Positions 1 to 40,440 of a stretch of 40,440 nucleotides of DNA are shown one piece after another. Numbering within the stretch: the first letter of the stretch is position 1; each line of letters opens with the position of its first letter. Both the position numbers and the translations under genes were made by a program. This DNA comes from an uncultured Bacteroidales bacterium (GTDB lineage: Bacteria; Bacteroidota; Bacteroidia; Bacteroidales; Paludibacteraceae), in the NCBI GenBank assembly GCA_902800215.1, contig CADCDS010000016.1, positions 424-40,863 on the forward strand. The letters are read 5' to 3'. Below the pieces are notes generated by a model. The model searched no databases and had not been told where the DNA came from. It saw only the letters and a program-made list of their open reading frames with translations.

Positions 1-3
1 GCC

Positions 4-348
4 ATGAAACGACCGAAGAAAGTGAACGGTCACAACCACGGCAACTACATGGTGATGACGCATCGCAGTGCCCCCACCCAGAACCCCAACTGTCAACGCA
101 TCTACACCTTCGATGCAGACCGTTACGACCGTACCACCCCGATCACGGCGGACGAGGCAGCAGCACGTCTGCGTTTCAGCACTGTGGCCGCGATGGTGAA
201 GCAGCGTAAAGGTGACCTCACCAAGATCGCAGCCGACCAGGCAGCCTTCCTGGAGCAAAAGGACACGGCCGGCGGTAAGAAAACCCTCAAGGCCTATTAC
301 TGGAAGATCTGCGGCGACGCGTACGACGAGAGCCTCGCTAACGGCTAA
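4..348 (+). CDS. Small hypothetical protein, possibly cut by left edge
   Basis: This is a 114-residue basic, soluble reading frame with no signal peptide or membrane segment. It opens with an HNHGNYMVMTHR stretch, then RIYTFDADRYDR and an Ala-rich helical part. From memory it resembles short uncharacterised Bacteroidales proteins, but I cannot name a family or function. The ATG is four bases from the edge, so neither a ribosome site nor an upstream extension can be judged. The last codons and the stop lie inside a 7-base tandem array (336-370), which supplies the terminal SLANG residues. The next gene has its own promoter, so this one is probably not co-transcribed with it. Confidence 0.6.
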   Translation: MKRPKKVNGHNHGNYMVMTHRSAPTQNPNCQRIYTFDADRYDRTTPITADEAAARLRFSTVAAMVKQRKGDLTKIAADQAAFLEQKDTAGGKKTLKAYYWKICGDAYDESLANG

Positions 349-370
349 TGGCTAATGGCGAAAGGTCGAA
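336..370. repeat. 7-base tandem array, GGCTAAT/GGCGAAA type
   Basis: Five heptamers run in register: CGCTAAC, GGCTAAT, GGCTAAT, GGCGAAA, GGTCGAA. The array covers the stop codon of the first gene. The 13-mer TAATGGCGAAAGG (353-365) recurs on the opposite strand inside argS (22900-22912). Confidence 0.8.
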
Positions 371-413
371 TGGCCGAAAATGCAGAAAAATCTGCAAAAA
401 ATGGCATACACTC

Positions 414-444
414 TTGTGTATGTCATATTTTTTTTGTACCTTTG
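414..444 (+). promoter_or_regulatory. Bacteroidota-type promoter
   Basis: TTG at 414-416 is followed by a 20-base spacer and TACCTTTG at 437-444. This matches the Bacteroidota housekeeping sigma consensus (TTTG, then TAnnTTTG). It sits 27 bases before the ATG at 472 and so excludes the longer open frame that starts upstream of it. Confidence 0.8.
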
Positions 445-471
445 CAGCCGAAAACACAAAATCTCACTGTT

Positions 472-1839
472 ATGACTCGACAAGAACAACTTCAATTTTG
501 CTCCGTTTGTTCCCATCGGCAAATGGACATGAAACAAGGTATCATCTGTGCATTGACCGGAAAGAAAGCCGATTTTGACGGTCAGTGTCCCCAGTACGAA
601 TTAGACCCTGCGCAGGCCGCCAAAGAGCAGGTCAAAGCGCAGAAGAAAGCGGAAGACCTCAAGAATGCACCCGAGAACCCGAAGATGAAAGGTGCCACCT
701 TATTCATCCTCGTGGGTATCGTGTCGCTGGTCAACCTCATCCTCGAATTGGCCGGTGTCCGTCTGATTTTCGGCTTAGGTATCACCGCCGCCCTGCATGA
801 GTTATGGGGAACGGCCGGTATCATCCTCTCCGCTGTGGTAGGTATCGCATTTATCGGTTTAGGTTATCTGGCGAACCGCAAAGAAGCCGAATGGGCATAC
901 CGCTTGGCCTTCTTCGCATACCTTGCCGACACCGTGCTGATGATGATCATCCTCATTCAAATGCAGTTCTATATCAAGGATACCATCTTCCACCTCGTCG
1001 TTCTGTGCTGCACCTATCCGCTGCATCCGTTCCACTCCAAGGCCATCCGCGAGAAAGCCAAAGCAGAGACCTGGTCACCGCTGCGCGTTGTGCTGACCGC
1101 CATCATGGGTGTGCTCATCGCAGGTACCCTCAGCTTAGGGTTGACTATTAATCATGACGTCCGGAAGGCACGGAACGAGAAACCGCTCAATGAACTGAGA
1201 GCCAACATCGACTTCATGCAGGCGCAGAATCCCGGTTCGACGATCGAACTGGTAGGCGACAGCGCCGTGCATATCCGCTCCAACGAAGCGCTGACGGCAG
1301 AACAAGTGGCGATGCTTCGGGAACGGAAAGAGTTGATGAACGTCTATATCAAGGAATACCTGCTGCTCAGCCTTTTCGGCTGGGAAGACCCGTTCCTGCA
1401 GAAATGTGTGGACGCCGACTGCGGTATGGTCATGGAATACTGGTTCGAAGGGGAAGAACTGTACCACAGCGATTTCACGGTCAAAGAACTGGCAGCCATG
1501 TACTTGGGCAAGCATCACAAGACCTTCGATTCCGTATGGAAGAAACTCATTGCCGCCTATAACAAATGCACCCCAATTGACTTTGACGGAGACAACACCT
1601 TCAAGATCACTCGTGCCGAAAAGAAAGAGAACGAAGTCGTCCTCTATGTCAACACGGCGGAGAAACTGTCGGCGAACCAAAAGAAAGCCCATATCCTCCA
1701 ATCTTCTGCCCAGTTCTACTGCGCGGTAGGTAACGATCCGTTGATCGTCATCATCCAACGAAACAAACTGCCGATTCGTTTCCACTTCACCTCCGATAAA
1801 GAACCATCTTGGAGCGAAGAGGCGGTGATTAGCAAATAA
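472..1839 (+). CDS. Zinc-ribbon membrane protein of unknown function
   Basis: This 455-residue protein starts at the ATG just after the promoter; the frame is open further upstream but that part overlaps the promoter. Residues 1-45 hold a probable zinc-binding head (CSVC near residue 9, then single Cys near 26 and 38) of a kind common at the N-terminus of Bacteroidota membrane proteins. A charged linker follows, then about five hydrophobic helices (roughly 75-225). The C-terminal half (230-455) is soluble and recognised by no family I know. The first four helices resemble small TM bundles, and the last helix may anchor the C-terminal domain outside. It has its own promoter and a separate downstream promoter, so it is likely monocistronic. 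Its function is unknown. Confidence 0.75.
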   Translation: MTRQEQLQFCSVCSHRQMDMKQGIICALTGKKADFDGQCPQYELDPAQAAKEQVKAQKKAEDLKNAPENPKMKGATLFILVGIVSLVNLILELAGVRLIFGLGITAALHELWGTAGIILSAVVGIAFIGLGYLANRKEAEWAYRLAFFAYLADTVLMMIILIQMQFYIKDTIFHLVVLCCTYPLHPFHSKAIREKAKAETWSPLRVVLTAIMGVLIAGTLSLGLTINHDVRKARNEKPLNELRANIDFMQAQNPGSTIELVGDSAVHIRSNEALTAEQVAMLRERKELMNVYIKEYLLLSLFGWEDPFLQKCVDADCGMVMEYWFEGEELYHSDFTVKELAAMYLGKHHKTFDSVWKKLIAAYNKCTPIDFDGDNTFKITRAEKKENEVVLYVNTAEKLSANQKKAHILQSSAQFYCAVGNDPLIVIIQRNKLPIRFHFTSDKEPSWSEEAVISK

Positions 1840-1852
1840 ATTTGCAAAAATA

Positions 1853-1884
1853 TTTGCATATATCAGAATTTTTTTGTAATTTTG
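1853..1884 (+). promoter_or_regulatory. Bacteroidota-type promoter
   Basis: TTTG at 1853-1856, a 20-base spacer, then TAATTTTG at 1877-1884. It lies 60 bases before the HTH-protein start and probably drives the run to apbE. Confidence 0.8.
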
Positions 1885-1944
1885 CAGCCGATTTTGAAAA
1901 AGTGGGATAATTCACATTATAAACTACAAAAAATAACATAGATT

Positions 1945-2184
1945 ATGCGTACAACATTTAATCGCCTTCGTGCAGTAAAAGACAGTCTTCCACATGGTAG
2001 TATGGACGCTATTGCAGCAGAACTTGGAATTTCGGGAGAGGATGTAAGAGCGTACTTCAGAGGAGAAGCAACCGCCGATGTACATATGGAAGCCGGTCCG
2101 GAAGGCGGTATCGTTGATTTCGATAACACCCGCATTCTGGAAGTTGCCCTGCGTCGTGCATGGGAAGCTCAGAATGCCCTTTGA
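1945..2184 (+). CDS. Short helix-turn-helix-like protein
   Basis: This is a 79-residue protein. Residues 1-40 fit a helix-turn-helix: an SMDAIAAELGISGEDVRAYF segment has the spacing and small residues of a recognition helix. The rest is acidic, then a short helix rich in Arg and Ala. Similar short HTH-like proteins are frequent in Bacteroidales, with no established role. It has its own promoter. Its end overlaps the next reading frame if that one starts at the ATG at 2160, so the two may be translationally coupled. DNA binding is inferred only from the helix pattern. Confidence 0.75.
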   Translation: MRTTFNRLRAVKDSLPHGSMDAIAAELGISGEDVRAYFRGEATADVHMEAGPEGGIVDFDNTRILEVALRRAWEAQNAL

Positions 2185-3023
2185 TAACGGTGAAAGGTTA
2201 TCGGTTATCGGTTATCCGTAAAAAGGTGATCGCTCTGGTGCTATGCATCGGAGCGCTACCTTTTGTAATTAACGCGGACGCATACGCGTATGAAGGCGAA
2301 GGGCAAACGGCGAAAGGCGAAAGGAAGTTAATCGACGAACTGACTTACAACGCGCAGGCACGGATCCAGACTTCCTATCTCTGGCGAGGATTATACTGCG
2401 GCGGACCGAACATACAAGCCAGCGCCAACATCGGTTTCTACGGCGTGTATGCCGACATGTGGTGGAACATCGGTGCAACAGACATCCGCTTTAGCGCCTT
2501 TCAACCGGAAGTGGATCTGTCGGTCGGGTTTAACCGCTGGGGACTGGATGTGTATCTGCTCTATATCTACAATTTCAACTGCGGATTCTTTGACGGAGGA
2601 AACTATATCGACAAGGGAAACCGATTGGAACTCAACGTCAAATACACCATTCCCAAGACCCATCTCACGATCGCTTGGGCCAGCCGTGTAGCGGCATCAG
2701 ACTGTTACCAAGTAGAAAGGGTTACGGATGAGGGGTTACGGGTTACGGAACTTGTAAGAGCCTACTCCAGTTACGCCGAGATCAGTTATAACCAACCGCT
2801 TAAAGACGGATGGAGTGTGTTCGGTGCGATAGGTGTCACACCGTGGAAAGGATGTTATAACCCTAACGGAGCGGCACTGCAGAACATCGAGGTGAGGGTG
2901 CGGAAAGACTGGCAAATCGCCCGCCACACCGGCATCATGCTGCAGGGACAGATGGCCGTTAACCCCATGACACCGATCCACGTGATCAATTTGAATGCAA
3001 CGGTCGGAGTGTATCTGAGATGA
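2160..3023 (+). CDS. Outer-membrane beta-barrel protein, TorF/TIGR02001-like (copy A)
   Basis: The 287-residue frame starts at an ATG inside the HTH gene; a GTG at 2190 would give a more normal signal peptide (KKVIALVLCIGALPFVINADAYA). The mature part alternates amphipathic strands and carries a TSYLWRGLYCGG motif, typical of TorF-family putative porins (YxxRG). It ends in a strand, VGVYLR. It is a clear paralogue of the next gene, sharing SYxWRG, WxNIGAxD, PExDxSVGF, GxxPWK and the NP-containing end. Unlike the paralogue it carries three 7-base arrays: at the N-terminus, just after the signal peptide (GEGQTAKGERK) and in a loop (QVERVTDEGLRVTELV). Substrate unknown; the outer-membrane location is inferred. 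Confidence 0.75.
   Translation: MGSSECPLITVKGYRLSVIRKKVIALVLCIGALPFVINADAYAYEGEGQTAKGERKLIDELTYNAQARIQTSYLWRGLYCGGPNIQASANIGFYGVYADMWWNIGATDIRFSAFQPEVDLSVGFNRWGLDVYLLYIYNFNCGFFDGGNYIDKGNRLELNVKYTIPKTHLTIAWASRVAASDCYQVERVTDEGLRVTELVRAYSSYAEISYNQPLKDGWSVFGAIGVTPWKGCYNPNGAALQNIEVRVRKDWQIARHTGIMLQGQMAVNPMTPIHVINLNATVGVYLR
2196..2216. repeat. 7-base tandem array, GGTTATC x3
   Basis: Three perfect GGTTATC copies, preceded by a related GGTGAAA. The array encodes the residues just before the signal-peptide core of barrel protein A, so copy number would change the start context or the frame. Confidence 0.85.
2292..2325. repeat. 7-base tandem array, GAAAGGC type
   Basis: About five degenerate units (GAAGGC, GAAGGGC, AAACGGC, GAAAGGC, GAAAGGA) encode the hydrophilic stretch after the signal peptide of barrel protein A. 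GGCGAAAGGCGAA (2309-2321) recurs, reverse-complemented, in the argS array at 22878-22919. Confidence 0.8.
2719..2746. repeat. 7-base tandem array, GGGTTAC type
   Basis: GGGTTAC, GGATGAG, GGGTTAC, GGGTTAC in register, inside barrel protein A. It encodes a predicted loop that is absent from the paralogue. Confidence 0.8.
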
Positions 3024-3040
3024 TTGAAGATTGAAGATTT
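3022..3040. repeat. 7-base tandem array, GATTGAA type
   Basis: Two and a half GATTGAA units begin in the stop codon of barrel protein A. The 19-mer GATTGAAGATTGAAGATTT is identical at 18425-18443 inside the yggS-HAD gene. Confidence 0.8.
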
Positions 3041-3060
3041 TTAAAATTATAACAAACAAA

Positions 3061-3912
3061 ATGAAAAAGGTATTAGTGATGGCTGCTGCATTGGTAGCAG
3101 CAGTTTGTTCTGCGAAAGCAGAAGTAGAGTTCGCTTACGATGCCGGTGCTGAGCTCGTAAGCAGTTATATCTGGCGTGGCCAGTACAACGGTGGTCTGAG
3201 TCTCCAACCGGACCTCGAGATCGGTTATGACGGTTCCTATTCCTCTCTCCGCATCGGTGCATGGGGAAACATCGGTGCCTCTGACTGGATGTTCAAGAAA
3301 GATCAGGGTGACGGAACGGGTTACACCAAGTTCATGCCGGAGATCGACATCGTAGGTTCGTTTACCGCCTGCGGTCTGAGTGTCGGTTTTAACCATTATT
3401 ACTACTGCGACGGCACCTCGTTCTTCAACTGGAAGAGCGTAGCCGATATCGACGCGGAAGGCGGAACCAGCACCACAGAGGTATGGGCCGGTTATAACTT
3501 CAACCATTTCTTCGGCTCCAAAGCCGGTGCGTATATCAACTGGTACACGACTGTTGCCGGTGGTGACCTCGTTTATGACGAGGCAGGTGATCCGAAACGT
3601 GCTTGGTCCAGTTACCTCGAGATCGGTTATGAATACTGCTTTGAGGATGCCGGTGTGACACTCGGTGCACAAGTAGGTATGTCCCCGTGGAAGAGTGACC
3701 TGTACGGAAACGATAAGTTCGCCGTTACCAACGTCAGCCTCAAGATCAACAAAGACTGGGAGTTCGAGCATATGACCCTCAGCCTCTTCGGTCAAGGCAC
3801 TGTGAACCCCAACGGTATCGACAAGACGAACGTGTTTGTCAACGCTGCCGGTGACGACAAGCTCTATCAGCAGAAACTGAACGGTGTGATCGGTCTCGGA
3901 TTCTGGTTCTAA
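3061..3912 (+). CDS. Outer-membrane beta-barrel protein, TorF/TIGR02001-like (copy B)
   Basis: This is a 283-residue protein. The start chosen is the ATG that opens a clean signal peptide (MKKVLVMAAALVAAVCSAKA); an upstream in-frame ATG at 3031 would bury it. The mature protein has SSYIWRGQYNGG, repeated amphipathic strands, GMSPWKSD and a terminal aromatic strand (GVIGLGFWF), the usual C-terminal signature of outer-membrane barrels. It is paralogous to the preceding gene. Its stop overlaps the ATG of apbE by one base, so the two are translationally linked. A passive channel or structural porin is the likely role; the substrate cannot be told. Confidence 0.8.
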   Translation: MKKVLVMAAALVAAVCSAKAEVEFAYDAGAELVSSYIWRGQYNGGLSLQPDLEIGYDGSYSSLRIGAWGNIGASDWMFKKDQGDGTGYTKFMPEIDIVGSFTACGLSVGFNHYYYCDGTSFFNWKSVADIDAEGGTSTTEVWAGYNFNHFFGSKAGAYINWYTTVAGGDLVYDEAGDPKRAWSSYLEIGYEYCFEDAGVTLGAQVGMSPWKSDLYGNDKFAVTNVSLKINKDWEFEHMTLSLFGQGTVNPNGIDKTNVFVNAAGDDKLYQQKLNGVIGLGFWF

Positions 3913-4934
3913 TGATTCAGGCCAATCCCAAACATACGATCGCTCCGATGATCGGTGTGGCTATCGCCGCATTGCTCTTATGGGTGTGGGACTCCGACGG
4001 AAAACCGGAATACCGCACCCATCAGGGCCCCGTCTTCGGTACCTATTACAACATCCGTTACGAAGCCAAACAGGACCTGGAAACGGAGATACAGGCGGCC
4101 TTGCAGGATTTTGATAATAGTCTCAGTCTGTTTAACCCCCACTCCATCCTCTCGGCCGTCAACGCCAACCGGGACACCGTCACCAATGCGGCTTTTGAGA
4201 CGATGTTCGCCGAAGCAACACGAGTACACGAGCTGTCCCACGGTGCGTTCGACATCACGGTAGCCCCCTTGGTCAACTACTGGGGATTCGGACCTAATGA
4301 GAGAAATCTCCAATCTTCAATCTCCAATCTCCAATCTCCAATCGACTCGCTATGCGAGTTCGTGGGCTTTGAGAAAGTGCAACTCATCAACCATCATATC
4401 GTTAAAGCCGATCCGAGAGTGCAGTTAGACGGCGGAGCCGTTGCCAAAGGACAGGCATGCGATATGATCGCTGCAGTACTCCGTGACCACGGATGCCGGA
4501 ACTACTTGGTAGAGATCGGCGGAGAACTGGTGCTGCACGGTGTGAACGCACAGGGCCAACCCTGGAGTATCGGAATCAGCAAACCTACCCTCTCCAACGA
4601 CGGTGTGGAGACCGACTATCAGGAGATCCTTCATCTGACCGACGCCTGCATCGCTACCAGCGGCAACTACCGCAACTTCAACGAAGCCGGTGGTCACACC
4701 ATCGATCCCCGAAAAGGCTATCCGGTGCAGCAGACCGTCTATAGTGCTACTATCCTCAGTTCCACTTGTATGCGTGCCGACGCCTTGGCCACCGCCTGCA
4801 TGGTGCTCGGAGAAGAAGAGGCACTGGACATGATCGACCGTGCCGGTGACGCTGCTTGTCTGCTGATCGTACGAGAAAATGACAGTTTGAGGGTCGTAAC
4901 ATCCCCAAAATGGGAGGAAATGACGACAAAATAA
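3912..4934 (+). CDS. apbE: FAD:protein FMN transferase (ApbE family)
   Basis: This 340-residue enzyme of the ApbE family moves FMN from FAD to a Thr of target proteins outside the cytoplasm. An N-terminal hydrophobic segment (about 10-26) would anchor or export it; no lipobox is seen, unlike many homologues. Visible family motifs are FGTYYNIRY, FDITVAPLVNYWGFG, a DGGAVAKG block, EIGGELVLHG, ATSGNYRNF, HTIDPRKGYP and the metal-site region MRADALATACMVLG. A 7-base array inside the gene adds NLQSSISNLQSP in a surface loop between the WGFG block and the conserved core. No flavinylation target (Nqr, Rnf or FMN-binding domain) lies nearby, so its partner is unknown. Confidence 0.9.
   Translation: MIQANPKHTIAPMIGVAIAALLLWVWDSDGKPEYRTHQGPVFGTYYNIRYEAKQDLETEIQAALQDFDNSLSLFNPHSILSAVNANRDTVTNAAFETMFAEATRVHELSHGAFDITVAPLVNYWGFGPNERNLQSSISNLQSPIDSLCEFVGFEKVQLINHHIVKADPRVQLDGGAVAKGQACDMIAAVLRDHGCRNYLVEIGGELVLHGVNAQGQPWSIGISKPTLSNDGVETDYQEILHLTDACIATSGNYRNFNEAGGHTIDPRKGYPVQQTVYSATILSSTCMRADALATACMVLGEEEALDMIDRAGDAACLLIVRENDSLRVVTSPKWEEMTTK
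4304..4345. repeat. 7-base tandem array, CAATCTC type, in apbE
   Basis: Six heptamers in register: AAATCTC, CAATCTT, three CAATCTC, CAATCGA. The array translates as a seven-residue repeat (SNLQSSI / SNLQSPI). Its reverse complement belongs to the GATTGAA family found at 3022 and 18411. Confidence 0.9.
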
Positions 4935-4942
4935 AAAAAAAA

Positions 4943-4974
4943 TTTGCATATATGCAATTTTTGTTGTAACTTTG
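4943..4974 (+). promoter_or_regulatory. Bacteroidota-type promoter for bamD-rpoZ-coaBC
   Basis: TTTG at 4943-4946, a 20-base spacer, TAACTTTG at 4967-4974. It overlaps the upstream TTG start of the open frame, which makes the ATG at 4993 the true bamD start. Confidence 0.85.
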
Positions 4975-4992
4975 CAGGCTTTTTTGTTTACA

Positions 4993-5796
4993 ATGCGCAA
5001 ATTCGGATACATAGTATTGCTGTTTTCGGTGTTCCTCACGAGTTGTGGGGAATATCAGAAACTGTTGAAGTCCCGGGACCCGGAGGTGAAATACCAGGCG
5101 GCCCTGCAGTACTTCAATAACAAGCAGTACGTGAAGGCGCAGACGCTGCTGGATGACGTGACAGCGTACTACAAAGGAACGGAACGTTCAGAGGACGTGT
5201 TAGCCTATCTGGCACGCTGTTACATGGGTCAGAAAGCCTATGAGTCGGCATCCGATTATTACCAGGCCTATATCCGCAATTACCCAAAGGGTAAATATGC
5301 GACGGAAGCCTATTTCCAAGTCGGACATTGTCAGTACTTGGACTCCCCCGATGCCCGCCTGGACCAGACGATCACAAAGAACGCCATCACGGCCTTCCAA
5401 CGGTTCGTGGAACTGTACCCGGAGAGTCCCTATGCCGAGCAGGCATACACCGAGATGAGTGAACTGTACGATAAGTTGGCACTCAAAGAACTCAAGAGCG
5501 CACAGCTGTATTACAACCTCGGTTCGTACTTGGGCAATAACTACCTCAGCTGCGAGATCGTTGCCAAAAACGCCCTCAAGGACTATCCGAGTAACATCTA
5601 CCGCGAAGAGTTCAGTTGGCTCATCCTGCAAGCGAAATACCAGCAGATGATCAACTCCTTCGAGGAGAAGAAACTGGACCGGGCACGGGAGACGCAGGAC
5701 GAGTACTATAACTTCATCACCGAGTACCCGGAGTCCAAGCACCGCAAAGAAGCCGAGAAAATGGTACAACAAATCAAGAAAATTACAAAAGAATAA
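4993..5796 (+). CDS. bamD: Outer-membrane assembly lipoprotein BamD
   Basis: This 267-residue lipoprotein belongs to the BAM complex, which folds beta-barrels into the outer membrane. The start is the ATG after the promoter and gives a lipoprotein signal ending FLTSC. The mature protein is a chain of TPR helices: AALQYFNNKQYVKAQTLL near the start, then GQKAYESASDYYQAYIRNYPKGKY and AITAFQRFVELYPESPYAEQA. These are hallmark BamD TPR segments, and the length is normal. It is first in a bamD-rpoZ-coaBC operon, an order conserved in Bacteroidota. Confidence 0.92.
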   Translation: MRKFGYIVLLFSVFLTSCGEYQKLLKSRDPEVKYQAALQYFNNKQYVKAQTLLDDVTAYYKGTERSEDVLAYLARCYMGQKAYESASDYYQAYIRNYPKGKYATEAYFQVGHCQYLDSPDARLDQTITKNAITAFQRFVELYPESPYAEQAYTEMSELYDKLALKELKSAQLYYNLGSYLGNNYLSCEIVAKNALKDYPSNIYREEFSWLILQAKYQQMINSFEEKKLDRARETQDEYYNFITEYPESKHRKEAEKMVQQIKKITKE

Positions 5797-5800
5797 CCAT

Positions 5801-6133
5801 ATGGATTACAAAGCATCAAAAGCACCGACGAACACGGTGACAAGAGACATCAACCAATTGACGGAACCGGTAGGCAACGTCTATGAGACCGTAGCAATCA
5901 TCGCAAAACGTGCGAATCAGATCAGCGTAGGTATCAAGCGTGAGTTGGACGCTAAACTGCAGGATTTCTCTATTCCGCAGGATAACCTCGAAGAGACCTT
6001 CGAGAACCGGGAACAGATCGAGATCAGCCGTCAGTACGAGCGTTTACCGAAACCGACTTTGATGGCTACCCAGGAGTTCGTGGACGGCGAACTCGTGTAC
6101 CGTACCGGTAACCGCGATGAAGCTCTCCGGTAA
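5801..6133 (+). CDS. rpoZ: RNA polymerase omega subunit, Bacteroidota type
   Basis: This 110-residue protein resembles the Bacteroidota form of omega/Rpb6, a small subunit that helps assemble and stabilise RNA polymerase. Visible signatures are the N-terminal MDYKASKAPTNTVTRD, NVYETVAIIAKRANQIS and ENREQIEISRQYERLPKPT. The location between bamD and coaBC is the conserved one in the phylum. It starts four bases after the bamD stop, and its last 17 bases overlap coaBC, so the three are one transcript. Confidence 0.88.
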   Translation: MDYKASKAPTNTVTRDINQLTEPVGNVYETVAIIAKRANQISVGIKRELDAKLQDFSIPQDNLEETFENREQIEISRQYERLPKPTLMATQEFVDGELVYRTGNRDEALR

Positions 6134-7325
6134 ACACATTGTTGTAGGAATTAGCGGGGGAATAGCGGCGTATAAGATACCGGAACTGATCCGTTTGCTG
6201 GTGAAAGCCGGCGCGGAAGTGAAGGTGACCACTACGCCCAATGCCCTGCAGTTCGTTACCGAAATGACGCTGCAGACCCTTTCGGGTAGCAGCGTTTATT
6301 CCGATGTATTCGCATCCATTAATGCCCATGCCACCGAACACATCTCTTTACCCGAATGGGCAGACGCGATGATCGTTGCACCGGCAACAGCCAACGTGCT
6401 GGCGAAGATGGCCAACGGCATCGCTGACGATGCGTTAACGACCACCATCTGTTCCTGCGTCGCACGCAAACCCATGCTAATCGTGCCGGCGATGAACGAT
6501 AAGATGTGGGAAAATCCGGCGACGCAACAAGCCATCAACACCATCCGTTCCTGGGAACATATCACGGTACTCGAACCGGCTGAAGGTCCGTTGGCTTGCG
6601 GCACTTGCGGCAAAGGCCGCATGCCGGAAGTGGAAGAGATTCAGGAAGCCTTGGAATATATCCTTACGCCCAAGACCCTGAACGGCAAACAGGTACTCAT
6701 CACCGCCGGCGGTACGCAGGAACCGATCGACCCGGTGCGGTTCATCAGTAACTACTCCACCGGCAAGATGGGATTCGCTTTAGCGCAAGCCTGTGCCCGA
6801 CGCGGTGCAGAAGTGACACTCGTGTGCGGTTCCGTGACCGCTCAACTGTCCAATCCTTTCGGTTCTATCCGCCGCATCGACGCACTCAGCGCCCAGGCGA
6901 TGTATGAAGTATGCACCGCTGAATGGCCCAAAGCGGACATAGGCATCCTGTGCGCGGCTGTAGCCGATTTCACACCGGCTCAACAAGCGGCACAGAAAAT
7001 CAAGAAACAAGAAGGCCAGACATCACTCACACTCGAACTGAGCACCACTCCCGACATCGCCAAAGCCTTAGGTGAGACCAAACAAGCGCACCAGCGCCTG
7101 ATCGGTTTTGCGCTGGAGACGGAAAACGAAAAAGAAAATGCGCTCCGTAAACTGGAACGCAAACATTTAGACGCCATTGTCTTAAACTCCCTGCAAGACG
7201 CCGGAGCGGGATTCGGTACGGACACCAATCGCGTGACTATCTACTCCGCAGAAGGTCGTTCCATCGAACTTCCCCTGCAGAGCAAAACAGACATTGCGTC
7301 TAAGATCCTGGATTCGCTTATTTAA
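6117..7325 (+). CDS. coaBC: Bifunctional phosphopantothenoylcysteine decarboxylase/synthase
   Basis: This 402-residue enzyme catalyses two steps of coenzyme A synthesis: ligation of cysteine to 4-phosphopantothenate using CTP, then decarboxylation to 4-phosphopantetheine. The N-terminal flavoprotein half (about 1-180) has GISGGIAAYK, the catalytic-type His near 75 (HATEHISLP), PAMNDKMW and the ACGTCGKGRM active-site flap. The C-terminal CoaB half has ITAGGTQEPIDPVRFISN, STGKMG and the AAQKIKKQ lysine segment. All key motifs are present and the length is normal. It overlaps rpoZ by 17 bases and converges on the PUR gene, sharing eight bases at the 3' ends. Confidence 0.95.
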   Translation: MKLSGKHIVVGISGGIAAYKIPELIRLLVKAGAEVKVTTTPNALQFVTEMTLQTLSGSSVYSDVFASINAHATEHISLPEWADAMIVAPATANVLAKMANGIADDALTTTICSCVARKPMLIVPAMNDKMWENPATQQAINTIRSWEHITVLEPAEGPLACGTCGKGRMPEVEEIQEALEYILTPKTLNGKQVLITAGGTQEPIDPVRFISNYSTGKMGFALAQACARRGAEVTLVCGSVTAQLSNPFGSIRRIDALSAQAMYEVCTAEWPKADIGILCAAVADFTPAQQAAQKIKKQEGQTSLTLELSTTPDIAKALGETKQAHQRLIGFALETENEKENALRKLERKHLDAIVLNSLQDAGAGFGTDTNRVTIYSAEGRSIELPLQSKTDIASKILDSLI

Positions 7326-7692
7326 AGATTCCGAACAAACCTTTTTTCTTCGGTTCATCCGCTGCGTCTTCCGATGCCGCTTCTTCTTGGTTCTCCGGCA
7401 CCCATTCCTGACGCTCTTCAATAGCTCCTAACTGACTCTCCACGTAGGCGATTACATCCTTGAGACCCTCGGTGAAATGGGCAAAGTCCTCTTTGTACAA
7501 GAACACTTTATGCTTCTCAAACGACGGCATCTCTTCGCCTTCCGCCTGACGGCGTTTGCTCTCCGTGATGCAGAGGTACAAATCTTCATTACGCGCCTTA
7601 CGAACATCCAGATAATAGATACGTTTTCCGGCTTTTATGGAACGGCTGTAAACGATCTCCTGCTCACGTCTTTCTTCTTGATTCTTCTCCAT
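7318..7692 (-). CDS. PUR-family DNA/RNA-binding protein (DUF3276)
   Basis: This 124-residue protein matches the Bacteroidota DUF3276/PUR-alpha-like family of single-stranded nucleic-acid binders. The core (about 10-90) carries VYSRSIKAGKRIYYLDVRKARNEDLYLCITESKR and a SFEKHKVFLYKEDF strand pattern typical of PUR repeats. The tail is acidic and then ends KKKGLFGIFK. It has its own promoter on the minus strand just upstream and converges on coaBC, whose stop it overlaps by eight bases. The cellular target is unknown; spirochaete relatives bind RNA and DNA. Confidence 0.88.
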   Translation of the reverse strand: MEKNQEERREQEIVYSRSIKAGKRIYYLDVRKARNEDLYLCITESKRRQAEGEEMPSFEKHKVFLYKEDFAHFTEGLKDVIAYVESQLGAIEERQEWVPENQEEAASEDAADEPKKKGLFGIFK

Positions 7693-7720
7693 TTTTAATT
7701 AATTTGAGTGAAAAACGCTG

Positions 7721-7752
7721 CAAAGGTACGAAAAATTTTTCAATTTTGCAAA
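7721..7752 (-). promoter_or_regulatory. Bacteroidota-type promoter for the PUR gene
   Basis: On the minus strand, TTTG (7752-7749), a 20-base spacer and TACCTTTG (7728-7721). Position and direction fit the gene starting at 7692. The divergent nusB promoter begins 26 bases away. Confidence 0.8.
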
Positions 7753-7777
7753 CAATTTTGAATAATTTTCACATTTT

Positions 7778-7809
7778 TTTGCAAATATCATTTTTTTTTT
7801 GTAACTTTG
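7778..7809 (+). promoter_or_regulatory. Bacteroidota-type promoter for nusB-yajC run
   Basis: TTTG at 7778-7781, a 20-base spacer, TAACTTTG at 7802-7809, 25 bases ahead of the nusB ATG. Confidence 0.85.
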
Positions 7810-7834
7810 CGCGATTTTTTTAGTATTACTATCT

Positions 7835-8788
7835 ATGATCAATAGAACGATGGTTCGAACACGCGTGGTACAAACGCTGTTCGCTTACTACAAAGACGGG
7901 GACAAGACACCGGGGACAGCGCGCAAAGAATTGCGCAAGAGTTTTGCAGACACCTACGATCTGTATTTTATGTTGCTGGCTTTCATGAACGAGTTGACGG
8001 CTTATGCCCAGCAGCAGTTGGAAGAGCAGTCGGCACGTGCGCGTGCAACGCATGCATCATGGGTGCCTAATAAGCGGTTTGTGCAGAACCGTTTTGCCCA
8101 GCAGATCTTCGATAACCGTGCTTTGCGTGCACGCATGGCGGAGCAGAACTTGAGTTGGGATGCCGGTATCCCTGCGGTGCATGAGGTGTACAAGCAACTC
8201 GTGGAAAGCGATTTCTATAAACAATATATGGAAGCGGACGCGTGTACGTATGAGGACGACAAGCGTGTGTGGCGGCTGATTTACCAGAACTTGCTGGTGG
8301 ACAACGACGCCTTGAGCGATGCTTTGGACGAAATGGAAGTGGTGCTGGACAAGTCCAACTGGACCGTGGATGCCGACATCGTGATCAGTTATGTGATCAA
8401 GACGATCAAGCGTTTTAAGGAAGACAGCACACCGGAGACACCGCTGCTGGAGATGTTCGACAGCGAAGAGGAGTTGACCTTTGCTATGCAACTGTTGGAG
8501 TTCGCCTTGGCCGATCATGCCAAGTCGGAAGAACGCATCAACAGTCACCTCAAAGGCTGGGATGCCGACCGCATTGCGTACATGGATCGCGTATTAGTGG
8601 AAACCGCTTTGGCGGAGATCATCCATTTTGACGACATCGCCCTCACCGTCTCGATGAACGAGTATATCGAGTTGGCCAAGACCTATTCGGGCGATAAGAG
8701 TTATATGTTCATTAACGGTATCCTGACCGAGATCATACGCGACCTGCGTAACGAGGGAGATATGTTCAAAGCATTGACACTGAAATAA
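7835..8788 (+). CDS. nusB: Transcription antitermination factor NusB, long Bacteroidota form
   Basis: NusB, with NusE, binds boxA RNA to keep polymerase from terminating in rRNA operons. At 317 residues this is the long form seen in Bacteroidota, roughly twice the size of the E. coli protein. The N-terminus keeps MINRTMVRTRVVQTLFAYY, and the C-terminal all-helical core (about 185-310) has DRVLVETALAEIIHF, SMNEYIELAKTYS and FINGILTEI. Between them is a charged, family-specific extension. The start at 7835 fits both the promoter and the conserved MINR opening. It leads a run with yajC and the YbbR-domain gene. Confidence 0.9.
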   Translation: MINRTMVRTRVVQTLFAYYKDGDKTPGTARKELRKSFADTYDLYFMLLAFMNELTAYAQQQLEEQSARARATHASWVPNKRFVQNRFAQQIFDNRALRARMAEQNLSWDAGIPAVHEVYKQLVESDFYKQYMEADACTYEDDKRVWRLIYQNLLVDNDALSDALDEMEVVLDKSNWTVDADIVISYVIKTIKRFKEDSTPETPLLEMFDSEEELTFAMQLLEFALADHAKSEERINSHLKGWDADRIAYMDRVLVETALAEIIHFDDIALTVSMNEYIELAKTYSGDKSYMFINGILTEIIRDLRNEGDMFKALTLK

Positions 8789-8819
8789 ATCATTATAAAT
8801 CTTTAAATCACTAATTTTT

Positions 8820-9263
8820 ATGGAATTGAATTCTATTTTATTATTCGTTCAGACCGACGGTGGTAACGCAGAAACGACAGTAGCACAAGCAGAAAGTCAA
8901 CAAGGCGTATTAAGTCAATTTACCGAGCAACAAGCTCCGGGTGAACTTCCGGAAGGTGGTCAGCAAGAAAGACCGCAAGGAAATATCTTCATGACCCTGC
9001 TGCCGCTGATTTTGATTTTTGCCGTTTTCTATTTCTTCATGATCCGTCCGCAAAAGAAACAGCAGAAAGAGTTACAGAAGAAACGTGAAGCGATGAAGGA
9101 AGGTGACCGCGTAGTAACCGCCGGTGGTATCTTCGGTAAGATCAAAGAGGTGAAAGACAACGCTTTCATCATCACGATTGATAAGGACGTAACGATCAAA
9201 GTAAGCAAAGAGAGCGTTTATGCGGATCTTACAGACGCACAAAACACCAACGAGAAGAAATAA
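8820..9263 (+). CDS. yajC: Sec translocon accessory subunit YajC, N-terminally extended
   Basis: This 147-residue YajC associates with SecDF in the Sec export machinery. The core is clear: a single membrane helix (about 55-75, TLLPLILIFAVFYFFMIRPQ) followed by KKQQKELQKKREAMKEGDRVVTAGGIFGKI, the usual YajC cytoplasmic domain. The helix comes late: about 50 residues rich in Gln, Glu and Gly precede it, where most YajC proteins have 15-20. The 3' end overlaps the YbbR-domain gene by 44 bases. The nusB-yajC-YbbR order is common in Bacteroidota. Confidence 0.9.
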   Translation: MELNSILLFVQTDGGNAETTVAQAESQQGVLSQFTEQQAPGELPEGGQQERPQGNIFMTLLPLILIFAVFYFFMIRPQKKQQKELQKKREAMKEGDRVVTAGGIFGKIKEVKDNAFIITIDKDVTIKVSKESVYADLTDAQNTNEKK

Positions 9264-10170
9264 AGACATTGCGATCTTTGTTCTCTTCTTGATTCTTGCC
9301 TCGTTGTTGTGGTACGGACATGCTATGCAGTCCGTGCGCAACACGCAGGTACCTGTGTACGTACATTATACCGGTAAACCCGGCACCATCGGTTTGGGTG
9401 AAGAAGGTCTGCCGGAACAAGTGATGATCGAAGTGCGTGATGCCGGACACCGTTTGAACGCCTACCATCAGTCACCGCTGCAGATCACCATCGATCTGCG
9501 GCAGTACATTCACGGCGACACCGGTACCATTCACATCCCTGCCAATGACTTACGCAGCAGCATCAAAGCCGTGCTGCAAGACAACAGCAACCTGATCAAC
9601 ACCGTACCGGAAGAGATCAGTTGCTCCTATTTCACAGAGAAAGAGAAAACGGTGGTCGTCCAACTGAACGGTGACATGCAGGTGGCAGACGGTTACCAGA
9701 TGGTAGGAAATCCCCGTTTTCAAAAGAAACTTCATCTGTACGGAAAGAAATCACGCCTGAAGACGATCGACACGATCTACACCCAGCCTTTCAACCTGAA
9801 AGACCTGAGCGATACCACACACGCCGTGTTCGCTTTGGATATCCCCAAGGGTGTTCGTGCGGAGAAAGACAGCCTTGAGGTGGAGATCATCACGGAACAG
9901 TACACCGAGAAACGGTTCATGGTCGAAATCAAGGCAGAGAAAGTACCGGAAGGATGCTACCTGCATCTGTTTCCGAACAAAGCGGAAGTGAACGTACGTA
10001 TCGGTGTTTCGCACTATTCCGAGATCAATGAATCGGATTTTAAGGTAACTTGCGATTATCCGAGACTACCGATTTCCAAGTTGAAATTAGATTTGAAATA
10101 TCCCGATAACCCCCATATTACCTCGGCATGGGTGTATCCGTCTGAGGTAGAATATTTTTCAGAACAATGA
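9220..10170 (+). CDS. YbbR-like domain membrane protein
   Basis: This is a 316-residue protein with one N-terminal membrane helix (about 16-34) followed by a large non-cytoplasmic part built of beta-strands, as in YbbR/CdaR-like proteins. Repeated strand patterns such as VPVYVHYTG...PEQVMIEVRD and VVVQLNGDMQVADGYQMVGNPRF support YbbR domains. CdaR of Bacillus regulates a diadenylate cyclase, but no cyclase gene is in this window, so that role is not implied. The frame starts inside yajC; the overlap suggests translational coupling. The stop overlaps the aminotransferase ATG by four bases. Confidence 0.75.
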   Translation: MRILQTHKTPTRRNKDIAIFVLFLILASLLWYGHAMQSVRNTQVPVYVHYTGKPGTIGLGEEGLPEQVMIEVRDAGHRLNAYHQSPLQITIDLRQYIHGDTGTIHIPANDLRSSIKAVLQDNSNLINTVPEEISCSYFTEKEKTVVVQLNGDMQVADGYQMVGNPRFQKKLHLYGKKSRLKTIDTIYTQPFNLKDLSDTTHAVFALDIPKGVRAEKDSLEVEIITEQYTEKRFMVEIKAEKVPEGCYLHLFPNKAEVNVRIGVSHYSEINESDFKVTCDYPRLPISKLKLDLKYPDNPHITSAWVYPSEVEYFSEQ

Positions 10171-11294
10171 GAAAAATTCAAATGGTTGACCTGCAGACGC
10201 AGTACATGCGTATCAAGCAGGAGATCGATGCCGGCATCCAAGAAGTGATCGAAACCGCTGCCTTCGTCAAAGGACAGAAAGTAGCGGATTTTCAAGCGCA
10301 TTTGGAAGCGTATACCGGCGCCAAGCATGTGATCAACGTCGGTAACGGTACCGACGCCCTTCAGATCGCCCTGATGGGTCTGGGTCTGAAAGCCGGTGAC
10401 GAAGTGATCACACCTACCTTCACCTTCATCGCGACTGCAGAAGTGGTAGCTTTGTTAGGTCTGACACCGGTGGTTGTGGACGTGGACTGGAACACAATGA
10501 ATATGGATATTGAATCCGTTCGTCGGGCCATCACACCGCGTACCAAAGCTATCGTTCCGGTGCATTTGTTCGGTCAGTGTGCCAACATGGAAGCGATCAT
10601 GGCTTTGGCGGAAGAACATCATCTGTATGTAGTAGAAGATGCATGCCAGGCGATCGGTGCCAAGTACACCTTCTCGAACGGCGAGACCAAACAAGCCGGC
10701 ACCATCGGACATATCGGTTGCACCTCTTTCTTCCCCTCTAAGAACTTAGGCTGCTACGGGGACGGCGGTGCTATCTTTACTAATGACGACGACTTAGCCG
10801 CACGCATGCGTGCGATCGCAAACCACGGCATGGTGGTGCGTTACCACCACGACATGATCGGTGTTAACAGCCGTCTGGACAGCATCCAAGCCGCCGTACT
10901 GGATGCCAAGTTACCTCATTTAGACGAATATATCGCTGCCCGTCAACGCGCCGCAGCGTATTACGATAAAGCGTTTGCCGGAAACGACAAACTCCTCATC
11001 CCGGGTCGTGAACCGCAGTCCACCCACGTCTTCCATCAATACACTCTACGTGTAGTGGGTGCTGACCGTGACGCGTTACGTGCCGGACTTGCCGAACGCG
11101 GTATCCCGGCAATGATCTACTATCCGGTGCCGCTGCATCAACAGAAAGCGTACCTCGATCCCCGTTATAAAGACGGAGATTTCCCCGTAGCTGAGAAACT
11201 GGCTGCCTGCGTACTCTCCCTGCCGATGCATACGGAATTGGATGAAGAACAACTCGATTATATCACTTCCAGTGTACTCGAACTAATCCGCTAA
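10167..11294 (+). CDS. DegT/DnrJ/EryC1/StrS-family aminotransferase
   Basis: This 375-residue PLP enzyme belongs to the family that aminates nucleotide-linked keto sugars for O-antigen, capsule or secondary glycans. Visible features are VNVGNGTDALQIAL, the TPTFTFIATAE block, EDACQAIGA (the pyridine-nitrogen Asp) and SFFPSKNLGCYGDGG, whose Lys forms the internal aldimine, then HGMVVRYHHDMIGVNSRLDSIQAA. It is full length. It follows the YbbR gene with an ATGA overlap and precedes rpoN by five bases. No other sugar-nucleotide gene is nearby, so the exact sugar is unknown; FdtB/QdtB- and WbpE-like enzymes are the closest kinds I would consider. Confidence 0.88.
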   Translation: MRKIQMVDLQTQYMRIKQEIDAGIQEVIETAAFVKGQKVADFQAHLEAYTGAKHVINVGNGTDALQIALMGLGLKAGDEVITPTFTFIATAEVVALLGLTPVVVDVDWNTMNMDIESVRRAITPRTKAIVPVHLFGQCANMEAIMALAEEHHLYVVEDACQAIGAKYTFSNGETKQAGTIGHIGCTSFFPSKNLGCYGDGGAIFTNDDDLAARMRAIANHGMVVRYHHDMIGVNSRLDSIQAAVLDAKLPHLDEYIAARQRAAAYYDKAFAGNDKLLIPGREPQSTHVFHQYTLRVVGADRDALRAGLAERGIPAMIYYPVPLHQQKAYLDPRYKDGDFPVAEKLAACVLSLPMHTELDEEQLDYITSSVLELIR

Positions 11295-11299
11295 CTGCT

Positions 11300-12802
11300 A
11301 TGAGTTCCATCGGCCTTCAACAAAACCTGACGCAGACAACCAAGTTAACCCCTGCGCAGATTCAGGTGATTCGTATGCTCGAATTACCCTCTATCGAATT
11401 AAGTCAACGTATCAACGAAGAGTTGCAGGAAAACCCGGCGTTGGAGGAAGGAAGGGATGAGACCTTAGTAGAGGAAGGACTGAACGGTCCGGAGGATGAA
11501 GGGTACATGCCTGATGACGGGTATGATGACGGTCGTCAACGGGATCCGTTGCAAAATGAGGATTTCAACTACGAGCAGTACGTATCCGATGACGAGACAC
11601 CGAGTTACATGCTCCATCAGCAGTACAGTCCGGCCGATGAGGACAGGCGGGAAGTGCCGATCATCGGAGGCAGCAGTCTGATCGAAGAACTCAAATCGCA
11701 GATCTATCTGACTAATATGACCAAGCCGCAGCGGCATATCGCCAAGTGGGTATTGGGCAATATTGACGATGACGGTTACCTTCGCCGTACCACGGAACAA
11801 CTGGTGGACGATATTATGTTTCAGGAACAACTGACTGTCACCGATGAAGAGATGGAGGATATCGTGCGGCAGATCAAGCAGTTCGATCCTCCCGGCATAG
11901 CGTCGGCCAACTTGCAGGAGTGCCTGCTTAAGCAGTTGGAAGTGAAGATGGAAGAGAACCCGTCAGACAGTCTGCGCCTGGCGTACTGTATCTTAGACAA
12001 ACATTTCGAGGCTTTCTCCAAGCATCATTTCGAGAAGATCATTCAGAAGATTCATTGTACGGATGAAGCTTTTCAAGCTGCCGTGCAGGAGATTGTGCAC
12101 TTGAATCAGAAACCGGCCAATGCCTTTACCGGTTCCGTCTATGAGACCCAACGGGAAACGATCATTCCGGATTTCCTGATCGAAGAACGCGATGAGGAGT
12201 TATATGTGGTGCTTAACACCGGTGACATCCCGGAACTGCATGTGAGCCGAGACTACAGCGAGATGCTCGACGAGTACAGCAAGATGCCCAAGAACGCCGA
12301 ATCCCGTCAGGCGATGCAGTTCATCAAACAGAAGTTAGACTCCGCCAAGTGGTTCATCGATGCCATCAAGCAACGTAATGAGACGCTGATGACCACCATG
12401 ACCGCTATCCTCAAAGCGCAGTACGACTTCTTCTTAGACGGCGAAGAGACCAGTCTCAAACCCATGGTGCTGCAGGACATCGCTGACCGTACCGGTTACG
12501 ATGTATCCACTATCTCCCGGGTGAGCAACAGCAAGTACGTGCAGACCCGTTTCGGTATCTATCCCTTGAAGTATTTCTTCTCGGAAGGTATGACCAACGC
12601 TGAAGGCGATGAGGTATCCACACGGGAGATCAAGAAGATCCTGCAGGAACATATCCAGGCGGAAGACAAACGAAACCCGTTGACCGATGAGCAGTTAGTG
12701 ACCGTCTTAGGAGCGAACGGTTATCCTATCGCCCGTCGTACGATCGCCAAATACCGTGACGCACTCGGTATTCCTGTCGCACGTATGCGTAAGACCAAAT
12801 GA
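11300..12802 (+). CDS. rpoN: RNA polymerase sigma-54 factor
   Basis: This 500-residue sigma factor depends on AAA+ activators and recognises -24/-12 promoters. Region I is at the N-terminus (LQQNLTQTTKLTPAQIQVIRMLEL, with INEELQENPALEE), followed by an acidic linker. The core-binding domain runs about 120-300, and the DNA-binding part ends in the RpoN box ARRTIAKYRDALGIP (about 478-492). All diagnostic parts are intact. It begins five bases after the aminotransferase and its TGA overlaps the next ATG, placing it at the head of a long overlapping run of envelope genes. No bacterial enhancer-binding protein is in the window. Confidence 0.95.
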   Translation: MSSIGLQQNLTQTTKLTPAQIQVIRMLELPSIELSQRINEELQENPALEEGRDETLVEEGLNGPEDEGYMPDDGYDDGRQRDPLQNEDFNYEQYVSDDETPSYMLHQQYSPADEDRREVPIIGGSSLIEELKSQIYLTNMTKPQRHIAKWVLGNIDDDGYLRRTTEQLVDDIMFQEQLTVTDEEMEDIVRQIKQFDPPGIASANLQECLLKQLEVKMEENPSDSLRLAYCILDKHFEAFSKHHFEKIIQKIHCTDEAFQAAVQEIVHLNQKPANAFTGSVYETQRETIIPDFLIEERDEELYVVLNTGDIPELHVSRDYSEMLDEYSKMPKNAESRQAMQFIKQKLDSAKWFIDAIKQRNETLMTTMTAILKAQYDFFLDGEETSLKPMVLQDIADRTGYDVSTISRVSNSKYVQTRFGIYPLKYFFSEGMTNAEGDEVSTREIKKILQEHIQAEDKRNPLTDEQLVTVLGANGYPIARRTIAKYRDALGIPVARMRKTK

Positions 12803-13422
12803 GAGTTGTAGCGAACATATTGGCGCATATACTCAGTCTGGTGTTCTATCCGCTGTTTGTACCTACCTACGGAATCGCGTTGTTCTGTTACGCGTTCCAG
12901 TGTCCGATGGTTTGGTCGGCTGTGGCCATCATCGGTACGGTGCTGCTGACCTGCGTGCTACCGATGACCGCGATCGGCATCATGATTCACAAAGGAAAAG
13001 TGAAAGATATTCAGATCAGTAACGCTGCCGAACGCACCTTACCGTATCTGTATTCGACGATCGGTTTTATGTTCTGGTCCTACCTGATCGGCGGTGTGCT
13101 GGAGGCACCGTTGTTTCTTACCTTAGTAGCCGTTGGTGCGACGGTAGCTTTAGGCATCGTCACGATCATCAACCGCTATTGGAAGATCAGCGCGCACCTC
13201 ACCGGCATCGGAGGACTGATCGGAGGATGGATGAGTTTCTATGCCGCGGCTGACGCAGCACCTACGACGTCTATCATCCTGATTTGGATGCTGTTCTCCT
13301 TGGTGATGATGTTCGCCCGCCTGCGCCTCAACGCCCACACGAGTACACAAGTGGTAGCCGGGTGGCTATTGGGCATCGTTTGTACCTGTCTCCCCTATTG
13401 TATCATCACGTATGTGGTATAA
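12799..13422 (+). CDS. PAP2-like integral membrane phosphatase
   Basis: This 207-residue protein has about six hydrophobic helices. It fits the membrane PAP2 (lipid phosphate phosphatase) family by an ISAHLTGIGG motif (SGH-like) and ARLRLNAHTSTQVVAGWLLG (the R-x-H third motif). The usual Asp of HxxxD is Gln here; from memory this AHTxxQVxAG form is common in Bacteroidota relatives, so it need not mean loss of activity. The first motif (KxxxxxxRP) is only weakly matched. It could dephosphorylate a lipid or undecaprenyl intermediate. It overlaps rpoN by four bases and DUF4105 by eleven. Confidence 0.75.
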   Translation: MRVVANILAHILSLVFYPLFVPTYGIALFCYAFQCPMVWSAVAIIGTVLLTCVLPMTAIGIMIHKGKVKDIQISNAAERTLPYLYSTIGFMFWSYLIGGVLEAPLFLTLVAVGATVALGIVTIINRYWKISAHLTGIGGLIGGWMSFYAAADAAPTTSIILIWMLFSLVMMFARLRLNAHTSTQVVAGWLLGIVCTCLPYCIITYVV

Positions 13423-14413
13423 GATTCAAATAGCAATTTTGGGGCTGTGTCTGAGCATGACCGTCAGCCTGCAGGCAGCGGAGGAACTGAGCAATGATAC
13501 CTTTGTATGGCTTGTCACCTGTTCTCCGGGTGATGATCTGTATAACAAATACGGTCACACGGCGATTCGTGTGCGTGACTCTGTCAATGATATCGATGCC
13601 ATCTTCAACTACGGCACGTTTGATTTCAACACGGAGCATTTCTATTGGAAGTTTATGCGCGGTGAGACCTGGTATGAGTTGGGTCTGGAGTATCCGTATT
13701 ACTGGTTCGAACGCGCGTATACCGATCATGGCCGGAAGGTCTATTGGCAGGAACTGAACCTCGATCAAGCAGAGAAACAGGCCTTGTGGGACGCGTTATG
13801 GGAGAATCTCAAACCGCAGAACAAACAATACCTGTATAATTTTGTCTTTGACAACTGTGCAACCCGGCCGTACCATATGATCATGGATGCCTGCTCGTAT
13901 GCCGTCACATCGGAATACAAAGGCTATACCGGCAGTACCTACCGTTCTTTCTTACGCCATTACACAGGCGGCTTGTCCTGGGCCAATGCCGGTATCAACC
14001 TGCTTTTTGGTCCACGAGCGGACCGTAAGATGGATTCGGAACAACGCTTGTTCCTGCCGGAAGAGTTGATGAATTACATGCAACAAGCCTATCGCACCGA
14101 TGACGGTGCACCGTTTGTGCTGCGCAGTAACATCGCTCCTTTTGAACCGCCCTACACTCCCTGGTACGCTTCCTGGCCTGTCGGACTGGTACTCTATTTC
14201 CTCTTTGTTTTAGGAATGAGCTGGTACGACCGCAGACGGAAGAAATGGTCCTGGTGGGTAGAAGCCGTAACGGGATTCGTTTACCTGTTCCTGTTACTGC
14301 TGGTAGGTTTTCTCACTTTCTTCAGCTGTCATCCGTTGGTAGGATTCGGCTGGCGTTTACTTATTATCCCTGTAACCCATTTATGCGCAAGATTACTCTA
14401 TATCATTCGCTGA
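13412..14413 (+). CDS. DUF4105 exported membrane protein
   Basis: This 333-residue protein has an N-terminal signal or anchor (about 1-22, ending in QA-A). Its periplasmic domain (25-190) has the DUF4105/Lnb-like signatures YGHTAIRV, FNYGTFDF and FDNCATRP; the His and Cys look like a thiol-type hydrolase pair. Two or more hydrophobic helices follow at about 250-330. Related NlpC/P60-like or Lnb-type proteins act on lipoproteins or acyl chains, but the activity of this family is not established. The gene overlaps its upstream neighbour by 11 bases and its downstream neighbour by 31, in the middle of a lipid and envelope run. Confidence 0.8.
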   Translation: MWYKIQIAILGLCLSMTVSLQAAEELSNDTFVWLVTCSPGDDLYNKYGHTAIRVRDSVNDIDAIFNYGTFDFNTEHFYWKFMRGETWYELGLEYPYYWFERAYTDHGRKVYWQELNLDQAEKQALWDALWENLKPQNKQYLYNFVFDNCATRPYHMIMDACSYAVTSEYKGYTGSTYRSFLRHYTGGLSWANAGINLLFGPRADRKMDSEQRLFLPEELMNYMQQAYRTDDGAPFVLRSNIAPFEPPYTPWYASWPVGLVLYFLFVLGMSWYDRRRKKWSWWVEAVTGFVYLFLLLLVGFLTFFSCHPLVGFGWRLLIIPVTHLCARLLYIIR

Positions 14414-15852
14414 TTATCAGTATGTTATTAATCAGCAGCACCCTCACTGCCGCTCCTCGGCTGACCATTGTAGCCGTGGTGGACGGTTTGTCATCTGAGA
14501 GTCTGAACACCCTTCGGCCCTACTGGCAGAAAGGCGGCCTTCGTACCTTAAGTGAAGAAGCGTACCAGACGACCGTCACCTTTCCCCATCTGGTGTACGG
14601 CGGTAACGAGACGACTGCAACCCTGATGACGGGTGCCACACCGGATCGGCACGGATATACGATGGATAACTATTTCGTGCGGAAGAGCCGTTCCGTGCGT
14701 GCGATGCTGAACGATGAGTCGGTACGCGGCATCGGTTCATCCATCCACTTGTCTGCCAAGGAACTACTGATGCCCACGATCGCCGATCGGATGCGTATGC
14801 TCTATCCGGAAGGCAAGATCTATGCGGTCGGTTTGCAACCGCAGACGACGGTACTCTTAGCCGGTCACGCGGCTAACGCCTGTTGCTGGATAGATGCAGA
14901 CACCCGGGAATGGGCGGCAACGACGGCGTATAACGAAGGACTACCTTCGGCGGCCTATGAGCAGAACAAAAAAGGGAGAATAGCAGACTTGGCTACGCAC
15001 TTATGGACACCGCGCATGGCGGTGAACACCTACACTGCACCTACCGCTCAAGAGAAGAAAAAGAAGGGATTCAGTTACGATGTAAGCAAGAACCTGCTTC
15101 GTTGTCCGGAAGCCAACACCCTGGTTATAGAACTGGCCTTGGCACTGCAACAAACGGAGCAATTAGGTACCGATGCCACACCGGATATGATCTTGTTACA
15201 CTTGAATACCCTCAGTCCGGCAGCCAACTCTGACCGCATCGCATCAGCGGAACAGGAAGATATGTACCTGTGGTTAAATCAGGACTTAGGTTACCTCATG
15301 GAGCAATTGGATAAACGCATCGGACATACGAACTATCGCATCTTAGTGGTGGGTCGTCCCGTCTTAGGAACCGACGCACAGACGATGGAGACCATTCATA
15401 TGCCGGTAAGGCAGTTCAATATCGACCGTGCCGCGGCATTAACCGGCACCTATCTGATGGCCCTTTACGGACATGAACGGTGGGTGGACGGAGCCTACGG
15501 ACAGAGTATCTACTTGAACCGTTCCCTCATCGAGCAGAAACGAATGAACCTGGAGAGCATCCAACGGCAGGTAGCGAATTTCCTGATGGATTTTGAAGGT
15601 GTACAAGTGGCCTTTCCTCATTACGAAGCGTTCCATTATCCGCTGATCGGAAACTCCCTTTGTAAGAAACACACCGGTGACGTGGTCTTTATGCTCCAAC
15701 CCGGCTGGCAGTTGATGCAGAATGACCTACAACCTATCGACCGTGTCATCGATGAACAACCGGCTGTTCCGGTGTTGTTATGGTCAGGAGAGATCCTACC
15801 GATGCCGCAAGGAACTATTGATGCGACAGGAGTTGCAGATTTGTTATTTTAG
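14383..15852 (+). CDS. Alkaline-phosphatase-superfamily exported protein, metal ligands apparently missing
   Basis: This 489-residue exported protein starts at the ATG opening the signal peptide (MRKITLYHSLIISMLLISSTLTAA). The alkaline-phosphatase/nucleotide-pyrophosphatase fold is indicated by VVDGL with its metal-type Asp (about 34) and by NETTATLMTGATPDRHG (nucleophile and TG...P..HG region). However, the later metal-ligand motifs of active relatives (a TDxxGH-like block and a DHG block) are not seen: the corresponding stretches read LLHLNTLSPAANSD and LVVGRPVLG. The C-terminal half (340-489) keeps the ExxLxxxG and VPVLL segments of the fold. It may be a catalytically altered or pseudo-enzyme member. 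It overlaps DUF4105 by 31 bases. Confidence 0.75.
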   Translation: MRKITLYHSLIISMLLISSTLTAAPRLTIVAVVDGLSSESLNTLRPYWQKGGLRTLSEEAYQTTVTFPHLVYGGNETTATLMTGATPDRHGYTMDNYFVRKSRSVRAMLNDESVRGIGSSIHLSAKELLMPTIADRMRMLYPEGKIYAVGLQPQTTVLLAGHAANACCWIDADTREWAATTAYNEGLPSAAYEQNKKGRIADLATHLWTPRMAVNTYTAPTAQEKKKKGFSYDVSKNLLRCPEANTLVIELALALQQTEQLGTDATPDMILLHLNTLSPAANSDRIASAEQEDMYLWLNQDLGYLMEQLDKRIGHTNYRILVVGRPVLGTDAQTMETIHMPVRQFNIDRAAALTGTYLMALYGHERWVDGAYGQSIYLNRSLIEQKRMNLESIQRQVANFLMDFEGVQVAFPHYEAFHYPLIGNSLCKKHTGDVVFMLQPGWQLMQNDLQPIDRVIDEQPAVPVLLWSGEILPMPQGTIDATGVADLLF

Positions 15853-15874
15853 ATTTGAGATTTAAAATTTGAAT
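15847..15874. repeat. 7-base tandem array, TTTGAGA type
   Basis: TTTTAGA, TTTGAGA, TTTAAAA, TTTGAAT in register. It spans the stop of the phosphatase-like gene and the space before the DUF4494 ATG, where a ribosome site would be expected. Confidence 0.7.
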
Positions 15875-15877
15875 AGT

Positions 15878-16294
15878 ATGATATTTCACGAGATTAAAGT
15901 TAGTTATGACCGTCAGACGGGGGAAGATAACCCGGGTAAGGTAAAAGAGATCTACCTCATTGACGGTGCCGTCAGTTTTGCAGACGCAGAGAATTGTCTG
16001 ATGGAAGAGATCAAACCGTTCATCTTCGGAGACTGCGAAGTGCAGACCTGCAAACGCAGTCAGTTCTTTGAGATCTTCCCCAACGAAGGCGGTGAGTATT
16101 GGTACAAAGCACGTGTGGAGATGATCACCATCGACGGAGAGAAAGAGACCCGTAAGAACGTCTCCGTTCTCGTACAAGCCAATATGTTGGACGATGCGGT
16201 CTTTGCTCTCAAACAGGCATTGAAATCGTATGACTGCGAACTCCTCTCTATCGCCAAATCACCGATCGTAGATATCTTACACGCCGTTCAATAA
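15878..16294 (+). CDS. DUF4494 protein
   Basis: This 138-residue soluble protein matches DUF4494, a Bacteroidota-specific family of unknown function. It opens with MIFHEIKVSYDRQTGED, followed by KEIYLIDGAVSFADAE and EYWYKARVEMITIDGEKETRK, an alpha/beta pattern with no obvious catalytic residues. The start is the ATG at 15878, since the longer frame would begin at a TTG within the upstream array. Its stop shares one base with the glsA ATG. From memory DUF4494 genes often lie near yggS in Bacteroidales, which fits this run. Confidence 0.85.
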   Translation: MIFHEIKVSYDRQTGEDNPGKVKEIYLIDGAVSFADAENCLMEEIKPFIFGDCEVQTCKRSQFFEIFPNEGGEYWYKARVEMITIDGEKETRKNVSVLVQANMLDDAVFALKQALKSYDCELLSIAKSPIVDILHAVQ

Positions 16295-17142
16295 TGCCGC
16301 TGCAGTTTGATATACGTGCGGTGCTGAAGAGTAAAGCGCCGAATGCGCATGTGCCGGGTTTTCTGATCCGGTATCTGGAACGCATCACGCATATCAAGCA
16401 GATGAATGCTTTCCTGGCTAAGTATCCGGATAAGAAAGATTTTGAGTTTATCCGACTGGTCGTGGACGAGTTGTTAGGTTGCAGCGCGTCGATCGACGGA
16501 ATAGAAAACATACCAACCGACAACAAACCCGTTATCTTTGTTTCTAATCACCCCCTCGGAGGACTCGACGGAATGATTATCGCTGAGATGATTCATGAAA
16601 GTCGAAAGTCGAAAGTCGAAAGTCGAAAGCTTAAGGTGATCGTCAATGAACTGCTGATGTATATGGAGCCGATCAACGGACTCTGGGCGCCGGTGAACAA
16701 AGTAGGCAGACTGAGCCGGGAACAAGTGGAAGCACAGCAACGTATGTGGGAGTCGGAAACCGATGTGCTCACCTTCCCTGCCGGAGCATGCAGTAGACTG
16801 CAACGCATTGACGGTCACTGGAAGATACAAGACCTGGAATGGCAGAAGAACTTTGTGCAACGCGCACGCGAATACCAACGCGACATTGTGCCGATCTATT
16901 TTGAAGGACGAAACAGAAAACGTTTCTATGCCTTGGCATTCCTGCGTAAGTTGCTGCATATCAAATTGAATATCGAGATGTTATACCTTGTCGATGAGAT
17001 GTTCGGGGCACACGGTAAGCACTTCAAAGTGCATGTATTACCGCCTATCCCGTACACCACTTTCGACAACACCCATACGCCCAAAGAATGGGCACAACAC
17101 GTAAAAAACATTGTTTATGGAGCCGATAATAGAACCTGTTGA
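16294..17142 (+). CDS. glsA: Lysophospholipid-type acyltransferase, GlsA-like (glycine lipid synthesis)
   Basis: This 282-residue protein of the PlsC-like acyltransferase superfamily has FVSNHPLGGLDG (H..D catalytic motif), NELLMYMEPINGLWAPVNKVG, a TFPAGACSR block and VPIYFEGRNRKRFYAL. In Bacteroides thetaiotaomicron GlsA adds the O-acyl chain to make glycine lipids, with GlsB adding the N-acyl chain. The gene next door here is the GlsB-like partner, which supports this assignment. A 7-base array encodes ESRKSKVESRKLK between the catalytic motif and the NELL block, a basic seven-residue repeat in a predicted loop. It shares one base with DUF4494 and 26 with glsB. Confidence 0.82.
   Translation: MPLQFDIRAVLKSKAPNAHVPGFLIRYLERITHIKQMNAFLAKYPDKKDFEFIRLVVDELLGCSASIDGIENIPTDNKPVIFVSNHPLGGLDGMIIAEMIHESRKSKVESRKLKVIVNELLMYMEPINGLWAPVNKVGRLSREQVEAQQRMWESETDVLTFPAGACSRLQRIDGHWKIQDLEWQKNFVQRAREYQRDIVPIYFEGRNRKRFYALAFLRKLLHIKLNIEMLYLVDEMFGAHGKHFKVHVLPPIPYTTFDNTHTPKEWAQHVKNIVYGADNRTC
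16597..16631. repeat. 7-base tandem array, GAAAGTC x4-5, in glsA
   Basis: Four perfect GAAAGTC units and a fifth GAAAGCT. Three units make 21 bases, so the protein reads a seven-residue repeat (ESRKSKV / ESRKLKV). Confidence 0.92.
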
Positions 17143-18043
17143 AACAAGTTTGTTAGAACAAGAACTGGAGGGTCATCTGCTGCGTCCTACCAACAAAGCA
17201 GGAAACCTCATCTATGATATCACCGCACACGAATGTCCGAACGTGATGCGGGAGATCGGTCGTCTGCGGGAAATCAGTTACCGAGACGGAGGTGGTGCTA
17301 CCGGTAAATCCATGGACATCGATGAGATGGATACCATGGAGAAACCGTACCACCAACTCATCGTCTGGGATCCGGATAACAGACGGATCATCGGCGGATA
17401 CCGTTACCTGTTAGGGAAAGAAGCACAGATCATTGACGGACAGCCGTACATCACCTCGGCACACCTCTATCATTATTCCGAACGTTTCATCCGGGATTAC
17501 CTACCCTACACCATTGAGTTCGGCAGAGCCTTCGTGCAACCCCTTTATCAGACAAGGGAAGCAGGTGTCAAAGCACTCTTTGCTCTCGATAACATCTGGG
17601 ACGGAATCGGTGCATTGGTGCATAACAATCCGGATTTGAAGTATATGTTCGGAAAAGTGACGATCTACCCCGATTATAACATCGAGGCACGAAACCTCAT
17701 CTACACCTATCTCCATCAGTACCATTTGGGAGATCAGGAACTGATGCATCCTTATCACCCGCTGCCGATAGAACCCATCACGGATTCGCCTTTTACCGGA
17801 GAAGACGCACAAGAGAACTACCATATTCTGCAACACGCTGTACGGGAGAAAGGAACGGTGATCCCTCCGATGTTCTCGGCCTATCTGAACCTCACCAATG
17901 ACCTGCTTTTCTTTGGTAATGCCATTAATGACGAGTTAGCTAACGTCTATGAAACCGGCATCATGGTAGAGATCCAGAAGATCTACGCGGAAAAGCAAGA
18001 ACGCTATATCAATCCGTATATCCAATGGTTACAGAATCAATAA
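17117..18043 (+). CDS. glsB: GNAT-fold N-acyltransferase, GlsB-like (glycine lipid synthesis)
   Basis: This 308-residue protein resembles the OlsB/GlsB-type acyl-ACP-dependent N-acyltransferases that put a 3-hydroxy-acyl chain on an amino acid, here probably glycine as in Bacteroides. Visible are REIGRLREISYRDGGGATG, HQLIVWDPDNRRIIGGYRYL (the GNAT beta-strand core) and PYTIEFGRAFVQPLYQ. The long C-terminal part (190-308) is typical of the Bacteroidota form. The ATG at 17117 is chosen over a TTG two codons upstream. It overlaps glsA by 26 bases and the next gene by 19. Ornithine lipid synthesis is the alternative. Confidence 0.82.
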   Translation: MEPIIEPVETSLLEQELEGHLLRPTNKAGNLIYDITAHECPNVMREIGRLREISYRDGGGATGKSMDIDEMDTMEKPYHQLIVWDPDNRRIIGGYRYLLGKEAQIIDGQPYITSAHLYHYSERFIRDYLPYTIEFGRAFVQPLYQTREAGVKALFALDNIWDGIGALVHNNPDLKYMFGKVTIYPDYNIEARNLIYTYLHQYHLGDQELMHPYHPLPIEPITDSPFTGEDAQENYHILQHAVREKGTVIPPMFSAYLNLTNDLLFFGNAINDELANVYETGIMVEIQKIYAEKQERYINPYIQWLQNQ

Positions 18044-19329
18044 GGAACGTGCGTGCGCACATACCCGCAGGCGTGACGCTCGTGTGCGTAAGCAAATATC
18101 AACCCGTAGCAGCCATTCAGGAAGCATACGAAGCCGGAGAACGGCATTTCGGGGAAAGTAAAGTGCAGGAGTTGAAGACCAAAATGCCGCAACTTCCTGC
18201 AGATATTCATTGGCATTTTATCGGTCATCTGCAGACCAATAAGGTGCGTGACTTACTCAAGTTACGTCCTTACCTCATCCAGTCCGTCGATTCACTCCAT
18301 CTGCTGCAAGCCATCAACGACGAAGCCGCCAAACAGGGCTTTGTGCAGGATATTCTGTTGGAGGTACACGTAGCTAAAGAAGAAACCAAATCGGGATTCA
18401 CTCCTGCAGAGATTGAAGATTTAAGATTGAAGATTGAAGATTTCTCCAATATCCGTGTATGCGGATTAATGGGAATGGCCACAAACACCGATGACGAAAC
18501 GGAGATTAGAAGATGCTTTAACGAGATAGCAAAACTGCACACCGGAGAGATTATTTCTATGGGCATGAGCGATGATTATAAAATCGCTATTGAATGCGGC
18601 AGTAACATGGTGCGTGTGGGCAGTAAGATATTTGGTGAACGCGATTATACGCCGAAAGTAAAAGCCGTCTTCTTTGACCAAGACGGTGTCCTCTATAACT
18701 CCATGCCGTACCATGCCAAATCCTGGGCTTGGGCGATGACCAAACACGGACTACCATACACCGAAATGGAGTGCTACCGTAACGAAGGCAGAACCAGTAC
18801 CGGCGTTATTCAGGAACATCACCTCCAGATGTTCGGCACCGATGCCACACCGGAACTCATCGAAGCCATCTATCAAGACAAAAAGGCGCACTTCACCAAG
18901 ATGACGGGCGGTTTCCCCGGTATTATTCCGAATGTAGACAAGGTGCTACAATACCTACATTCCCGCGGCGTGCAATGCTGGGTCGTGACCGGTTCCGGCC
19001 AGCCGGACCTCTTTAATGCCCTCAATGATGTGTTTGACAATGTGTTCTGCGACATCATTACATCTTTTGATGTTACGCACGGAAAACCCGATCCCGAACC
19101 ATACCTCAAAGCATGGTCACGCTCGGGATTTAAGAAATCGGAGTGTATGGTGGTAGAAAACGCACCTTTGGGCGTCCGTGCCGCCAAAGCTGCCGGACTC
19201 TTCTGCTGCGCCGTTAACACAGGTCCTCTACCCGATTCGGAACTGGCTGCAGAACACGCAGATCGCATTTTCCACTCCATGCAGGAACTGCTGGACTGGA
19301 TTCAAGAATCTGCCATTTTGTCAGTTTAA
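18025..19329 (+). CDS. YggS-type PLP-binding protein fused to a HAD phosphatase
   Basis: This 434-residue protein joins two domains. Residues 1-208 are a YggS/PLPBP protein, which carries PLP and balances the B6 pool: LVCVSKYQP with the PLP Lys near 24, HFGESKVQELK, WHFIGHLQTNK, GLMGMATN and SMGMSDDYKIAIECGSNMVRVGSKIFG. Residues 213-434 are a HAD phosphatase of the beta-phosphoglucomutase-like class: FFDQDGVLYN (nucleophile Asp near 219), VVTGSGQPD, THGKPDPEPYLKA and VVENAPLGVRAAKAAG. YggS is normally a separate protein of about 220-230 residues. A 7-base array lies in the YggS part (IEDLRLKIEDF). No stop or frameshift separates the domains. The HAD substrate is unknown. Confidence 0.88.
   Translation: MVTESIRNVRAHIPAGVTLVCVSKYQPVAAIQEAYEAGERHFGESKVQELKTKMPQLPADIHWHFIGHLQTNKVRDLLKLRPYLIQSVDSLHLLQAINDEAAKQGFVQDILLEVHVAKEETKSGFTPAEIEDLRLKIEDFSNIRVCGLMGMATNTDDETEIRRCFNEIAKLHTGEIISMGMSDDYKIAIECGSNMVRVGSKIFGERDYTPKVKAVFFDQDGVLYNSMPYHAKSWAWAMTKHGLPYTEMECYRNEGRTSTGVIQEHHLQMFGTDATPELIEAIYQDKKAHFTKMTGGFPGIIPNVDKVLQYLHSRGVQCWVVTGSGQPDLFNALNDVFDNVFCDIITSFDVTHGKPDPEPYLKAWSRSGFKKSECMVVENAPLGVRAAKAAGLFCCAVNTGPLPDSELAAEHADRIFHSMQELLDWIQESAILSV
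18411..18445. repeat. 7-base tandem array, GATTGAA type, in yggS-HAD
   Basis: GATTGAA, GATTTAA, GATTGAA, GATTGAA, GATTTCT in register, encoding IEDLRLKIEDFS. A 19-base part is identical to the array at 3022-3040. Confidence 0.88.
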
Positions 19330-19391
19330 GCGCATTTGGAACATAGTTTGTGTGGTGTTAGGTAGAAAAATTAACTAAAACACACATAACT

Positions 19392-21452
19392 ATGAATGCA
19401 ACGAATCAAAACAACGAAAACTTACAGAAGTTTGCTATTAACCTCTGCGAGCGAGCTCGAGAGGGCAAGTTAGACCCCGTCATCGGTAGAGATGACGAGA
19501 TACGTCGTGTGCTCCAGATCCTGAGTAGGCGAACGAAGAACAATCCTATCCTGATTGGTGAACCGGGTGTCGGTAAGACCGCAATCGCCGAAGGCTTGGC
19601 GCACCGTATCGTGCGTGGAGACGTACCTGAGAACCTGAAGAAGAAACAGATCTACTCCCTCGACATGGGAGCCCTCATCGCAGGCGCCAAGTACCAGGGT
19701 GAGTTCGAAGAGCGTCTGAAGGGCGTCGTGAACGAAGTGGTAGCCGCAGCCGGTGAGATCATCCTCTTTATCGATGAGATCCATACACTCGTAGGTGCCG
19801 GTAAGTCCAGCGGAGCTATGGATGCCGCCAATATCCTCAAACCGGCTTTGGCACGAGGTGATCTGCGGGCGATCGGTGCGACCACATTGGATGAGTACCA
19901 GAAATACTTTGAGACCGATAAAGCACTCGAACGGCGTTTCCAAAAGGTCATGGTAGATGAACCGGACGAAGCCGCGACGATATCGATCCTGCGTGGTCTG
20001 AAGGAACGCTATGAGACCCACCATAAGGTGCGTATAAAGGACGATGCAATCATCGCAGCGGTGACGCTTAGTGCACGGTATATCACGGATCGTTTCTTAC
20101 CGGATAAGGCGATCGACCTGGTAGATGAAGCGGCTGCTAAACTGCGACTGGAAGTGGACTCCAAACCCGAAGAGATCGATACTCTCGATCGACAGATCAA
20201 ACAACTGGAGATCGAACGCGAAGCCATCAAACGGGATAAAGATGAAGCGAAACTGAAAGTGATCGAAGAGCAGTTAAAGGAACTCAAAGCCAAATCCGAT
20301 GAACTCAACGCCCGTTGGAACAAAGAGAAAGGGTACGTAGCTACCATCCAAAATGAGAAAGCACGGATCGAGACGCTCAAACATCAGGCAGAAGTAGCTG
20401 AACGCGAAGGAAACTACGGCAAAGTCGCCGAAATACGATACAGTCTCATCCCTGCGGCTGAAGCGAATATCAAAGCGGCACAGGATTCCTTACATGCCAT
20501 CAGCAATGAGGCGCTGATCAAAGAGGAAGTGGATGAAGACGATATCGCGGAGGTAGTTGCACGGTGGACTGGTATTCCGGTAGCTAAGATGATGCAAAGC
20601 GAACGGGATAAGTTACTGCACTTGGAAGAAGAACTGCATAAGCGTGTCATCGGTCAAGATCAGGCGATCATCGCCGTCAGTGATGCGATCAGAAGATCTC
20701 GTGCAGGTCTGCAAGATCCTAAACGACCGATCGGTAGTTTCATCTTCTTAGGTACGACCGGTGTCGGTAAGACCGAGTTGGCGAAGGCGCTGGCAGACTA
20801 CCTGTTCGATGACGAGAATATGATGACGCGTATCGATATGTCCGAATATCAGGAGAAGTTCAGTGCCACCCGACTCATCGGTGCCCCTCCGGGATATGTG
20901 GGTTATGACGAAGGTGGTCAGTTAACCGAGGCTATTCGTCGGAAACCGTACTCGGTAGTTCTCTTCGATGAGATCGAGAAAGCGCACCCCGATGTGTTCA
21001 ACGTGTTGCTGCAAGTACTGGATGACGGTCGTCTGACGGATAACAAAGGACGGGTGGTCAACTTCAAGAACACCCTTATCATTATGACCTCTAACTTGAC
21101 GGAGGAACAGTTGAGAGCCTCCGTTCGACCGGAGTTCATCAACCGTATCGATGAGATCATCCATTTCACCGAGTTGACGGAGGATGATATCAAGGCGGTA
21201 GTAGGTCTGCAAGTGAGCCGCATCCATAAGATGCTGGAAGACCAAGGTATTGACCTGCGCGTCACGGATGATGCGATTCGGTATATTGCCAAAGAAGGAT
21301 ACGATCCGCAGTTCGGTGCTCGACCCGTTAAGAGGGCTTTGCAACGACTGGTTCTCAATGAACTGAGTAAACAGATTATCGGCGGAAAGGTCGATTCAAG
21401 TAAACCGGTTATCGTGGAACTTAAAGACGGAGAACTACAATTCCGGAACTAA
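19392..21452 (+). CDS. clpB: ClpB-type disaggregase lacking the N-terminal domain
   Basis: At 686 residues this Hsp100 protein is far shorter than typical ClpB (about 860). The first AAA+ module starts at once ([27 protein letters not shown]), with Walker A GEPGVGKT at 56-63 and Walker [10 protein letters not shown] near 124-132. A full coiled-coil M-domain (about 258-380) marks ClpB rather than ClpA/ClpC. The second module has GTTGVGKT (454-461), [13 protein letters not shown] and [18 protein letters not shown] stop at 19359 lies in frame upstream, so the N-domain is really absent. In module 2, IIMTSN runs almost directly into [19 protein letters not shown]; about 25-30 residues usual there are missing. 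It ends at a strong terminator. Confidence 0.92.
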
Positions 21453-21480
21453 AAAAAAGAGCGCCAACGCGCTCTTTTTT
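21453..21480. terminator. Bidirectional intrinsic terminator between clpB and argS
   Basis: Perfect 12-base stem AAAAAAGAGCGC (21453-21464), loop CAAC, GCGCTCTTTTTT (21469-21480). It has an A-run on one side and a T-run on the other, so it can stop both convergent genes; both stop codons abut it. Confidence 0.95.
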
Positions 21481-23235
21481 TTACATTCTCTCCGGCATCT
21501 CTATTCCGAGAAGACTCATTGCCGAGTGTAGCACTTTGGCTACATTCTTCGACAACAGCAAACGCAATGCACGTTTGGCGGCGTCCGGTTCATTCAAGAT
21601 ACTCAGGTCATGATAGAACGAGTTGAAGTCACACGCCAGATCGTACGCATAGTTACAGATCACCGCCGGTGAGAAGTTATCACCTGCGTTACGCACGATA
21701 GACGGATATTCGCATAAGCGCTGAATCAGTGCCAACTCTTTCTCTTCCAACTGATGGCTGATGGCTGATTGCTGATCGCTCTCCGCTTTGCGGAGTACGC
21801 TCTGAATACGCGCATACGTATATTGGATGAACGGACCCGTGTTTCCGTTGAAATCGATCGACTCCGCCGGGTTAAAGAGCATATTCTTGCGAGGATCAAC
21901 CTTGAGGATGAAGTACTTCAACGCACCAAGGCCTACCATACGAGCCACCTCTTTATCCTCATTCATCTCCAACGCATCTTCAATCATCTTATCCATCAGG
22001 TCATCGGCATCAACCACCGTGCCTTCACGACTCTTCATCTTACCGTTCGGCAGTTCAACCATGCCGTAGGAGAAATGTACCAGTTCCTTGCCAAACGGGA
22101 AACCAAGACGATCCAGAAGGATAGAGAGCACCTTGAAGTGGTACTCTTGCTCGTTACCTACTACGTACACCATCTTATCAATCGGGAAATCCTGGAAACG
22201 CAGTTTGGCTGTTCCGATATCCTGGGTCATATAAACGGAAGTACCATCGGAACGCAACAACAGTTTCTCATCCAAACCGTCCTTCGTCAAATCGGCCCAA
22301 ACAGAACCGTCTTCACGGCGGTAGAACTGACCGGTAGCCAGACCTTTCTCCACTTCTGACTTACCTTCCAGGTAGGTATTGGACTCATAATAGATCTTAT
22401 CGAACGATACACCGAGCCGTTTGTAGGTCTCGTCGAAACCGGCATACACCCATTCGTTCATCTTCGCCCACAACGCCCGAATCTCCGGATCATTGGCTTC
22501 CCATTTACGAAGCATCTCCTGTGCCTCCAGCATCAACGGAGCTTCGCGTTTAGCGGTCTCTTCATCCATACCTTTGGCCATCAACTCCGCTACCTGCGCC
22601 TTGTACTCTTTGTCAAAGCGTACATAGTAGTCACCTATCAGGTGATCGCCTTTCTTACCGGACGACTCCGGTGTCTCACCGTTACCGAACTTCAGCCAAG
22701 CCAGCATCGACTTGCAGATATGAATACCACGGTCATTGACGATATTGGTCTTCACCACCTTCCATCCGTTCGCTTCCTGGATCTTCGCGATCGAATAACC
22801 TAACAGGTTATTACGCACATGCCCCAAGTGCAGCGGTTTATTGGTGTTCGGCGAACTGTACTCCACCATCATCAAAGGCCTTTCGCCATTTGCCATTCGC
22901 CTTTCGCCATTACCATAATTAGCGCAAGCATCGATGGCTTCGAGTTGTTTAATCCAGAACACGTCATCGATAACGAGATTCAAGAAACCTTGAACGGCAT
23001 TGTATTTGGCAATTAAGCCTTCGCCATTAGCCATGAGCCATTCGCCCAGCTCCGAAGCGACTTGCTGAGGAGCTTTGCGTGCCAACTTCACGAACGGGAA
23101 CACCACCAACGTGATGTTTCCTTCGAACTCAGGCCGGGTTTTCTGTAACTGTATCTGGCTGTCTGCGGCATCCACGTCATAGAGTGCTTTCACAGCCACC
23201 TTGGCCAATTGTGCTATATTTTGTTCTAAAGTCAT
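21481..23235 (-). CDS. argS: Arginyl-tRNA synthetase
   Basis: This 584-residue class I synthetase charges tRNA-Arg. The N-terminal Add-1 domain (about 1-115) recognises the tRNA. The catalytic domain has VEYSSPNTNKPLHLGHVRNN (HIGH motif as HLGH), the KMSKS-like KMKSREGTVVDADDL, and the all-helical anticodon domain at the end (DLACDFNSFYHDLSIL). Three 7-base arrays lie inside: WLMANGEGLIA near residue 68, NGERRMANGERP near 110 just before the catalytic core, and SDQQSAISHQ near 490. They sit in loops or linkers and keep the frame. The start overlaps the stop of the glycosyltransferase upstream (ATGA). Confidence 0.95.
   Translation of the reverse strand: MTLEQNIAQLAKVAVKALYDVDAADSQIQLQKTRPEFEGNITLVVFPFVKLARKAPQQVASELGEWLMANGEGLIAKYNAVQGFLNLVIDDVFWIKQLEAIDACANYGNGERRMANGERPLMMVEYSSPNTNKPLHLGHVRNNLLGYSIAKIQEANGWKVVKTNIVNDRGIHICKSMLAWLKFGNGETPESSGKKGDHLIGDYYVRFDKEYKAQVAELMAKGMDEETAKREAPLMLEAQEMLRKWEANDPEIRALWAKMNEWVYAGFDETYKRLGVSFDKIYYESNTYLEGKSEVEKGLATGQFYRREDGSVWADLTKDGLDEKLLLRSDGTSVYMTQDIGTAKLRFQDFPIDKMVYVVGNEQEYHFKVLSILLDRLGFPFGKELVHFSYGMVELPNGKMKSREGTVVDADDLMDKMIEDALEMNEDKEVARMVGLGALKYFILKVDPRKNMLFNPAESIDFNGNTGPFIQYTYARIQSVLRKAESDQQSAISHQLEEKELALIQRLCEYPSIVRNAGDNFSPAVICNYAYDLACDFNSFYHDLSILNEPDAAKRALRLLLSKNVAKVLHSAMSLLGIEMPERM
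21753..21780. repeat. 7-base tandem array, GATGGCT type, in argS
   Basis: GATGGCT, GATGGCT, GATTGCT, GATCGCT in register. On the coding strand it gives SDQQSAISHQ at the junction before the anticodon-binding domain. Confidence 0.88.
22878..22919. repeat. 7-base tandem array, GCCATTC/GCCTTTC type, in argS
   Basis: Six units: GCCTTTC, GCCATTT, GCCATTC, GCCTTTC, GCCATTA, CCATAAT. The coding strand gives NGERRMANGERP just before the catalytic domain. Its reverse complement is of the GGCGAAA family of arrays at 336 and 2292. Confidence 0.92.
23015..23049. repeat. 7-base tandem array, AGCCATT type, in argS
   Basis: AAGCCTT, CGCCATT, AGCCATG, AGCCATT, CGCCCAG in register. On the coding strand it reads WLMANGEGL in the N-terminal domain. 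Confidence 0.8.
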
Positions 23236-23966
23236 AACTTGGGATATTTTCTAAACCAACTATTCATCTTCAATTTAATCACACCAAAGAGTGCCTCGGA
23301 GAAGATACCTCCGCTCATCTTACTGGTACCCAGCACACGGTTCACGAACACGATCGGCACCTCAATAATCTTCGCACCGCATTTATGCGCCGTGTATTTC
23401 ATCTCGATCTGGAACGCATAACCTTTGAAACGGATCTTATCCAGTTCCATGGTCTCTAACAGATGACGTTTGTAGCAAACGAAGCCGGCTGTCGTGTCTT
23501 TGATCTTCACGCCTAACACCGTACGGACATATTTGGACGCGAAATAACTCATCAGCACCCGACCCATCGGCCAATTGACCACGTTCACACCCGTGATATA
23601 CCGGCTACCGATCGCCAGGTCTGCCCCCTCATTCGCACAAGCGTCATATAACTTCAACAGATCCTTCGGATTGTGACTGAAATCGGCATCCATCTCAAAG
23701 ATATAATTGGCCTTATGCTCGATCGCCCAGGCAAAACCGCAGAGGTACGCCGTGCCGAGACCGAGTTTACCGGAACGCTCTACCAGGAACAGACGGTCCT
23801 TGAACGCACCGTTCATCAACTTCTTCACGATCGCTGCCGTGCCGTCCGGCGAACCGTCATCGATGATGAGGACGTTGAAATCCAACGGTAACTCCATCAC
23901 GGCCGTAATGATTGCTTCGATATTCTCCTTCTCGTTGTAGGTAGGAATGATAACAAGTCTTTCCAT
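23232..23966 (-). CDS. Polyprenol-phosphate mannosyltransferase-like GT2 glycosyltransferase
   Basis: This 244-residue GT2 enzyme resembles dolichol/polyprenol-phosphate mannose synthase (Dpm1/Ppm1), which transfers a hexose from a nucleotide sugar to a lipid phosphate carrier at the cytoplasmic face. Seen: IIPTYNEKENIEAII, the nucleotide-binding LIIDDGSPDGT, MDADFSHNP (metal-binding Asp), IGSRYITG and KDTTAGFVCYKR, all hallmark. There is no C-terminal membrane domain, so it is the short soluble form. It lies upstream of argS with an ATGA overlap and downstream of the metallo-hydrolase gene. The donor sugar cannot be told from sequence. Confidence 0.88.
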   Translation of the reverse strand: MERLVIIPTYNEKENIEAIITAVMELPLDFNVLIIDDGSPDGTAAIVKKLMNGAFKDRLFLVERSGKLGLGTAYLCGFAWAIEHKANYIFEMDADFSHNPKDLLKLYDACANEGADLAIGSRYITGVNVVNWPMGRVLMSYFASKYVRTVLGVKIKDTTAGFVCYKRHLLETMELDKIRFKGYAFQIEMKYTAHKCGAKIIEVPIVFVNRVLGTSKMSGGIFSEALFGVIKLKMNSWFRKYPKL

Positions 23967-23972
23967 ATTAAC

Positions 23973-24004
23973 GATTTAACAGTTTAACGTTTTAACGATC
24001 TAAC
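23973..24004. repeat. 8-base tandem array, nnTTTAAC type
   Basis: GATTTAAC, AGTTTAAC, GTTTTAAC, GATCTAAC, spanning the gap between the glycosyltransferase start and the stop of the upstream gene. The 14-mer TTTAACGTTTTAAC (23983-23996) recurs in the same orientation at 36694-36707. Confidence 0.85.
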
Positions 24005-24834
24005 GTCTCTACGATCATCTTGTCGTTGAGACTATAAACGGGACTCGGCGTCGTACGTTCCAGCGCCTTCAAGAAGATATCCTGTCCCGGGATGATCTCT
24101 ATCTCTTCCAGATAGGATGCCACCGTGTGGTAAGCCACCTCCGGATCGTTGTTCTCCAACGACAGGTGACAAAGCCATACGTTACGCAGATCCGGATGCC
24201 AGTTACGCTCCAACAGCTCACCGCACACATCATTACTCTGATGGCCCCGTGGACTCAAGATTCGCTCCTTCAGATACGTCGGATACGGACCGTTGAGCAA
24301 CATATGCTCATCGTGGTTCGCTTCGATCACCAGATGGTTCGCCGTGCGGATATACGCCTCCATCTCTTCATTCACCGAACCGCAGTCCGTCATCAGCACA
24401 AAACGCTGATTCAGAAAATCGATGCAGTAACCTAAGCAGTCCGTCGAGTCGTGTTCGATGTGGAAAGTATTGATCCGCATACCGAAGAGTTCCCACTCTA
24501 CACCGCGCTCGAAATAACGGCGACTCGTACGTAACTTCTCACGAACACCGTAGTTCCGGTCAATACCTTCATGAATCTCCGCTGTCGTGTATATCGGCAG
24601 ATGAACACGCTCTCCTAATGTACCCACCGCACGGATATGATCCGCGTGATCGTGCGTCACCAGCACACCCATGATATTTTGGAAATCCAGCCCCATCTCA
24701 CGCAGACATTTCTGTATCTGGCGCGCAGAGATACCCGCATCAATCAGGATACCCCGATGACGCGTACCGAGATAGTAGCAGTTTCCGCTACTTCCACTCG
24801 CAAAGCATCTAAATATGAGTCCGTTTTCCTCCAT
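23992..24834 (-). CDS. Metallo-beta-lactamase-fold hydrolase, WalJ/YycJ-like
   Basis: This 280-residue metallo-hydrolase has FASGSSGNCYYLG, ILIDAGISARQI, the metal motif THDHADH, a second His region (TFHIEHDSTDCLGY), MTDCGSV and LCHLS near the end, as in YycJ/WalJ-type enzymes thought to act on DNA or RNA ends. The start is the ATG at 24834; the open frame extends 19 codons further but runs through the promoter. The stop lies inside an 8-base tandem array shared with the next gene. It has its own promoter, divergent from aminopeptidase P. A nuclease role is inferred from the family. Confidence 0.88.
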   Translation of the reverse strand: MEENGLIFRCFASGSSGNCYYLGTRHRGILIDAGISARQIQKCLREMGLDFQNIMGVLVTHDHADHIRAVGTLGERVHLPIYTTAEIHEGIDRNYGVREKLRTSRRYFERGVEWELFGMRINTFHIEHDSTDCLGYCIDFLNQRFVLMTDCGSVNEEMEAYIRTANHLVIEANHDEHMLLNGPYPTYLKERILSPRGHQSNDVCGELLERNWHPDLRNVWLCHLSLENNDPEVAYHTVASYLEEIEIIPGQDIFLKALERTTPSPVYSLNDKMIVETLDR

Positions 24835-24851
24835 ACTATCAAAAAATCGTG

Positions 24852-24883
24852 CAAAATTACAAAAAAATTTTGATATATGCAAA
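24852..24883 (-). promoter_or_regulatory. Bacteroidota-type promoter for the metallo-hydrolase gene
   Basis: Minus-strand TTTG (24883-24880), a 20-base spacer, TAATTTTG (24859-24852), ending 18 bases before the ATG at 24834. It overlaps the divergent promoter. Confidence 0.85.
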
Positions 24884-24899
24884 TTTTTCACTACCTTTG
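24869..24899 (+). promoter_or_regulatory. Bacteroidota-type promoter for aminopeptidase P
   Basis: TTTG at 24869-24872, a 19-base spacer, TACCTTTG at 24892-24899, 21 bases before the ATG at 24920. Confidence 0.85.
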
Positions 24900-24919
24900 C
24901 GGAAAATTTTGAAATTTTT

Positions 24920-26713
24920 ATGAAAGTAGTAGAGCGTTTAGCCGCGTTGCGGCAAGAGATGCGTGAAGCGGGTTTGGCTGCGTACGTAGTACCGGGGAAT
25001 GACCCTCACGCAAGTGAATATATGGCTTCTCACTGGTTTGAGATGCAGTGGATCTCCGGCTTTAACGGCGAATCCGGTACCATGGTCATCACCTTGGACC
25101 ATGCCCTACTGTGGACCGACAGCCGATATTACCTGCAGGCTGGTTTGGAACTCAAAGACTCCACCATCGAACTGATGCGTGAATCCGATGTGGACTGCCC
25201 TAAGATCGTTGACTGGCTTGCTGACAACGTGCAAGGTCTCGTGGGCGTGAATCCCGAGATGTTCTCGGTCAATGATTTTGCCGAATGGAAAGAGAAAATC
25301 GAACTCAAATCCATCGATCTCATCAAGCCGATCTGGACCGAAGGTCGCCCTGCAATCCCTCAAGACAAACTCTATCCATACTCCGCCGATTTTGCAGGAG
25401 AGACCGTAGAAAGCAAGCTGGCAAGAATGCGGGAAATCGTAAATCGAAAATCATCCAATCGCAAATGGGCAATGATCATCAGTGCCCTCGACGAGATTGC
25501 TTGGTTGCTCAACATCCGCGGCAAAGATGTGGAATATAACCCCGTTGTCATCTCTTACGTCGTGCTCGAAGACGATAAATGCACCCTCTTCGTAGATGCG
25601 AATAAAGTGGATTCGCCTGCGCAGAACTACCTCGACTTCAATAACATCGATGTCAAGCCCTACGAAGCGGTATTTGACTATATCCGCAGTCTTAGCGGTG
25701 CCATCCTATACGACGGTGCACGTGTCAACGAGGCGCTGTACGAAGCCATTCCGGAAGGATGCAAGAAGATCGATGCCAAGTCCCCCATCCTCATTGACAA
25801 AGCCAAGAAAAATGCCGTCGAACTGGAAGGAGAACGCATCGCGATGCGCCAAGATGCTGTCGCCCTCACCCGTTTCTTCAAATGGCTCGAAGAAGAAGCC
25901 TTTGCAGACGGTAAGACCCAGACTGAGTGCTCGCTTGCAGACAAACTGCACGAGTTCCGCTCCATGGGAGAGAACTTCACGGATGAGTCCTTCGGCACGA
26001 TCGCAGGCTACCAAGGAAACGGTGCGATCGTCCATTATGCGGCGACACCCGAAAACTGTGCCGTAGTCAAACCCGAAGGAATGTTACTTCTCGACTCCGG
26101 CGGTCAGTACCTCGACGGAACGACGGATATCACCCGCACCGTCTGGCTCGGTGGACGTATCCCGCAGCAAGCGAAACTCGACTATACCTACGTCCTCAAA
26201 GGTCACATCGCGTTAGCCACCGCTCGTTTCCCACGTGGTACACGCGGTAACCAACTCGATGCCTTAGCCAAGCAATACATGTGGGCGGCAGGTATCACCT
26301 ATGGTCACGGAACGGGTCACGGCGTCGGCCATTTCTTAGGCTGCCACGAAGGACCGCAAAACGTACGCACGGATAACAACCCCACCGCACTCGAGATCGG
26401 TCACATTATCTCCGATGAACCGGGTATCTACCGCACCGACAAATGGGGTATCCGCACGGAGAACCTCATTACCGTCATTCCGGCAAAACAGACCAAGGCA
26501 ACCACCACCGAAGATGAGTGGCTCGCCTTCGAAACCCTCACCCTCTGTTTCTACGACACCTCTCTCATCGAACTGTCGCTCATGACGGAAGACGAGATCG
26601 ACTGGCTCAACGCCTACCACGTACGTGTCTATAAAGAAATCTCTCCGCTGCTCAACAACGAAGAGAAATCTTATCTGGCCTACAAATGTGCCGCGATTGA
26701 AGTAGAAAATTAA
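24920..26713 (+). CDS. pepP: Xaa-Pro aminopeptidase P (M24 family)
   Basis: This 597-residue cytosolic metallopeptidase removes an N-terminal residue ahead of proline. It has two creatinase-like N-domains (about 1-300), then the pita-bread catalytic domain with all five metal ligands in view: LLLDSGGQYLDGTTDITRT (two Asp), GHGTGHGVGHFLGCHEGPQ (His), ISDEPGIYR and GIRTENLI (two Glu). The three-domain length fits eukaryote-like APP1 rather than short E. coli PepP. The start is the ATG after the promoter, 35 codons inside the open frame. A degenerate 7-base array lies in the second N-domain (REIVNRKSSNRKW). It ends at a bidirectional terminator. Confidence 0.93.
   Translation: MKVVERLAALRQEMREAGLAAYVVPGNDPHASEYMASHWFEMQWISGFNGESGTMVITLDHALLWTDSRYYLQAGLELKDSTIELMRESDVDCPKIVDWLADNVQGLVGVNPEMFSVNDFAEWKEKIELKSIDLIKPIWTEGRPAIPQDKLYPYSADFAGETVESKLARMREIVNRKSSNRKWAMIISALDEIAWLLNIRGKDVEYNPVVISYVVLEDDKCTLFVDANKVDSPAQNYLDFNNIDVKPYEAVFDYIRSLSGAILYDGARVNEALYEAIPEGCKKIDAKSPILIDKAKKNAVELEGERIAMRQDAVALTRFFKWLEEEAFADGKTQTECSLADKLHEFRSMGENFTDESFGTIAGYQGNGAIVHYAATPENCAVVKPEGMLLLDSGGQYLDGTTDITRTVWLGGRIPQQAKLDYTYVLKGHIALATARFPRGTRGNQLDALAKQYMWAAGITYGHGTGHGVGHFLGCHEGPQNVRTDNNPTALEIGHIISDEPGIYRTDKWGIRTENLITVIPAKQTKATTTEDEWLAFETLTLCFYDTSLIELSLMTEDEIDWLNAYHVRVYKEISPLLNNEEKSYLAYKCAAIEVEN
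25433..25460. repeat. 7-base tandem array, degenerate GAAATCG type, in pepP
   Basis: GAAATCG, TAAATCG, AAAATCA, TCCAATC in register, followed by GCAAATG. It encodes EIVNRKSSNRK in the linker region of the N-domains. Confidence 0.6.
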
Positions 26714-26733
26714 AAAGGCTTTGCGCAAAGCAT

Positions 26734-26770
26734 AAAAAAAGAAGCGACCGTTATGGCCGCTTCTATTTTT
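26734..26770. terminator. Bidirectional intrinsic terminator between pepP and the exported-protein operon
   Basis: A-run 26734-26740, stem GAAGCG-A-CC (26741-26749), loop GTTAT, GG-C-CGCTTC (26755-26763), then TATTTTT. One A/C mismatch lies in the stem. Just before it is a perfect 14-base palindrome GCTTTGCGCAAAGC (26718-26731). Confidence 0.88.
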
Positions 26771-29304
26771 TAGTCCTCTTTCTTCGTAGTGATCAAGGCG
26801 CCTTGCGGGGTGTATAACCGCTCGTCCTTGCGAATATAGAGTTGTCCGTTGAGGAAGAATTTCTCCGCCGGGCGGATGCTCTCCTGAACCGTTTGGATAC
26901 CCGTTGCGACAGGGCTGACCACTTTCAGCGTGAGGATGAAGGTGGAGTCACAACCATGGATCGTCGGATAGATGACCGTCAGCGTCGTGTCGCCAGCCGG
27001 CAGCACACTGAGGTCGATATCCTGCCAAACGACGGACTCACCTTTGGTGATCGTCTGGCTGAAATTCATCTCATACTTATTGGAAGCCAGTACCCACAAC
27101 TCGACGATAGAGTCTCCGCCGAACTGATTCGGGGTGCTCAGAGTCACCGTCAGCGGCGTTTTAGTCGGTCTTGAGTACGGGATGCCGTCATAGAAAGCCA
27201 CTTCACCTCTGCCGCAGATATAGATCGAATCGACGCCGTAGGTAGCCGGTGCTTCGTTCACGGTGAGATGCATCGTATAGACGGAGTCACATCCCATGAC
27301 GGTAGTATAGAGTTTCGTCAGGATCGTATCGCCTACGGGTATGAGACTGAGGTCGAACTCACGCCATACGCCCGGCTGACCCACGTAGATAGTCTGCGCT
27401 TCGTCCTCGAACGCATAGGAAGGATAAACGGTGAGGGTCAACTCATAGATCGAATCCATGCCGTACTGCGATTGCAGCGAGTCGTAGAGGATGAAGGTGC
27501 CCGCCTCATACGTAGGCAGCGTCATCTCGCGCCAAGCCGCCTCTTCGTTCCGGCAAGCCGTGGTAACCTCCTGAAAGAGATAAGGAATAGCGTTCACGGT
27601 CAGCTGCAGCGCATAGACGGAGTCGCAACCGTCGATATTCTTGAGCGAGTCGTACAAGGTGTACTCACCCGGAGTCAAGAAACTATATTCCTTCTCGCGC
27701 CATACGAGCGGCTCGTCCATCGTGATGGTGGTGTCCAGAGCGAAGAGATGACTCGGCAGAACGGTAGCCGTGAAGGTCACAATAGAGTCACCTCCGAAGA
27801 TATTCTTCTCCGCTACCGTGACGTCCTCCTGGATGGCAGCCGTGTACCACTTGCCGGAGAACTCTACCGAGTCTCCGTCGCAGAAGGCCGCCTGATACTC
27901 ACCGTAGGTGGTAGGATTCGGCAGCACCGACAGATGGAGCGTATAAGTAGAGTCACATCCGTAAGCAGAGCTATAAGCCGCTATGAGCGTAGTGTCGCCC
28001 AGCGAAAGGAGACTCAGGTTCACGCCTTGCCATTCGCCCGGTAAGCCGAGATAATGGTTGAAGGACTCCTCCGATGCAAAGAGCGGGTGCACATGCAAAG
28101 TCAGCGTAATCACCGAATCACCGCCATAGACATTCGGAATCGTATCATAATAGAGACGCCCCTCGGTCAAGGCACCGAAATGTTCGTCGTTATACACTTC
28201 GCCCTCGCAGATAAAAGCCTCATAGGTGTTATAAGTCACCGCAGGGAAGATCGTAAAGGTCTTAGCTACGGATTCAGCTGCATTATAGATATTATTTCCG
28301 CTTTGCTCAGCTGTAACGGTCACCTGACCATCGCTGAGGATAGAGAAGACTCCGTCCGCAAAGGTCACAATGCCCTCCGGGCTGAAGGTATAAGTCACCT
28401 CCAGAGAGGAGGAAGCCGTCGCGGGCGCGATGGTCTCATTGGAGAGGATAGTCGTTTTCTCTTGATCCCAAGTAATAGACTGATCGAGTTTACGTCCGGT
28501 ACCGGAAAGGGTAATAGTAGCCGTAGATACGCCATCGGTGAGCGTGATAGCGCCGGTATATGAACCGCTCTCCTTCGGAGTGAAATAAACGGGGAAAGCA
28601 TAGTTAGCGATTTTTCCAAGAGCAGCACCGGATGCAGCGTCAGCTGTTCCGTTCGCCGAGGCGCAGGCATTAGCACCTACCGCATAGACAATCGGATCTA
28701 TACTCTCTGCCGAACCAAGATGGAAGATTTCCGGGTCGGAAGAAGTAACGGTAATATCGCCCGCGGAAAGGAACGAACGGAGATTCACCATATACGGCTC
28801 CGAGATAGAAAGTGCATCCTGCTCGCCGAAATTATAAGAAGCCGAAGTTGTACCGTAATCTCCGGAAACCAGGAGAATATGTTTAGCAAGCGGAATGTCA
28901 ATGTGATAGACATGTACCTTGTGGGTTGGCATTCCTGTACGGTTGAACTTAATCCAGTTAATATCCCTACCTACCGCAAAGGACTCGGTGGTATTGCTTC
29001 CATTCGAGGTGTTTTCCGCGAGTTTGCCTACCTTGGTGGTATTAGTACCTCCATTAGCAGAGGTCAGTACCTCGGTATCAATCTTACGGGCTACACCCAG
29101 CCAGTCAATCCATTCATACCGCCACTTGACATTGAGGGTACCGGTCGTAGGCGCAAAAACACCTCCGGTCTCATAGTCACCCTGGGTATTCATCGTATGC
29201 GTGGCATCGTTATATATCGAATACCAAACGCCGTCGTGGTAAGTCTGCGCAGAGAGTGCGCAGCCTACCAATAACGGCAGTATTGAAAGAATTAAACGTT
29301 TCAC
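26770..29304 (-). CDS. Exported modular protein with four A/B Cys repeats and C-terminal motif
   Basis: This 844-residue protein has an N-terminal signal (1-20; LLVGCALSAQ could be read as a lipobox or as a normal cleavage site). A beta-rich, Ig-like head (20-355) shows no known domain. Then come eight strand-rich segments of two alternating kinds. Kind A carries a Cys near its start (C366, C475, C584, C697) and ends in a GGDSI-like motif; kind B ends in GCDS (C450, C560, C672, C785). Each A/B pair spans about 110 residues. The last 35 residues carry EKFFLNGQLYIRKDERLYTPQG, matching the ends of the two upstream exported proteins. It is last in the TonB-receptor operon. Surface or adhesive function is inferred. 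Confidence 0.75.
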   Translation of the reverse strand: MKRLILSILPLLVGCALSAQTYHDGVWYSIYNDATHTMNTQGDYETGGVFAPTTGTLNVKWRYEWIDWLGVARKIDTEVLTSANGGTNTTKVGKLAENTSNGSNTTESFAVGRDINWIKFNRTGMPTHKVHVYHIDIPLAKHILLVSGDYGTTSASYNFGEQDALSISEPYMVNLRSFLSAGDITVTSSDPEIFHLGSAESIDPIVYAVGANACASANGTADAASGAALGKIANYAFPVYFTPKESGSYTGAITLTDGVSTATITLSGTGRKLDQSITWDQEKTTILSNETIAPATASSSLEVTYTFSPEGIVTFADGVFSILSDGQVTVTAEQSGNNIYNAAESVAKTFTIFPAVTYNTYEAFICEGEVYNDEHFGALTEGRLYYDTIPNVYGGDSVITLTLHVHPLFASEESFNHYLGLPGEWQGVNLSLLSLGDTTLIAAYSSAYGCDSTYTLHLSVLPNPTTYGEYQAAFCDGDSVEFSGKWYTAAIQEDVTVAEKNIFGGDSIVTFTATVLPSHLFALDTTITMDEPLVWREKEYSFLTPGEYTLYDSLKNIDGCDSVYALQLTVNAIPYLFQEVTTACRNEEAAWREMTLPTYEAGTFILYDSLQSQYGMDSIYELTLTVYPSYAFEDEAQTIYVGQPGVWREFDLSLIPVGDTILTKLYTTVMGCDSVYTMHLTVNEAPATYGVDSIYICGRGEVAFYDGIPYSRPTKTPLTVTLSTPNQFGGDSIVELWVLASNKYEMNFSQTITKGESVVWQDIDLSVLPAGDTTLTVIYPTIHGCDSTFILTLKVVSPVATGIQTVQESIRPAEKFFLNGQLYIRKDERLYTPQGALITTKKED

Positions 29305-29318
29305 TATTCTATTGATTT

Positions 29319-30872
29319 TTATTTAACGCGCACGCCGGAAGCATTGTACCATGCGTCGTTGGAGCGGATCAAGAACTGACCATTGATCAGCACCTTCTCA
29401 AAGCGCGCCTCACGGGTTATAGTTTCTTCGATACCCTGTACCTCCGGCTCCTTCGGATCGAGTGAAGTACCCTCTGCATCGGTATCGGTGAAGTCAATAC
29501 GGTACACATTATATTTGCCGAATTGTGCAAAGTCATCAGCCACTACATAAACGAATACACATTTATGAAGCGCATCGTACGCGAAGAACGACTGCGCCGA
29601 AACGCCATCTTCAACACCTTCAAAAATACCGCAGGAGTCACAATAGGTCTCGTTAATCTTATAGGACTCGCCCTCAAAAGTGATAGCCTCCTCGCCGCGG
29701 GTAAGAGAGAGCAGATGGTTGTTATAGATTAGCTCTACATCGTCCAGGAAAACAGAATCCGGATGAGCATTGGTTGAGGTTCCGCCACCTTGCAGTTTGT
29801 TGGTCGTGAAGGTCGTGAGGATATAAGCCGGCTCCTTATCCGAGTTCTCGGTTATATAGCTGAACGGCACGGAGATTCGCTGCCATCCCAAAGAAGCCGT
29901 AGCGGGATAGTTAATAGCGGCCTGAGCCAGTTTGACTTCCGAATAGTCTGCAGCCTCCGGATCCTGATAGCGTGCGTTGGTGGTAATGATCGTGCTCATA
30001 CGTGCTTGATTAGCTTCGTTGGCAGCATCGCGATCGCCGGGAATATATTTTGCCCAGAAGACCATCGAGTCTGGGCGACCTTGGAACGGAGTATTGAAAC
30101 CTACACTATCCGGATCAGAGAAATTATAGTTAGCAGATGCCTCATCTGCCGACATAGACCCTGCATTGATCCGGCCATTCGTGCAGTTTCCATTCGCCTT
30201 CACGCCAAACATCACTTTAGAAGAAAGAAGCACACTATGCGCGCCTTCGGAGCCCGGACGAACCAGCTCAGACTGCTTGAACTGATCAGCATTATTCTTC
30301 ACAAAATCAGCAAAACTTCCGGTAGCCGAAACGAACGAGTGCCAGCCGGCAGGTTCGTTATTAGTCCATGCACCTTCGAAACCGCCGTTCGGCAGCGCGT
30401 AGTTGTTCGAGCGAACCGCATCTCCTGCGAAACAAACGATAATCGGTTCGGGAAGGGTTGTCGGCTCTGCTATCTCCAGGACAATACCTGCTTGACTCGC
30501 CGTAGCCTGCGAAGTGTACGTTTTACCGCCTTCCTCATAGGAAGCCAGAATATTGATGGTCGCACGCAGATTCAGCAAAACTTGCAGATAGAGAGTGGTC
30601 TCCTCGATAGAGAACTGACCGTCCTCCGACATCGTGATATTCGGCAGAACGATACTACCGAGACTTACGCCCATATACTTGAAGTCCGGAAGGACAAAAG
30701 TAAGCGTGTTATCTGTCACGCCCGGAAGGAGATAGACCTCGCTGCCCGGATATTCCTCGGAATCCAGCAACAGAGTGCCGTCATACTTACCGCAGACATC
30801 CATGATAGAGACTGCCATTACTTGTGCCGAGATCATCAGCCCGGCAAAAAGAGTTGTAAAGATTTTTTTCAT
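29319..30872 (-). CDS. Exported calycin-like/PCMD-type protein (517 aa)
   Basis: This exported protein has a signal peptide ending VMA at 20. Residues 21-135 resemble the calycin-like beta-barrel domain found in Bacteroidota surface proteins (EVYLLPGVTDNTLTFVLPDF, LGSIVLPNI). Residues 150-400 resemble the putative carbohydrate-metabolism (PCMD) domain: ALPNGGFEGAWTNNEPAGWHSF, DSMVFWAKYIPG, SVFLDDVELIYN. This head is closely paralogous to that of the next upstream gene. It ends in the shared motif FEKVLINGQFLIRSNDAWYNASG but lacks the A/B repeats. It starts 12 bases after the upstream stop. Ligand unknown; possible roles are glycan binding or surface anchoring. Confidence 0.75.
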   Translation of the reverse strand: MKKIFTTLFAGLMISAQVMAVSIMDVCGKYDGTLLLDSEEYPGSEVYLLPGVTDNTLTFVLPDFKYMGVSLGSIVLPNITMSEDGQFSIEETTLYLQVLLNLRATINILASYEEGGKTYTSQATASQAGIVLEIAEPTTLPEPIIVCFAGDAVRSNNYALPNGGFEGAWTNNEPAGWHSFVSATGSFADFVKNNADQFKQSELVRPGSEGAHSVLLSSKVMFGVKANGNCTNGRINAGSMSADEASANYNFSDPDSVGFNTPFQGRPDSMVFWAKYIPGDRDAANEANQARMSTIITTNARYQDPEAADYSEVKLAQAAINYPATASLGWQRISVPFSYITENSDKEPAYILTTFTTNKLQGGGTSTNAHPDSVFLDDVELIYNNHLLSLTRGEEAITFEGESYKINETYCDSCGIFEGVEDGVSAQSFFAYDALHKCVFVYVVADDFAQFGKYNVYRIDFTDTDAEGTSLDPKEPEVQGIEETITREARFEKVLINGQFLIRSNDAWYNASGVRVK

Positions 30873-30884
30873 TGTTGTAATAAT

Positions 30885-33695
30885 TTATTTAATTTTTTTA
30901 CCTAAAACATCATATATATGTTCATCCTTGCGGATGATATAGAGTTTTCCGTTATACAGCACTTTGCGGGCTACGCGTGGGTCTGCATTCGCATTCTGAA
31001 CACCTGTGCTGATGGGCTCGGGAATGACGGTGAGGTACAGAACTCTGGTGGAGTCACAGAAATCATCCGACCAATACTCCGCCTTCAGCGTCACAGAGCT
31101 AATCGGGAACTGGCTGAGGTCATAATACTCCCACTGGATCTCCTCGCCAACAACGATGGTCAACTCTTCCTCAATGAAGTACGAAGGGAAGACCGTAATG
31201 GTTACGTGGACAATAGAGTCTCCGCTGTAGATATTCTTCTCCGAGATACGTACATCGCCGTCAAACGACTCTCTGTACTCCACTCCATCGAAGAGGATAA
31301 ACTCACCCTCGCAACACTCCGCAGAGAAACTGCCGTACGTGATAGGAATGTCGGATACATGCAAACGTAGCATGTAAATAGAGTCGCAACCGTACTGAGT
31401 GGTCAGCGAGTCGTAGATCAAATACGGCTCTTCGCGTTTGGGCAGGTCTTGGATGGTCTTGCCGCGCCATTCCAGACTGGCTTCGTTAACGTATTTCTCC
31501 TCGGTGAACAGATAGATGGGGTGAACCCTCAGCGTCAGCTGATAGACGGAGTCTTGTCCATACATCGACAGGAGCGAATCATAGAGTACGTATGTACCTT
31601 CTGCAACGGTAGGCAGCGCTTTTTGGTGCCATTCTGCCTCTTCGTTGACACATGCGCTCATTGTCTCTTCGAACCAGTAGCCGATTGATTGAACACTCAG
31701 CGTCAGCGTATAGACGGAGTCGCAACCGGCCTTAGTCTGCAGCGAATCAGCAAAGGTATATACACCCGGCGTGAGACCTTGATAGGTCTTCTCGCGCCAT
31801 ACATACGACTCGTTCATCTTCATCGTTGCTTCTTCCGGGAAGGTATAAACCGGCAACACATGCAACGTCAGCCGATAGACAGAGTCCATATCATACTGCG
31901 ATTTCAGCGAGTCATAAATAATGAACGTACCTACCTCATTGGTATTCAGCGTTTTGAGACGCCAAGTAGCCTCTTCGTTTTGGCAAGCGCTGGTGCTTTC
32001 CTCCATCAGATAGGGAATCGCCTCCACGTTCAGCGTCAGCGTATAAACGGAGTCACAACCGGCTTTGGTTTGCAGCGAGTCTGCAAAGGTATATACGCCC
32101 GGTGTGAGGTCCTGATAAGTCTTCTCGCGCCATACATACAACTCGTTCATCTTCGTCGTTGCTTCAGCAGGGAAAGCGTAGGTCGGCAACACACTCAGCG
32201 TCAGCGTGATAATCGAGTCACCGCCTTTCGAATTCGGGATTCGGGTAGTATAAGAACCCGCCTCGGTTAAGTTCGTAAAGAGGTTATCTGAATAAGGCTC
32301 GTTAGCGCAGGTCGAGGCAGCATAAGCATACTCGGTATCGCGAACCGGCTCTGCCATCTGAAGCGTATAGACGGAGTATTCCTTTGCCTGCGAATAACTA
32401 TCTGCTACTACATAAACAAGTACCTGATTGTGCTCCTCATCAAAGCCGATAAAGGATTTCGCCGCCTTACCATTCGTCGTAGCCGTAAAAGTATAGTCGC
32501 TATCGCTGAACTCCACAGATGTATTGGCGTGACCATTCGAGAACGAAATCTGCTGATTACCCATCTTGAACGTCGACAATGCGTGGTTATAGATGATCTC
32601 CGCATCGTCCAGATAAACGACATCAGGGCTATTTTTGGATGCATTACCGCCGCCCGGAGTGGCATTGGAAGAGAAAGTAACCAAGATATAGGCCGCTGTC
32701 TTAGGATCTAACGAAGTATAAACGAACGGTGTAGAGAGGCGCTGCCAACCCTTCGAACTGGTGGCGGAATAGTTAATCTCTGCGTTACCCACCTTGACCG
32801 ATCCATATGAACCGGTCTCTGGATCTTGGTAGCGTGCATTCTGCGTAATGACCGCATTGGCACGAGCCTTATTGGAATTATCCGTAACGCTTCCTCCGCC
32901 AGGGATATATTTTGCCCAGAATACCATCGAATCCGGCTGACCGACAAACTTCGTATTATAACCATTATTGCCCGGATCCGAGAAGTTGTAGTTGCCATTC
33001 GCATCTGTAGCGGTAGTGGATCCTGCATTGATCTGACCATTCGTACAGTTACCATTACCTTTCGCGCCTAAGGTAATTTTTGTCTGAATCTTCACGCTGT
33101 GAGAGCCTGTAGTTCCGGGACGAACGTCCGTGCTCTGTGAGAACTGTCCTGTGCCACTCACGAAACCAGCAAAACTACCCGTAGCCGAAGGAAACGAGTG
33201 CCATCCGGTAGGCTCGTTATTGCTCCATCCGCCCTCAAAACCACCATTGTTAAGCGCATAATTGCGGTCGGTCACCTTGTTTCCGTTAAAAAGCACCGGA
33301 ATCGGTTCCGGAAGACCGGCTTCAATAGAAAGCGTCACGTTCGCAATTGTCCCGGAGATCTGACTGCCGTTTACCATCGACACCTCCGCATGCTCATTGA
33401 TGGCTTTAATATACAAAGGACGGTTATTCAGCGTCAACTGACCACCCCCGTTCATCGGGATATTCACCAGTACGATGTCACCCAACGGAACTCCGCTAAA
33501 TTGAAAATTCGGCAGCACAAACGTGATCGTGTTAGCCGTTACACCCGGCAGGATATACACCTCTTCATTCGGATAATCGTCCCCGCCGATATTCAGCGTC
33601 CCTTGGTACACACCCGATGCGTCATTCACCGACACCGCCATCGCCGATACCGCCAACACACACGCCATTATAATTGTAGTAAAAATCTTTTTCAT
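30885..33695 (-). CDS. Exported calycin-like/PCMD protein with four A/B Cys repeats (936 aa)
   Basis: The signal peptide ends at about residue 20. Residues 21-440 are the calycin-like plus PCMD-like head also seen in the 517-residue neighbour (LPNFQFSGVPLGDIVLVNIPM, NNGGFEGGWSNNEPTGWHSF). Residues 455-890 are four A/B pairs: A-type Cys at 463, 571, 682 and 794 (with an extra Cys at 795), B-type Cys at 547, 658, 770 and 880. Pair lengths are 108-112 residues, the same as in the 844-residue protein. It ends in RKVLYNGKLYIIRKDEHIYDVLG. Two of the B-type units are almost identical at DNA level. It starts four bases after the TonB-receptor stop, so it depends on that transcript. Confidence 0.75.
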   Translation of the reverse strand: MKKIFTTIIMACVLAVSAMAVSVNDASGVYQGTLNIGGDDYPNEEVYILPGVTANTITFVLPNFQFSGVPLGDIVLVNIPMNGGGQLTLNNRPLYIKAINEHAEVSMVNGSQISGTIANVTLSIEAGLPEPIPVLFNGNKVTDRNYALNNGGFEGGWSNNEPTGWHSFPSATGSFAGFVSGTGQFSQSTDVRPGTTGSHSVKIQTKITLGAKGNGNCTNGQINAGSTTATDANGNYNFSDPGNNGYNTKFVGQPDSMVFWAKYIPGGGSVTDNSNKARANAVITQNARYQDPETGSYGSVKVGNAEINYSATSSKGWQRLSTPFVYTSLDPKTAAYILVTFSSNATPGGGNASKNSPDVVYLDDAEIIYNHALSTFKMGNQQISFSNGHANTSVEFSDSDYTFTATTNGKAAKSFIGFDEEHNQVLVYVVADSYSQAKEYSVYTLQMAEPVRDTEYAYAASTCANEPYSDNLFTNLTEAGSYTTRIPNSKGGDSIITLTLSVLPTYAFPAEATTKMNELYVWREKTYQDLTPGVYTFADSLQTKAGCDSVYTLTLNVEAIPYLMEESTSACQNEEATWRLKTLNTNEVGTFIIYDSLKSQYDMDSVYRLTLHVLPVYTFPEEATMKMNESYVWREKTYQGLTPGVYTFADSLQTKAGCDSVYTLTLSVQSIGYWFEETMSACVNEEAEWHQKALPTVAEGTYVLYDSLLSMYGQDSVYQLTLRVHPIYLFTEEKYVNEASLEWRGKTIQDLPKREEPYLIYDSLTTQYGCDSIYMLRLHVSDIPITYGSFSAECCEGEFILFDGVEYRESFDGDVRISEKNIYSGDSIVHVTITVFPSYFIEEELTIVVGEEIQWEYYDLSQFPISSVTLKAEYWSDDFCDSTRVLYLTVIPEPISTGVQNANADPRVARKVLYNGKLYIIRKDEHIYDVLGKKIK
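31698..32193. repeat. Near-identical DNA repeat, two copies 333 bases apart
   Basis: 31698-31860 and 32031-32193 are near-identical over at least 135 bases. They encode two B-type segments (SYVWREKTYQGLTPG and LYVWREKTYQDLTPG, each then ADSLQTKAGCDS). The offset of 111 codons equals one A/B pair, showing recent in-frame duplication. Confidence 0.85.
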
Positions 33696-33699
33696 ATAC

Positions 33700-36477
33700 T
33701 TACAACGTAATATTCATTCTGCACACGAATGTACGCGGAGCCGCCAGAGCCATCGGACGGTAACTGTATTCCGTATTCAGCAGGTTATTGATCAGGAACT
33801 GAACCTCCACGTGCTCTTTGAAACGCACCGAAGCGCGCAGATCCATCGTGAAGACACCTGTATTATGACTCATCCAGTAGTCGTGAAGCGAGACACCATC
33901 CTCGTAACCGAAGATGAACTTACGGGCATAATCCATCAGATCCGGCTCTGCCTTCTCGCGCTCATCCACCATGATATAATCCACCGCCAGCATCTTACTG
34001 CGGTACATCATATTGATACCCAGCGACAACCACTTATAGTTATAATCAATCGTCGTCTTGAACGAGTGTTTATTGCGGTATTTCAGATACTTGGAGTCGT
34101 TGGATTTGTTCTTCATCTGTAGCGGATCAGTATAGGTCTTCTCCTCCTCGACACGCTTCGCGTTATCCATATCCTCCGGCTCCGTGAAGGTATAACCGAT
34201 CGAGTAACGCAGACCCATCTCTTTTTGGATATCTACCTTACCTGCCGTACTAACCTCGCAGCCGTAGATACGAGCGTGGTTGACGTTCACAAACTGCGCA
34301 CCGATACCAATGCCGGCATTACTCAGCGATTTGGTGGTCTTGATATCGTCGATCATCTTCTGCGCCTCACTAACCACGTCATCCATCGAGTTGATCATCG
34401 TGAAATCCGAGTTCCGGAACAAACCGAACTGATACTCGATCATGTTTCTATACTCTGTATAGAAGGCTGCCACGTCTAACGTACCCGTGATCGGACCGAA
34501 CTTATACAACTGCTTGTAACCGATCTCCGCATTAAAGCCCGACTCCGGCTTGATGTCGTGATTCGGATAAACACCTACGCCGCCGATATCCTTACGGGCG
34601 AATTTCTCCGTAATGGACGGGTTACGATAGCCCTGACCAAAGCTCGCACGAAGGAATCCCGCCTTGTATATCTCCCAGTTCAGACCTGCGCGGAAAACCG
34701 GACGCACCGGACAGAGCCACTTGCCGATCTGGATATTCGCCTCTTTATAATGGTCATCCATCCGGTAATACTCCAGACGCATTCCTGCGCTCAGCGACAA
34801 CTTATCCGCGATACGGTGGTCGTACTGCAAGTATGCCGCTACGTTATCCGTATGGTGCGTTCCCGTGATATTGGCTGTATTCGTGATATGATTCCAGTTC
34901 ACGCCGGTCGTCAGACGGACACCGGAGTTCCATTGTTTGGCAAACTGATAATCCAGATAGCCGTTGTACGTCAACTCCGGCCGCGTCGGGTCGTTATTCG
35001 CCAGCAAATGCATCGCATAAGCTACCGCGTCCTGCAACTCCGCTACCGTTCCCGTATAGCCTAAACCATTCTGTACCAGGTCTATACCGCTCTTCACTGC
35101 CCCCAGCCAGTCCTCGTTCATTACCGGAATAGCGACATCTTTGAACGTCAGGATAAGCGCATCCTCCGTGCTCATTCCGCCATCCGTATAACCCTTGAAC
35201 TCGTCGTACTTACCCTTCACTTTTTCCAAGTCAAAACTCTGCACAGCCCATTTCGCCAAGTCCTCCGTACTCATCGTCGCAGAGGGCGTCGTCAGGTTGT
35301 CGGATGTCAGGTAAAAACGTGCACGTATCTTATGAGAGATACCCTTATCGGCATCGTCGTAGTTCCAAAACGGATCGATATTGAAATTATGCTCCTTACG
35401 ACCCATATTCGTCAGCGGAGACGGCAAAACTGGCTGTTTCGGGCTGCGCCAGATGAAGAAATCACCATACTGGTTCGCTACGTAATTCATGTTCGCACCC
35501 ATCGTCATATATTTGCCGGCATCCATCGGCTGGTGGTAAGTCAGATTTCCGCCCAGACGAACACGGTCGTTGAAACTCTGCTGACGGAAACCCTCGTCCT
35601 TAAAGCCGCTGATGGCACCCGAGATATCAAAATTACCTACTCGCCTCGAGTGCGATGCCTCAGCGCCGTAATACAACGGCAGACGCGCTCCCGTGTACGC
35701 GTATTCCTTATAATTGTCATATACTCCCACATAACCGCTGATCTTCGTCTCAGGCTTCAATCCCGGACGTTGAGTGCGCACATTGATCACGCCATTCAGC
35801 GCAGACGAACCGTACAACACAGACGAGGCTCCCTTGATCACCTCCACCTGGCCGACGTTCTCCAGCGGCACGTTGTTCCAGTTGATCTCACCCGTCTTCG
35901 GATTCAAAATAGACATTCCATCCATCAACACCTGGCAACGGCTACCGACGCTATACGTCCAGCCTCCACCACCACGGATAGATGGCTGTTTATCGATAAT
36001 CTCCACACCTGGCAGTGTCTGTAAAGTGGACGATAAGTCCGTCGGAGCCTGGCTGCGAAGCGCTTGAGGCTTCAACAATTCCATCGAAACCGTCACATCG
36101 GTTGACCTTTGCTCAAAACGACCTGCCGTCACAACAACATCATCCAGAATCTCATTATGCGTCAGTAAGGGCACATTAATCTCTTTCGTCAGCGAATTAA
36201 CCGACCTCGTCTCTGTGTCATAGCCCACATACGAAAAAATCAACATCGTCGGCTTGCGGGTATCTACCAAAATTGTATAATGTCCGTCAAAATCCGTTAC
36301 CGTTCCATTCGATAGATCATTCTTGTCACATACCGTCACGCCGATCAACGGCTCACGCGTCTGAAAATCTGTCACCACGCCGGAAACCTCTGTCATATGC
36401 GTACCCGACGTCTGAGCCCATGCGCACAAAGTGCACATGAGCGTAACAATAAATAGAGAAAATTTGTTTTTATTCAT
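33700..36477 (-). CDS. TonB-dependent outer-membrane receptor
   Basis: This 925-residue receptor has a signal peptide (1-21, ending AWA), a CarboxypepD-reg-like domain (about 28-110: VSGVVTDFQTREPLIGVTV) and a plug domain (about 115-235: VVVTAGRFEQRSTDVTVS, SIRGGGGWTYSVGSRCQVLMDGM, VIKGASSVLYGSSALNGVINV). The barrel of about 680 residues ends in RTFVCRMNITL. No SusD-like gene follows, so it is not a standard glycan utilisation pair; siderophore, haem, cobalamin or peptide import are possible. It heads the four-gene run. A long insertion (about 400-500) suggests a large extracellular loop. Confidence 0.9.
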   Translation of the reverse strand: MNKNKFSLFIVTLMCTLCAWAQTSGTHMTEVSGVVTDFQTREPLIGVTVCDKNDLSNGTVTDFDGHYTILVDTRKPTMLIFSYVGYDTETRSVNSLTKEINVPLLTHNEILDDVVVTAGRFEQRSTDVTVSMELLKPQALRSQAPTDLSSTLQTLPGVEIIDKQPSIRGGGGWTYSVGSRCQVLMDGMSILNPKTGEINWNNVPLENVGQVEVIKGASSVLYGSSALNGVINVRTQRPGLKPETKISGYVGVYDNYKEYAYTGARLPLYYGAEASHSRRVGNFDISGAISGFKDEGFRQQSFNDRVRLGGNLTYHQPMDAGKYMTMGANMNYVANQYGDFFIWRSPKQPVLPSPLTNMGRKEHNFNIDPFWNYDDADKGISHKIRARFYLTSDNLTTPSATMSTEDLAKWAVQSFDLEKVKGKYDEFKGYTDGGMSTEDALILTFKDVAIPVMNEDWLGAVKSGIDLVQNGLGYTGTVAELQDAVAYAMHLLANNDPTRPELTYNGYLDYQFAKQWNSGVRLTTGVNWNHITNTANITGTHHTDNVAAYLQYDHRIADKLSLSAGMRLEYYRMDDHYKEANIQIGKWLCPVRPVFRAGLNWEIYKAGFLRASFGQGYRNPSITEKFARKDIGGVGVYPNHDIKPESGFNAEIGYKQLYKFGPITGTLDVAAFYTEYRNMIEYQFGLFRNSDFTMINSMDDVVSEAQKMIDDIKTTKSLSNAGIGIGAQFVNVNHARIYGCEVSTAGKVDIQKEMGLRYSIGYTFTEPEDMDNAKRVEEEKTYTDPLQMKNKSNDSKYLKYRNKHSFKTTIDYNYKWLSLGINMMYRSKMLAVDYIMVDEREKAEPDLMDYARKFIFGYEDGVSLHDYWMSHNTGVFTMDLRASVRFKEHVEVQFLINNLLNTEYSYRPMALAAPRTFVCRMNITL

Positions 36478-36509
36478 TATGATTTGTACCTTATTTTCAA
36501 AATCGGGTG

Positions 36510-36540
36510 CAAAATTACTACTTTATTCCAACATACACAA
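36510..36540 (-). promoter_or_regulatory. Bacteroidota-type promoter for the TonB operon
   Basis: Minus-strand TTG (36540-36538), a 20-base spacer, TAATTTTG (36517-36510), 32 bases upstream of the receptor ATG at 36477. The flanking 36541-36645 is AT-rich with no further signal seen. Confidence 0.75.
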
Positions 36541-36645
36541 CACCTAAAATTAATAGAAAGTGCTCTTTCTTTAATATTTTATGCTAAATCTTAAAAATAG
36601 TATATTATTTTTAGCCGAAAATTCATTTTATGTACATGTTATATT

Positions 36646-36678
36646 AAAAAAAATGAGCCCAATCTTGAGGGCTCATTT
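36646..36678 (-). terminator. Intrinsic terminator after htpG
   Basis: Perfect 10-base stem AAATGAGCCC (36651-36660), loop of eight, GGGCTCATTT (36669-36678). On the minus strand it is followed by a run of T (36650-36646). It lies about 25 bases past the htpG stop. Confidence 0.9.
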
Positions 36679-36682
36679 CTCA

Positions 36683-36714
36683 CAATTCAACAATTTAACG
36701 TTTTAACCGTTTAG
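36683..36714. repeat. 8-base tandem array at the htpG 3' end
   Basis: CAATTCAA, CAATTTAA, CGTTTTAA, CCGTTTAG in register, covering the htpG stop. It shares TTTAACGTTTTAAC with the array at 23973. Confidence 0.8.
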
Positions 36715-38643
36715 CAAATCGACACTTCGGTTGACGAATTTGGCGAGTGCTTCGCCTTTGAGTTGCCCGGAGGCGAGGAGGGCGATGTCGATGAGTTGTT
36801 TAAGCCGCTCATCTTCGTTCGCCAGCGAATAGACCGTTTTTACGACGGTCTCTTTCTTTCCGTCTTTCTCGACCTCTTCATTTACTTGTTCGGAAGTCTC
36901 CTTCGCGACGAGTTCCTGAATGAGCGGATGGTTCGTATTCACCACCAAGTTGTAACTGTCGGGCATGTTTCCATAGAAATTCATGCCTTGCTGGTGCGCC
37001 GACATCTCTTTCATCCGGCGCATGAACTCGTTCTGGGTCAGGAAGACAGGCAATGCGTCAGCTGCTGCTGCTTCGCAGGTTACATTGTAACGCAGTTTGT
37101 CGGCATCACTCGGCAGCAATCCTTCAAACGCCTTCCGCAAACCTTCTTTCTGCTCGTCGGTATAGGTATCCTTGGCGGTGTCCTCTTTCTTGATGAGGTT
37201 CTCGATGGTGTCGGAGTCGATGCGCACGAAACGTAGTTTCTCGTGTTTTTGCTCGGCTTGAGACATACAATGTACGTCGAGTTCTCCGTCCATGAGTAAG
37301 ACATCGTAGCCTTTGGTCTTTGCACGCTCGATATAGGTGTAGTGTGCATCGGGATCGTTGGTGTATAGGAGAACGAGGTTTCCGTCTTTGTCCACTTGGT
37401 TCTCACGCACTTTATCCATGTATTCCTGGAGCGGAGCATATTCGCCGTTGAGGTTCTTGAGCAGGGCAAAGGTCGTTGCTTTCTCATAGAACTTCTCGTC
37501 GGTTAACATTCCGAATTGGATGAACATTTTGATATCGTCCCATTTCTTGGCAAAATCGTCCTTGTCGGCCTTGTAGAGTTCTGCCAGTTTATCGGCTACT
37601 TTCTTCGTGATGTAACCGCTGATTTTCTTCACGTTATTGTCGGATTGCAAGTACGAACGGCTGACGTTGAGGGGGATGTCCGGTGAATCGATGACGCCGT
37701 GTAAGAGGGTCAGGTATTCCGGAACGATGTTCTCCACTTCGTCGGTGACGTAAACCTGGTTGCAATAGAGTTGAATCTTATTGCGGTGTACGTCGAGGTT
37801 CGTTTTGATCTTCGGGAAGTACAGGATACCGGTGAGGTTGAACGGATAATCCACGTTTAGATGGATGTGGAAGAGCGGTTCATCGAACTGCATAGGATAG
37901 AGTTCGTGGTAGAAATTCGTGTAATCCTCTTCGGTCAGATCCGTCGGTTTACGCGTCCACGCCGGGTTGATATCGTTGATGATGTTCTCTTCTTCGAGTT
38001 CGATTTCTTTACCATCTTTCCACTCTTTCTTACGACCGAAGGCGATCTCTACCGGCAGGAATTTGCAGTATTTCTTAAGCAGCCCTTCGATGGTTGCATC
38101 TTCGAGATACTGACTGAACTCATCGTCGATATGCAGGACAATGTCGGTACCGCGTTCGGCTTTGATGGTATCCTCCATCGTGTACTCCGGGTTACCTTCG
38201 CAAGACCAGTGAACGGCTTTGGCGTCCTCTTTGTAGGACTGCGAGAAGATCTCCACTTTCTTGGAAACCATGAAGGCGGAATAGAATCCGAGACCGAAAT
38301 GACCGATGATGGCTTCGGTTTTGTCCTTGTACTGGTTGAGGAACTCCTCAGCGCCGGAGAACGCGATCTGGTTAATGTACTTATCGACTTCCTCAGCGGT
38401 CATTCCGATACCGTGATCGGAGACGGTGAGGGTTTTCTTGGCCTTATCAATCGTGACACGTACACGAATGTCACCGAGATCGCCCTTCACTTCACCTACG
38501 GAAGAGAGGGTTTTTAACTTCGATGTTGCATCAACGGCATTAGAGATCAATTCACGGAGGAAGATCTCGTGATCTGAATACAAAAATTTCTTAATGACGG
38601 GGAAGATGTTGTCTGACGTTACCCCAATATTACCTTTTGACAT
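36703..38643 (-). CDS. htpG: Molecular chaperone HtpG (Hsp90)
   Basis: This 646-residue cytosolic Hsp90 binds ATP in a GHKL fold. Motifs seen: FLRELISNAVDAT (N-box), SDHGIGMTAEEV, GHFGLGFYSAFMV (lid and G2 loop), then the middle domain with the catalytic-type Arg region (PLNVSRSYLQ) and a C-terminal dimerisation domain with MKEMSAHQQGMNFYG and NLVVNTNHPLIQELV. Its N-terminus begins KGNIGVTSDNIFPVIKKFLYS, the short Bacteroidota form. Its stop lies in an 8-base tandem array, followed by an intrinsic terminator. No canonical promoter was seen upstream; the space to the SecD-like gene is 84 bases. Confidence 0.94.
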   Translation of the reverse strand: MSKGNIGVTSDNIFPVIKKFLYSDHEIFLRELISNAVDATSKLKTLSSVGEVKGDLGDIRVRVTIDKAKKTLTVSDHGIGMTAEEVDKYINQIAFSGAEEFLNQYKDKTEAIIGHFGLGFYSAFMVSKKVEIFSQSYKEDAKAVHWSCEGNPEYTMEDTIKAERGTDIVLHIDDEFSQYLEDATIEGLLKKYCKFLPVEIAFGRKKEWKDGKEIELEEENIINDINPAWTRKPTDLTEEDYTNFYHELYPMQFDEPLFHIHLNVDYPFNLTGILYFPKIKTNLDVHRNKIQLYCNQVYVTDEVENIVPEYLTLLHGVIDSPDIPLNVSRSYLQSDNNVKKISGYITKKVADKLAELYKADKDDFAKKWDDIKMFIQFGMLTDEKFYEKATTFALLKNLNGEYAPLQEYMDKVRENQVDKDGNLVLLYTNDPDAHYTYIERAKTKGYDVLLMDGELDVHCMSQAEQKHEKLRFVRIDSDTIENLIKKEDTAKDTYTDEQKEGLRKAFEGLLPSDADKLRYNVTCEAAAADALPVFLTQNEFMRRMKEMSAHQQGMNFYGNMPDSYNLVVNTNHPLIQELVAKETSEQVNEEVEKDGKKETVVKTVYSLANEDERLKQLIDIALLASGQLKGEALAKFVNRSVDLLNG

Positions 38644-38659
38644 AGTATTTGTGTTTTAA

Positions 38660-38694
38660 AAATTTTCAAATCCAATTTCTAATTTACAAATCCT
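38660..38694. repeat. Degenerate 7-base tandem array upstream of htpG
   Basis: AAATTTT, CAAATCC, AATTTCT, AATTTAC, AAATCCT in register. AT-rich and degenerate, so it may be chance; it lies in the htpG leader. Confidence 0.4.
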
Positions 38695-38706
38695 ATGCCA
38701 AGAGGC

Positions 38707-38726
38707 AAAAACTGCCAAAATGGCAG
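38707..38726 (-). terminator. Intrinsic terminator after the SecD-domain lipoprotein gene
   Basis: On the minus strand CTGCCA, loop TTT, TGGCAG (38726-38712), then a five-T run (38711-38707). It follows the stop codon at 38728 directly and separates this gene from htpG. Confidence 0.8.
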
Positions 38727-38727
38727 A

Positions 38728-39882
38728 TTATTTAGCCGGTTCGATCACTTCGATTTGGAGGATGCGAACGGGTGCCGGCATCTTACCGGACTTGAGGACA
38801 TTGGCCAGATCTTTGGCTTCTTCTTCGGTGAAGTTTCCGGCGATAGAACTACGTCCGCATGTGATTTCGGATTGTACGGTCGGGTAAGTATAGACGAGGC
38901 CGTCTAAAACGATCGCGATGGGTCTGCCGATGTTCATTTGCGTGAAACGAGCCCATTCACGAGCGCCAGCTGCGTTCATACTCATCATTATTTCCGCATA
39001 GTTTGCGTTCATCTCGGCACGTGCGTCGGTGATTACATCGCCGTTCAAGGCGGGACAACCTCGTCTACTTGCCTTCAGCGCAATGAGTCGGAAATATTGT
39101 CCCGTTTCATCTACCGGTTTTACTTCCCATGCGAAGCGCACATCACGAGGAAGGATTTTGAGCGCAGCCGAGGAACGCAAGATCTCGTTAATCTTCGCCG
39201 TGTCGGAAACATTTGCCGTACCGATCACCGGGGAGTAAGAATAATTTTCGGTATCAGCAAAGAAAGAGAAGAACGACTGTTGAGCATGCAGTTCTTGTAG
39301 TGCTGAAAGCAGTTCTTGCAAAGAATACGTTTCCCAGAATTCCAGATTTGCACTACTTCCAATTAATTTACTAATACGTTGTTCATCTTTTATGCCAGGG
39401 ATCTCGATTAGAATACGTCCGTTGGACAATTTCTGCATAGTCGGGTTAGAGATACCAAAACGGTCAAGCCGAGTACGGAGTACGTTGAAGGAGTTGTCAA
39501 TGGCTGCCTCTACTTCACCGCGGACAACGTATCTTACATCGCTATTGTTCATGTCGGGATCTATTCTGTCACGCATAGTCGCGCAGAACAAAGGAGCTAA
39601 ACGATGATCGAGTTGCTCATACATGTCAAAGAAGGTTTCCAAAAAGTCATTCGACTCGTCTTCTTGCATTTGCCGACAAGCGAAATCAAAAACATTTTTA
39701 TAGTCAGGTGTCAAATTATGACCGGTCAAAGCGTCCAAGATGTCCGGGACAGATACTTCGGCCGTTAAAACGATACCTCCGTCTTTTTCAATAGACGCGG
39801 GTTGTTTGCTACAGGACGTGCCAAAGAGGCATACGAAAGCGAAGCATGCAACTCCGCAAAGGATGAGATTAGAGTGTTTCAT
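38728..39882 (-). CDS. Lipoprotein consisting of a SecD-type periplasmic domain
   Basis: This 384-residue protein starts at the ATG that opens a lipoprotein signal (lipobox near FGTSC, Cys 24); the frame extends nine codons upstream. The rest matches the first periplasmic domain of SecD/SecDF: VRGEVEAAIDNSFNVLRTRLDRFGISNPTMQKL, NGRILIEIPGIKDEQRISKLIGSSANLEFWETY, an insert of about 140 residues, then MNAAGAREWARFT, RPIAIVLDGLVYTYPTVQSEI and NFTEEEAKDLANVLKSGKMPAPV. Ordinary SecD continues from there into five membrane helices; here the protein stops within a dozen residues. It is therefore a membrane-tethered but helix-free SecD domain, not a working SecD. Role unknown. It is preceded by a 71-base gap and ends at a terminator. 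Confidence 0.88.
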   Translation of the reverse strand: MKHSNLILCGVACFAFVCLFGTSCSKQPASIEKDGGIVLTAEVSVPDILDALTGHNLTPDYKNVFDFACRQMQEDESNDFLETFFDMYEQLDHRLAPLFCATMRDRIDPDMNNSDVRYVVRGEVEAAIDNSFNVLRTRLDRFGISNPTMQKLSNGRILIEIPGIKDEQRISKLIGSSANLEFWETYSLQELLSALQELHAQQSFFSFFADTENYSYSPVIGTANVSDTAKINEILRSSAALKILPRDVRFAWEVKPVDETGQYFRLIALKASRRGCPALNGDVITDARAEMNANYAEIMMSMNAAGAREWARFTQMNIGRPIAIVLDGLVYTYPTVQSEITCGRSSIAGNFTEEEAKDLANVLKSGKMPAPVRILQIEVIEPAK

Positions 39883-39953
39883 ATTCGTTTGTATTTTGGG
39901 TTTGTGCAATAAAGAGCAAAAATTATGCCATAAGGGGCCATAACGGCGTATTT

Positions 39954-40440
39954 TTATTCGAGGATGGGTGTCATGGCACCGAGGAAGACGCGGCTGAAGG
40001 CCTGGCGACGACGGGCAAAGGTGTGGAGACGACGGAGAGGGATGGGTTCGAAGGTAACGTCATCCGATGTCGTTTGATATTGTTTGATATCGTTTGAAAT
40101 AGTTTGAGATTCTTGGGATTTAGCGGCATCACGGGCGGATTGAAGGGCACGATAGATGGAGACGTAGGTATATTGATAGAAACGGGCGTAGGGTTTGAGG
40201 CCGGGTTCGGGTTGTTTATGGGCTTTGAAGACGTTGAAGTAATGGTTCAGGAAACGGATACGCCATTCGAGGGCTTCCATGGAATGGTCTCGTTCGAGGG
40301 CATGTGCCCGGCGTTGGGCTTCTTTGATGAGTTCACGATTCGCTACACAGGCAGCGGACCAGTGTTTGGGAAAATGGTAAGTATAGAGTTCGAAGAGGCC
40401 AGGACGGTGACGGGAAGGGCGGACGACGATGTGTTTGCGG
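39954..40440 (-). CDS. Hypothetical protein, 5' end outside the window
   Basis: The frame is open from the right edge to the stop at 39954, about 161 residues seen. An internal Met at 40280 is unlikely to be the start, since the upstream stretch (PGLFELYTYHFPKHWSAA, ELIKEAQRRAHALERDHS) reads as folded protein and stays open. The visible part is basic and helical with no signal or membrane segment. From memory it resembles uncharacterised Bacteroidales proteins. A 10-base tandem array (40071-40110) encodes SQTISNDIKQYQTTSDD, an inserted polar stretch. The C-terminus is Arg-rich (RRLHTFARRRQAFSRVF). Function unknown. Confidence 0.7.
   Translation of the reverse strand, partial: RKHIVVRPSRHRPGLFELYTYHFPKHWSAACVANRELIKEAQRRAHALERDHSMEALEWRIRFLNHYFNVFKAHKQPEPGLKPYARFYQYTYVSIYRALQSARDAAKSQESQTISNDIKQYQTTSDDVTFEPIPLRRLHTFARRRQAFSRVFLGAMTPILE
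40071..40110. repeat. 10-base tandem array, nnTTTGAnAT type
   Basis: CGTTTGATAT, TGTTTGATAT, CGTTTGAAAT, AGTTTGAGAT in register, then TCTTGGGATT. It is inside the partial hypothetical gene and is the only array with a period of 10. Confidence 0.88.

Follow-up and report, generated by a model that had tools for sequence, protein, structure and literature searches.

Why should a bacterial genome be peppered with short tandem repeats of 7-base units, many of them inside genes? The question is raised by a 40,440-nt stretch of DNA (the window, by which we mean the whole stretch analyzed) from an uncultured gut bacterium of the Bacteroidales, whose genome is an 85% complete metagenome draft. With a strict test requiring at least 12 of 14 matches at lag 7, we found 11 period-7 arrays in the window, along with one period-8 and one period-10 array. 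An earlier, sequence-only reading of this DNA had claimed at least 15 arrays; the excess is borne out, but only these 13 of its 16 listed positions pass strict tests. Codon shuffling, the control it proposed, did not reproduce the array density: 100 codon-shuffled windows contained a mean of 0.06 period-7 arrays and a maximum of 1, versus 11 observed. Exact lag-7 runs of at least 10 matches numbered 7, compared to 0.03 in 60 dinucleotide shuffles, and no such runs occurred in the window at any other lag from 3 to 13.

The same reading put at least nine arrays inside reading frames and counted three in argS. Indeed, 9 of the 11 strict period-7 arrays are wholly inside open reading frames (ORFs), and the other two straddle stop codons: a GGCTAAT-like array (positions 336..365; forward strand, as are the features below unless noted) runs from ORF 4-348, whose stop codon it includes, into the start of ORF 355-1839, and a GATTGAA array (3018..3040) likewise links ORF 2160-3023, across its stop codon, with the start region of ORF 3031-3912. 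ORF 2160-3023 also carries three units of GGTTATC near its putative, unproven start codon (2193..2221), a strict GGCGAAA array (2302..2324), and a weak GGGTTAC array (2719..2748; TRF score 39, 73% matches) that fails the strict test. Further strict arrays lie inside apbE (AATCTCC, 5 to 6 units; 4305..4346) and glsA (GAAAGTC, 4.7 units; 16595..16631); an AGATTGA array lies in a yggS-HAD fusion gene (18410..18444), with an identical copy in the sister species, and an AAATCGT array in a block patch of an Xaa-Pro aminopeptidase-like gene (25424..25471), where the sister species has MREQLAKKKADA. The period-8 array, TTAACGAT (23975..24005, reverse strand), overlaps both the leader of ORF 23232-23966 and the 3'-terminal part of ORF 23992-24891; the sister species lacks it, for a net difference of +36 nt here. 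The period-10 array consists of four units of GTTTGATATT inside ORF 39954-40280 (40066..40107). Besides 2719, the weak positions are a period-7/14 array at the stop codon of ORF 14245-15852 (15837..15872; 68 to 81% matches by TRF), where the sister species has an array too, and a period-8 repeat overlapping the 3' end of htpG (36694..36712; 2.2 copies, TRF score 31).

The three argS arrays, all on the reverse strand, pass the strict test. The first encodes SDQQSAISHQL in the C-terminal loop (21749..21780) and is common to the sister species. The second, YGNGERRMANGERP (22885-22908), lies in a block patch at 22876..22918; there, YG(Q/R)QPDRNQ or similar is found in the sister species and in many relatives, for a net difference of +15 nt here. 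The third encodes LMANGE (23020..23041); the sister version differs at two bases, and the protein stretch is similar in many genus members. The sequence-only reading had suggested that loop lengths could change, and protein loop length does vary: the segment around the 22876 loop ranges from 138 to 180 nt among 31 sequences. Its worry that all relatives might have such loops without tandem structure proved unfounded: 15 of the 31 have a short loop at this site, and others hold arrays of other units there. By eye, palindromic-looking inserts appear at this loop in other species only. A search of solved structures for ArgS returned homologues.

The heptamer excess, over chance as over other unit lengths, is confirmed genome-wide. 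In a 440-kb sample (22% of the genome), period-7 arrays occur at about 232 per Mb, compared to 2.3 per Mb for lag-7 arrays in a Markov control and 68 per Mb at lag 8, a 3.4-fold difference between the two periods. The 52 exact arrays of the sample have 27 distinct units, and AATCTCC alone accounts for 10 of the 52. The claim that units differ between arrays is correct for most of the window's arrays, but across the genome as a whole, units form recurring families. In a motif fit free of rotation and strand, own, genus-wide, and other units all scored 5 to 8 standard deviations above random 7-mers, so the units are not random words; no sharp consensus emerged from the fit, and we rejected a fixed unit grammar. 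In-gene arrays showed no significant strand bias (37 purine-rich versus 24; p = 0.12).

Favored units differ between species. AGCCATC and ACGGCTG together make up 1 of 52 exact arrays here versus 9 of 40 in the sister species (p = 0.002, for families picked after inspection of the lists), and overlapping matches to three units of GATTGGA number 15 here as against 4 in the sister, and none of 120 other genus members has more than 4. In small samples, other species prefer other periods (11, 5, and 10). A unit-specific element shared across phyla was unsupported for both units tested, GAAAGTC and GATTGGA. Of 296 Bacteroidota genomes, 7 (from 2 genera) had three units of GAAAGTC, versus 3 genomes for the reversed control, as did 27 viral stretches, versus 29 for that control; three units of GATTGGA were found in 19 of 121 genus genomes versus 16 for the reversed control, and in 1 of 247 genomes of an order sample (the source genome itself) versus 3. 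One plasmid query carrying a heptamer array gave no match.

How the arrays change was visible in a 61.7-kb alignment with the sister species; all genomes compared are metagenome drafts. The alignment contains 48 low-identity patches, in which divergence is concentrated as a block, and about half (23 of 48) involve a lag-7 array in one or both species, versus 2.3 expected from random segments matched in length only. Lag-8 arrays were found in 5 patches (0.5 expected), and the remaining five lags tested gave 0 to 1. The 25 patches without a lag-7 array have flank divergence similar to that of the array patches. Array patches replace sequence rather than merely lengthen it, and in coding sequence all 18 of 18 length changes are multiples of three. 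At 4 of these 23 sites, the two species each pass the test yet carry different units, as with ATTGGAT versus GGCGAAT at L021:8571 and GGTTACG versus GGCGAAA at L022:9395. The glsA site has a less uniform version of the array in sister species L077, and L078 lacks the array. Judged from these alignments, the comparison suggests that whole tracts are swapped as blocks, not grown or shrunk one unit at a time.

In a closer pair, L080/L081 (96.8% identity over 15 kb), both of the two patches are heptamer arrays. In the first, ACGATGT units were swapped for AAAGTCG units, and in the second, related GGTTACG units were rearranged locally. In an array-poorer pair, G017/G051, none of 6 patches in 13 kb at 93% identity had a lag-7 array, and the count was also zero among 28 patches from another 3.3 kb at 69%; this control gave a Fisher p of 0.03, with only 6 patches at comparable identity and with one member still holding 2 arrays in 20 kb.

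Arrays at unlinked sites share sequence. An exact 14-mer in common with another place in the 440-kb sample was found for 83 of 102 arrays, versus 23 in a reversed-sequence control. Unlinked array pairs sharing at least 16 nt that are not perfectly periodic numbered 57, compared to 5 to 10 in eight null sets with scattered substitutions; this null leaves out recurrent mutation, which could be a partial source of the shared irregular patterns. The apbE array has irregular unit patterns of 24 to 25 nt in common with arrays at L007:13100 and L017:1249, and the swapped array at L021:8571 shares a 20-nt irregular pattern with L011:323. Among 12 pairs picked from the lists, the flanks of 11 showed no similarity and those of one a weak 33-bp match.

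The best reading of these results, to which we give an even chance, is block copying of heptamer tracts between loci, with copies kept where proteins tolerate them. The arrays would be a genome-wide population of short heptamer tracts, about 20 to 45 bases long with one main unit each; a stretch of several units of one array would be copied to an unlinked place, overwriting a few tens of bases that may be an older array of another unit at times and ordinary sequence at others. Within genes, the survivors would be copies that keep the reading frame, bring in no stop codon, and fall in a tolerant loop. Survival limited to tolerant loops would cause the same loops to be hit repeatedly across species, and block copying would leave each genome with its own set of favored units. 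What we observed is that period 7 is in excess, that units form families, that sisters differ in blocks, that unlinked arrays share irregular patterns, and that coding patches change length by multiples of three. The sharing may reflect direct copying, by ectopic conversion or by template switching in replication or repair; for most patches, we infer which of the two alleles is the newer; and the copying machinery, or priming on arrays, may fix the 7-base register. No copying event with a unique donor was caught in the 440-kb sample.

That tandem repeats in bacteria favor a 7-base unit is a long-standing observation, and polymerase slippage is the mechanism cited for it in PMC4679880, where the 7-base proposal is attributed to Mrazek et al. 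2007. Under this rather unlikely alternative, slippage on chance seeds, with a polymerase footprint of about 7 bases, would duplicate units, and homogenization and mutation would alter the unit over time. Such a footprint predicts the strong 7-base preference, the arrays are internally uniform, and one of the two changed L080/L081 arrays does rearrange related local units. However, none of 8 arrays called in both sisters with the same unit (arrays common to both were counted by eye) differs in length by a whole unit, and four more, called in one sister only, likewise align gap-free. Within genes, selection would purge whole-unit changes as frameshifts; not seeing them there is therefore weak evidence against slippage. 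The different units at one site in 4 patches, the replacement rather than lengthening of sequence, and the irregular patterns common to unlinked arrays also speak against it. Slippage, which the sequence-only reading had invoked, therefore does not look like the engine of these changes.

It is unlikely that the arrays are merely the most divergent alleles among orthologous loops, already different, that were imported from elsewhere in the genus by homologous recombination over short tracts. Import would account for the distribution of the 15-nt-longer argS loop, which is found in six species of which the window's sister is not one, and of the aminopeptidase insert EIVNRKSSNRKWA, present in the window and in the non-sister species L059 and L060 and absent from the sister; this patch is 90 to 92% identical to L059/L060, whereas its flanks within 300 bp are 71 to 87% identical. 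Flanks (within 80 bp) diverge by 10 to 15% in 6 of the 23 array patches, which, together with the aminopeptidase insert, fits small-patch transfer between species. Yet flanks within 40 bp of array patches diverge by a mean of only 7 to 9%, closer to the 4.2% background than to the 20 to 32% by which the other 29 argS sequences differ, and 5 of 23 array patches fall below that background. Import also leaves the 7-base period and the within-genome unit families unexplained.

We consider improbable a dedicated writer, such as a reverse transcriptase, an end-joining system, or another unrecognized polymerase, that would synthesize heptamer tracts at breaks or in loops. It would suit blocks of fixed period that stand opposite ordinary sister sequence, and the lack of similarity beyond the arrays at 11 of the 12 site pairs counts against it. 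Ku was matched in none of 41 genomes searched, and RVT_1 had no match in the source genome, itself 85% complete, nor in 4 of the 16 genus genomes searched, leaving both end joining and an RVT_1 reverse transcriptase unsupported as writers. Regulatory or phase-variation elements maintained by selection are a very improbable explanation: arrays are about seven times denser outside ORFs than inside (1.04 versus 0.15 per kb, with ORFs called by a simple longest-ORF rule), which weaker constraint also predicts, and array L005:5988 sits immediately before a start codon, but unit identity at a site can switch between sisters, no unit-number changes were seen between them, and arrays occur in housekeeping genes such as argS.

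If block copying of heptamer tracts is true, it would offer a testable mechanism for the old 7-base puzzle, to which the sister comparison points instead of slippage, and a way for loops of essential enzymes to evolve rapidly; it would also be a warning that loop insertions in such genomes may be repeat derived rather than adaptive. A bolder form, to which we assign a low chance, is that an active, enzyme-driven process in this genus copies short tracts between loci in a 7-base register. Every species would then end up with a repeat dialect of its own, and tolerant loops of essential proteins would be rewritten again and again, at a pace exceeding that of point mutation. Genomes would be changing in a distinct way that is neither transposition nor slippage, and the so far unexplained excess of heptamers in many bacteria may have the same origin.

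Several known repeat classes resemble these arrays in part. Phase-variable contingency repeats, which switch unit number in surface or modification genes, appear to be a different class, judging from the location of arrays in argS, apbE, and glsA and from the lack of whole-unit differences between sisters. Rickettsia palindromic elements are likewise repeated DNA inserted in frame at tolerated places of protein genes, but they have a conserved folded consensus, an inverted repeat, whereas the arrays here are direct tandem heptamers. Cyanobacterial STRRs comprise several heptamer unit types (CCCCAGT/CCCCAAT, TTGGTCA, and CAACAGT) in short tandem arrays dispersed in one genome, in a phylum other than Bacteroidota. 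None of these units is among the 27 exact units of the 440-kb sample, and TTGGTCA, in the form AATGACC, turns up a single time in L053, a member of the genus. STRRs of Calothrix PCC 7601 are mentioned in PMC4692102, which also describes quadruplex-forming GGGNATC heptamers of Xanthomonas and Nostoc that are, like our arrays, genome-wide and overrepresented outside genes. The arrays here do not have the run of at least three Gs per unit that marks that class; GGG occurs in 2 of the 27 exact units (the AACCCGT and AACCCAT families).

Closer to home, several of the relatives compared carry the name Paludibacteraceae, the family of Paludibacter. The arrays resemble the TAACTGA direct repeats of Beggiatoaceae, Cyanobacteria, and Bacteroidetes, which form heptamer arrays of 2 to 6 copies with a patchy distribution and are published for Paludibacter propionicigenes (PMC4679880); together with the heptamer excess reported in PMC4692102, they correct the earlier remark that no described equivalent was known from Bacteroidales. 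Those repeats have one fixed unit, mostly before start codons (PMC4679880), whereas here there are many species-varying units and many coding sites. The arrays of the source genome are not TAACTGA repeats: that unit is absent from the 52 exact arrays of the 440-kb sample, and 61 of 102 arrays lie in ORFs. More generally, heptamers are the commonest long-unit repeats, scattered over the genome, in most genomes rich in such repeats, according to the accounts in PMC4679880 and PMC4692102; the excess described here is of this known kind. Compared with those long repeats, the arrays here are short (about 3 to 6 units), with many in genes, some of them essential, and they show block differences between sisters and shared irregular tracts rather than unit-by-unit change; it is this block behavior that looks new.

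Tandem arrays in the window favor a 7-base period. Among exact tandem runs tallied at lags 3 to 30, lag 7 and its multiples were prominent: the window holds seven exact lag-7 runs of ≥10 matches, compared with 0.03 in dinucleotide shuffles, and the remaining lags between 3 and 13 gave no run that long. When only ≥12 of 14 bases had to match at lag 7, 11 period-7 arrays were called, whereas 100 codon-shuffled windows averaged 0.06 and never exceeded 1; thus, array density is not equal to that of codon-shuffled sequence, the outcome that the sequence-only reading had named as fatal to its claim of at least 15 dispersed micro-arrays. Thirteen of the 16 positions listed in that reading pass at period 7, 8, or 10, while three are weak; its placement of arrays inside reading frames holds for 9 of the 11 period-7 arrays, including three in argS. 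One heptamer array lies in the YggS half of an in-frame fusion (window 18025 to 19329) between a YggS-type PLP protein and an inorganic-diphosphatase-type HAD phosphatase. Elsewhere in the window, 38728 to 39909 encodes a 393-residue SecD-like protein that matches SecD/SecDF models only in part and seems to lack the membrane-spanning portion.

The window derives from a draft genome (1.96 Mb, 85% complete). Its closest named relatives are drafts from the rumen and hindgut that carry Bacteroidales or Paludibacteraceae in their titles. A sample of 440,440 bases, or 22% of the window genome, made up of the window and twenty 20-kb stretches from further contigs, contains 102 period-7 arrays, or 232 per Mb, versus 2.3 per Mb in a Markov control; among lags other than multiples of 7, lag 8 came next at 68 per Mb. 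By a simple ORF rule, 61 of these arrays lie inside ORFs, 17 cross an edge, and 24 lie outside (1.04 per kb outside versus 0.15 per kb within). Period-7 density was 211 per Mb in the sister-species sample, 187 per Mb in 30 loci of other genus members, and 62 per Mb in 69 loci of other Bacteroidales, varying widely from locus to locus. Two loci titled as other families, L120 (Prevotellaceae, RUG354) and L104 (Bacteroidaceae, RUI029), have nine and eight heptamer arrays per ∼22 kb, counts that match the window genus, with different units (e.g., ACTCTCC and AACTGTC). In five sampled loci (L070, L054, L079, L091, and L058), period-11 repeats replace or accompany period 7, and in several of these the unit resembles ATTAGTAGGT. 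The L080/L081 pair has a period-5 cluster, and L081 also a period-10 array.

Comparison with the sister species suggests how such arrays change. The sister locus L077 aligns with the window over 17.4 kb at 94.6% identity; with 20 further sister stretches, 61.7 kb aligned at 88 to 95%. We collected 48 low-identity patches blind to repeats, and in 23 of them at least one of the two species had a lag-7 array, compared with 2.3 expected from random segments of equal lengths; lag-8 arrays occurred in five (0.5 expected), and the remaining five lags tested in zero or one each. In the window, the lag-7 patches at 22876 and 25424 and the lag-8 patch at 23971 face unrelated sister sequence, net 15, 9, and 36 bases shorter, respectively; patches at 24860 and 26653 have no array. 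Arrays in the rest of the shared stretch (15837, 16595, 18410, 21749, and 23020) occur in both species. In four of the 23 array patches (L021:8567, L022:9395, L022:9552, and L022:10013, all from the window genome), both species have arrays but of unlike units. At L021:9405-9495, AAGGAAT-like arrays and complementary ATTCTTT-like arrays lie in inverted order ∼20 to 50 bases apart, and the sister lacks ∼50 bases of this stretch. A closer pair (L080/L081, 96.8% identity) has two patches in 15 kb, both heptamer arrays. An array-poorer species pair that includes L069 (two arrays per 20 kb) had heptamer arrays in none of six patches over 13 kb at 93.3% (versus 23 of 48; Fisher P = 0.03), nor in any of 28 over a further 3.3 kb at 69%.

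The main rival explanation is replication slippage, which would add or remove whole units. Counted by eye, none of eight arrays called in both sister species with the same unit differs by whole-unit copies, and four further arrays called in only one species align without gaps. Slippage nonetheless stays the main rival because this is a species-level comparison, and whole-unit changes inside genes would be purged. Length changes are multiples of three in 18 of 18 array patches inside ORFs, 17 of 19 nonarray coding patches, and 2 of 5 array patches at ORF edges.

Ordinary recombination could instead import patches from relatives; since these differ by 20 to 32% in argS, diverged flanks would be expected too. 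Divergence within 40 bp of array patches is 7 to 9% (background, 4.2%), and similar around nonarray patches; flanks reach 10 to 15% in 6 of the 23 array patches but fall below background in 5. Import may therefore account for some patches, not most. One candidate is a loop in a Xaa-Pro aminopeptidase-like gene, which, like the argS loop described below, varies between species: it reads MREQLAKKKADA or nearly so in the sister and several relatives, EIVNRKSSNRKWA in the window (25424 to 25471) and in L059 and L060 from nonsister species, and an array of AAAGTCG-like units in another species. The EIVNRKSSNRKWA patch is 90 to 92% identical between nonsister species, whereas flanks within 300 bp are 71 to 87% identical, a pattern that transfer of the short patch alone would produce; certain patches may thus pass from one species to another.

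One argS loop bears different arrays in different species. Among 31 sequences of the segment ending MMVEYSSPN, 15, including the sister, have a short 138-nt form, many of them YG-(Q/R)QPDRNQ-like, and six, including the window, have a 153-nt form. In five of the six the heptamer units are clear and differ: the window has GGCGAAW, L024 a variant, L025 CAACGAC, L026 GGTTAGC, and L028 CAACAGC; L036 is irregular. The other ten are 147 to 180 nt long. Three of them (L031, L038, and L040) have in-frame inserts, palindromic-looking by eye and in two cases of the CTTCCCTT...AGGGGAGG type, in the loop that bears heptamer arrays in other species; the apbE loop of L083 has a similar-looking insert.

Tracts are also shared between loci. 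For 83 of the 102 arrays, an exact 14-mer recurs elsewhere in the 440-kb sample, versus 23 for reversed sequences. Because members of one family could have perfectly periodic stretches in common even if no tract were copied, we restricted the count to stretches of ≥16 nt with a break in period: 57 unlinked array pairs share one, compared with 5 to 10 in eight null sets. One pair, short flanks included, has 28 nt in common with five breaks. We hand-picked 12 pairs, 10 of them within the window genome and the other 2 linking different members of the genus; flank similarity is absent from 11, and one has a weak 33-bp match. The swapped array L021:8571 has an irregular-tract partner at L011:323, also in the window genome.

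We consider ectopic block copying the most economical reading, at about an even chance of being correct: a heptamer tract would be copied as a block to an ectopic site, probably by template switching or conversion, and selection would afterwards keep the reading frame and tolerant loops. Ku had no match in the 41 genomes searched; RVT_1 had none in the 85%-complete window genome and matched 8 of 26 genomes searched (4 of 16 within the genus).

Heptamer units look like local dialects, because the sister's favored units and GATTGGA counts differ from those of the window genome. The 52 exact arrays in the latter include families of AATCTCC (n = 10), AAAGGCG (n = 4), and AACCCGT (n = 4). AGCCATC and ACGGCTG, families selected after the lists were inspected, make up 9 of 40 exact arrays in the sister versus 1 of 52 (P = 0.002). 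Three GATTGGA units in tandem have 15 overlapping hits in the window genome; the sister has 4, and none of 120 further members of the genus exceeds that number. In wider searches with GATTGGA and GAAAGTC, reversed controls occurred about equally often. The genus member L053 has an AATGACC (TTGGTCA) array, and TTGGTCA is the unit of one cyanobacterial STRR.

Our search for heptanucleotide tandem repeats in Bacteroidetes matched only PMC4679880; no publication on tandem repeats in Paludibacteraceae was found, nor a relevant one among the Bacteroidales matches listed. Heptamer excess, dispersed heptamers, and their occurrence in Bacteroidetes, including Paludibacter, are already published (PMC4679880 and PMC4692102). 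In literature that mostly excluded subscription papers, we found neither a report that heptamer arrays are replaced as blocks between sister species nor one of separate loci with irregular tracts in common.
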